Source of the DNA: Astropecten irregularis
Lineage: Eukaryota; Echinodermata; Asteroidea; Paxillosida; Astropectinidae
DNA length: 64,000 bases
Reading direction: 5' to 3'
Assembly (NCBI GenBank): GCA_963971285.1
Contig: OZ020255.1
Coordinates: forward strand, 15,830,931-15,894,930
Shown: positions 1 to 64,000 of the stretch, piece by piece
How the letters are laid out: each line of letters begins with the position of its first letter
Position numbering within the stretch: position 1 is the stretch's first letter
Made by a program: the position numbers and the translations under genes
The notes under the pieces: model-generated
Database searches by the model: none
Told to the model about the DNA's origin: nothing
Seen by the model: only the letters and a program-made list of their open reading frames with translations

Positions 1-1162
1 GATCGTGGCGAGGTCTGTCGAAGTAACTATGGTTAGAGTGGGCATCGCTGAGTATGTGCCCATGCGCGTGAGTTTCATTCATGAAAACTTCCATTTTTGG
101 TCAGTGCGATGACGTCACATAATGAGATGATCGTGACGCCCTCTTGCGACCGTTTCGTGCCAATTCGTGTAAGGGATTTTTCGCTGTGGGGCAGGGCTAT
201 GAAATGATGATTTTTGAGGGAAATTATGGGGTAAAAACGGTAACCAAGATTGTAACATTTCACCGTCGCATGGACGGCCGCAGACGAGAATAGTCTGGTT
301 TCCACTCTGACATTTTGAGGACTCTTGATCTGTTGGGTCTGGGCACTAGACTAACCAGACCAGACAAAATGGCCTCATGCGATCAGATGGTCTGTTTTAA
401 AGTTTGCAAGAAGCGCGTAAGAAAATTTAATTTTAACCCTGAAATGTTTAACAAATTTCTTCAATCTAGGCTTTTATTAAGGACCCAGGAACATTTGCTG
501 AAAGTCAAAAGTATCATTTTTGAGGAGTAGAAGTTAGTTCAGAGCCAAAAAAATCAATGTGTTTTGGGATCCCGTCAACCCACAATCGCCCAAATTTCTT
601 ATCTGTCCTGCAAATGATATCTTCTAACAATGAAGGACTTACCTCCACTTTTCTACACAAATACAAAGGAATTTTAAGATTTATTAATTTGCTCTTTGAG
701 AAAATAAGGAATAAGTTTTTATGTTTTTTTTTTATTTAGCCTAAATTAAAATTTTAAATTGAGGATTAACGTTAGATTTTGGTTATTAACAATATAAATA
801 GGGGGCCTAATTACTAATTACGTAGGGTTGGATGGCTCAGTTGGTAGAGCGCGCCTGTACGGTATTCAGGAGGTCGCTGGTTCGAATCCTGCTCCACTCC
901 GGTCAATTTTTCATTGTTCACTTTTCAATGACATTAAATTCAGTCAGTTTCCCTTGTGGTTATTTGATGATTATACTAATGTAGTAATTAACGTTAGATC
1001 TTGGGAAGTTTTCCACTGACAGATACCACTTGACACTTTGTGCACAAACCCTATGGGACTGAACTGGTATGCACTCCTTCCTTGTAAGTTACAAGTTGTA
1101 ACTTGTAAGGAGCGGTGCTTCTTAATTATTTTCATTATTGTTGTGTATCTTGTTTCCACCAG
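1..1162. other. Region upstream of the first visible NMT exon
   Basis: Presumably NMT intron or 5' flank. Apart from a SINE copy at 824-985 I see no exon. The short open frames here have no recognisable content. Confidence 0.5.
824..985 (+). repeat. tRNA-derived SINE, family A
   Basis: Head with A box (TGGCTCAGTTGG) and B box (GGTTCGAATCC), then a tail with CAGTCAGTTTCCCTTGTG that recurs at 23.9 kb. The anticodon arm is degenerate, so this is a SINE and not a tRNA gene. Confidence 0.8.
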
Positions 1163-12023
<10,861 letters not shown>

Positions 12024-12219
12024 ACACACCTGAAAATTGCTGTGAGTCAAGCATGGACCAACAGCAACAGAATAGTGTCCAGATGAAGATGGAGATTAAA
12101 CACCACAGCTCTACAAACTTTGCAAGGTGGATGTGTCTACAATGCTCTGCGTGATAATGCCTCATTCAAAGCCACCAATATTAAGGAGCTGAAAAACACA
12201 GATTGACAACAACAAAAAG

Positions 12220-12257
12220 TCATGAATATTAAATGATTTTGGTCGGGAAAAGTCAGA
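12220..12257 (-). repeat. SINE-B tail fragment in the NMT 3' UTR
   Basis: TCATGAATATTAAATGATTTTGGTCGGGAAA matches the reverse complement of the SINE-B tail around 26985-27016 (matched run given in part). Confidence 0.65.
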
Positions 12258-12644
12258 AAAATGGAACATTATACATTGTGTTTTGTTTATATCCAGCATA
12301 AGTCACACAAATGTGTTTCCGTGCTAGCTGAGTTGACTTATAGACCTTTCTTTTGCAACGTCACAGACCAAGTTTTTGCCAACCAGCATGTCGGAAACTA
12401 TGGCGAGCCATCAAAGCCAGGCATAAAAAATAACCACATATTTTACCCAATTTGTACACAACGTTTCATAAACATTAAAAGATATTGCTGAATGTAATGG
12501 AAACAACACAAGCAATGCCGGTATGTATTTTGTACAGGTATGGAAAGTTTACAAAAACGTTGAGGTTGGTCACGCCGTCTGTGAAGAAGACGAAATGATT
12601 TGCAACCTTTGGCCGCACATGCCAACCACGGGCCAGTGTTTGTA

Positions 12645-12650
12645 AATAAA
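12645..12650 (+). promoter_or_regulatory. Possible poly(A) signal of the NMT gene
   Basis: AATAAA lies about 620 bases after the NMT stop codon. It is the first canonical hexamer I noticed on this strand. Use of this site is inference; the 3' UTR between contains part of a SINE tail. Confidence 0.3.
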
Positions 12651-12853
12651 AGAAAGGTCTATAATACCCTATTGTTTCTCAGCTTCTTCTTATTGGACCT
12701 ACTTTATAATTCGTCAACTTCATCTGCCAAGCAGTGCGTAGGTATTGCCAAGCGAGTTTACCTGAGGTTTACACCAAGAGTATGCTCAGTGTTTGTGAGA
12801 GTTATTAACAAAAGCACACCTCGTGGTATCTGTTCCATGGCATGCTAACAACA

Positions 12854-13136
12854 GGGCCCAATTTCATGGAATCCGCTACGGCCTATTTTTGTGCTAACAG
12901 GCACTGCTACGCGTGAAATCTATTTCATGGAATCCGTAAGCAAGACTCTCGATAAGCGAAGAATTTCTAGGGTAATGTGATCATTTTCTGCTAACAGGCT
13001 GTTGTATGCATTGTCCACAAATTCCTTGCTTACTGTTACCAAAAAGGAAACTCTTCCGTGAAATACGCTAACCGTAACCAAAATACGTAAGCGAAGAAAT
13101 TTTGCTTACGGTAACGGACTCCATGAAATTGGGCCC
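12854..13136. repeat. R2 foldback copy
   Basis: GGGCCCAATTTCATGGAATC to CATGAAATTGGGCCC. Confidence 0.9.
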
Positions 13137-14197
13137 AGGACTGATACTGAGAGAGGGTTGTGGTGCTATAGGGTTTGATAAACTCCAGTGATTCCACCGA
13201 CAAAGTTGAAGGAATGTCGTCTTTTGTAGACTGGGACGCGATTTCTTAATACCAAACCTGTCAGCAGAGGTTTGTTTGTTTGCTGAAAGCTGGAAGGTAT
13301 AAAAATGACTTCTCCCACTTCAAGTGGATAAACTTGGACGCTCTCGGAGAGAGATTAACCAAAGCGCTTCTTTATTAATACCAAAAAAAAAAAAAAAATG
13401 AATAAATAATAGATGAAAATGAAATAAAAAATTTAAAACGTAGAAAAAAAAGAAGAAATTTACAAAAATTAAATAGGTTATGAGAATTTTTTTTTTCTTA
13501 CAGGAAGGCTTTGTTAAGATTCATCCATCATGATAACACTACAAATTAATCCTGAGCAAACGATTATAACAAATTTCCGGAAAGCGATTCTTTTTTAAGA
13601 TGGTTTGACGTAAATTAGCAACATAGTCAGCCGTTAAGTATTTTAGGTCATACCTCCTGTTATGCAAAACTTTAGATCATATTTCGATAGATGTTAGCAC
13701 TAGATATTCTGTGGTGTGTTACTTTTTGCCCCTCTCCCTGAAAAAAAAAACAGAAGAAGAGGGGAACGAGGTCGGGATTCGAACCGCGTCCCCTCGGACC
13801 TTATCGTAAATCTTCAAACCTCTTGTATATTCCAATATGTACCTCGGTTTATGTTTGCATTGCACTGAATGTATATCGTATGGCAACTACGGCCATTGGT
13901 ACCAGGGTAAACTACCTTGTGTATAATATAAATATCTTTTGTTACATCACCAATATGCACTAATTGGTTTTTTCCCTGTATTATCAAAGATGTGGTATTT
14001 AAATCATTCTACTCACTGTTTCATTTCTTATTTGTATCCCGTTAGTTGTGTTGTGTATGCATCAATATTTTATATTCTTTAGGCAGACATGTCAAACACA
14101 TACATGTCAATTTTCTGGATTTTGCACAGCTTGAAAAATAGTACAATCATGTGAGTTTCCGTTATTTCGTCTTTTTTATGTTTGGAGTAAGGAGGGC

Positions 14198-14375
14198 CTG
14201 ACGTGTTTCGATCCTAGCAGGATCTTTATCGAAGGCTAAATGACAAGAAGACAACATGGAAGTCAAGATACATTTCTTGTCTAAAAATGAAATTGCTTAC
14301 AGTTAGGAGGACCTGTACATTTCGATCCTAGGATCTTTCTCAAAGGCTTTGAGAAAGATTCTCGAAATGGCAAGC
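14198..14375. repeat. Inverted repeat with GGATCGAAAC-type core
   Basis: AGGAGGGCCTGACGTGTTTC.. and a second, divergent TAGGAGGACCTGTACATTTC.., each containing a GATCCTAG-CAGGATC stem. Similar units at 55354-55412 and 58229-58558. Confidence 0.6.
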
Positions 14376-14703
14376 ACTGCTAACTGAGCATTTTATGTGT
14401 TTCAGGTTATCATTATTATTGATGAGCAGTTTACTGCTTGTATTTTCATTTTAAGCGCCTTGTGTTTAGCTATCACAAGCAGACCTGCGCCAACTTAAAA
14501 ATATTATTGAAGTGTCCACACAACATTCTCTAAAATCTTGTTGTACCGATGATAAATGCCTGTAAATATTCAACATGAATGCTCCTTGTCTAGGTTTTCT
14601 CTCACTAGCAACATGTTTTGCCATTCTCTGGTCATCAACATTCACAGTGCCAACCACGGCTGTATTATCCTTTTTGCTTAACTTTCCTTCATAAGGAGTC
14701 TTT

Positions 14704-14935
14704 TGGCCTTTTCGAAATGAGGCTTGAGTCTAGGTTTGGGATTTATTTTGCTATACTGCCATTTTGTGTTGTAAATGAAATGAAGGGCTTGAGATACATG
14801 GTGAAGCTGGAGCCTTTCTTCGGCCTGGTCGTGTTGCCCTATCCCTTTGTTTCATTTTGAGGGCCTCAAATGGCGGTATAGCGACATAAGTCCCAAGCCT
14901 AGCCTCAAGACTGGTTTCGTAAAGGCCATTGTGTT
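14704..14935. repeat. Foldback family R6
   Basis: TGGCCTTTTCGAAATGAGGC to TTTCGTAAAGGCCA, with TATACTGCCATTTTG and CAAATGGCGGTATA arms. A second copy lies at about 61960-62127. Confidence 0.8.
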
Positions 14936-15203
14936 GCCCCTCATGCAACCTGCTGCTCTCATACTTTAGATACCAAGCAGGGCTAAGAAGAATTGGTTGA
15001 AAAGATCTTGAACTCTGGCATTATATGAGGTGTAAAAAATCAAGCTTGAAAGCAATGAGAACTATTTATCATTGGCAATTTTGTAGCAGGTTGAATAACT
15101 AGAAAAGTAAATGGTTTACCACTATAAAGTCACTGGTCATTGATGGACCCCAGGCCATGATTTTCAATTAAAATTTGGTTTGTGGTTGATGATCTGTTTG
15201 ATC

Positions 15204-15293
15204 AGGGATCAATTTCACCTAACTTATCGTAACTTGCTATGAGTTATGTTATGAGTTATGATCGATCATAGGGATTCATTAAATCGACCCCAG
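15204..15293. repeat. Short copy of foldback family R4
   Basis: GATCAATTTCACCTAACTTATCG to AAATCGACCCCAG (ends only); related to R4 at 23.1, 26.7, 31.6, 33.0 and 60.9 kb. Confidence 0.6.
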
Positions 15294-16450
15294 CACTTTT
15301 ATCTTGCATATTTTTTGCGAGAAAACAAGCTGATAGCTGCCTGTAGTTCGATAACAGTTAACACTTACAATACAAAAACCAAACGTTAATCTGCTAACTA
15401 TGCTGTTTTGATCGTGCCTTTAATTTCCATTTGATTTTCATAAGCATATTATGATATTAATCCTACTTTCATTATTACAATATTAGGTCTCTCACTCGTG
15501 GTAGTATTTCACTGTTTGTCTTGGGGCCTGTTTGTTTAATGCAAAGGATCCCAGATTTTGGGATCCACTTCCTATGCAGGGTACGCTAAATAATGTGAAC
15601 CAGATCTGCAGGATTCGTCATAAAGAAACGGGCCCTTGATGTTTGCGCTACCCAAATAAAATTGTTGCATCGCGAATAAACAAGATTTTAAACAAGGAAT
15701 TATGCAGATAATACCTGTGCCATTCCAGTGGCATGTTTCATTCATTAGAGTAGTGCCTCAATTAATTAATCTCCATTTTCTTTTTCTTTTTTTTATGGGG
15801 AGAAAAACCTATCATCACCTGTGGTTTGATATACATGTGTAGTTTATACCGACACTGCAATGGAATAAAATGATTTTATTCATGCAAATAAATATGTACA
15901 TTTGCATATGAACTTTCATAAATTTGCATGTAAATTATGCACACCAATTGTTGTAACTACCTTTTAAGTGTGACACTTTTCTAAAAAAAATAAAATCATC
16001 TTTTCCTTAATAACGCAAGTAAAATGTGTTACTGTAACTTGGCAGTTTTTGTGACTGTAAATCACTCCAATTTGTATAGTGAAGAGTAGATTCGTGTTAT
16101 TTGATGGATTTGACAAGCCTGTGTCTAATCACTCATATATATTTTGACATTGACCTTTGATCTTTGACCCCGGGTCATGTTTAGTCTGCTGCTCATGTTT
16201 TATAAAGAGTAAATAATTATTTACCTCTCTACATAATACCTGTGGCTAATTTAAAAAAGGAGCTTCTTTTTTGTCTGTTAGCGTTAATTTGACAAGCTCA
16301 AATGTTTTTTTGTTTTTTTTACATTTACATGTAGATCAATTGGATCAATTTGTGAGGACTGCCATAATATTGGTCAGTCCAGAATATTATAAAGTACATA
16401 ATGTATGTTTAGGGTTACGAAAGGTCATTGACCCAATATACAAATGACCT

Positions 16451-16745
16451 GGGCCCAATTTCATGGAATCCGTTACCGTTAGCAAAAAATCTTCGCTTAC
16501 GGTAGCAGAATTTTTTCTGGTTACGGTTAGCGTATTTCACGGAAGAGTTTCCTTTTTGGTAACGGTAAGCAATGAATTTGTGCAGAATGCATACTACAGC
16601 GCGTTAGCAGAAAATGATCACGGTTAGCCAAGAAATTCTTCGCTAACCAAGAGTCTTGCTTACGGATTCCATGAAATAGATTTCACGCGTAGCAGTACCC
16701 GTAAGCACAAAAATAGGCCGTAACAGATTCCATGAAATTGGGCCC
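16451..16745. repeat. R2 foldback copy
   Basis: GGGCCCAATTTCATGGAATC to CATGAAATTGGGCCC; interior closely related to the 12.9-kb copy in inverse orientation. Confidence 0.9.
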
Positions 16746-16869
16746 TGATTAATGTTCCCTGTGGGATCTAACAATGTACCAAGTAACTTAAGAATTAGAT
16801 TCTTCTGAAGACGGCCAGAACATACTGGCTGGAACATCGAGTTAACTGGCTCTTTTCCAGAGCCATCTA

Positions 16870-17160
16870 ACTCATAAAAGCATATAGACCAATCCGACGG
16901 CACGATATACTGTCCGCCATTACTGCAGTGTCCTTGCCTGCCTTATGTCTGGCAACAAACCAATTTATGCTCCGCCACACTCTATAATTGCAGGGTGTAC
17001 GTCCCATGATTAGGGGACATACACCCTGCAATATAGAGTGCGGCAAACGTAAATTCCTTTGTTGCTGGACAAAATGCGGGCAGGGACACTGCAGTAATGG
17101 CGGGTGGTTTTCTACCTCCATGGTCGCGCCATCAGATTGGTGTATATCTATGTCTCATGG
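16870..17160. repeat. ~290-bp foldback element
   Basis: Arms of over 100 bp pair across a short centre near 17005: CTGCAGTGTCC..GGACACTGCAG, GGGTGTACGTCCC..GGGGACATACACCC, and outer ATATAGACCAATC..GATTGGTGTATAT. Confidence 0.9.
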
Positions 17161-17529
17161 TGTTACCGAAAAATTAATTATCTTATATACCAAGTAACCC
17201 AATGAGTTTGAGTAGTATTTTGATTTCTCGCCATTTTCTTACTTTATACCCCAACAAATCTTCAACTTTTACCAGCTAAGCCGAATCTGACAGTGTGATT
17301 AACAATGTTAACTGCAACTGTTTGAAACAAGATGGTAGAATCAAAAATAGTTTACCATCATGTTCCTAGCTCCATGGTCATGCAAACATTTTCTCCCTTG
17401 AGACTCGAAAGCAGAGAATCTGCCAGATAATAAGAGGTTGGTCCTCTGAGAGTTAAATTAAGATTCTGATTACAGTGGAGGTTGCCAGTAAGGTGCAAAA
17501 ACACTATGACAACTTACCGCTTAGCAGGA

Positions 17530-17772
17530 GCCAATTTCAATATAAAGCTGCTTAAGCACCAAAATTTGCTTAAGCACAGAAACCTTGGTAAATAAAATCA
17601 GTATGGCAGCCAAAACTCCTTGTGAATGTTACGCTCAGCAAACAATGGCTGTATACAAGTCAAAATCAGTAAATATCACATGAAAAATTGCTTGGTAGGC
17701 TGTTTGATCAAGGACAGACTTTTCACGCTAAGCAAAATTGCGTGCTTAAGCAGCTCTATGAAATTGGCCCCA
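17530..17772. repeat. Foldback family R5 copy
   Basis: AGCCAATTTCAATATAAAGCTGC to TATGAAATTGGCCCC (ends only), with GCTTAAGCA near both ends. Confidence 0.75.
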
Positions 17773-19182
17773 GGTGATTTTCACAGGTTCATATTATGAA
17801 TTGTCATTTGCCAGATAAAATTGTGGCAAAACTTTGTAGAGTTTTTGTATGATGATAATAATTGTATAAGATGGTTGTAAGTGCATTATTGGGGTGCTAT
17901 TTATTTACCCCTCCCCCCTCCCCCTGAGAAATAAGTGTTTGTATTTTTATTTCATTTTGAGTATGAAGTGATGGACACCATCATTATAATAATGGAATCC
18001 AAAAGGGGAAGAATTCCACTGACGGCCATCACTTGTGCACTAACCCTTTGGGACTGATAGAGGGCATTTAAAAAAGAAAAAATGGCCGCCGCTGTATTCG
18101 AAGTGTATCATTGTAGGTCAATAAAATCTGTAAAACTCTCTTTTCTGATATGCTGCCCCAGTGTTACACAGCTGAGATTGAAGTTCATTATAACTTTTAT
18201 CCAGTAAGTTAATCTCGTAGAGGATATAACCCTTTTCCAGTAATGGCCGCCATAAAAGTACACACAAATGTGACATTTGCACTTTTTTTTGTTGCTGGAA
18301 TAATACGATTCTAATGCATGCCTCACAGAGGCGTATTATTTCTCGTTACAAAGGGGGATTAATTAATGGTAATTAATATTATGTGTCAATTGGAAATTTA
18401 GAAGAAACTTGCAATAATACTTTGAATTTATTTCAACATTTTTTGAATAAATTCTCCACCAAATTGCAGTTTGTTGTCATTTTCCTCTCTTTCAGTTTGT
18501 GCTAGAAATGTCTTTTAAATTGTATGTTGCTGTGCCAACATCAGGCAACATCAAACTGCATCACTCCCTTTACTCTCCCGTCTTTGCTTTCTGTCATAGT
18601 TCGCCGTATTTCTTTTGTGTATTTTTATTAATACTACATCGATGATCGATATAATTGTCACATTGTTCATCCTCGACGTCCGGCACATTTTATGACCTAA
18701 AACTCTTTTGTCCCATTGAGCAGTATTGTGAAGAATATTTCAGACAATAATTTGACATTATGCAACTCATATCTTTAATTCTTAGTGGTCTCATTTTAAT
18801 TTTGACGCCCATTTTTTTGGAACTTTAGTCCAATACCATGAAATGAAGATTCAAAAATATGAAGCAAGATATAGTAATTGTAATCTGTGTTAGTGGTGCC
18901 CAATTTTTTTAAGAAAACAGTGAAACAATTTCCACGGTATTTTTTAATCTTTTTACAGGATTGTTTATCTTCCGAAGATCAAACATGTTTTTGGTCAATT
19001 GGTTTTAATCTTTTCTTGATGACAAATAAAGCATTTCGGGCAGAAACATTTTAACGGTATGTTTCTACCAGTACCATCTTTATACCCAAGTCCACTTCTA
19101 CTCACGAAACATGAAATGTCCACATGGGTTTTATAGGATACAAAAAAGGGCAATGGCCAGGGCACCAAGGCATATTGACACA

Positions 19183-22100
19183 TGGGTCATTCCATGTCAG
19201 ACCAACGCACTTTTTTACCTTAGGTCTTCCGATTTTTATAAAAATTGGTATGCAAGTAGGTATCAATGAGTAATGAATGCATGCCAATTTTTAGTGGAAT
19301 CCCTCCACCCATGTGGCCAGTACGCATGCGCCAAAAATACGGACATTTTCATGTTCTGACACTACCTTTGCACAGGATTAAACTATAACACGGTCATATT
19401 TCAACAAAAATATGCAAGTGTGGTATCAAAATGACCAGAATTAGATGCTCTAAGTGATGCCACCCTAAAAATAGAGAAAAGGTAAAAGTGGATACCCATG
19501 ACCTTTGACACACGAACTTTGACCTTTGACCTAGATTGAAAAAAAAGTATCATTCCGAAATTTCACGAAACAACGTTTGCTTGATAGAACAGGTCTTTCT
19601 CTACAAGATTCCATTGAAATTTCGCTGGGCACTTGAAAATTGACGATTTTATGGCATTTTTTCTGATTAATGCATGCGTAGTTTTGTCCCCTTTAATAAC
19701 AATAGGCCACACAACTTTCTCTGTGCGGTTCCCTTTAATGTAATTTAAATTTTCCCAATTGATGTCTCATTGTCGTTTATCCTGCAGTACCTCAGAGACT
19801 GTATAAAACACTCCCAGTTACACCTTTGTTCTGTATTGAGGACCTTTGGATCTAGTATTTGACTCCAATGGAATACGTTTCTCCATTATTGTATTTGTTG
19901 GGCAGGGTTCGTATAGATAGCATGCAATTGCTGGGTGTCCTGAATAGTCTTTGCTGCAGATAACTAAACCTGAATGAATTCAGTACAATGAAGGGATTAT
20001 GTGAATGTTGTCTTTTCAAGATGTCCTCACAGGGCCTCTGAAGACTTGCTTCGGCAGCTTTGTTCCAATTGCACCGACCCATCACATTGGCCCTTATAAA
20101 TACGTATTTCATGAAAATCAGATTATCTATTGCTTGAGTTATTTGCACAGGCACTACAGCTGAACAAGAAAATTTGCAGATTAGTTTTGTCCAATATAAT
20201 GTCACATTGTTATGTACAGTATTTTCAACTGGTTATGGTTATGGAAGCGTGACTCTTGATGCATGTCACTCGAATAACGTCCATAAACCCTTCGACACTT
20301 ACCATGCTTACCCTATTCCACACTTAAACTCGGCAAAGGCCAGGGAATTCTGCAACGTATTTTTATTTTCAGGACAAATCATCTGCCCACTACCAGAACA
20401 GGAAGAACTGGGGCTAAGTGGATTTTTGTTTGCCACGGCTCATGGTACAGGGTCATGTGCAGGCGCGGTTCTATGGGGGGGCCCAAAATTTTGTCTAGAA
20501 AATAGATTCTTGAAAATACTGGATTTTTTCAGTTATTAAGCGCCAATTACATTAAAAAAACGCATTGTGTGGGCTATTATGTGCATGTTTTTCGACCCCT
20601 AATAAGACATAGCAGAAGCGAGTATTAGAAGAACCCAAAATATTGGGTCTTCTGGCCCCCCAAAAAATTAATGGCTCTTCTAGCCCCCCCCCCCCCCCAA
20701 ATTTCTAGAACCACGCCTGGTCATGTGATCAGCTAGGTGACACCATGAAGCACCTTGCTGCCAAAGCAAGTTTTCACAGGCCCTATGAGGATCATATATT
20801 GAAAAGAAAATTTCAAGGAATCATTTCAGTGTGCTGAATTCCATCAGATTCAGTTTTCATGGCACCGAACAATTGAATGCGTTTATACAATCATGGTCTT
20901 CATGGAGGTCAACATACATCAACCATTAATATACTTGTACGCAGGTTGTCGTCCCATTATTGTTTATACTGAAGATCCAACAATAATGGTTCTGGGCCAA
21001 CATCTTGTTCATTGCTTTATTAGACCATTCCATTTCCTCTTTAAGACAAAATAATCAATAATTTTTCTTTTTTTCATTTTCCAATTACAATATAAGCAAG
21101 GAATTTTAGTATTTCAATTTATTTTTTCCCTATGGTTACAAAGCTTATAAACCAAATCCAACATTCTCCACTGTAATATTATGGATCTTGCTCGTTGGCG
21201 GCTGATTTGTTAGTTGTCATTAGTCAGTTAGTATGATCCATTGCATGATTTGTATCTGAAGTTATTCTGAACCCTGCTGGAACAAAAACACAACATGGAG
21301 ACACATATTCCATTGGAGTCAAATACTTAAGATCCTTTAAATTGAAGTCCCAACACCATGAACACAGAACAAGGTGTAAATGTGGGTGTTTTATACATTG
21401 CAGAGTAAAGGAGAATGAGATACAATGGGAACGCACCTAATGGGAAATTTAAGATTACATAAGGGGAAATCACAATATATTGCCTAGTGATGTAAAAGGG
21501 GACAAAACTGCGCATGCACCATAAAGGTCCTCAAAACAGAACAAAGGTGTAACTGTGAGTGTTTTATACAGTCTCTGAGGTACTGCATGATAAAGGAGAA
21601 TGAGACATCAATTGGGAAAATTTAAATTACATTAAAGGGAACCGCACAGAGAAAGTTGTGTGGCCTATTGTTGTTAAAGGGGACAAAACTACGCATGCAT
21701 TAATCAGAAAAAATGCCATAAAATCGTCAATTTTCAAGTGCCCAGCGAAATTTCAATGGAATCTTGTAGAGAAAGACCTGTTCTATCAAGCAAACGTTGT
21801 TTCGTGAAATTTCGGAATGATACTTTTTTTAAATCTAGGTCAAAGGTCAAAGTTCGTGTGTCAAAGGTCATGGGTATCCACTTTTACTTTTTCTCTATTT
21901 TTAGGGTGGCATCACTTAGATCATCTAATTCTGGTCATTTTTATACCACACTTGCATATTTTTGTTGAAATATGACCGAGTTATAGTTTAATCCTGTGCA
22001 AAGGTAGTGTCAGAACATGAAAATGTCCGTATTTTTGGCGCATGCGTACTGGCCACATGGGTGGAGGGATTCCACTAAAAATTGGCATGCATTCATTACT

Positions 22101-22186
22101 CATTGATACCTACTTGCATACCAATTTTTATAAAAATCGGAAGACCTAAGGTAAAAAAGTTTGTTGGTCTGACATGGAATGACCCA
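19183..22186. mobile_element. 3.0-kb element with ~0.7-kb inverted arms
   Basis: Outer ends TGGGTCATTCCATGTCAGAC and its inverse. The arms (about 19183-19920 and 21270-22186) match over hundreds of bases, including CATGCGCCAAAAATACGGAC. The right arm has an extra partial duplication (about 21340-21530). The ~1.3-kb centre has no recognisable transposase; its open frames look random. Confidence 0.85.
20686..20699 (+). repeat. Poly-C tract
   Basis: Run of C preceded by AGCC inside the centre of the 3-kb element, next to a second C-rich run near 20657. Confidence 0.8.
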
Positions 22187-23056
22187 CATCTCAAAGTATC
22201 CACACTGTATTAAAATATATTTTATGTGATATTTGGAAACTGCCAATTAACTGCAAAACATAAAGTCTTTAACAAATGTCATATTGATTATTTGTTATTT
22301 TTATTGTAAAATAGCCTGTAAAGTATTAATTAGTACATGCATGTACAGCGTCATGACAACCAATAAGCAAATTAATGCATGGATAAATCATTTCTTTAAT
22401 TTTTTTTTTTTTTTTTTTTTTTATAGAAGAGAACTGTTTATTATTGGGGAAAAAAAATTGTTTAACAAAGGTAGTAGATTGAAACGATAGCGGGTTTTAG
22501 CATGAATAATGTGGGAAGGTTTAACATGTTCACAAATTGTTACCAAACTTGTATCTTTCAAGGGAAACAACTAAACTTGTTCCTGATGAATCTTATTCAC
22601 GGTGCAATCAAACAGATGCTTGGATTCAAAATAGTCAGGTACCCATTTTCTGTTTCTAATTGGTGTTATCTTTGCCAACGGGTATACAAGGAAGGTGACA
22701 AGATGGATGCGCCGTGAATAAGGCCTTTAGACTAAATATACATTTTGTATACATTTTTATGCAAATTAATTGAAGAAACAAAATCCTCTCAGATAACCAC
22801 ATTGTATGCTCCATGTAGGATGCTCTGTGGTCCAGCTATCTATCTCTAAACCTACAAATACTTGCATTGAAACTGATTGCATATCCAAGGTAATGGGGAA
22901 TATTCTCTTAGATTCTTCAAATTTATGTCGCCAGACGGGACCTCTTACGTCATCACTCCATGCTTAGAATGGATAAAGCGTCAATGTTGCATCGTAAAAT
23001 ACAACTATCACAACACTGTAGCCAATGCATCATTCTTTAAGTACTATTGAAAATAT

Positions 23057-23209
23057 CCAGGGGTCAATTTCACCAAACTCATCGTAACTTACTATCAATC
23101 GTAAGACTTTTGATTCATTGCAGCCCTACATGGGATAGGCCCCCTACAATGGATTATTCTTCGTAACTCTAGTTACGATTGATCGTAGAGCTTCATGAAA
23201 TCGACCACA
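23057..23209. repeat. Foldback family R4 copy
   Basis: GGGTCAATTTCACCAAACTC to CATGAAATCGACC, with TAGGGCTGCAATG-type centre (inverse orientation). Confidence 0.8.
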
Positions 23210-23764
23210 GTACATACTGTATTATACAGAAATAATGACAGCATTAAACACATCAAGCCTTCCATCAAGCTAGCGATTGAAGTACTAAATACCCAAGCAA
23301 GTATAGAGCACCCACTACCAAAAGTCCTAAGCATTCAGTACTAACATACTAACCCTATAGTACATGTACTCCAAACCAGTACTTAAAAATGGTTACATCT
23401 TTATCCACCTCAACAAAATCCGTAACTGTCATCCAATTTGCTGCATTTTTTTTTACAATTTGAAACTTTCGGACTGAGATTATGCCACATACCTTTACTA
23501 AATGCTTCAAAACAACCTGCTTGATATAATTGCAACTTTGTACATTTATTAAGCTTTATATACACATATGACCATTTCTTTTTGATTCCACAAAATAATA
23601 ATCAAATATATTTAGCAAAAAGCAAGTGTGGTTAAACATAAACTAGTTTAATCTGGAAACAAATTGCAGATGATCACATTTGGTTAACATTTTTTGGTAC
23701 ATGTAGTAAAGACAAATCCTGAATTTGATGAAGACCTTCTAAAAGGCAGCTTTTCACTATTGCA

Positions 23765-23990
23765 ATTCATGTCACTCAAAAGTGACCAAAGAAAAATTGA
23801 CTGGAGCTGGATTTGAACCGGCGACCTGCTGAATACCGTACAGGCGCTCTACCAACTGAGCCATCCAGCCCTAAGTTGTTGGTCACCACCAACTTAGGGC
23901 TGGATGGCGGTTCGAATCCCGCTCCAGTCAATTTTCCTTTGTTCACTTTTTAGTGACTTCAACTTCAGTCAGTTTCCCTTGTGATTATTT
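23765..23990. repeat. Two head-to-head SINE-A copies forming a foldback
   Basis: A minus-strand copy (about 23765-23874) with full A and B boxes faces a plus-strand copy (about 23886-23990) that has lost the part of the tRNA head between the A-box start and the B box. They meet at CCTAAGTTG..CAACTTAGG. Confidence 0.8.
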
Positions 23991-24629
23991 CATGAATATT
24001 GCAATTCTTCTAAGAAATGCAAACAAAAGGAAGTAACTAAATCGCATCCGAGCTGTCCTTTGCCATATTTTCATCAGCAGTGCGTAATCATTTGTTCTTG
24101 TTCAATATTAGCCACCTTCGGTATGATCATGTCAATTTAGCATAGGGCATTAATCAACCAGACTTGCCTCATTGCCTGATATAACCATTAATAGTATTTG
24201 ATAAAAAAAAAACACACAATAAAATGATTTTTAAGAATTTTATACAAATCTTTTATACATTACAGATTTACAATTAATGTGTGATGAAGTACAGGGATAA
24301 ACGTGAAAGAAATTCATCTTTTTTGCACAGTCCAAGATCAGTCATTTTGAGAATATTGGTAATTTGTCAAAATCAGAAATTAACAGTGCCCTTGTATCAA
24401 GCATCAGTAGTCATATCCTAGTAAGTATCTAGCAGAGGGTGTTACTTGCTAGTTGCTGGGAACCCTCATGCCTCAGGAAATCTGAGCTTGAAGACACAGT
24501 GATTCTTCCTGAGTGCTTTCTGTTATGCTTTTCAAAGAGAGAGAGAGAGTTAGGTTGTTGATAAAAGAGACTGGCTACACACTTCTCTTGTGCTCACAAT
24601 CTTGCTGGGGGAGAGGGAGGGTGGAATAT

Positions 24630-24776
24630 AGAGCCTGTTTGTTTCAGGGACGCGTTCAGTGATCCTGCGTTCAAAAGCTGCTCTGGAGCGCATTTTAGTG
24701 TATCCTGCACGGGACGTGAATTTGAAAGCTTAAATAATGGCGACCAAGATCCGCGGCGAAATAAACAGGCCCATAG
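24630..24776. repeat. Short MITE (GCCTGTTTGTTTC ends)
   Basis: AGCCTGTTTGTTTCAGGGAC to GAAATAAACAGGCCC. A possibly related unit lies at 15531-15640 (GGGGCCTGTTTGTTTAATGC to AGAAACGGGCCC). Confidence 0.6.
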
Positions 24777-24861
24777 TCACTGTTCCGGGTCTTGCCATAA
24801 ATATTTAAAGTAAGACTTAAAGGTACTACCTTTAAGTCTTACTAATAAACATTTATCATAC

Positions 24862-25219
24862 TAGTATCATACTTTGGTAAGAAACCAAAACAGAAATGTT
24901 CACAGATTTACGTATAACTTACAGGGTATGAAGATGGTGGTGGTAGAAATATACCCTTAAAATTGTTCCACCTGAAATGGTGTATTTATCCAGAAATTAG
25001 TCAAACAACGACCGAAAATCTTTTTGATCTTTTAAAAGATCAAAAATAAAAGAGAAAAGACTTAAGAAATACTGTGGCTGTTTTTCACTGTTTTCTATAA
25101 AAGTAGATACCGTATGGGACTGAAATTTTCATAGATGACTGTTAATGTAACTGTCTGGATATTTTTGCCCATGAATCTGTATTTCTTTGACAAAAACCAA
25201 AGTATGATATAACCTTTTA
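24862..25219. repeat. MITE family R3 copy (AGGTAGTATCATACTTTGGT ends)
   Basis: Contains the central GATCTTTTAAAAGATC palindrome. Other copies: 29177-29541, 31800-32116, 54455-54828, 54896-55248, 57421-57777, 60240-60612; a fragment at about 59418-59526. Confidence 0.85.
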
Positions 25220-26662
25220 TTAAAAGGACACAACCGCATGATACTTGAACTGTGCAAAAAGAAGGGCTCTAAACCTCACAATTATTAACATCTCTAACAT
25301 TCTTACTCGGGTCCACAGACAAAAAAATCAACTTTTCCTTTCATCAGTCCACCTTAAATATAAAATATCGAATTACACATTAAAAAGTGAAAAAATATAT
25401 GTTAAAATACTTCACTTAATTGGATATATTACTCGGTACACTGCCTACACAATGACTGTAAAAAAATTACGCAGGATTTGACAGTCGGACTGGGTAATAA
25501 AAGACTACTTTCTTACAGTGTTGACGTAACAAATAGAACAATTAGAAATTATATATACCGGTAGACAGTTATATGCCATTTTGCTTTTTTAATTTTTCAA
25601 ATTGTACTCTGTGTATGTTTCCGTTTTCCCTATATTTTAAAAGTATATACCGTAAGTCAATTTCCTAAAATCAACAACTGATACAGGTTTTCTTTTAAAT
25701 TTACAATTTCATCAGTTCTGTATGTGGACATTTCCACAGTTTGAGAACAATTTTGTAACGTATAAAATTACCTCTTTGTTGCATATTTACATGCATTTCA
25801 AGGAATCATAAGTGGAGTCACATAAAACGAGTGTTTTCAAGAATGATTGAGCAAGGAATAGGTCAAAGTCACTTAACAGGACCGTGGAAATGCCCATGTG
25901 ATGTACAGACCAGTAAGTTTGCACCACTCATGCAAGACACATAAGAGAGAGAAAATCACTCAAACAGACATCGTTCCAATAGGATCCAGATGATTATCCA
26001 AAGAAAAAAAACGAAGTGAGATGAAAAAATATGATCATCTTACTTTTAATCATCTATCAATAGGATTGTAAATGAAACATTCCAAGCAAGGTAAGAATGA
26101 CCACTTCATGAACATGGTTACGTTACAAACCTTCTTAAGGCTAGAGGAACTGTATTCTTGAATAAAATGCAACTACTTGTGGCTCTATTTGTGAGTAAAA
26201 ACGTTCAAAAGATTACATTTTTACTAGTAACTACAACAATGTTACCCATCCTTTTGAAATGTTAGATTGAAAAATGGAATTATCTTTTTGCTTTCCTTGA
26301 ATGTACACCACCTCTATCTTGAACAGTCTACTTGCTTAAATTCTCATTACAAAGAGATTTGATAAAAAATACACGTTGACACAGATCAATGAAACACAGA
26401 TACATATACCGCCCAAACTTAGGAGTGCTTCAAGATGTTTTTACGTAGGGTAAAACATTGGAAAGAGCCCAATATCCGTTTATATATCCACCAGCGATTG
26501 CCATGGTCACTATGAATGTTGTGAATGAAAACCCTAGGAATCAAATTGGACCTGCTCTAAATTATCTTAATAAATTTCCTTAATTTCCTTCGTAAAATTT
26601 GTTTAGGTATGTTTGTTTATTTGTACGATATTTTGATACAGCTTGATACTTTCTCTTCTGGG

Positions 26663-27037
26663 GTTGATTTTACGAAGTTCTAGGATCGATCATAATTCGA
26701 GTTACGAAGGATAACCCATCGCATCCTACGTAGGGCTGCATTGCATCACAATCCTACGATTAAGTAAAGTTACGATGAGTTTGGTGAAGATTGTCCAAGA
26801 TTCACCCCGCTGACCCCAGCTAGCTCGGTGGCCTAGCGGTATGGCATCTGCACTAGTAAGCAGTAGGTCGTGGGTTTGAATCCCACCTGAGCCATCATGT
26901 GATTTGTTCACGTGCACTCACAAGCACTGAGTATACAATGCTCATCCACGTCGGTGAAGGGCAAGCCTAATTTGCATATTATCTATTTCCCGACCAAAAT
27001 CATTTAATATTCATGAGTTTGGTGATATCGACCCCTG
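26663..27037. repeat. R4 foldback copy interrupted by SINE-B
   Basis: GGGGTTGATTTTACGAAGTTC on the left and GATATCGACCCCTGG on the right; split at 26788-27025 by the SINE and its duplicated target. Confidence 0.85.
26788..27012 (+). mobile_element. tRNA-derived SINE, family B, with 13-bp target-site duplication
   Basis: Flanked by ATGAGTTTGGTGA at 26775-26787 and 27013-27025. Head with GTGGCCTAGCGG (A box) and GGTTTGAATCC (B box), tail with GGGCAAGCCTAATTTGCATA. It splits an older foldback element. Confidence 0.9.
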
Positions 27038-27135
27038 GAAAACAAACCAAAGATGAGAGTAGAACTTGTGATGTTCATTGGACTGGACATTGGGCTCTTT
27101 CCAAACTAATTGTATAAAAGTTCTGAGAAACCAAC

Positions 27136-30100
27136 TCATGAGGCTGTGGGTGGAGCAGTGGCCTGGGTGACATTAGCCTCTGCCTGAGTATAAGGAGGAG
27201 GAGGTGCTGCTGCAGGTGTATCCATAGGTGCAATGATGGACTGCTCCTGGGGCATGGGCATTCCACTCTGATAGTAAGTAGCGGCAGGTGGATAGGCCGG
27301 ATTGGCCGATGCTTGGTATCCCTGGTTGGGTGCTGGGTATCCCGGGTTAGGTGCTGGGTATCCCGGGTTGGGCCCTGCTGGGTATGCTGGGTTGGGTGGC
27401 GGGTAGGCTGCCGGGTTGGGTGGATAAGCCGGGCTGGTAGGAGGCATTGGTGATGCTCCATTGACTGGCATGGTAGGTGGAGGGTACACAGTATCCGATT
27501 TGGGGTACAGATACGGCTTGGAAACAGCCTGAATAAGAAACAAACAAAACGATCCATTTCAAACGATTTCATTAAGTCTAACAGTTTTCATAATGGGAGA
27601 CTTTTGAGACATTGGCAGCAGCAGACTGAAGTCTCTATTTGCAATCTCTGAACATGCGCGAGCAATGGAAGACTTTGGAGCTGGGTCTTCAAGTCAACAC
27701 ACGCGCCCACAATTGCGAGCATGCATGCGTTGTTTTACGCATGCGTACGCGTGTGTGTGCATGCACTGTTGACTTGAAAACCGGTTCTGCAAAGTCTCTC
27801 ATTGTGAGCATGCGCGTGTTGTAGTGCGCATGCGTGTGCTACCAATTTGAAGACCCAGCTCCAAAGTATCCAATTGTTACCTTCTTTCATTGGGTACATA
27901 ACTGTTTCCTTAATTAGCTTTCATAACAGCAAACTTATACATCTTTTGGTAGTATTGGGACAGTGACAATAGCCTATTAATTGATGCGAAACAATGTACA
28001 CCTGTCTTACCTCATTGTATGAAGGAGGACCCTGGAATGCCCCTTCGGGAACAGCTTGCTGTGGGTAACCTCCCATTGGAGCTTGGCCCTGCTGTCTGGG
28101 TGGTGGAATGACTATGGGCTGATTGGTGATGACGGTGCGATTCTGGTTGAGATATGCTTGACGGCGTCTGTAGAATCCACATCCACCACAGCATGTCATC
28201 AGGATAAAGAAGATTATGAACCTAGGAAGAAGGAAGGGGACATGAACCAAAATGTACCAGTGTCATTTAACATGTACACTGTATACTGCTCTGTTCAATT
28301 GAGATATTAGCAGGTGGGCAATTCCATACAGCTACATCAGTGCAAATATCTGCTTTTAAAAAGCACAAACTAACTGCCTTACTAATTAAAATCAGGGACC
28401 AATTTCAAGTTAAGTCCATTTAAGCCCTGTTAAGTCCATTTTTTTTTCTCAAACTCAGTAATTTGTTTTTGGAGGCCTTGCAAATCCTGTACGCTGCCTT
28501 TAAGCACAAAATTTGCTTAAGCATAAAAAGTCTTCCTTGATCAAACAGGTTCACCAGCCCAAACTCCATGTGAATGTTACACGTCAAACAAACGATAACA
28601 CAATTCAACTTCAAGCCAATAAATGCAACATCAACATTTTGGTTTGTAATCATGTTACTTGTCGAGGATGAGTTTTTAAACCGAGTAACTTTTTGTGGGG
28701 AAAGTTAATGAAAGTCACACGATGTTGTGTTACTGGTGGCAATGTTTGGCTGCAAGGACTTCTAACCTCCATTTGTATTAAAGGCAACTGAGGACTGGGT
28801 CCTGCGGTGTTATTTTCTGCTTAAACAGCTCTACAAAATTTCCCCTGATCTTTTTTATAATCAGACTTGCACACAACAATTTAACAAAAAGGTCATTTGG
28901 GTCCGGCATAGAAATCATGACAAATTACAATAACACAATCTCTCTTATTGTCGGAACTCACCAGAAATACCAGATATTCCAAAAGCCGTAGTCATAGTAA
29001 CTGTTGTCAAGGTAACAGCACGATGAGCCACAGCAGTATTGATTATAATCACAGCTAAATAATATCGGAAAACGGGACAAAAGAACAATTAATAAGACTT
29101 ATTTGGTACTTTGCAAAGCAACAACTTATTAAAAAATAATAAATGAAATTATAGAATAAAAATAATGACACTGTCTTTAAAAGGTAATATCGTACTTCGG
29201 TTTTTACCAAAGAAATACAGATTCATGGGCAAAAATATCAAGACAGAAACATTAAGAGTCATCTGTGAAAATTTCAGTCCCATACAGTGCCCACTTTGAA
29301 CAGTGAAAAACAGCCACAGTAGGCCTATTTCTTAAGTCTTTTCGCTTTTATTTTTGATCTTTTAAAAGATCAAAAAGATTTTCCGGTCATTGTTTTACTA
29401 ATATCTGGATAAATACACCAATTCAGGAGGAACAATTTTAATGGTATGTTTCTACCAGCATCATCTTCATACCCTGTAAGTTATACGTAAATCTGTGAAC
29501 ATTTCTGTTTTGGTTTATTACCAAAATATGATGCTACCTTTAAATATGTACATCAATAAGATTTATAAGTCTAATTTCAATTTTTAAAAGATCTCTAATG
29601 TTGTTTCTCCTGGTACACTGTTTCACTTTCATGAATGCCATTAAAAATAAGCTAATTCATTTCATTTCATTTCTGTTATTGACTAATATACACCTATGAA
29701 TGCCTAGATAGTTTCAATGATAAGAATTGCAGTGTAATGGTTCATTTGCCAATGAGAAAGAAACACGACCTGACATTTACCAATTGATACAAGAACATGA
29801 TATATTCATCATCAACAACTTTAACAAAACCTGCCAGCTGAATTTTTGTCTCTCAAAAGATGAATAATTTGTTTCTCAATGCAGCAGAAAATTGCACGCC
29901 CTCTAATATCAAATACACACACACACAGTTGTGTACATATACCATAAATGATAGGCCCGTTGGTGTAAACAGACGTGTAAATTATTAACTTAACTGCAGT
30001 TGAAGTAATGATACCATATCTTTTCAGAGTTCAGAGCAAGAGCAAACAGACTACATTCAATCCATTATGTGCGTACATTCAGTTTCCATGTACTGATGCA

Positions 30101-33100
30101 CATATACACTACAATGGTGTCTCTAGACCGAATTTACAGTTAGTGACAAATGAATACATCCATGCAATGCGAAATCCATGCAATGCATCATTCATGGGAT
30201 ATGACCTTTGATGGTGTGTACAGTATTAAAGGTACGCTAAATGTACCGATCTGTTACAAGGCTTTCCTGTATAAAACCTACGAACTTTTTTCCCTACATT
30301 ACATGCATATATATGTACATGTGTAGGTGTATAAATCAGGCGATTAATTTAACAATGAAAAAACATTTGAATATATTGCAGAATGTTTACTCTGTCTGTA
30401 GTCTGTACATCTCACAGATTACAAGTATCCATCAGAACAGGCGCTATATAAAATGTTTATTATTATTATTATTATGAACTATGTACATGTACTCAAATGT
30501 TTCATCGAGTCAATGCATTGAATGCAATACTGAGTGAACCACTAACATTCTTGCTCAGTGAAGCAATTTTCCCTTTTATTATTCGTGGAGCAAAGTATTT
30601 CATTTATATTCAAAGTAAATTCATTATTAACTATTCCTATGTCAAGGCCAGTGGCAACAAAGAAATACACCCAAAAGCCTTGCTCCACAATGTATTATAC
30701 GGGTATATACATGTAGGTGTGTGTGCAGATTTACTGTACCAATTCATGCGTGAAACTGTATTTGGGCAAAAGTAAATTACATACATGTACTTGTACAGTG
30801 TACAGTGTACATGTAAAATAAAGAAATATAAGTAGCACTTTATTGACTAAAGGGACGGTGCAGAATTGGTAAGACAAAATACACTTCATGATCACAGATT
30901 CACATAAAACTTACACAGTCTAATGGTAATGATAGGAGAAAACATCCCATGAAATATTTTTGTCTGAAATGCCATATTCGTTGAGAAATAAATGAAATTT
31001 ATTCATTCGTTGAAATGTGTACAGTTCTCTGTACACGGGTTTTCACTATTTTCTCGTGACCCAGATGGACGATTGACCTCAAACTTCTACAGGTTTGTCA
31101 GTTAAGGTATATGATGGATTACGTAATGTGCTTTCACTGTCAGCAACGGTTTTGTCGCAAAAACCAGTTCTGTACCATCCCTTAACTAGAGTTTAAAATG
31201 TGCATGAGCTTTCGTAGCAACAACTACTTCATCAGATGCACATTTTAAACTCAAGTTAGTCAATAAAGTGCTACTTATATTTCTTTATTTTATATTGTTA
31301 TCTGACTGACACGGCTACCCATTATTATATTCATTGTACATGTATGCATTTTCCAAATTTAGTTGTATAGGCCCTACTTCTAAATAGGCACAGGAAATGC
31401 GATCTTCAAGACTTTGTGCTACAAAGTTTAACAAATACAAACATATTATGTAGGGTCATCCTAATTACCAACCTGTACCGACTGAAAACAACCACCGATA
31501 TCGTTAAAATTAACTTTCATAAAACTGCCAAGCAATTAAATCAGGAGTCGATTTCACAAAGCCCTAAGATTGACTGTACAGTAACTCGAGTTTACGAAGG
31601 ATAACCCATCGTAGGGGGCCTATCCTAGGAAAATGGTTGCAATGCATGCGTTGCAGTGCATGCAGTCCTACAATTGATAGTAAGTTACGATGAGTTTGGT
31701 GAAATTGACCCTTGTACAGGCTTCTAGCAGAGTATTTTCTTGACAGGGGCCGAAAATAAAGTGAACTTTCCTCAACGGTTGCCATACATCTTGATTTCAA
31801 AGGTAGAATCATACTTTGGTTTGTATCAAAGAAATGCAGATTCTTGTGCAAAAATATCAAGACAGATACAGTAACAGTCATCTGTGAAAATTGCAGTCCC
31901 ATACGGTGCCCACTTTTTGAGAAAACAGTGAAAAACAGCCACAGATCAAAACAATTTTTGGTTGTTTTTTACAAATTTCTGGATAAATACACCATTTCAG
32001 GTGGAACAATTTTAACAGTATGTTTCTACCACCACCATCTTCATACCCTGTAAGTTATACGTAAATCTGTGAACATTTCTGTTTTGATTTCTTACCAAAG
32101 TATGAAACTACCTTTAAACAACAAAAACAAATTGGACTATTCCATTCAAATTTGTGAGGACTTAATCAGATTTTTGTCAGTAGTTATCGGTTGGTCGGTA
32201 ATTAGTATGATGTATTTATCTAGTTTCATACTTACTACACATTATCAGTGTCGGGACAGATTTCACCACAGACCTGAAAAAGAGAGAACAAAACCAAAAC
32301 TGACAATGTTATAAAAGCGTTATTTTCATGAATACCGAGTTGCTAGTTTCAGATCAATTGCCATTTTTTTTGTAATCTTTCCAAAAATGTAAGTAGGAAG
32401 AAAAAACACCCTTTATGCATCTGTAGACTATTGGGTACAGATTTGAAGTCTCCAGTGAGAGAGGCAAACAAAGTAAGAAAATGTATGAAATTCTGGGAAT
32501 CTTTCTCATGAATTATCTTTATCAAAACAAATCAATTGAGCTTATGAGTAATTCCATTACCACTGGCACTGCCAGACCAGACGACCAGTTTCCTTTTGGT
32601 AGCAATCTTCAAAATACTTCTTGCTCATTTAGTGAGATGTGAAGGGAATTTTAAGGATAAGGAAAAAAATTGGAATCAAAGTCACGCGACGTTGTGTTGC
32701 TGGTTTTGATGTTTCGGCTGTTGGTACTTCATCATCAGGGTTTGAAATATCCACTCGACCGTGGACCGAGTCTAGTGATTTCAGTGTCGGTCTAGTAAAG
32801 AGTGTACTGCACTAGTCCGGTTGTCTACTGATTCTATGATCCTTGCACAATTAAAATGGTGCCTAAATTGATTATTTTGTACACATTATTGCATACAATT
32901 ACTGTTTTCCTATGTATATGTACATGAATGCCACAGGTCTAGTGGCAAAGGTCCAGGTCTAGCAAAATGCTCGTTATTAGACCTGCTGCCCAGTGCTTTT
33001 TTTCATGGAATTCAAGCCCAGGGGTCGATTTCACAAAGCCCTGCGATCGATCGCAACTCGAGTTACGAAGGATAACCCGTCGTAGGGGGCCTATCCTACG

Positions 33101-34512
33101 TAAGGCTGCAATGCATCAAAAGTCCTACGATTATTAATAGTAAGTTACAAAGAGTAAGTTGAAATCGACCCCTGATCATGCAACTGAAGAACTGGATGCT
33201 GCGGTGTCCGTTATATCCTGTAGGTCGAGATTCACGTCCACAATGCCGTGATCAGCGGACTGCAGACAGGTCACTCCAGCGGACGTCGTACGGCTCACTC
33301 TGTGGTCAGCTGGGGGCGTGTCCTCGGCGTGACTCAGGCAGTCTGTGTCCACGTCCACAATGCCGTGATCAACAGACGTCGTACGGTTCTCTCTGCATCG
33401 ACATGCCCAGATTTTGGCTTCCCACCATCGGGCTCCACAGCAACCGCCACACAACGGATGGAACCACCCCAGATGACTGCAGAGTGAACTGTAAGACGTT
33501 CGCTAAAGTGACCCGGCTCGTCCACAGCTCATCACGGCATTGTGGACGCGATCCTGACCTACAGCCTAACGGACACCGCAGCAGCTAGTTCTTCAGTTGC
33601 CTGATGAAGGCTAGCAGTACCAGCAGCCGAAACATCGAAACCAGCAACACGACATCGCATGACTTTGATCAACTTTTTTCCTTATATTATCCTTAAAATG
33701 AGCTTCACATCTTCACTACTAATTGCAGTACTGTTTATTTATTTTCAATGTTTTATAATTTGGGGTAAGTTGACGCCGAGTAGACATCTCTATCTAGTCA
33801 GTAGTTGATGCCAAGTTGACTTATGATTACTAGATTAATATGACCCGTATCCATTCCACTGCGATGAATAACCCTTTCCTTTCTAAGTGCAATTTATTGT
33901 TTCAATTCTGCATGCTGCACACCTGGGCCATAACAATTTAGCAAAATTATGTTCCATATTGTACAGGTAGGGGCCTAGTCGGACTATGGACACAAGAACA
34001 GTTGAATAAATTTCTTTAACGTGACAAATAGACCGAGTAGGCTTAGTACAATAAGAAGGGAGACTCAAAAAAATGTTGCATAATGTGAAAATTTCCCTTA
34101 CGAATTTACAAAACACAAGTAGGCCTAGGGGGCCTACAGTGAATTTCACAATAATGTGAGTGTTTCCTTGTGCGATGTGGTTCATCGTGGACTTGGAGGA
34201 AGGACAATAATTTACCTGTAAAACTAAATTCATTGTTTCCCTATTTTTTATTTTAGAATGATTCAAAGATACGCATGATAAGCCTACTTAAGCTTTTTAA
34301 GCTTGGCCTGAATTTGTAAATTTCAAAATTCTTAATCGCTTGATTTAGATTTCAAACGAACAACTGAAAAAGGGGGAAATAATTCCATGTGTCATTCTGG
34401 TTTACACAATCATGCATGGGACTCATCAAAACAAAATGGACGGGATGCTTACCTTCAAAACAAACACTACAAGCAGGGTAAATAAGACACTCCCGGTACC
34501 AAACCTATCCAT
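27136..34512 (-). CDS. VOPP1: VOPP1/WBP1-like cysteine-rich single-pass membrane protein with PPxY motifs, 5 exons
   Basis: Exons on the minus strand: 34512-34453 (ATG), 32273-32236, 29054-28962, 28221-28011, 27528-27136 (stop). They join in one frame to 264 residues, and all borders are GT..AG. The order is a signal peptide (MDRFGTGSVLFTLLVVFVLK), a short Cys-rich ectodomain (VCGEICPD.., YCCGSSCCY), a transmembrane segment with IWYFWFIIFFILMTCCGGCG followed by FYRRR as a stop-transfer, then a Pro/Gln-rich cytoplasmic tail. The tail has PPSYNE at the end of exon 4, about seven NPxYPxP-type repeats in exon 5 and a C-terminal PPPPYTQ. The WYFWF..CCG..F.RRR core is shared with vertebrate VOPP1 and the WBP1 family, endolysosomal adaptors whose PPxY motifs bind WW-domain E3 ligases. 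Which paralogue it matches best cannot be settled by eye. Confidence 0.72.
27662..27877. repeat. ~215-bp MITE with perfect 21-bp inner inverted repeat and purine-pyrimidine alternating core
   Basis: ACTTTGGAGCTGGGTCTTCA at 27672 matches 27847-27867 inverted. The core is rich in GCATGC, GCGCATGCG and GTGTGTG. Lies in the last intron of the VOPP1-like gene. Confidence 0.85.
28393..28851. repeat. Foldback family R5, large copy
   Basis: GGACCAATTTCAAGTTAAGTC to CTCTACAAAATTTCCCCTG (ends only), with GCTTAAGCA and TGATCAAACAGG shared with the 17.5-kb copy. Confidence 0.6.
29177..29541. repeat. R3 MITE copy
   Basis: AAGGTAATATCGTACTTCGG to GATGCTACCTTTAA, with the GATCTTTTAAAAGATC centre; in the VOPP1-like gene's third intron (second from its 3' end). 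Confidence 0.85.
31545..32116. repeat. R4 copy (31545-31712) followed by an R3 copy (31800-32116)
   Basis: AGTCGATTTCACAAAGCCCT to GTGAAATTGACCC, then AAAGGTAGAATCATACTTTGG-type to AAACTACCTTTAA. The R3 copy has lost its central palindrome. Confidence 0.8.
32632..33720. mobile_element. 1.1-kb unit with ~115-bp inverted arms, retroelement-like ends
   Basis: Arms at 32632-32745 and about 33590-33720 share CGTGTTGCTGGTTTCGATGT-type sequence on opposite strands. The right arm reads CTGATGAAGGC..GCCGAAACATC, reminiscent of Penelope-like element ends. An R4 copy (33017-33174) lies within, followed by a block of internal repeats (CGTCCACAATGCCGTGATCA). Confidence 0.7.
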
Positions 34513-35313
34513 TATATATCCAAAATGGTGACAAAAACGCGTAGAAACTAACTAGATGAGATCCAGGAATCACAAGCTTTGCTCACAAACTGTAAAATAA
34601 GTGCGATCACGCTATGAAAAAGTGTCACGTAATGTGTACACACTGTAGTGTGGCGGTGGCTCTACCGTATATGTACCCTTCACAACACTAGTACACACAA
34701 TCCAATGACGTCATGAACAGTATACACATGAACTGATGACGTATCATACGAAACGGAAATAATGACGACATGTTCTAAATTTGGCATTATTTTGTAACAA
34801 CTCGATCGGTAGGCGCATGACTTTGACTTTATATTGTTTTTCATGATTCATTATTAGTACGGAGAAACTTTGAGTGGTCACGATTTATACGTCATACTCG
34901 CGTGTCTCAGGAAATGAATGTCCATGTTTTGCAGTTTTGCAAAATTGGATGTGTGACCCAAAACCATTGATCTCCATTATATAATGGAGATCAATGCCAA
35001 AAACTCTCTCCATACAAACACGCACAAATTCTTCCCTTGTGAAAGCTAAAAAATACCACGGAAGCGCGCGCGCGCTGGAATTCGCCTCTTCGTGAAAACG
35101 TGAAACGGCACTTTTGGTGAATTTCGGTGAAATTCGCCCTTTACTGGTTTTCATGATCTAATTGATTTAATTTGATCATGATTTGATTTGGCCAAAACAA
35201 TTTTGCCAAGATTGTCCGTTACAATACCCCTAATCGATTTTGGCCCCAAAAAAAGAATTTCGAAAAAATCTTGATTTTTGTCCAAATTCGCCCCTTCGTG
35301 AAAACGTCGACGA
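34513..35313. other. Intergenic stretch between the VOPP1-like start and the Polinton
   Basis: Presumably holds the promoter of the minus-strand gene; two ACGTCA/TGACGT CRE-like half-sites lie near 34709 and 34738. No gene seen. TTCGTGAAAACGT occurs twice (near 35090 and 35295). Confidence 0.4.
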
Positions 35314-35318
35314 AGTGA
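35314..35318 (+). repeat. Target-site duplication AGTGA, left copy (right copy 52158-52162)
   Basis: AGTGA directly abuts both outer ends of the inverted repeats. Polintons usually duplicate about 6 bp; here 5 bp match exactly and the sixth base differs on either side. Confidence 0.8.
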
Positions 35319-35436
35319 AGTAGGGAGAGAATCCCAATGCTTGCCCAATTGAGCTTTCGATGTTCAAGTCTGGGCTGGGCATAATAAAAAAAATCGGAAA
35401 AAATTGAAAAAATTAAATAATATTATTTTATATTAT
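35319..35436 (+). repeat. Left terminal inverted repeat of the Polinton
   Basis: Starts AGTAGGGAGAGAATCCCAAT and matches the reverse complement of 52040-52157 with only a handful of differences, clustered in the A-tract. Its inner end runs into the TATA-like promoter of the polymerase gene, and its poly-A region may be used in protein-primed replication starts. Confidence 0.93.
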
Positions 35437-35448
35437 AATAAAAGGATA

Positions 35449-38400
35449 ATGACTGATCAAACAACGAATCAGCAAACGACAGAGCAGATGGCTAGGCCAA
35501 TTATTGCAAAGGGGTTTAGCCATTGGACAAAAGATAACTTAAAACATTTTGTTGAAGAAACCAAAATTCCAATAGAAGATCCAGAAACGGATTTTACTAA
35601 AAGTGAATATATTAATGCTATTACACGCAGACAACCAACCCCGCGTGGGTATAAAAGATGGGATTATTTAAAATTAAAAAATTATGTTCAAGATAATAAT
35701 ATTAGGTTAGATTTATCTAAAAAGCTCGATCACACTAGACGTGAATATATCAAAGCAATTAAAACGTTTACAAATCAATTTAAAAATTTAATAAAGAAAG
35801 ATAATCAAGAACTTAGAGAATTAGCTAGAAAATATAACCTCAATGTTGTTCCAACGGGTCAAAGAGGACAAGTAATAAAACGAGATTATATCAAAACGAT
35901 TAAAGAAAATTTATCATCGGAGGAAATTCGTGAAGCGACAAACTGGAGAGAAGTGAGATCTTTTCGTGGTAATCTTATAAATTTAGAAATAATTCTTCAA
36001 AGACAATATTCCGATCTAAATACATTTTTTAAACATCAGCATAAAAATATGATTAAAGAAGTAACAAAGATCTTTAGAAAAAAAGGTCAATTTAAGCTTG
36101 AATTTAGGATAAAACTCGAATATATAAAAGTTGAAGTTTTGGATGAAACATTACATGATTTTACTTTTCGAACCGAACAACATATTATTTTAAGGGAAGA
36201 TGAAATAAATGAAAAGGTTAATAGCATTTTGTTCGAGCTAATAAATGTAGTGGAATCAAAAGATTTTGGACCCTCGGGTTTAACTTTAAATAAAATATTA
36301 GCGTTTTATATGAACTTTATTAAATATACCAATGTTTCTGGTAGTTCATATATTGAACTTACGCCATTTATTAAACATAAAAAGGCTGTTGTTAGCGTAC
36401 AAAATGACGACGATCAATGCATTAGATGGGCTATCAGATCTGCGTTAGGGTTATACAAGGATGAAATCAAAGAAAAGAAAAAAAATAACCCGAAATACAG
36501 AATTCACGATGAAAGAGTCAGTACTTATAAGTTAAATGATGGGTTAGACTTTACCGGTATAGATTTTCCAACACCCTTAAAGCAGATTTCTAAAATAGAA
36601 AAACAAAATAATTTAAATATTAACGTGTTTGGGTTAGATTGTAATGATGAAAAAGAAGAATTTCCTTATCCATCACATATCTCTAAAGAAACAAACGACA
36701 TTCACATAAATCTATTATTATTTACTAGAGAAGTAGAAGAAGAAGGAGAAAAAATAATAAAAAGTCACTATGGTTGGATTAAGAATTTTTCGGCCCTATT
36801 CAGCAATGGTACATGTAAAGATGGGCATAAATTATATTTTTGTTACAGATGTCTATCGCATTTTTATACACCGCAAAAATTAAAAATTCACGATGAAATA
36901 TGTCAAGGATTAACCGTTCATCCTTCAAGAGTCATCCTTCCAGAAGAAGATAAAAATATTTTAAAATTTAAAAACTTTAAAAATTTTCAAGATGCACCGT
37001 TTGTGATTTACGCGGATTTTGAATGTATTTTAGAAAAATACAATGTAGAAAAGATGAAAAAAACTCAAAAGTTGAGCGTTCATAAACCCAGTGGTTATTC
37101 TTATGTTGTGGTAAGATTTGATGGAAAACTAATGAAGCAAAAAACCTATAGAGGGTGTAACGCTAGCGAGCATTTAATTAATTCATTGTTAAAAGAACAA
37201 CGTAAAATTAATCAAATATTTAATAATCCTATACCGATTGAAGAGATCGACGAATCATTAATGATGAGTAACGAGTGTTGGATTTGTGAAAAGGAAATAT
37301 ATCAAACTAGCGTTTTATATTGTAATTGTGAGATACCTCGTGAACCCAAAACCAAATCCGAAAAAGAAGAAAACGCGGTCACAAACAGTAAAGGTTATAC
37401 AGATTTTTTGTGTTTAGAATGCGGTAAAAAAATTAATAAATTTAGAAAAGTTAGAGATCACTGCCACATCACGGGTAAATTTAGAGGAGTTGCACATGCA
37501 CATTGTAACCTAAAACTTAAAATAACAAATCGAACACAAATACCGGTTATTTTTCACAATTTTAAAAATTACGACGGTCATTTGATCATGCAGGGGGTAA
37601 GCGCTTACGTCGAAACGTTAAATAATAAAATAAAAAAACGTGAAACGTGTATAGAAAAAATCAAAACGCGTATAGAAAAAATCGAAGTGTATAAAGAAAA
37701 ACTCGAAACCCAAGAAATAAAACTCCGCAAAAAAATTAGATACATAAAAGAAAAACGTGAAATTTTTAACGAGTTTCGTCGAAATATAAGAAAAGGTGAT
37801 AATTCAAAAATAAAAACGTTTGAAGAAAAATACGGAATTACATTCGATAAGAAACTTAATATAAAAATTAACCAAAAAGCAAACAAAAGCGAACGTTGTA
37901 ATAGAGAAAAAATAAAACTAATTAATCAAAAACTAAAAATAATCGATGAAAAAATAAATGTTAAAATCGATAAACTAAAAGAGGTTTTAAGTATATTAAA
38001 TTATTATCAAAAGGAAAAAAACGTATTCGATAATATATTTTGTATTCCTCAAAACTCGGAAAAATACATAAGTATTAGTATAGGTCAACTCCGTTTTATA
38101 GATTCGTTAAATTTTATGAACTCTTCCTTAGAAAAATTAGTCGCTGCTTGCCCTAAAGACGCATTTCATTTATTTAGAAAACATTTTAAAGATTATAATA
38201 CGGATGATGTTGATCTTTTATTAAAAAAGGGGTGTTATCCATACGAATATATGGATTCCTTTGATAGATTTAAAGAAACTAAATTACCACCCATTGAAAA
38301 GTTTTATAGTAAGATAAAACTCAAAGGTATTACGCGAGAAGAATATACTCACGCGGAGTTGGTTTGGAAAACTTTCAACTGTAAAACTCTAGGTGATTAT

Positions 38401-40038
38401 CACGACTTATACGTGTCCACGGATACGTTATTACTCGCCGATGTGTTTCAAAACTTTAGAACCACTTGTAAGAAAACATATCGTTTAGATCCAGCGAAAT
38501 ATCTCACGGCACCGGGATTGTCTTGGGATGCTTTGTTGCTGCATTCTAAAATAGAATTAGAACTTTTAACCGATATCGAACAATATTTATTTTTTGAAAA
38601 AGGTAAAAGAGGTGGTTATTCTAGCGTGGGTAGTTGTAGGCATCACAAAGCCAACAATAAATATTTAAAAGATTACGATCCTGAAAAAGAATCTTCTTAT
38701 TTACTTTATTTAGATGCGAACAATTTATACGGTTGGGCAATGAGTCAATCGTTACCCTACGCCGATTTTAAATGGTTAACCGATTACCAAGTCGCTAACT
38801 TTACGGTCAATCATATTTTAGGTTTAGCCGATGACAACGACTACGGATTTATGTTGGAAGTAGATCTAGACTATCCTAAAGAGCTTCACGACTTACACAA
38901 CGACTTACCCTTAGCCCCAGAGAACATAACCGTATCGGCTGAATGGTTGAGCCCTTATCAAAAAGAATTGTTATCTAGCGGAGAAAAAGCTTCGCGAGAT
39001 GACAGACTCATCGCTCATTTAGGACCTCGTAAAAAATATGTCATTCATTATAAAACGTTAAAACTGTATTTACAACTAGGATTAAAACTCACACGCGTAC
39101 ATCGTGTTTTACGATTTAAGCAAAAACCGTGGATGCGGTCTTACATCGATAAAAATACACAACTCAGAAAAATAGCCAAATCAGATTTTGAAAAAGATTT
39201 TTTTAAACTCATGAACAATTCCGTTTTTGGTAAAACAATGGAAAATGTTCGAAATAGAATAGATGGAAATATTATTATAGACGATGATAGCGATTTATCG
39301 ATAAAAAAAATATTAAAACTAGCATCCAAATCTAATTATAAAACATCAACTAAATTTACAGATTCTAATATAGGTTTCTTTGAAAGGTACAAAGAAAAAA
39401 CGTATTTAAATAAACCCATCTATTGTGGAGTGAGTATATTAGATTTAAGCAAATCTTTTATGTACGACTTTTATTACAATCACTTGAAGAAAAAATATAA
39501 CGATAACATAAATCTCATGTATACCGATACCGATAGTTTATTATTGATCGATAAAACCGACGATGTTTACGAGGATATTAAACGAGACTCAGAACTTTAC
39601 GATCTATCTAATTATTCACCCACTCACCCTTTATTTGACCCTAAAAACAAAAAAGTAATTGGAAAAATGAAAGATGAATACGGTGGCCAAGTAGTAAAAC
39701 AAGCCATTTGTTTAAGATCAAAAATGTATGTGATCTTAATACAAGATGATAAAGAGGTTAACAAAATTAAAGGTATAACAAAAACCGTGACTGAAAAAAA
39801 TATTAACTTTGAAAATTTTTATAATTGTTTACAAAATAAAAAATCTCAAGAACATCAAATGAATATAATTCAATCTAACAAACATCAAATTTATACGCAA
39901 GTGAAAACCAAAACTTCATTGAGTCCTTATGATGGAAAAAGATATATTTTATCCGATGGAATCAATACTTTAGCATTTGGCAATAAAAAAATTAAATATC
40001 AAGATTCTGGCAATTCGGTGTCATCTGGAACGATTTGA
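35449..40038 (+). CDS. Protein-primed family B DNA polymerase (pPolB)
   Basis: Replicates the element by protein priming at the inverted repeats. I start it at ATG 35449, just after the TIR promoter, not at the in-frame TTG upstream; length 1529 aa. The N-terminus has two or three SAP/HeH-like repeats (e.g. GFSHWTKDNLKHFV, GYKRWDYLKLKNYV). Then come a NDDDQCIRWAIRSALG block, a CxxC..H zinc-finger-like stretch and an HNH-like VRDHCHITGKFRGVAHAHCN. Exonuclease motifs: D523-F-E525, N704..YD709, Y988xxxD992. Polymerase motifs: A LDANNLYGWAM (D1089), B KLMNNSVFG (K1253), C YTDTDS (1358-1363). All catalytic residues are present. A lysine/glutamate-rich coiled-coil insertion (about 718-862) sits between Exo II and the rest of the exonuclease. 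Its 3' end overlaps the convergent integrase gene by 40 bp. Confidence 0.95.
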   Translation: MTDQTTNQQTTEQMARPIIAKGFSHWTKDNLKHFVEETKIPIEDPETDFTKSEYINAITRRQPTPRGYKRWDYLKLKNYVQDNNIRLDLSKKLDHTRREYIKAIKTFTNQFKNLIKKDNQELRELARKYNLNVVPTGQRGQVIKRDYIKTIKENLSSEEIREATNWREVRSFRGNLINLEIILQRQYSDLNTFFKHQHKNMIKEVTKIFRKKGQFKLEFRIKLEYIKVEVLDETLHDFTFRTEQHIILREDEINEKVNSILFELINVVESKDFGPSGLTLNKILAFYMNFIKYTNVSGSSYIELTPFIKHKKAVVSVQNDDDQCIRWAIRSALGLYKDEIKEKKKNNPKYRIHDERVSTYKLNDGLDFTGIDFPTPLKQISKIEKQNNLNINVFGLDCNDEKEEFPYPSHISKETNDIHINLLLFTREVEEEGEKIIKSHYGWIKNFSALFSNGTCKDGHKLYFCYRCLSHFYTPQKLKIHDEICQGLTVHPSRVILPEEDKNILKFKNFKNFQDAPFVIYADFECILEKYNVEKMKKTQKLSVHKPSGYSYVVVRFDGKLMKQKTYRGCNASEHLINSLLKEQRKINQIFNNPIPIEEIDESLMMSNECWICEKEIYQTSVLYCNCEIPREPKTKSEKEENAVTNSKGYTDFLCLECGKKINKFRKVRDHCHITGKFRGVAHAHCNLKLKITNRTQIPVIFHNFKNYDGHLIMQGVSAYVETLNNKIKKRETCIEKIKTRIEKIEVYKEKLETQEIKLRKKIRYIKEKREIFNEFRRNIRKGDNSKIKTFEEKYGITFDKKLNIKINQKANKSERCNREKIKLINQKLKIIDEKINVKIDKLKEVLSILNYYQKEKNVFDNIFCIPQNSEKYISISIGQLRFIDSLNFMNSSLEKLVAACPKDAFHLFRKHFKDYNTDDVDLLLKKGCYPYEYMDSFDRFKETKLPPIEKFYSKIKLKGITREEYTHAELVWKTFNCKTLGDYHDLYVSTDTLLLADVFQNFRTTCKKTYRLDPAKYLTAPGLSWDALLLHSKIELELLTDIEQYLFFEKGKRGGYSSVGSCRHHKANNKYLKDYDPEKESSYLLYLDANNLYGWAMSQSLPYADFKWLTDYQVANFTVNHILGLADDNDYGFMLEVDLDYPKELHDLHNDLPLAPENITVSAEWLSPYQKELLSSGEKASRDDRLIAHLGPRKKYVIHYKTLKLYLQLGLKLTRVHRVLRFKQKPWMRSYIDKNTQLRKIAKSDFEKDFFKLMNNSVFGKTMENVRNRIDGNIIIDDDSDLSIKKILKLASKSNYKTSTKFTDSNIGFFERYKEKTYLNKPIYCGVSILDLSKSFMYDFYYNHLKKKYNDNINLMYTDTDSLLLIDKTDDVYEDIKRDSELYDLSNYSPTHPLFDPKNKKVIGKMKDEYGGQVVKQAICLRSKMYVILIQDDKEVNKIKGITKTVTEKNINFENFYNCLQNKKSQEHQMNIIQSNKHQIYTQVKTKTSLSPYDGKRYILSDGINTLAFGNKKIKYQDSGNSVSSGTI

Positions 40039-41042
40039 AGTTCTTCTTTCACAAACGATCGTTTGGGTCCGTCTTTTAAGTAATAAAGCGTAGGACCTGT
40101 AGTAACTTTTTTACCACTCATGATTTTAAATTGACTCGTTCTTTTTTCAATTTGATACATGTTAACGCTCCATATGGGATCGGTAGCCCTCCTCACCGTA
40201 CCTCCTTCTTGTTCCCCTGGTTGATATAAATAACGAACTAAAACATTAGTCGGAAGATCACTAACGTTTGTTTTTTGTGGTGATGAGGGTAATTGTTTAA
40301 CCCGTTTTAACTTGATCGCTTGCGTAGGAGTGATTTCTTTATCTTTTGAATCTCGAATCAATCGTGTTGTTTCTTCATTGAGGGATTTTATAACCTGGGG
40401 CAACCTCACCACCCATTCGACGTTTCTCGCCTGCGGATCAAGCATTTCTTGCACGTATTGATGACCGAATAATCTTTCGGCTAAGGTTCGGTTAAATCTT
40501 TCAACCACTCCTTGCGATCGATGCACACCCGGCACACCTACGCTGATCTCTACGCCATGAGACTGAAACAACTTTTTAAAATCTCCTTTAAATTCTGTTC
40601 CAGCATCGATTTGCGCTAATTTAGGCCACGTTAAAGGCGAACGCTTGTAAATTTTAATAATCGCGTCTTTCACTTGACCGGCAACTTTAGAAGTTATGGG
40701 TTCAGCCTCTTTATACCGACTCGCCACGTCTATGACCGTCAACGCGTATTTAAACGTTTTTTGTTTAACTAGATCCCAGGGTAAGTATAATATATCTAAC
40801 TGATGTACGTAATTTGGTTCTAACCAATCACTCGACATTGCCGTCGGCCTGGGTACATATGAGGGAGGTGGTAAATAAATTTGCCAAACGGCTTGTTTTT
40901 TTAACCAAGATCTAACTTTTTGTTTATCAACCCCCGTTTTTTTATGCAAATGCGTGACAGCACCCTCACCTTTCCAATAACCTTTAGGACTGTAAAACAA
41001 ACCTGAAAGCTGTTCTCTTTGTTTTTTATTTAACTCACTCAT
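39999..41042 (-). CDS. Retroviral-type integrase (rve, DDE)
   Basis: Inserts the element into the host chromosome. I choose the ATG at 41042 (MSELNKKQREQL), 347 aa. It has an AT-rich promoter directly upstream and clears the neighbouring gene; an in-frame ATG at 41093 would overlap that gene. The catalytic triad is visible as D83 (QLDILYLP), D146 (AQIDAGTEF) and E181 (SQGVVERFNRTL), with DD35E-like spacing. The N-terminal part is HHCC-less but has a helix-rich GYWKGEGAVTHLHKKTG stretch usual in Polinton integrases. The C-terminal LVRYLYQPGEQEGGTVRR..DPIWS region resembles a chromo/SH3-like barrel. It converges on the polymerase gene and overlaps its 3' end. Confidence 0.93.
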   Translation of the reverse strand: MSELNKKQREQLSGLFYSPKGYWKGEGAVTHLHKKTGVDKQKVRSWLKKQAVWQIYLPPPSYVPRPTAMSSDWLEPNYVHQLDILYLPWDLVKQKTFKYALTVIDVASRYKEAEPITSKVAGQVKDAIIKIYKRSPLTWPKLAQIDAGTEFKGDFKKLFQSHGVEISVGVPGVHRSQGVVERFNRTLAERLFGHQYVQEMLDPQARNVEWVVRLPQVIKSLNEETTRLIRDSKDKEITPTQAIKLKRVKQLPSSPQKTNVSDLPTNVLVRYLYQPGEQEGGTVRRATDPIWSVNMYQIEKRTSQFKIMSGKKVTTGPTLYYLKDGPKRSFVKEELQIVPDDTELPES

Positions 41043-41049
41043 TTTTATT

Positions 41050-41472
41050 TTATACATATCTATAAATAAAGAATCCCACTGCGGCTGTACCACCTAATAC
41101 CCACACGAGTTCTCTAATTTGTTGATCATCACTCGGAGTATAAAAGTCACTAAGTTTTGGTTTAGGTGGTAATTCTAAATCGTAATTTTCACCCGTTATT
41201 TCGCTGTACACTCTAAGCGCTTCGTTTACGTTACTAAACGTTCTTTCTGATAATTTTTGTTGTATCATACGTTTATTCAAATAATCTAGATATTTAACGC
41301 GTTGTTGTTCCCAATCTTCTTTGGCTTGCGCTAATTTTTCTAATGCTAAGTCGTGTCTTTTTCGTTCTTTGTCAATTTGTTGTTTTGATAAACTACTAAA
41401 TAAAAAGTTACTACCGGTAAACGCTAACGCATTAACTACTGCCCCGCCAACCATCATTGCTATTCCTGCCAT
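41050..41472 (-). CDS. Small membrane-associated Polinton protein, function unknown
   Basis: 140 aa. It has a hydrophobic, glycine-rich N-terminus (MAGIAMMVGGAVVNALAF), a charged coiled-coil middle (about 30-75), a proline-rich LPPKPKLSDFY, and a C-terminal transmembrane segment (VWVLGGTAAVGFFIYRYV). A protein of this build commonly lies beside the capsid genes in animal Polintons; its role is not known to me. It is read from a promoter in the 57-bp divergent gap shared with the major capsid gene and lies 8 bp upstream of the integrase start. Confidence 0.75.
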   Translation of the reverse strand: MAGIAMMVGGAVVNALAFTGSNFLFSSLSKQQIDKERKRHDLALEKLAQAKEDWEQQRVKYLDYLNKRMIQQKLSERTFSNVNEALRVYSEITGENYDLELPPKPKLSDFYTPSDDQQIRELVWVLGGTAAVGFFIYRYV

Positions 41473-41529
41473 CTTTTTATTTATACTAATTTAAAAACCT
41501 TATATATTAAAAACACACTATTTTGAACT
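41473..41529. promoter_or_regulatory. Divergent promoter region between two Polinton genes
   Basis: 57 bp. CTTATATATTAAAAA (41499-41513) faces the capsid gene; on the other strand TAGTATAAATAAAAAG abuts the ATG of the 140-aa gene. Confidence 0.65.
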
Positions 41530-42789
41530 ATGAATCATTACGGTAAAAAACTAAACCCAATTAGGCGTCTTAAAATCCCTAAAGCCATTAAAGGCGAACG
41601 AAGAGAAGTGTCAATCACTCATAATCCAAGCACGATTGCGGCTGGTCAAAAACTCATCGTTAAGTTTCCGCAATTAGGACCCGACGATGTTATCGTACCC
41701 GGTACTTCTAAACTCGCTTTTAAACTCGAGTTAGAAGGGTCTGATAATAATCGAACGGTGTTTAACAACTTATGTCGTAACTTAATACGCGAAATCAATG
41801 TTAGGCTTCAAGGTAACACAATCGTGAGTTATCGCGATGCGGATGTCTTTCACAATTTTAAAGATAACTGGCTGCACCCCTACATTACACGAAATATGGC
41901 CTATGTAGGCCTTGAAAAAGAAAACGTCACAAAATTAAGATTAGGCGCGGCAGATGCTAATGCTGAAACTAATAGCGGAAAAGATAAAGCTATCGCAGAC
42001 GCGTTTGGTAATCGATATTGTATTCCTTTAGATATTGAGCTTTTAACGGCACATCATCCTTTTTATCCTAGCAGTCTAAAGCAGCCCCTGACGTATGAAT
42101 TAACATTTAACGATCACGATAAAGTCGTTAATAGCTCGGATACAAGTGCCCAATATTCAATTTCAGATTTAACGCTTGAATACGAAGTCGTCACTAACCG
42201 AGATTTGACACAAGAGCTAAAAAACAAACGAATGAAATACTATCTTTTTGATCACGTACATAATTTAGAAACAAGATCGATCAACAAATCAGATACCTTA
42301 TGGAACGTTATGATTAATCAACCGATTAAAAGTCTCAAAGGCGTTTTAATCTTATTTAGAGACCCAACTGTAAAAAACCCTCAAAGATTTTACAACCCCC
42401 ACATTAGCAAAACCAGCATTACGGTTGAAGGAAAACCCAATCAACTTTATTCTCAAGGTATGTTTGAGTATCAGCACTGGCAAGAAGTTAATAAATTTTT
42501 TGGTGATAGTGATACCGAAAATGGTCAATCGATTGTAAAAGATTTAAATTTAGTGGGCCTAGAAATGGCTGACTACTATAAAGATAAATACGGCCTGTGG
42601 CTAGATTTTCGCTCAACTGATGATAATAGTGCTCACGGAAGTGGAAGACGTTTAAACGACGGAGGAGGAATTCAGATTCAGATGACTCGAGAGGCTGAAA
42701 CAGCGGGAGATTTAACGATGTTTGTATTTTTGGTCATGGATGCGCAATTAACCATTGAGGATGGAAATTTTAAGAATTTAGTTTTTTAA
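41530..42789 (+). CDS. Major capsid protein candidate (double jelly-roll)
   Basis: 419 aa. Forms the capsid shell in the family. No short catalytic motif exists; the call rests on the strand-rich, lysine-poor composition and on segments typical of Polinton/NCLDV-like shell proteins: ISITHNPSTIAAGQ-type opening, VIVPGTSKLAFKLEL, NNLCRNLIREINVRLQG, a LLTAHHPFYPSSLKQPLTYELTF block between the two barrels, and DLTMFVFLVMDAQLTIEDG at the end. Gene order (small membrane protein, shell protein, packaging ATPase) also fits. The promoter CTTATATATTAAAAA lies 17 bp before the ATG. It is shorter than many Polinton shell proteins, so a structure prediction should be used to confirm two barrels. Confidence 0.82.
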   Translation: MNHYGKKLNPIRRLKIPKAIKGERREVSITHNPSTIAAGQKLIVKFPQLGPDDVIVPGTSKLAFKLELEGSDNNRTVFNNLCRNLIREINVRLQGNTIVSYRDADVFHNFKDNWLHPYITRNMAYVGLEKENVTKLRLGAADANAETNSGKDKAIADAFGNRYCIPLDIELLTAHHPFYPSSLKQPLTYELTFNDHDKVVNSSDTSAQYSISDLTLEYEVVTNRDLTQELKNKRMKYYLFDHVHNLETRSINKSDTLWNVMINQPIKSLKGVLILFRDPTVKNPQRFYNPHISKTSITVEGKPNQLYSQGMFEYQHWQEVNKFFGDSDTENGQSIVKDLNLVGLEMADYYKDKYGLWLDFRSTDDNSAHGSGRRLNDGGGIQIQMTREAETAGDLTMFVFLVMDAQLTIEDGNFKNLVF

Positions 42790-42805
42790 AAGATTATTAA
42801 AATAA

Positions 42806-43411
42806 ATGGAATCTTGTCATTGTGCTTTAATTGTAGGAAAAACAAACTCGGGAAAGACTAAATGGATTTTAGATTTATTGGAAACCGAATATCGTGGTAA
42901 ATTTGAATCGATCGTGGTCATTTGCCCGACCTTATTTAAAAATAAAACTTATTTATCGAGGCTTTGGATATCAATGGATGAAAATGTATATTTGTGTGAT
43001 TTAGACTTTGAAAAAATAACTTTAAATGAAGCCCTAGATTTGTATCAAAATATTTTAGATGGAATAAAAACATTATTTATCATAGATGATTGTTCGAGTC
43101 AGCAGGAAATAAAATATCGAAAAAAAACATGTGCGTTGAGCAAAATCGCTTTTTCTGGGAGGCATTATAACCATAGCTGTTGGTTATTAACACAAAAGTA
43201 TAATTCGGTTTTAAAAGACTATCGTGAGAATACAAGTTGGGTTGCGATGTTTTATACAAAAGATAAAACGAGTTTTGATATTGCATTAGATGAAAATGAT
43301 GTTGTGTGTGATCAAAAAAGAGACGTAATTAAAAAACATTTGTGCGATAAAAAATATAGTAAATTGGTTATTAACACAGAACCTCCAGTTTCATATCAAG
43401 TTTTTGATTAA
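42806..43411 (+). CDS. FtsK-HerA/A32-like genome-packaging ATPase
   Basis: 201 aa P-loop ATPase that would pump DNA into the capsid. Walker A is GKTNSGKT (residues 11-18), Walker B LFIIDDC with D94-D95, and a conserved LLTQKYNSV segment follows as in poxvirus A32-type enzymes. It starts 16 bp after the major capsid stop codon with a weaker TATTAAAATAA element in between, so the two are probably co-transcribed or closely co-ordinated. Length matches the family. Confidence 0.93.
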   Translation: MESCHCALIVGKTNSGKTKWILDLLETEYRGKFESIVVICPTLFKNKTYLSRLWISMDENVYLCDLDFEKITLNEALDLYQNILDGIKTLFIIDDCSSQQEIKYRKKTCALSKIAFSGRHYNHSCWLLTQKYNSVLKDYRENTSWVAMFYTKDKTSFDIALDENDVVCDQKRDVIKKHLCDKKYSKLVINTEPPVSYQVFD

Positions 43412-43424
43412 CAACCTAATTTTT

Positions 43425-43680
43425 GTTATCATTTGTTGTATTTTGTTAAAAATTTGCTAATAACTAACTATCAAGTTATTTATAGCAATTTTTAATTTTG
43501 TTATAAATAAAAAACACCAATGCTACAATACGTTGATGTTATTATTAAGTTTGTTATCATTTGTTGTATTTTGTTAAAAATTTGCTAATAACTACCTATC
43601 AAGTTATTTATAGCAATTTTTAATTTTGTTATAAATAAAAAACACCAATGCTACAATACGTTGATGTTATTATTAAGTTT
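43425..43680 (+). repeat. 128-bp tandem duplication ahead of a Polinton gene
   Basis: Two nearly identical 128-bp units (43425-43552, 43553-43680; I see one substitution). Each carries an imperfect hairpin (TTGCTAATAACT..AGTTATTTATAGCAA) followed by a T-rich run and a copy of ATGCTACAATACGTTGATG. It separates the ATPase gene from the next gene and may hold 3'-end signals for the former. Confidence 0.9.
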
Positions 43681-43758
43681 GTTATCACTTTAAACTTAAG
43701 CTACTTATGTTATAATTTATTTTGCTTTAACAAAATTTATAAGTTGTTATATAGTAAA

Positions 43759-44373
43759 ATGAACGACTTGACAACAATTATAAATAGCGATGTAAATACA
43801 CCTTCAACAACAAACGACAGTAGTTATAAAGATCGACTTTGTGGCATAGTTGCAGCAGGTGATTCAAAAAAATATTTAGGTAAAGAATACACCATCAAAG
43901 ACATAGAAGCACTAACACCTGCAGATCAAGAAAAATTATTTAACCGGTATCAAGTTAAATTCGGTAAAGAAGTGGTAGCTACAGTGGGTAACTCAATTTT
44001 GAGTTTGTATGCACGAGCTATAGGTTTAGCAACTCCGGCTGATATTTTAGGAATTAGAATTAGCTTAAATTCTGAGGAAAATTTAACCAATGATTTAAAT
44101 AACGATCCTATCATTAGTAATAGCTTAGCTTATGCACTTAGCGAGGTTTGTTACAAATATGGTGTCTATCTATCACCTTTGATAGCAACACTTATTACCA
44201 CAAAACATTTAAACTTTAACAAATCCACAACAAATAAAAATACTTATATAATAAATAATTCAAATGACAACTATGCATCAGGAGAAGGAGCAAGCTTTAC
44301 CAACAGCACCCCCAACAACAGCACCAGCAGCACCAACACCGATACCAACAACCCCAGTGACGCAAGTAACTAA
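43759..44373 (+). CDS. Conserved-type Polinton protein, function unknown
   Basis: 204 aa from ATG 43759, chosen because GTTATATAGTAAA precedes it; the open frame extends 37 codons upstream into the tandem duplication, which looks like chance. It has a short Ser/Thr-rich start, then DRLCGIVAAGDSKKYLGKEYT and NRYQVKFGKEVVATVGNSIL, and ends in a long Asn/Thr/Ser-rich tail (about 155-204). The core resembles an unnamed protein repeatedly seen in animal Polintons. No catalytic motif. Its last 110 bases overlap the next gene in another frame. Confidence 0.75.
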   Translation: MNDLTTIINSDVNTPSTTNDSSYKDRLCGIVAAGDSKKYLGKEYTIKDIEALTPADQEKLFNRYQVKFGKEVVATVGNSILSLYARAIGLATPADILGIRISLNSEENLTNDLNNDPIISNSLAYALSEVCYKYGVYLSPLIATLITTKHLNFNKSTTNKNTYIINNSNDNYASGEGASFTNSTPNNSTSSTNTDTNNPSDASN

Positions 44374-44671
44374 AAAACAAACCGTAAAACCTAAAAACGC
44401 TAAACGCGTTGAACAAGGTAAACGCCTAGCAGAACATAATAAAAAAATGAAAGAGCAATTAGCTAAAATGAAAACAGAAGAGACAGAGTCGGAGATTATT
44501 CAAAATACCCCTGATTCGAGATTACTTTATGTTGGCGGTTTAATTTTAGTAGGCGGTATAGGTTTTTTATTGTATAAATCATTAAACAAATCACCAGAAA
44601 ACTCTAAACCTATTCAAATAACAAAACCAAGTCTACCACAGAGTCAACCCGAAGAACTTTTAATGGATTGA
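44264..44671 (+). CDS. Single-pass membrane protein with Pro/Thr-rich and basic N-terminal region
   Basis: 135 aa. Pro/Thr/Ala-rich segment (about 12-40), a basic KNAKRVEQGKRLAEHNKKMKEQ stretch, one transmembrane helix (about 87-107, YVGGLILVGGIGFLLYKSL) and a polar tail. Function unknown; it could be a virion membrane or core-associated protein. It overlaps the preceding gene by 110 bases in the +1 frame, yet a good promoter copy (TACTTATATAATAAATAATT, 44241-44260) lies inside that gene just before this ATG. That supports independent expression. Confidence 0.75.
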   Translation: MTTMHQEKEQALPTAPPTTAPAAPTPIPTTPVTQVTKKQTVKPKNAKRVEQGKRLAEHNKKMKEQLAKMKTEETESEIIQNTPDSRLLYVGGLILVGGIGFLLYKSLNKSPENSKPIQITKPSLPQSQPEELLMD

Positions 44672-44696
44672 TTTTTTAAATGTTTATATATTAAAA

Positions 44697-44807
44697 ATGG
44701 ATGAAACAACCGTAAATGATATTGCCGCCGCAGTTTATATTTGTGTTTTAATAGCAGCAGTCACCATTGGCTTTCCCTTTTATCAATCTTTAAAAAAAGG
44801 GAACTAA
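44697..44807 (+). CDS. 36-residue membrane microprotein
   Basis: MDETTVNDIAAAVYICVLIA.. then a single hydrophobic helix and a KKGN end. It is preceded directly by TTTATATATTAAAA, as good a promoter copy as those of the large genes, and lies in a gap that would otherwise be empty. Too short for family assignment. It resembles in size and build the small membrane proteins of other midsize DNA viruses (inference). Confidence 0.6.
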   Translation: MDETTVNDIAAAVYICVLIAAVTIGFPFYQSLKKGN

Positions 44808-44836
44808 TTTAAATTTTAAAAACTTATATAGTAAGA

Positions 44837-45091
44837 ATGGCAAATACAAATATTGATATAAACGGAATAGCAAACACAGTTTATCATGGTGCAGTGTTAA
44901 GCCTTTTAACCATGGGATATTCGATGGTAAGTAAAAAATTACTAAAAATTAAATCGCCTGATTTAGATAGGCTTAGCGTAGAAGATGCGGCTAAACTAAC
45001 CGCATTAGTCGGAGGTTCTTTAGCAACGCAACAGTGGTTGGTCACACAGGGAATCTTACCGGGTAGTATTATAAATAAACCTACAGTTTAA
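44837..45091 (+). CDS. Small hydrophobic Polinton protein, function unknown
   Basis: 84 aa. A hydrophobic helix (about 12-32, IANTVYHGAVLSLLTMGYSM), then a KSPDLDRLSVEDAAKL polar part and a second weak hydrophobic stretch (TALVGGSLATQQWLV). Promoter CTTATATAGTAAGA ends at the base before the ATG. Part of a run of four small same-strand genes ahead of the 450-residue protein. Confidence 0.7.
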   Translation: MANTNIDINGIANTVYHGAVLSLLTMGYSMVSKKLLKIKSPDLDRLSVEDAAKLTALVGGSLATQQWLVTQGILPGSIINKPTV

Positions 45092-45117
45092 AATGTGTAT
45101 ATAATAAATAATTAAAG

Positions 45118-46470
45118 ATGGATGATGTTGATTATCAAGAGACTGATCCCCTGTTAAATGAAACAGAAGATAGAGACGATCAACAATTTAACAACCCCGT
45201 TTATGATAATACCGAACTCGATTCTGAAGAAAATCAAGCTCGATTAAATAATTTACGAGGTGGTGATGCACAAGAACAACAAGAGGAATTAAGAGCTCTT
45301 CGTAATGGTGAAAATGTTTTTCTCTCGTTTCAACTTCAAAAGCAGTACATTGATAATTTTTATGCTAGCATAAGAAGTGAAGGTTATAAAACTTTTGATT
45401 CAATTCAACGCGAAAACTTTAGATTTGAAAAGGATGGAATATATTACGAAAAAGATGGAATTAAAATAAAATTAACGTTGGAAAATGATCATAAAAAAAT
45501 TGCTTCTGTGAATACAATATATTCTAGAACAAAAGATAAAGGAATTAAATATAGATCTAGTTTTATGCGAAACGATTTAGGAATTGTTGATTTTAAAACA
45601 TCAAAACGCAGCAAAGAAGCAAGCGCAGCGCTTCAACAAGCAAGTACATCTTTAACTCATATTCAAAGTGAAAACATATCCTTACAAGATTTATCACAAG
45701 CAGCTGATCAAACGATTAATGTTATAGGAGAACTTGAACAAGAAACCAACATTGATGAACAAAGTGAATTTAATATCAGAGAGCTACGCGGTTTAGACAA
45801 AACATTACAATCGCTTAAAGCAAATTTATTATTGGAACAATCAAAGCTAACTGAGTTAAATGAGACAAAAGAAAGAGTTAAAAAAAAATTAAACGAAGCA
45901 AAAAAAGCAGAAGATGAAGAACAAATAGGATCACTCACAGAAGAGTTAGAAAATATAAACATTGAAATACGAGAAAGGTCTAATAATATCATTAGAGAAT
46001 CAGATAAAATAAAATCTCAAATCAATCGCGTCAAAGAAACAATCAATATAATGTTAGACAGTGATGTAACGCTTAGAGAAAAAATTAAGTTTTTATTTAA
46101 AGAGCAAGGTGTCACGATCGCGAGTATTTTAGCAGCAATTTCTATGGCCATCAGCACACTGGTAAGCTCGGTGGTAGCAGCCGTTAGAGGTGTAGGTATC
46201 CCAACCCCAGAACCACCCGCGCCTAAACCTGAGCCACCATCAGGAGGTGGCATCAAAGAGTGGGTACACAAGCACTTGGAAAACTTAGCAAACGCTTTGA
46301 AAAAATTAGGGTTAGCCGCATTAGGTGCGCTGCCGGGGGTCATTGGTAGCGTCATAAGTTGGTTACTAAATGTTTTAAGTAAATCAGTTGGCTGGCTAGC
46401 AGAACACGTGTGGGCTTTATTTATAGGTGCAGGTGCTTTAATTATTGCTTATATTAAAAATAATTGGTAG
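45118..46470 (+). CDS. Coiled-coil protein with hydrophobic C-terminus (Polinton-conserved type)
   Basis: 450 aa. Acidic N-terminus (MDDVDYQETDPLLNETEDRD), a globular part to about 160, long coiled coils (about 165-310, rich in E/K/L/N), a glycine-poor hydrophobic stretch (332-357, VTIASILAAISMAISTLVSS), a proline hinge (PTPEPPAPKPEPP), and an amphipathic/hydrophobic C-terminus with ALGALPGVIGSVISWLL and WALFIGAGALIIAYIKNNW. Proteins with this LREKIKFLFKEQGVTI..GV..SWLL tail recur in animal Polintons. The build suggests membrane interaction, perhaps during entry or assembly, but I cannot assign a function. A perfect hairpin follows 33 bp after the stop. Confidence 0.78.
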   Translation: MDDVDYQETDPLLNETEDRDDQQFNNPVYDNTELDSEENQARLNNLRGGDAQEQQEELRALRNGENVFLSFQLQKQYIDNFYASIRSEGYKTFDSIQRENFRFEKDGIYYEKDGIKIKLTLENDHKKIASVNTIYSRTKDKGIKYRSSFMRNDLGIVDFKTSKRSKEASAALQQASTSLTHIQSENISLQDLSQAADQTINVIGELEQETNIDEQSEFNIRELRGLDKTLQSLKANLLLEQSKLTELNETKERVKKKLNEAKKAEDEEQIGSLTEELENINIEIRERSNNIIRESDKIKSQINRVKETINIMLDSDVTLREKIKFLFKEQGVTIASILAAISMAISTLVSSVVAAVRGVGIPTPEPPAPKPEPPSGGGIKEWVHKHLENLANALKKLGLAALGALPGVIGSVISWLLNVLSKSVGWLAEHVWALFIGAGALIIAYIKNNW

Positions 46471-46503
46471 TTTTGTTTTTTAACAAAATAATTAAAAAAA
46501 ATA

Positions 46504-46531
46504 ACCCCCAAGCTCTTTTGAGCTTGGGGGT
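46504..46531. terminator. Perfect 12-bp hairpin between convergent genes, flanked by A and T tracts
   Basis: ACCCCCAAGCTC, loop TTTT, GAGCTTGGGGGT, with a run of A before and of T after. It lies between the stops of the 450-aa and the 419-aa genes, so it can serve both transcripts. Hairpins at transcript 3' ends are known in giant DNA viruses; use here is inference. Confidence 0.65.
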
Positions 46532-46560
46532 ATTTTTTTTGTTTAAATATTTATATTTTT

Positions 46561-47820
46561 CTAAGTCAAAATTTTGTAGACTAAAACTCCTATCACAATG
46601 ATTGCAACTGTTCCTATCGTTAAAGATAATTTTTCATCTTGATGAATGTCTAAAGATGCTTTAGGATTTGACTCTGAGGTTTTAGGTATAGGTGATAAAT
46701 GTGGTGTAGGTTCTTCTGTTGGTTCTTGAGTGGGTTTGGGTTCAAGGGTTGGCTGAGGATCAAAGTCATCAACTTGTATCGGAGCGTTTAAGGTTGGTTG
46801 AAATCCCGGTTTAGCGGTTAAAGGTGCAATTTGCAAGTTATTATTGTAACCATCGTGTATGCCTACCCTTAAATCCATATCTGACGGAATGAGGTATAAC
46901 CCGGGTCTTACGACAAAGTTGAGTGGAGTTTTAGCATACTGCAGTGAATCTTGAAATTGATTGATACTTTGCTCTAAATCTGGTTCGCTATTAATAAGAC
47001 TTTCTACGATGGTAACAAACTGATGCTGCGCATCTAAACCGGTTCCCGGGGTTAATGCACTGGTTTTTGTTTGTGCTTGTGCACCTAAAAGCGCGTACAC
47101 GTAAGCCCTAATCGATTCGTTAATTTTTGTAATTCCAACATCGGTAAAAGAACTCGTCTTTGAAATAAAGTCTGTCCAAGCACCTAAAACATTATTGGAT
47201 TGTTCAAGGTAAGTGACCGTATAGGTACTCGCGTGACCCGATCCTTTTGGTGGATCCATTAAACCAAATCCCATAAAAGTTGAGCCTGCATACGTACCGT
47301 AGTTTACACCCAAGTCGTGGGGGTCATAGTTTTTCCCCGGCACTGGAACCGACCCCGAATTGTAGTAAAAAGCAGTACCCAAGCCATTTGAGGTCGTATC
47401 TCTCGTTTGTTTAAAAGACTTGCTTCGATCGATGCCAAATACGCGGCACGTGTCCGTAAAAGCTCTCGTATCATAACGGTTATTTAACGCGTTAAATACA
47501 TCATCACCAGGTATAGGTGCTACCAAATTATAAAATATTTTTCGTATAGTATAATACACGTGAAAATGAAACAGCGATGAAATATATTGGTTTTTATTGT
47601 GGAGGAGGTCAAGACCTACTCCACACGCGGTCGTGGCACAATAAATCGCAAAGTTGAATTGGTTTTGATAAAAGGACAAAGGGTTAGTTTGCCATCGTTC
47701 GATTGCTTCGTCCGTTTTAACACGTGGTAATTTATACGCGGTTGACATATCTTTAAATTGTACAAAAAAAGTATTATTTTTATTGACGATAATAGCTAAA
47801 GCGCCTAAAGAGTTTCCCAT
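46561..47820 (-). CDS. Membrane-anchored Polinton protein, probable virion component, function unknown
   Basis: 419 aa. Conserved-looking N-terminal half with AIERWQTNPLSFYQNQFNFA and ATTACGVGLDLLH, a HFHVYYTIRKI segment, then a Pro/Thr/Glu-rich stalk (about 340-390) and a C-terminal transmembrane helix (LSLTIGTVAIIVIGVLVYK). The SFYQNQFNFA..ATT.CGV block is one I associate with unnamed proteins of animal Polintons, near the capsid genes. A stalk plus C-terminal anchor suggests a surface-exposed virion or membrane protein. Promoter GACTTATATTATAA abuts the ATG. Divergent from the minor capsid gene with a 39-bp shared promoter gap. Confidence 0.75.
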   Translation of the reverse strand: MGNSLGALAIIVNKNNTFFVQFKDMSTAYKLPRVKTDEAIERWQTNPLSFYQNQFNFAIYCATTACGVGLDLLHNKNQYISSLFHFHVYYTIRKIFYNLVAPIPGDDVFNALNNRYDTRAFTDTCRVFGIDRSKSFKQTRDTTSNGLGTAFYYNSGSVPVPGKNYDPHDLGVNYGTYAGSTFMGFGLMDPPKGSGHASTYTVTYLEQSNNVLGAWTDFISKTSSFTDVGITKINESIRAYVYALLGAQAQTKTSALTPGTGLDAQHQFVTIVESLINSEPDLEQSINQFQDSLQYAKTPLNFVVRPGLYLIPSDMDLRVGIHDGYNNNLQIAPLTAKPGFQPTLNAPIQVDDFDPQPTLEPKPTQEPTEEPTPHLSPIPKTSESNPKASLDIHQDEKLSLTIGTVAIIVIGVLVYKILT

Positions 47821-47859
47821 TTATAATATAAGTCTTTTTATAATAAAAGTAGAGTAAGA

Positions 47860-49050
47860 ATGAGCGGAATACAACACACATTTTATTTGACAAAAAACGA
47901 ACAAACGTTTAAATTGCAAGAGGTGGTTGATAATTTAGATGGCTCAAAACAAATTCGCGTTAAAAATCTCGTGTTTACGGTAGGCTATTTTAACATAACT
48001 AAATCTAGTGAGATTACTTGGGAAAAGGATATAGATGGGCAACCCGCTTATACTAACGGTAGGCCTAGAGACAATAGACAAACTGATAAAAGCTCACAAC
48101 TACAGACAAAGCCATTAGAACTGACCCCTGAGATAATGAATCAATTTCGTTTATCGATGACAACTGAAGAAATTCAACAAAGCAGAAAAGAAGTCATAGC
48201 ACGCATTATTACACAGATGTTTGATGGATATGATACTGAAATTCTTAACGAAGTGGAAATAAAAATACAAGAAGAAATACAGGTCCTCAGACAACGAAAA
48301 CAAACCCTAGAATTAGCCAGGGATAGACTTGATGATGAATTACAAAATGAAGTTAACTATGTAATACATTTATTAAATAAAAGAATAGACTATATCATAG
48401 AAGGCCAAGTATTAGCCACAAATTTACTTCGATATGGATACAACAATGACAATCAAGAAAAAACAGAAAATATGCGTTTACCACAAATTAAAAACAGCCT
48501 CGTTGTTTTAGGACATAAAGAGCCAATCGTAAATGCACTACATCCGGTGAGTGAGGTTACGGCTTTGCCTGAGGGCAAATCAGGAAGCATCATTATTTTA
48601 CCTGGATTTTATGGTATCGATTGGTTCGAGTCATTGATAAACGCGATACCGGGTGTGAGCTTTAAAGTCTATAGAGAAAGTAAAACGGTGACCTTAAGGG
48701 TCACTGATATAAACCTTAATCTACGTTTAAATCGAGAAGTTTCTAATTTACTCAATTTACCCAAAGGAAGGTTAATCCCAAATGTCATTTATAAGGGTGA
48801 TTACGATATTAACCCATTTAACATTACGTTTATTCATTGCGAGCAGTTAAACACGAGTGATAATTTTTACAACGGGTTTCCTTCAAATATGTTATCATTT
48901 TATCACACAAGCCAAACAAACCAAACTCACGTTGGGAAAACATTAAAAAACGGTAAAATTAATAAACTTGCCTTTTCAATTAAAAACGAGGAAGGAAAAA
49001 TCATCAATAACAAAGGCGCGGGGATTTTAATCGAATGTGAAATAATTTAA
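47860..49050 (+). CDS. Minor capsid (penton) protein candidate with coiled-coil insert
   Basis: 396 aa. N-terminal strand-rich part, a charged central coiled coil (about 95-190), then a C-terminal half from about 205 with the pattern expected of a single jelly roll: SLVVLGHKEPIVNALHP, LRVTDINLNLRLNREVSNLL, INPFNITFIHCEQLN, and the closing INKLAFSIKNEEGKIINNKG..IECEI, which is close to the ends of Polinton penton proteins. It would occupy capsid vertices. Position beside the 419-aa protein and the 223-aa protein also fits. No enzymatic motif. Confidence 0.78.
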   Translation: MSGIQHTFYLTKNEQTFKLQEVVDNLDGSKQIRVKNLVFTVGYFNITKSSEITWEKDIDGQPAYTNGRPRDNRQTDKSSQLQTKPLELTPEIMNQFRLSMTTEEIQQSRKEVIARIITQMFDGYDTEILNEVEIKIQEEIQVLRQRKQTLELARDRLDDELQNEVNYVIHLLNKRIDYIIEGQVLATNLLRYGYNNDNQEKTENMRLPQIKNSLVVLGHKEPIVNALHPVSEVTALPEGKSGSIIILPGFYGIDWFESLINAIPGVSFKVYRESKTVTLRVTDINLNLRLNREVSNLLNLPKGRLIPNVIYKGDYDINPFNITFIHCEQLNTSDNFYNGFPSNMLSFYHTSQTNQTHVGKTLKNGKINKLAFSIKNEEGKIINNKGAGILIECEII

Positions 49051-49055
49051 AAACG

Positions 49056-49071
49056 CTTATATATTAAAAAT
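49056..49071 (+). promoter_or_regulatory. Polinton promoter motif (best example)
   Basis: CTTATATATTAAAAAT immediately before an ATG. Comparable copies lie at 35430-35443, 41499-41513, 43746-43758, 44243-44258, 44683-44696, 44823-44836, 45095-45110 and 47836-47848 on the plus strand, and at 41043-41060, 41473-41488, 47821-47834, 50254-50265 and 52031-52048 on the minus strand. Confidence 0.7.
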
Positions 49072-49743
49072 ATGGCAACCGTAAATGTAAATGAAATAAA
49101 ACCTTTATATCCTGATCTAAACTTAAACAGCGGTGATGATATTAAAGACGAAACTAAAATTTATCGACTTCAAAAAATTGAAGATATTAAATCTCTAATC
49201 TGTAAAGAAAGAAACTCGCGCGAGGTTTCTTTTAAAAAGTTAAAAAGGTGGATCTCTGCGATTCAATATGTAGAGCACGGGGTTGAAGTACTGGGGGTCA
49301 CTGCAGCCGCGATAGGGATCCCCGCATTAATGGGTGTTATTAGTGCCCCAATTGGCTTAGTCTTAGAGGGGACTAGCATAGGTGCCTTTGGATTTTACGC
49401 GGTACTTAAATACGCAAGCAAAAAATTAACGGTAAAGAGTAAAAAACACGATCAGATTAAAATTTTAGCAGATGCAAAGTTAAACACGATAGATGAATAC
49501 GTGTCAAAAGCCATCGAAGATGGTGATATTTCTCACGAAGAATTTATATTAATTACGTCAGAACTTAAAAAATTTAACGACTTGAAAGAAAAAATAAGAT
49601 TAAAAACTTCTACAAAGTTAGAAGAAGCTAAACATTTAAATAAAGTTGAATTTGAACGACAAGTTGAAGAAAAGGCTAAAGCGATGGCGAGTGATTTACT
49701 CGCCAAAGAAAAAAAAGAGCTTATGAAAAAACTTGGAAATTAA
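49072..49743 (+). CDS. Polinton protein with paired hydrophobic helices, function unknown
   Basis: 223 aa. A basic/acidic N-terminal third, then hydrophobic VEVLGVTAAAIGIPALMGVI and SAPIGLVLEG..GAFGFYAVLKY (about 71-115), then a charged helical C-terminus with KKHDQIKILADAKLNTIDEYVSKAIEDGDISHEEF. The last motif recurs in unnamed proteins of animal Polintons. It follows the penton candidate by 21 bp with its own CTTATATATTAAAAAT promoter. Role unknown; a membrane or scaffold role is possible. Confidence 0.75.
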   Translation: MATVNVNEIKPLYPDLNLNSGDDIKDETKIYRLQKIEDIKSLICKERNSREVSFKKLKRWISAIQYVEHGVEVLGVTAAAIGIPALMGVISAPIGLVLEGTSIGAFGFYAVLKYASKKLTVKSKKHDQIKILADAKLNTIDEYVSKAIEDGDISHEEFILITSELKKFNDLKEKIRLKTSTKLEEAKHLNKVEFERQVEEKAKAMASDLLAKEKKELMKKLGN

Positions 49744-49821
49744 GTTTAAGTTTGACAAAGTCGTTTAAAAACGAGGAGAGTAAACCTCCGAGTTATAAAG
49801 AAAGTCAAGCGAGAGTTAGCC

Positions 49822-50253
49822 CTACGGCTCCTCCTCTTTAAAAGTTTCGTTGTATCTTTTTAACGCTTGATTAAAATATTTTAATTCTACTTGAAATAAC
49901 TTTTGTACTGTTTCTTGGGTTACGTTAGAAACATTTTTTAGATAACATACAGCCATTAACGACCTGAGTGGATGACCCCTAGATATTTTTCCCTTTAATA
50001 TTTGTTTTAATTTAAACTCGACGAGTTTAAGGTCACACATTTGGTATTGAATTTTAAATTTATCAAAGACTTTTTTTACTATAGAAGCCTTTGTTTTTTT
50101 ATAGAAAAATCTCTGATTATACTTTCCATTAATATTTTCCGTAGAATAATCCATGAGACTATAACCTATAATTAATCCACACTTGTTGCAATAATACTCG
50201 TCTTTGTCTTCATCAATCATGATGTTGTGAGTGCACATACCTATCTCATCCAT
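49822..50253 (-). CDS. TFIIB-like zinc-ribbon protein (candidate element-encoded transcription factor)
   Basis: 143 aa. The zinc ribbon is C7-x-H9..C22-x2-C25 (MCTHN..YYCNKCGLIIG). After a short linker with YNQRFFYKKTK, the C-terminal half has a single helical repeat with RGHPLRSLMAVCYLKNVSNV, TQETVQKLF and NQALKRY, matching the pattern of a TFIIB/cyclin-fold repeat (R-x-P-x-S..A..Y..., T...., ...RY). Cellular TFIIB has two such repeats, so this is a reduced version. Large DNA viruses encode TFIIB-like or VLTF-type factors; I infer it may recognise the shared promoter motif of this element. Convergent with the 223-aa gene; ATG directly follows TTAAATATAA. Confidence 0.6.
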   Translation of the reverse strand: MDEIGMCTHNIMIDEDKDEYYCNKCGLIIGYSLMDYSTENINGKYNQRFFYKKTKASIVKKVFDKFKIQYQMCDLKLVEFKLKQILKGKISRGHPLRSLMAVCYLKNVSNVTQETVQKLFQVELKYFNQALKRYNETFKEEEP

Positions 50254-50460
50254 TTATATTTAAAAAAAAATTAATTAATTATTATTTTTTTTTTTTACTG
50301 AATCATTTTTTTTTCACCCAATACTTTACTCAGAATGCGTGGGCGTTTTTATAAAGAGTGTAAAGGGGCCGGGGTCTATGCCTTAAACTCATCAAAGAGG
50401 GCCAACAACACTATTGACCCCCTTTTTTGGGGTACCGGGTTCAAAGTTTAAAGGTTTTTT

Positions 50461-50659
50461 TTTTTCATGTTTTTTTATGTCAGGATATTGTTTTTTATGT
50501 TTCTTATTAAATATCACCCCAAATATTCAACGAGAAACATTTTTTCTTTTTCTATTTTTTTTCATGTTTTTTTATGTCAGGATATTGTTTTTTATGTTTC
50601 TTATTAAATACCCACATCAAATATTCAACGAGAAACATTTTTTCTTTTTCTATTTTTTA
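50461..50659 (+). repeat. ~97-bp tandem duplication, two units
   Basis: Units beginning TTTTTCATGTTTTTTTATGT and containing ATTCAACGAGAAACA are repeated head to tail with minor differences (ATCACCCC against ACCCACATC). Confidence 0.85.
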
Positions 50660-50695
50660 TTCATATTTTTTGTTATGTTAATTTCAATTTTACAG

Positions 50696-50768
50696 ACCGT
50701 GTGTCGAACCCGGTACCCTGTGGTTGCAAACCGCCGAGCTTATCCACTGAGCTATCCCCCAGCCCCGA
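50696..50768 (-). repeat. tRNA-like sequence (SINE head or degenerate tRNA)
   Basis: On the minus strand it reads GGGGGATAGCTCAGTGGATA.. with a good Pol III A box (TAGCTCAGTGG) and B-box-like GGTTCGACAC. GGTT-TGC-AACC could be a shortened anticodon arm. The acceptor arm does not pair, so I do not call a functional tRNA. Confidence 0.55.
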
Positions 50769-51160
50769 CTGAAAATGGTTTTTTAATTTGATATATATTA
50801 TATTCGAAATGGTGCAATAACAACGATGACGACACAAAGGACGAGTCTATTTTTTGAGGGGTGTTTGACTGTGATTGTGACGGTTTACACAGGTTCAGTC
50901 ATGTGTTATATTTCAATAACAAACCCGAGTGCTTTTAGGAATTTAAACCTTTGTGTCAGCGGATGACTAAGCGTTTTACACTACGTTCAGTCATGAATGA
51001 AATTTGAATAACAAAAACCCTGTTTACGCTGGGGACAACCACGCGTGACATTGAATGGCTGTTTTTTTCAAGCGAGTGTTGTGTATACACTTAAGGTAAA
51101 TAACCTTTAGTGCATTGTCAAGTGCATATGAGTAGTGCACATGCATACGACGTAAAAAAA

Positions 51161-51188
51161 AAGCCACATCCTAATTTGGATGTGGCTT
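51161..51188. terminator. Perfect 11-bp hairpin after the right-end gene
   Basis: AAGCCACATCC, loop TAATTT, GGATGTGGCTT, about 70 bases beyond the stop of the minus-strand gene. In that gene's direction a T run follows the hairpin, as at the 46.5-kb hairpin. Confidence 0.6.
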
Positions 51189-51258
51189 AATTTAGTGTGT
51201 AAATAAAAATGATAATTTTTTTGTTATTTTTTTTGGCTTTCTTTTTTATATTCTAGAT

Positions 51259-52029
51259 TTAGTCATCAATATCTTCAATATCAAACATGACATTAGTGGG
51301 GATTTGTATAGTTTCATATTGCCTAATAAAAGCTTGTTCTAATTTAAATCTGATACTTGCACCAAATCCACTATTTCCATGAGAACCAAAAAATATATCA
51401 TTACAGATGAGAACAGGTGTAACTTTACATGATTTATTCATATATTCATCGATGTTATCAATCTTTTTCTTTTTAGAATCAAACAATTTTGTATATTGTT
51501 TTAATTGATTTCCTTTTCCATATGATTTAAGTTTAATATACATTTTTTTGTTTTTATCATCATAAATTGGTTTAACACTTTGTTTTCCCATGTTTATATA
51601 CATAGTTCTGGTTATTTTTGGTATATTTTTATCTTTATCAGATTCAATATATTTAGTTACTGTACATCTCATTTTATCAAAGTATTTAACAATTTCATCA
51701 CAATCATTTTGTAAATTATATACAATTTGATAGCCAGTTGTGTTGTCTGGATTTTTTTCTTCACCAAAAGTATTAATTGTATTTATTCCAAAACAAAAAT
51801 TTGTTGGTAACATAAAAATTAAATTACATTCTTTATCATCATGTTTATAAGTAATTTTTGATTTAGCACATTCTACTACTTCTTGTGAAGTTTTAATCGC
51901 TGGATTTATTATTAAATTTTTCTCATTAAACAACCCATAATGATTATATTCACTTTTATCTGCGTTTTTATATAGATCATGTTTTTCAGTTACAAAGTAT
52001 GTATGTTTTATTGTTTTGTTTTGTTCCAT
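51259..52029 (-). CDS. Right-end Polinton protein, possible ssDNA-binding protein
   Basis: 256 aa, lysine- and asparagine-rich. It is read inward from the right TIR promoter, the mirror image of the polymerase gene. The C-terminal CKVTPVLICNDIFFGSHGNSGFGASIRFKLEQAFIRQ has the cadence of the closing strands seen in OB-fold-type ssDNA-binding proteins of large DNA viruses (an [IV]W/F-x(n)-G-x-x-[WF]-K-x-x-Q pattern). Protein-primed systems such as adenovirus and phi29 need an SSB, so the pairing with the polymerase would make sense. This is a weak, pattern-based guess; otherwise unknown. Confidence 0.45.
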   Translation of the reverse strand: MEQNKTIKHTYFVTEKHDLYKNADKSEYNHYGLFNEKNLIINPAIKTSQEVVECAKSKITYKHDDKECNLIFMLPTNFCFGINTINTFGEEKNPDNTTGYQIVYNLQNDCDEIVKYFDKMRCTVTKYIESDKDKNIPKITRTMYINMGKQSVKPIYDDKNKKMYIKLKSYGKGNQLKQYTKLFDSKKKKIDNIDEYMNKSCKVTPVLICNDIFFGSHGNSGFGASIRFKLEQAFIRQYETIQIPTNVMFDIEDIDD

Positions 52030-52039
52030 CTTATTTATA

Positions 52040-52157
52040 ATAATATAAAATAATATTATTTAATTTTCTCATTTTTTTCCGATTTTTTTTATTATGCCCA
52101 GCCCAGACTTGAACATCAAAAGCTCAATTGGGCAAGCATTGGGATTCTCTCCCTACT
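52040..52157 (-). repeat. Right terminal inverted repeat of the Polinton
   Basis: Reverse complement of the left repeat, ending ATTCTCTCCCTACT. One clear substitution (TTTGATG against TTCGATG) and a few in the A-rich part. The inner edge supplies the promoter of the minus-strand gene ending at 51259. Confidence 0.93.
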
Positions 52158-52235
52158 AGTGATGAATCTTTCTTCTAAGCCAAGATGCTAGAGTTTGATG
52201 TTTGAAAAACCTGAGACACTGCCTTGATTGACCTG

Positions 52236-52617
52236 GGGCCTTTTCCAAACCTCGGCTCCGGCTCAGGCTCCGGTTTCGTCTCTGTCATCCATGTGCTGAA
52301 AACAGTAGTGTAGACACGTCCTCAGACCTGGGGGGGTTGATCGTGTAACTGGGTTGTTCTTCCATATACGTTTGTGCACAAAAACATTTTTATATATATA
52401 AAAAGTGAAAACCTGGGGGGGTTGCAACCCCCCTAGCCCCCCCGGGATCTACGCCCATGGCTGAAAATATAGGTTGTGGTTTTTCAGTGAAGCTGAAGCT
52501 CTGTTTTCCTTTTCAAAGCAGAGAATCTACTTCCGAACCATGCACAGCCAAAAGCCTCTATTTTGATGCACAAAATGGAGCCGGAGCCTGAGCCGGAGCC
52601 GAGGTTTGGAAAAGGCT
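52236..52617. repeat. R1 foldback copy interrupted by a hAT-like MITE
   Basis: Ends GGGCCTTTTCCAAACCTCGG and its inverse; split at 52303-52459. Confidence 0.85.
52303..52459. mobile_element. 157-bp hAT-like non-autonomous insertion with 8-bp TSD
   Basis: GCTGAAAA flanks it at 52295-52302 and 52460-52467. Ends CAGTAGTGTAGA.. and ..ATCTACGCCCATG are imperfect inverted repeats of hAT type; G- and C-runs form an internal stem. Confidence 0.8.
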
Positions 52618-54454
52618 TCAAGATTAAGACACGCTATAATTCAGACCGTTAAAGTGATATACCGCCCCCTCGCGGTGACTATTATACATCGACGAACATG
52701 AAAAACACGTTTCCGTTTTTAAATCAGATTACCGTCTCGTTTTAGAGAAAACAATATATAGGCCCTACCTTTGGGCCAAGACTAGGTTTTGGCATACAAT
52801 AGTACTAATGATTATGGTTATAATTATGTCTAAATTAGGGTTAGGATGGTTTTGGTGTATGGTGTACCGTTTTTAAGCGTTTAGTGCATGTTTCTGTAGT
52901 GTACAATAGGGCTTGTAGTGATTTCATTTTATTTCTCACTCAGAAACGTTTTTTTCTCTCTCATTGTACACAAGTTTATTGAGTAGTAATTTTCTAGCTT
53001 TGGAGCCATTTTCTTCCAAAAATAGAAGTATTTAGTGCATGTTTCTATGGTGTAGGGTTCCCCTCCCGCTCGAATGGACTGGACTCGGACTGACCGGACT
53101 CGGAAACAGCACTGGTCTCTTAGCCTTTCGTGAAATCAAGCCCATACTGCAGGACGTGACGTCCAGAGATTGTTGTTTCTTATTTCACCGATGAATCTTC
53201 TCGATAGACATTCTGGTTCTTGTATTTATTAATAGGCCATATAATTATTGATGCGCTCCAAACATAATTATCATAATTTGAGTATGCGAAAACAATTTTT
53301 TGGAAATTTTGTATGATTTCTTTTTTTTTTTTTTTAGATACTCAAATTATAATCGGTTTTATTATTATTACTTTTATAGGTTTTCACGCACATTTTAAAA
53401 CTTGTTTTCATTCAATTTCATAAGCACTTCACTTCGATTTCGTCCCAAGAAGACTGGAATGTGCAAATGCTAAAATGAATTTAGTCATTGGTCATTCGAA
53501 TTGATCAATAGTCAATCGGTTTCGTCAGTTTTCATTCGTTTTCGTCATGTGTCACTGAAATTCGTCTCACTAATCATTATTTATACGTAATGAATGATAA
53601 AATTCGTCTTTTGTCAAGTGATTTCAAGAATTTGTCGTTCAAATTAAACTGATGATCTGACTGTAAACAGCTTTGCGAAAAAGCTTATAGGCCTGCACTG
53701 TATAAGCCTCTTTTCAGGTTGCATGTAGTTTCTTTCACTTGCTCTCATGATTCCGAACCGTCTTACACCACTTTATACTCCAAACATCAGAAATCTTCGT
53801 AACGTAGGCAAATGGATCCAGATGGAAACCGGGCCAGAGGGCCATACAACCAAGTGATGGTGTGGACTATTCCGGCAAAGATGTGAAATTACGAATACAT
53901 CTTCTTTAACTTTGATGAATAATAGGACTGCTTATTTCTGGTATATATGCACATTTAAAAAAACATCTTTCCTCTATAGTTTTTCCGGCAAAACAAAAAT
54001 ACCGATCTGAATGTATACACTTTCAAATAATTATATAGGCTAACATTATTTTCGAAAAGCAAATCATACATAGTAAATTCTCTTTTCGGGTATATTTCTG
54101 CGTCAGACAAAAATATTCTTCCGACAGTAGAAAGTAATGTTTAAAGTGAAAATTAAACGATGAAATGTAAAGGAAAAAATGAAGGACGGCACTACAGTGA
54201 ATTTAAATGAAAGTTTTACGAATGTGATTGCAAAACGACGAAATTAATTCGTCTATCGTTCGTTCGGCAACTGCGGTCAGACGAAATTGAATTGTCTTAA
54301 AAAAAAAATATGTATGGCAAATACATCAAATTGGTTCCAGGCAAAGTGTGTCTCAAAATGGGCGACCATATAGACGAAATATTTGATATGCAAGGTTAGG
54401 AGGCCAGACGAAATTGAAGTTAACCGCTTTGGAAATTGAATGAAAAAAGCTTTA
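52618..54454. other. Intergenic, nothing recognised
   Basis: AT-rich, with simple T and A runs. No exon, no clear repeat beyond TTTAGTGCATGTTTCT occurring twice (about 52880 and 53030). Confidence 0.5.
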
Positions 54455-55248
54455 AAGGTAATATCATACTTTGGTTTTTATCAAAGAAATACAGATTCAT
54501 GGGAAAAAATATCAACACAGATACAGTAACAGTCATCTGTGGAAATTTCAGTCCAACACGGTGCCCACTTTTTGAGAAAACAGTGCAAAACTGTCACAGT
54601 ATTTCTTAAGTCTTTTCTATTTTATTTTTGATCTTTTAAAAGATCAAAAAAGATTTTCGGTCGTTGTTTTACTAATTTCTGGATGAATACACCATTTCAG
54701 GCGCAAAAATGTTAACTGTATGTTTCTACCACTACCATCTTCATACCCTACAAGTTATAGGTACTAGGTAAATATGTACACATTTCTGTTTTGGTTTCTT
54801 ACCAAAGTATGTGATACTACCTTTTAATACAAAATAATTCGTTCGCTGGAGGATATCAATCGGTAATTAATACAAGTAACAAACTGTTGCTCATTAAAGG
54901 TAATATCATTCATACTTTGGTTTTTATCAAAGAAATACAGATTCATGGGGAAAAAATATCAAGGAATATACAATAAAAGTCATCTGTGAAAATGTCAGTC
55001 CCATACCGTACATTGCCTACTTTTTGAGAAAACAGTGAAAAACAGCTACAGTATTTCTTAAGTGTTTTCTCTTTTATTTTTGATTTTTTGAAAAGTTCAA
55101 AAAGATTTTTGGTCGATGTTTTACTCTTTTCTGGATAAATATAGCATTTCAGGCGGAAAATGTTAACTGTATGTTTCTACAACCACCATCTTCAGACCCT
55201 GTAAGTAATACGTAAATCTGTGAACATTTCTGTATGATACTACCTTTT
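54455..55248. repeat. Two tandem R3 MITE copies
   Basis: 54455-54828 and 54896-55248, same orientation, each AAAGGTAATATCAT.. to ..GATACTACCTTTTAA, separated by ~67 bp that is itself repeated after the second copy (AATTCGTTCG.TGGA). Confidence 0.85.
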
Positions 55249-56631
55249 AATACAAAATAATTCGTTCGGTGGATGATTTTATTTCAATCGGTATTATAAT
55301 ACAAGTAATAAACTGTTGCTCATCAACCAAAGTAATGACTGGGAGAAATGCTTGGAGTTAGGAGGGCATACCGTTGACGTTTCGATCCTGGGCTGGATCT
55401 TATCCTATACAAAGTAGAAACATCCTGCTATTTAAAAAATGGTCCCAAAGTCAAGCAAAATTATCAGAAGTCCAAGTATTAAAAGCTTGTAACTCTAAGG
55501 TGTAACTCTATAATTTCCAAGGATTGAAAGAGATCGGCTTCACTTTCAGTTGCTATAATGGAAATTAGTTTACACGTGAAAGTAATTTGAAGAAGAGCCA
55601 CTATTTTTTCGTTTACCATGTACTGAACAGAATGCAGACGACGTGAATCCAAAGTCTTCATGTTGTATAGCGCCCTCATGTGTTCAACTTTGACGAATGT
55701 TGTCATTTAATTTTTGACGTGATGACCCACATGCGTGTTTTGACATCAAACAGAGGCCAATGTTGTGCTGTCGAAAACTTCCTAAAAGTGTCAGCGGAAA
55801 ATGTCCCTTTTTACCGGTTTCTGATCATCTGGGCGCCTGACATCGATGGATTTGGGTTCCTTGTGTACTTGTCGTTACGAACGTGGTGGATTCGCTTAGA
55901 AATAAGGAAGGAACTGGGTCGAAATTGATAGAATTTGTTAGCGATCTTTTCGGTAAGTGTGTTCGGATAATTTGACCGTAGTAGAAACTTGAAATCATAT
56001 CACGGCATGGTGAAAGTAACACACAACCAGGTTAGCTAGCTATCTTGATGGTTTCTTGCTTGAATCAAATCGCTCGTGATCCAGTGAATCATACCTCAGT
56101 TTAGGTTGCAAAGCAAGGGCCCTTTTCCCAAACTCATTATTCGATTGTCTTTTCGAAATGTGTAGTTCTAGAACATTTGTTTCTTGGCAAAACTTTTGGC
56201 AAACTTTCCAATAAAAGAAGTGATTTATAAATAGTCTGTAAAACTTATTTAAATTACTGAAATGCATGAAAGTATAAAAAAAATAAAAGTAGCCTTTTTA
56301 ACCTGAACTTAATTTTAATTTTGTTCCAACAGTTTAACAGGGTTGTGGTTTGCATTAGTCCTCAAGTATTTTTTCGGACATGGCTTCTATAGTAAACTAA
56401 CTCACCTTATGTTGTTGACCAGTTGAGATTTCCTTTGTAGGACCCCTAGTATGTTTTTGTAGCAATGTTAAATTTGTGGAAAGAGGGCAGGGCTTTGATT
56501 TTTGAGGGAAATTATGGGGATCTGAAAAATAATCCTTGTGGACCAATGCACACTAACCCCATTTTAATAGTTAACTTTCTTTTACCAAGTACAATTTCAC
56601 ACATATTTTCTCACAGATTATTTTGATGTTG
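55249..56631. other. Intergenic, one repeat fragment
   Basis: A GGATCGAAACGTC-type unit at 55354-55412. Open frames near 55.7-55.9 kb have no recognisable content. Confidence 0.4.
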
Positions 56632-56836
56632 TCAGTGGAACGCTACTATAACGAACATGCCGAGATGCACAGAAGTTGTTCGTTATAGTGGTCGTTAGTT
56701 ATAGTGACTGACAGTGACACTGTTCAGCTGGCCTATACATTAATTACATTGTACATGAAAATTGGGAGCCAAGGATGATGTTTGGTAGAGCCAAATGTTT
56801 GGTAAAGCGGTGTTCGTTTAGTGGCGTTCCACTGTA
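56632..56836. repeat. Pogo/Tigger-like MITE
   Basis: CAGTGGAACGCTACTATAAC to AGTGGCGTTCCACTG, with CGTTATAGTGG inside. A second copy lies at 61773-61957. These ends resemble Tc1/mariner pogo-type elements. Confidence 0.75.
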
Positions 56837-57233
56837 TGTGGTTTTCATTACAGAAATTGTACAATGTTTATTCTTGCCTTAAAAAAACTATTACTGACAG
56901 TAACTTTTTCTTTGGTTTCTAACTATCCTACAAGCAGCATTATATTGGACACATCTAGTAGAAGTTAACCTGTTTGCAACATTTTGTTTGAAGTAAATGA
57001 ACAGCAACTTACAAGTTTACTTGTAAATCGTTGTGGAACTAGAAGTAAATTGTGTACTGATAAAAAAAGAAATACATATAAATTGGAACCAAAGATTAAG
57101 TAATTAGGTTATTGATAGTTCTAGGGTAAATGACTTAATTAAATACATTACACGTTTCGTACACTTTTTTGTGGCAGAAGTTTAATTCAGGATTGCTACA
57201 AATAAAAACAAACAAACAAACAAACAAATTACT

Positions 57234-57855
57234 GGGGCCAATTTCATAGAGCTGCTTCAGCACCAAAAACCTTGGTAAATAAAATCAGTTTACCAGCCAA
57301 AACTCCTTGTAAATGTTATACTCAGCAAACAGTGGATGAATACAACTTAACAAGTCAAAAGCAGAAAACATTACATTGGTTGGTAATCCTGTTTGATAAA
57401 GGAATTCTTTTCATGCTTAAAGGTAGTATCATACTTTGGTTTTTGTCAGAGAAATACAGATTCATGGGCAAAAATATCAAGGAAGATACAGTAAAAGTAA
57501 TCTGTGAACATTTCAGTCCCATACGGTGCCAACTTTTTAAGAAAACAGTGAAAAACGGCCACAGTATTTCTTAAGTCTTTTCTCTTTTATTTTTGATCTT
57601 TTAAAAGATCATAAAGATTTCCGGTCGTTGTTTGATTAATTTCTGGATAAATACACCATTTCAGGCGGAAATATTTTAACGGTAGGTTTCTACCAGCTTC
57701 ATCTTCATACCCTGAAAGTTATATGTAAATCTGTGAACATTTCTGTTTTGGTCTCTTACCAAAGTATGATACAACCTTTAAGCAATGAATTTTAGTTATT
57801 TAGTGAAAGTAAGCAATAAAATTGTGTGCTTAAGCCGCTATATGAAATTGGCCCT
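57234..57855. repeat. R5 foldback copy split by an R3 insertion
   Basis: GGGGCCAATTTCATAGAGCT to TATGAAATTGGCCC; interrupted at 57421-57777. Confidence 0.85.
57421..57777. mobile_element. R3 MITE inserted at TTAA
   Basis: 357 bp, AGGTAGTATCATACTTTGGT to CCAAAGTATGATACAACCT, flanked by TTAA at 57417-57420 and 57778-57781. Confidence 0.85.
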
Positions 57856-59417
57856 TGGTCATTAAATCAAATACGCAGGCCGGTCCTTTTTCTCTTTACA
57901 TTTTGTATCATGTTTGGCTGTCGTTAAGGACTTCCCCTTTCCTGTCCCCATATCACAGTGTCTTTCATTCATTGTACTGGATGTTTATTTATAGATTAAA
58001 CCACACATTATTCATCCATGCTTGCAGAAGTACAATGTAAACTATTGAACCATGTCAGAATATTTGTGCCCATGAGGAGTTTATGTGGGGCATTCCATCA
58101 AATTGTTTGGTTGAATTGGTGACAGTTTCTATGTTTCCATTAGTCCACTGATCAATCTACTGGATATTTTATGTTTGGAGAGCATGATTTGATTTTTCTA
58201 ACTTTAACTTCTAATAGAATACATTTTTGTCCGGCGTAGGAGGGCCTGATGTGTTTTGATCCCTTAGAAGGATCTTCATCAAAGGCTAAATGACTAGAGG
58301 GCAAGAGCATGCAAATTCTTTTCCCAGACCACACTTTCCTGTACCCCCACCCTCCCTCAGGGCATGGAGGTAGAAATAGATTTCTACCTCCATGCTCAGG
58401 GTCACTCTGAACCCCATCCTCCTTTGTTCTGATCCTCTCATCCATTTATGTGTATCTTTACTTGCATGTTCTTGTCCTTTCATCATTTAAAGATCTTCGA
58501 TAAAGATCCTGCTAGGAACAAAATGCATCAGGCCCTCATAACTCCTATATCTCAGGTCGGTATTTCGGCTTATGAGCAGCTACTGTTAGCAGCAGTTTAT
58601 AACTTGTATTGAGAATATATTTTTGTTTAAGGAAATTTAAACAATTATAGTTGGACTCATTATGCATTGTAACAGACCGAAAGTTCCAATTTCAAATTTG
58701 ATGGAATAAACCATCGTGACATCATTATACTACTTCACAATCCCCAAACATTGCTTGTATAATCAGACATGTAACAGTGTCAGTCAGCTGTAAAGGATTA
58801 GTGATTGAAAATCACTGAAAGATAATCCCCATTGTACGGTTAGTACATAAACTGTGGTAATGCACAATGAACATACTTACTTGGATCAAGTTGGATGATT
58901 GATATTGTGGCAGTTGAAAAAAAACATTTGAGTCAAAACTTGACTTTGGATTCTTGACCTCAAATTGTTTTATTCTCAGTACAAGTTTTGTCAAGGTATG
59001 CATGTTTGATATATGATGGGCTCTCAGGAAAACTACAGACATTTTTAAATTGAAATACATGTCCTAGTGTAAAGTATTTGGTTTTTCTCCCTTGTAACAA
59101 CTTGGCAACCAAACCTTAATCAGTACCTTCTTTGTGCAAAGTTCTTTTTACACTGTAGTAAACAGGATGATGTTAAAGGGAGCATATAGGATTTGCAGGG
59201 CCTCAAAAAAAGTTTTTTTTTTAGTTTGAGACAGAAAATGGACTCAACAGTTCGTAAACAGTGCAAACAGTCACCATGGGAAATCTTGCTTCATCAGATG
59301 CTGGGTTTTCAAGGAAATCAAAATTTAGTGTCTTTACCAAAGATTGTCGTCCGAACGATTTTTGGAACAAACATAAAGGACACCCTCACTTGAGTTGTTT
59401 TAGTTATCCCCGTTCAC
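57856..59417. other. Intergenic with one inverted-repeat unit
   Basis: 58229-58558 is bounded by AGGAGGGCCTGATG and its inverse (CATCAGGCCCTC), each beside a GATCCTN-AGGATC-like stem. It encloses a 32-bp near-perfect palindrome (58363-58394, 15-bp arms). No gene seen. Confidence 0.6.
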
Positions 59418-60612
59418 TCAAGGTATGAAGATGGTGCTGGTAGAAACATTTACCGTTAAATTATTTCCATCTGGAATGCTGTATTTATCCAGAAAGTAGT
59501 AAAACAACGATCGAAAACAGTTTCGATCTCGGGGTAATAGACTCGTGACTCAGATGTCCGATTGAGCTTAAATTTTCACAAGTTTATTATTTCATGTATG
59601 TTTGATTGGACAAAGTTTGGGTGCTGTCCTGTGACCTTAACCAATCGTGTATTATACCTTTAACCAGAATAAAACAGTGCAACCCAACTGTTAAACAGTT
59701 TGATCTCTATTCGAAAGAATCTCAACTTTCCCAAGTCTTTCACCAACAGAGTTGCTTTCATGCTTTGAATCTTATTCCTTTAAAGTCAGAATCCTAAATG
59801 TAGAATTTCTTTCCAGTGAATTAGCAGTTTGTGGCAGGCAGTCCCCCTTTTCTTCATATTTTTTATAGTACATTTCCAAACGCAGGCTGTATTAGTTTGT
59901 GTGTTACATGTTTTATAAGTGAATCATGGATTGTAAACTTGCAATGAAGTATATAAGCATGGAAAGCATAGAGCCATATTAGCATAATTGACACAAATCC
60001 TCTTGCGCCATCCTTTGACAAGTCGGGGGCCCGCTGGCTGGTCTTGATTCAGTCCAGTCGTATCCTACACCTGGCTTCAATGATGACACAATTTGCGTCG
60101 CTTGACAATTTTCCGGAAGTTGGAAGGAAATTGCAGCATTTGGTGCATCCGATACGGCAGACATGAACTTGAAAATTTGGAATTGTTACTGGAAGTGATC
60201 AGCTTATAAATTTCTGACTCTCTCATGCTGAAGTAAATTAGAGTTATTGTTACCACTAAAAGATGATAACGTTTTTTTGGTTTTTGTCCAAGAAATATAT
60301 ATTTTATGGGCAGAAATATCAAGGAAGATACAGTAACAGTCATCTGAGGAAATTTCAGTCCCAGACGTTGCCCACTTTTTGAGAAAACTGTGAAAAACAG
60401 CCACAGTATTTTTAAGGTCTTTTCTCTTTTATTTTTGATCTTCAAAAGATCAAAAATAATTTTGGTCACTGGTTTTACTATTTTTTGGATAAATACAGAA
60501 TTTCAGGCAGAACAATTTTAATGGTATGTCTCTACCATCACCATCTTTATATATGTAAATCTGTGAAGATTTCTGTTTCGGTATGCTACCAAAGTATGAT
60601 ACTACCTTTAAA
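59418..60612. repeat. R3 fragment (59418-59526) and divergent R3 copy (60240-60612)
   Basis: The fragment shares GTATGAAGATGGTG.TGGTAGAAA and TGTATTTATCCAGAAA-type sequence; the second copy has GATCTTCAAAAGATC in its centre and ends GATACTACCTTTAA. Confidence 0.75.
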
Positions 60613-60877
60613 GAAACATATTGGACTGTTACTAAAGATGCATAAATATTTATTTGTCCTTAGAAATAGATAATTATAAATTGTTTAGAATTTTATTCAG
60701 TGCTTCAAATTCTATTCAGGATCAGACACTGACAGACAGCTAGTGAAATGTTTGACAGTCACTAGGCTACATTTACGGTAGTTTAGAAATGTCCGGAATT
60801 GTCTCAGCTTTCAACTAAAGTTGCCAGCTTATTATAGTGGTAATTAATAAATTTCTGATAATATCCAATAATTACGA

Positions 60878-61010
60878 AGCCCTATGATTGATTGTATCTC
60901 AAGTTATGAAGGATAAACAATCACATCCTACGACTTCTACGTGGGGCTGCAATATAAGCCCTACACAATTGATAGTTAGTTACGATGAGTTTGGTGAAAT
61001 CGACCCCAGG
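60878..61010. repeat. R4 foldback copy
   Basis: ACGAAGCCCTATGATTGATT to GTTTGGTGAAATCGACCCC, left terminus lost. Confidence 0.75.
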
Positions 61011-61169
61011 TTGTGTATGCACGGGGCACAAAAATGTTGCAAAAAACTTAATATTCAGGTTTTTTTTGGTTCTGTCAACAGCAGAATTGTGGCACCATTC
61101 ATCAACAAGCTGGACGCAAAACAGGATTATAACCTCATCACCCTCCCGTTCATGACTACTTCACCACAG

Positions 61170-61474
61170 CGACCCAAGCCAGAATGAGCAACCCTCCTCA
61201 AGGGCACCACCATCCCCAGCCACCACCACCTGCCAGCTCATCAACATCATCCGCCCCTCCTCCATCCACCACCCATGAGGGTCTGGTGTGTTCACCTGGC
61301 CCATCCTGTACCTCTCAGCAGCACTCTCCTAGCCATGGTGAAGCTGATGAGGCAGCTGGTAGTAGAGTAGGGCATAATGGGGACTCCATGTCTAGTCCAG
61401 CAGTAGGTGGAGATGGAGCGTACGATAGTGACGTAGGAAACAGCGTGGCTAGCACAGGAAGTGATGACAGGAAG
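61170..61474 (+). CDS. Putative coding exon of an unidentified gene (Pro/Ser/His-rich, acidic end)
   Basis: An open frame starts with MSNPPQGHHHPQPPPP at 61184 and runs through Ser/Pro-rich sequence to VGNSVASTGSDDRK, followed by a possible donor (AAG|GTCAGT) at 61475. A possible acceptor (CACCACAG) sits at 61169. The frame is closed by a stop further upstream, so this is either a first coding exon beginning at 61184 or an internal exon starting at 61170. Low-complexity composition and a codon-like bias support coding. The acidic NSVAS..DD end loosely recalls the linker ahead of the homeodomain in Meis-class TALE proteins, but no homeodomain exon was found before the window ends. I do not recognise it securely. 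Confidence 0.35.
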
Positions 61475-61501
61475 GTCAGTGTACTTTTTAATATGAGGCT
61501 T

Positions 61502-61743
61502 GGGGCCTTTCTCAAAGCTCGAATCCGGCTCAGACTCCGGCTCTGGCTCCACTTCGTGAATCCATTCTACAATTACGGGTATCAAAATGGAGACTTTTGG
61601 CTGCGGTTCGAAAGTAGATTCTCTGGTTTGAAAAGAAAACTGTGCTTCAGCTTCAATGAAAAACCACAAACTATATTTTCAACACATGGATGACTGAGAC
61701 GAAGCCGGAGCCGGAGCTGGAGCCGAGCTTTGAGAAAGGCCCT
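61502..61743. repeat. R1 foldback copy
   Basis: GGGGCCTTTCTCAAAGCTCG to CGAGCTTTGAGAAAGGCCC. Begins 27 bp after the possible splice donor at 61475. Confidence 0.85.
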
Positions 61744-61772
61744 TGCTTGAATGAAGCTCTGGGCCTTTAAAT

Positions 61773-62127
61773 GGAGCACTGCTATAAAGAACATGGCGAG
61801 ATGCACAGATATTATTTATTATAGTGGTCTTTCGTTATAGTGATTAAAAAAACCATATTCGGTATGTATTGTATACACAAATTGGGAGCCGAGGATAATG
61901 TTTGGTATAGCCAAATGTTTGGTTTAGCGGTTTTCGTTATTGTGGCGTTCCACTGTACTGCCATTTTGTGTCCTAAATGAAATGAAGGGCTTGAGATACA
62001 TGGCGAAGCTGGAGCCTTTCCCCAGCTTTGTCATGTGGCCCAATCCCTTCATTTTGTTTTGTGGGCCTCAAATGGTGGTAGGGAAATAAGTCTCACGCCA
62101 GCCTGGTTTCGTAAAGGCCATTATTTA
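61773..62127. repeat. Pogo-like MITE copy followed by an R6 copy
   Basis: 61773-61957 ends GTGGCGTTCCACTG; 61960-62127 has TACTGCCATTTTGTG, GAAATGAAGGGCTTGAGATA and TTTCGTAAAGGCCA. Confidence 0.75.
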
Positions 62128-64000
62128 AGAACTCTGTCTCTGACTCAACTCTTTATTTCTGAAACAAAGTTATTTACAAAGCTATAAAAAATTTACAAGA
62201 TATATAAATACATGTTTGTCCCAAATATCCCTGAATGGGACAATTCTTTAGAATAAATAATTTCACAAATATTTCATGTAGACATGCACACGACATTCAC
62301 ACATGTATAATTGCTTATAAATATCAGTTTAGAACTTCAGAAATTTAATGTGTTTGCGCTGATGAGCCAGGAACAAACTGGCGCGGCAATTCGCAACAAG
62401 TACCTAAAATGTGTGTGATTATCAAAAACTAGTCACTCTTGTTGTGAAGCTTCCACGACTGGTATCCACGTGCATAAGAGTTCAAGGCATGCAGCAGATG
62501 TGAACCAGTGAAGTAATGTCGCAGTCACATGTAGGCGCTAGGAAGAAAGCTATGTACATGTACACACCATAGGTACAACGTGTGTATGTGCTGCAGTCAA
62601 GTAGCGCTCTGTACCGTGACTTGTGGCCGGCCTCGATACAGGTTTTGTGGGAAGAAATCTGCATTTAACAAACATCGCAAAAAGCTTGTCATGCTCAGCA
62701 AGGCTCTGAAGTATACACTGTACCCATGCATGTTCAGGAGATTGGAAAGGGAAATGTTAGCTTCAATCAGAAAGGAACGGTTAAAGAGCAAAAACATTCC
62801 AAAGACAGCGACCAAAGACATACATTGATCATTCCCCCATGGGTACAGCTGCTTGTTCCCCCAATCCTACAGCCTTCAAGTTAGCTTATGTGACTCAAAC
62901 TTCACAAATTTATGTGACAGTCGCATGGAACTGATCTCAGCGACGCGCGATATAGGCGTTTTGATGATGATTATTTCAGAGGTCGCATGATGAAGACATC
63001 ATTTTTGCAGCTGAGAAATTATTAGCTTCATCACTCCCTTGCCCTGGTTATAGCCTTTAGGTCCCTTTAGTTGTTCTCATACTTGAGAACATCATATAAA
63101 TTATATTGATTTTCCTGTAGAAATGCCCCCTTGGTTAGTGGGAGAAGGAAGACCTTCCCCTACTCGAGTAAAATTCTAGGTCAGGGCATGCATTGCATAG
63201 CCTGATAGAGTGAATTAATGTCAGATTTATATTGTAAAACCCTTTATGTCTGACTGGAATCTGGGCCTTTGTATACATGCCTTGGGTTAAACAGTGACAT
63301 GAAATGTTCGTCTACCATCGTAGGCCCCTATGTGTACATGGCATGAACCAGCTTCAACGTGGAGGCACCCTGGGCTGTGTTGTTGAATTGCCTTGTTGTA
63401 GTATGGGGGCCGCTCAATTTAGCTCTGGAGCAGGAGTCTGTTATGTTCCCACTTCAGTACATACTCAGCTTGTAGAGAACCTACCCTCTGTATGGGATCT
63501 CCCATACATGTGCCCTGGCCTTGCCTGGGACAACTTGACATCAGCCCACACAGGAACTTGACTCTTAGCTTACCAAATGAGGCCCCTGAATGTAGAGGAA
63601 GGGTTTGATTGATAGGGTATGTGGGTTAGAATCAGGTACAGCAAGTATAAAGGATATTTAGTAGTTATGGGTAAGAACATGTAGGTCACAAGGTGGAATG
63701 ACCTGACCGAGTATACACATTAAGGTGAGGTGTTCACCTGTCATAGAATGACTGCGTCGGCACCTGTAAACAGCCCCTGAGTTGATGATATCATGCTTTA
63801 AAGTGAGCAGAACGGATGTTGTAATATTTACCTCAATTTAGTCAGCGCAGGTCAACAACATATTGCTTGACCTTTATTATTCTGTGACATCTATTCCACT
63901 CATGGTACATTTGGGAATATAGCATATCTGAACAGTAACTACTTCAGTCTTTATTGAAGGAGTTTGTTTATGTTTGCATGCACAGATGATAATATTTTCT
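62128..64000. other. 3' end of the window, no supported gene
   Basis: A lysine/arginine-rich open frame (62580-62828, with CGKKSAFNKHRKKLVMLSKA) follows an acceptor-like GATACAG at 62641, but I do not recognise it and cannot support it as an exon. If the exon at 61170 is real, these bases may be its intron. Confidence 0.35.

What the first reader, a model, noticed from the sequence alone, without database searches (positions are those of the whole stretch)
35319..52157. Near-complete, apparently intact Polinton with capsid genes
Matched TIRs, an exact 5-bp target duplication, and uninterrupted polymerase, integrase, ATPase, shell and penton candidates suggest a young insertion that could still replicate or form particles. 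Every gene frame is open over 16.8 kb, unusual against decayed surroundings.
Basis: partly seen in the sequence, partly recalled or inferred. Interest (0 to 1): 0.85.

Follow-up and report, generated by a model that had tools for sequence, protein, structure and literature searches.

The report
Young, recombining Polinton virus family
A complete 16.8-kb virus-like element (a Polinton) sits in this genome among at least 88 places that carry near-identical copies, and the mutations that copies share suggest that its shell gene has been kept working while copies exchanged pieces, as expected of a virus population caught inside one genome.

Summary

Four probes, each with a capped list, mark 88 distinct places in the same genome. 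Of 25 copies examined, 24 are bounded at both ends by exact duplications, 23 of 5 bp and one of 6.

Two results go beyond a young insertion, both on 21 copies. Variants shared between copies are mostly silent: 27 amino-acid-changing against 60 silent over five genes, 6 against 22 in the shell gene. The copies are also mosaics: at least 34 recombination events.

I read it as a recently active integrative virus of the Polinton kind. It has a 5-bp instead of the reported 6-bp duplication and no recognised adenovirus-type protease. Virions, transcription and the host's identity are not shown.

The parts
35314..35318 (.). target-site duplication AGTGA, left copy
   Evidence: sequence; exact match to 52158-52162
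35319..35442 (+). left terminal inverted repeat, 124 nt
   Evidence: 40 matches scored among 114 candidates in the same genome
35449..40038 (+). [quoted passage not shown]
   Evidence: motif positions (motif meaning recalled; OTU-like domain described in PMC11071308); Pfam Endonuclease_7 E 2e-4, below its cut-off; no Pfam polymerase model matched. Starts 6 nt after the inner end of the left repeat
39999..41093 (-). retrovirus-like integrase, 364 aa, D100-D163-E198 (DD35E)
   Evidence: Pfam rve E 1.7e-8 above cut-off; phmmer matches to retroviral integrases in the PDB; motif spacing
41050..41472 (-). 140-aa protein with N-terminal hydrophobic segment, function unknown
41530..42789 (+). major capsid protein, 419 aa, double jelly-roll
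42806..43411 (+). A32-type genome-packaging ATPase, 201 aa
   Evidence: Pfam Pox_A32 E 3.7e-10 above cut-off
43422..43687 (.). 128-bp tandem duplication (2.1 copies); single in 2 of 3 other copies read, doubled in the third
43759..44373 (+). 204-aa protein (ATG chosen downstream of the 43648 ATG), function unknown; overlaps the next frame
   Evidence: the same overlap in 3 of 3 other copies
44264..44671 (+). 135-aa proline-rich protein with one hydrophobic segment
45118..46470 (+). 450-aa protein with three C-terminal hydrophobic segments
46561..47820 (-). 419-aa protein with a C-terminal hydrophobic segment, function unknown
47860..49050 (+). penton candidate, 396 aa, helical stretch in the middle; assignment not established
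   Evidence: no relatives in the protein collection at E 0.001, nor for residues 206-396 at E 5; single-sequence model uninformative, pLDDT 36.9; 40 of 40 scored copies match over the full length at 99-100% (best 40 of 120 candidates)
49072..49743 (+). 223-aa protein with one long hydrophobic segment
49822..50253 (-). 143-aa zinc-ribbon protein, TFIIB/poxvirus A2L-like (weak)
   Evidence: Pfam Zn_Ribbon_TF E 1.7e-4, A2L_zn_ribbon E 0.011, both below cut-off
50254..51258 (.). about 1 kb without a convincing gene (one 125-aa frame lies across the repeats), with a 97-bp tandem repeat at 50458-50671
51259..52029 (-). 256-aa protein, function unknown; starts 4 nt after the inner end of the right repeat
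52034..52157 (-). right terminal inverted repeat, 124 nt
52158..52162 (.). target-site duplication AGTGA, right copy

Best explanation
This is one provirus of a recently, perhaps still, active integrative DNA virus of the Polinton/Maverick kind.

Inferred cycle: a linear genome with terminal repeats is copied from both ends by the protein-primed polymerase. The polymerase's OTU-like domain frees the priming part. The A32 ATPase packages the DNA into a shell of the double jelly-roll protein. The DD35E integrase inserts genomes with a 5-bp stagger.

Shown here: termini and duplications, integrase and ATPase families, the shell fold (as a model), near-identity of many copies, silent-biased shared variation including the shell gene, and mosaic copies in the assembly. 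Inferred: protein priming, packaging, particles, and that the exchange between copies happens while several genomes replicate in one cell.
For: Structure: repeats; exact duplications in 24 of 25 copies examined, 23 of 5 bp and 1 of 6 bp. Genes: rve integrase and A32 ATPase above Pfam cut-offs; polymerase motifs in order; double jelly-roll shell.

Youth: 88 distinct places from four probes; left repeat plus polymerase stretch 99.4-99.9% in 20 of 20 copies, and the polymerase open over the 1423-1424 codons read in 18 of 20; shell-gene frame without a stop in 59 of 60 family matches among the best-scored; 111 private substitutions over 21 copies of 7,653 sites, 3 of them in the window copy.

Selection: shared variants 27 changing / 60 silent where about 66 changing were expected (p 5e-19). 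By gene: shell 6/22, integrase 5/14, polymerase 12/16, ATPase 1/3, p41050 3/5.

Exchange: 1,838 of 3,403 site pairs fail the four-gamete test; at least 34 events; linkage falls with distance, 0 of 5000 permutations as strong.
Against: No particle, transcript or extrachromosomal form was seen. The penton is unproven. No adenovirus-type protease was recognised. The polymerase matched no Pfam or NCBIfam polymerase model, so that name rests on motifs.

The genes read in only 4 copies give weaker or no selection signal: p43759 3/3 and p44264 5/2 changing/silent; p46561 8/10 and p47860 9/10 are mildly silent-biased.

Some copies are broken. Of the 20 other copies read over five genes, 4 have a stop or frame-breaking gap in one gene, and a fifth has lost the shell gene's ATG. 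p47860 is frame-shifted in 1 of 3. Copies were picked by best left-repeat match, which favours young ones.
Confidence: 0.75

Rival explanations
1. A transposon that spreads only inside the germline genome; the capsid genes are passengers and no particles are made.
For: Insertions were looked for in one genome only; no particle evidence. A very recent burst from a few sources would leave frames open without selection on each copy.
Against: Shared variants in the shell gene are as silent-biased (6 changing/22 silent, p 2e-9) as those in the integrase (5/14) and more than in the polymerase (12/16). A passenger gene should drift to about 76% changing (expectation).
Confidence: 0.2
2. The mosaic pattern comes from gene conversion between resident chromosomal copies, not from genomes replicating together.
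For: Many near-identical dispersed copies give the host repair machinery templates; mean r-squared already falls from 0.197 below 200 bp to 0.129 at 200-600 bp, which suits short tracts.
Against: At least 34 events in 21 copies with only 111 private substitutions would need conversion to run fast compared with mutation, between copies on different contigs.
Confidence: 0.3
3. The mosaic pattern is an assembly or polishing artefact that mixed variants between near-identical repeats.
For: Copies are over 98% alike in the genes read and about 16.7 kb long; the read type behind the assembly is unknown to me.
Against: Unique flanks and exact duplications at 24 of 25 copies examined show the copies are resolved as places; an artefact of this kind would not make shared variants silent.
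Confidence: 0.15
4. A host-retained element with a protective role, like endogenous virophages in protists.
For: High copy number and kept genes; such a role is reported for virophages and suggested for polinton-like viruses of protists (beginnings of the abstracts of PMC8547959, PMC10945749 and PMC12220804 in the listings).
Against: No giant-virus partner was looked for; the 1,529-aa polymerase candidate suggests it copies itself.
Confidence: 0.05

Closest known systems
Polinton/Maverick elements (Krupovic et al. 2014, PMC4028283; Barreat and Katzourakis 2021, PMC8097293; passages read)
   Same: 15-20 kb, terminal repeats, pPolB, RVE integrase, packaging ATPase, double jelly-roll shell protein; purifying selection also reported for cyprinid Mavericks, and up to 38 intact copies in one fish genome
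   Different: 5-bp duplication in 23 of 24 bounded copies instead of the 6 bp reported for intact vertebrate Mavericks; no recognised adenovirus-type protease (identifiable in 74% of the elements surveyed in PMC4028283); penton not recognisable by sequence
Meldvirus Meld23486 (Buck et al. 2024 preprint, PMC11071296; outline, section 16, figure legends and passages read)
   Same: adintovirus-like polymerase and retrovirus-like integrase joined to shell genes that resemble large DNA viruses
Adintoviruses (definition in PMC11071296, section 16)
   Same: PolB with an OTU-like region, rve integrase
   Different: their definition needs a hexon recognisable by BLASTp and an integrase chromodomain, neither shown here
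Mavirus-type virophages
   Different: lower structural similarity than the large-virus shells; here the polymerase has exonuclease motifs, of which mavirus keeps only a remnant (PMC11071308, section 5)

Membership tests
[quoted passage not shown]
   ordered motifs present in a 1529-aa frame, but no Pfam, NCBIfam or PDB sequence match to a polymerase; no fold was run
Polinton/Maverick | retrovirus-like (RVE) integrase with DDE triad | tested here: met
Polinton/Maverick | A32/FtsK-type packaging ATPase | tested here: met
Polinton/Maverick | double jelly-roll major capsid protein | tested here: met
Polinton/Maverick | single jelly-roll minor capsid protein (penton) | tested here: inconclusive
   model pLDDT 36.9; no relatives
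Polinton/Maverick | adenovirus-type cysteine protease (common, not universal) | tested here: inconclusive
   no C5/C48 match in any of the 14 frames scanned at E 0.1, nor in nine of them at E 10; a divergent one is not excluded
Polinton/Maverick | terminal inverted repeats with target-site duplication | tested here: met
vertebrate-type Maverick (PMC8097293) | 6-bp target-site duplication | tested here: not met
   5 bp in 23 of 24 bounded copies, 6 bp in 1
Adintovirus (as defined in PMC11071296) | hexon recognisable by BLASTp to other adintoviruses | not tested
   no named adintovirus sequence was at hand; one structural match is to an Adintovirus sp. protein
Adintovirus (as defined in PMC11071296) | integrase with C-terminal chromodomain | tested here: inconclusive
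   no chromodomain match at E 0.1

The most novel reading that the evidence does not exclude
The genome holds a sample of a living, freely recombining virus population: scores of proviruses laid down within a short time by a Polinton that still moves in particles. Its shell is of the large-virus type, probably around a membrane (5 of 13 proteins carry hydrophobic segments), and it works without the adenovirus-type maturation protease.
Probability: 0.35. Interest if true: 0.8.

Novelty: new variant of a known kind. Interest (0 to 1): 0.62.

Why it matters
Whether Polintons are viruses or only transposons has rested largely on gene content and on selection measured across species; particles had not been observed at the time of PMC8097293 (its abstract). 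This family offers a population-genetic test inside one genome: many near-identical copies, silent-biased shared variation in the shell gene, and extensive exchange between copies. With that many young copies, transcripts, packaged DNA and insertion differences between individuals become directly testable in the living host.

Tried and rejected
Repeat divergence as a clock: rejected, because three of the window's four left/right differences are shared by nearly all copies read.

A wrong first reading, mended: I had taken the 128-bp duplication to be private to the window copy; one of the three other copies read also has it.

Penton test: two protein searches and a single-sequence fold gave nothing usable. 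It remains a candidate by position and by my reading of the sequence only.

Relatives in IMG/VR: four scans, none found (shell protein, shell alignment, penton candidate, polymerase part).

Adenovirus-type protease: no family match. Of two signatures recalled for it, HW occurs only in the polymerase and shell protein and the CG one in none of 13. Not excluded.

Other lineages: a relative's shell protein (P0010) used as query found, beside 60 family matches, 38 matches at 60-69% identity plus one fragmentary place on C146. Stops were noted at 6 of these 39 places. They were not read further.

Host identity: not found; no eukaryote reference collection is at hand, and rRNA and cox1 searches did not complete.

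Sampling limits: the copies were the window and 20 of the 24 other copies whose left end was fetched, which lists the best 40 of 114 candidates. They lean to young, intact ones. Expected changing fractions assume transition weight 2 and no AT bias, and the 44 nt where integrase and p41050 overlap count twice.

Full report
What was checked. The finding names a near-complete Polinton at 35319-52157. The terminal repeats are 124 nt and 97% complementary, and AGTGA is repeated exactly outside them. Inside are 13 gene frames without stops. Ten of the window's 13 stop-to-stop frames of 170 aa or more are in the element.

Genes. The integrase (Pfam rve, E 1.7e-8) and the A32-type ATPase (E 3.7e-10) pass Pfam's cut-offs. 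The integrase has D100, D163 and E198 and matches retroviral integrases in the PDB. The 1,529-aa polymerase is named from motifs: an OTU-like Cys and His region, exonuclease motifs and polymerase motifs A, B and C in order. The family-B motifs are recalled; the OTU-like domain is described in PMC11071308 (section 5, parts 1 and 2 of 3 read). No Pfam or NCBIfam polymerase model matched. The first ATG of the polymerase lies 6 nt inside the left repeat's inner end and that of the 256-aa gene 4 nt inside the right one, so the repeats probably hold both promoters (inference). Five of 13 proteins have hydrophobic segments, which suggests a membrane in the particle (inference). A 143-aa protein has a weak TFIIB/A2L-like zinc ribbon.

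Penton candidate. The 396-aa protein at 47860 found no relatives at E 0.001, nor at E 5 with residues 206-396. Its single-sequence model is uninformative (pLDDT 36.9). The 40 scored of 120 candidates in the genome match over the full length at 99-100%, so the gene is widely kept, but its role is not established.

Copies. Four probes gave lists cut by the tool: 40 scored of 114 candidates for the left repeat, 40 of 122 for the ATPase, 40 of 120 for the penton candidate, and 99 of 252 for a relative's shell protein, where 60 of 100 rows are this family by their 46-47% identity to that relative. Together they mark 88 distinct places on 22 contigs, 57 of them hit by two or more probes; marks within 17.2 kb of one another were taken as one place. 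The candidate counts suggest a true number somewhat above 100 (inference). Of the 60 shell-gene rows of this family, 59 have no stop.

Target sites. Of 25 copies examined, including the window, the right end was found for 24. The duplication is exact in all 24, 5 bp in 23 and 6 bp in one. A copy on C18 had no right end in the 401 bp read. PMC8097293 (passages) reports 6 bp for intact vertebrate Mavericks, so 5 bp is a trait of this family.

Age. Compared with the window, 20 other copies are 99.4-99.9% identical in the left repeat plus polymerase stretch, 99.0-100% in the integrase, 98.3-99.8% in the shell gene and 99.5-100% in the ATPase. Private substitutions number 111 over 21 copies of 7,653 sites, 6.9e-4 per site; the window copy has 3. 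At assumed rates of 2e-9 to 1e-8 per site per year (recalled; host unknown) this is roughly 70,000 to 350,000 years, an upper figure, since some private variants predate insertion.

Integrity. The polymerase is open over the 1423-1424 codons read in 18 of 20 copies. Over the five genes, 4 of 20 copies have a stop or a frame-breaking gap in one gene, and a fifth lacks the shell gene's ATG. Three of 20 have an in-frame 3-nt insertion in the shell gene. One of 3 copies has a frame-shifted p47860. Most copies read are unbroken in the genes read, not all.

Selection. Among 21 copies, variants carried by two or more copies are 27 amino-acid-changing and 60 silent, against about 66 changing expected (p 5e-19). 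Private ones are 65 and 46, against about 85 changing expected (p 2e-5). The two classes differ (Fisher p 2e-4). The shell gene alone gives 6 to 22 (p 2e-9). So the shell gene was under constraint in the lineages that gave rise to these copies. PMC8097293 (passages) argued from such constraint in cyprinid Mavericks that they spread mainly as particles; the same argument applies here within one genome. Four further genes, read in 4 copies each, give 3/3, 5/2, 8/10 and 9/10 changing/silent, too few to decide. Variants are not fully independent and AT bias was not modelled.

Exchange. Of 3,403 pairs of 83 shared two-state sites, 1,838 show all four combinations. Mean r-squared falls from 0.197 below 200 bp to 0.08-0.09 beyond 600 bp. 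At least 34 events are needed, and no permutation of 5,000 gave as strong a fall with distance. Shared variation is densest in the integrase to shell stretch. Genomes that replicate together in one cell would do this; gene conversion between chromosomal copies or an assembly artefact are the rivals.

Known and new. The parts that I could name have precedents: Polintons with this gene set (PMC4028283, passages), selection in Mavericks (PMC8097293, passages), and adintovirus-like replication genes joined to a large-virus-type shell (Meld23486, PMC11071296, sections and legends read). What I did not see in the listings of six paper searches is a population-level demonstration, within one genome, of constraint on the shell gene together with recombination between young copies. 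I therefore file it as a new variant of a known kind.

Limits. Host unknown; no expression data; empty site not tested; penton and protease open; copies chosen by similarity.

Noticed in passing
G000, e.g. C14:11791910, C29:4287071, C1:32268521: Further lineages of the same shell-protein family share this genome: 38 matches 60-69% identical to a relative (P0010) that is only 45-46% identical to the window's protein, plus one fragmentary place on C146; stops noted at 6 of the 39 places.
   Followed up: partly
window 39999-42789: Shared variation between copies is denser in the integrase to shell stretch than in the polymerase or ATPase, as if this module came from a more diverse pool.
   Followed up: partly
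window 43759-44671: Two overlapping frames, the second proline-rich with a hydrophobic tail; the overlap is the same in 3 of 3 other copies. A programmed frameshift is possible, untested.
   Followed up: no
window 9360-10601: Minisatellite with an 86-bp unit, 14.8 copies, 95% matches.
   Followed up: no
window 825-901, 23798-23870, 26821-26896: Three tRNA-like genes, two of them tRNA-Thr; whether they are genes or repeat-derived was not checked.
   Followed up: no
G000:C19:18455590-18476571: A copy bounded by both repeats spans about 21 kb, some 4.3 kb longer than the usual 16.7 kb, and lies in a satellite array.
   Followed up: no
window 50458-50671: A 97-bp tandem repeat in the element's only long gene-poor stretch; possibly regulatory.
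   Followed up: no
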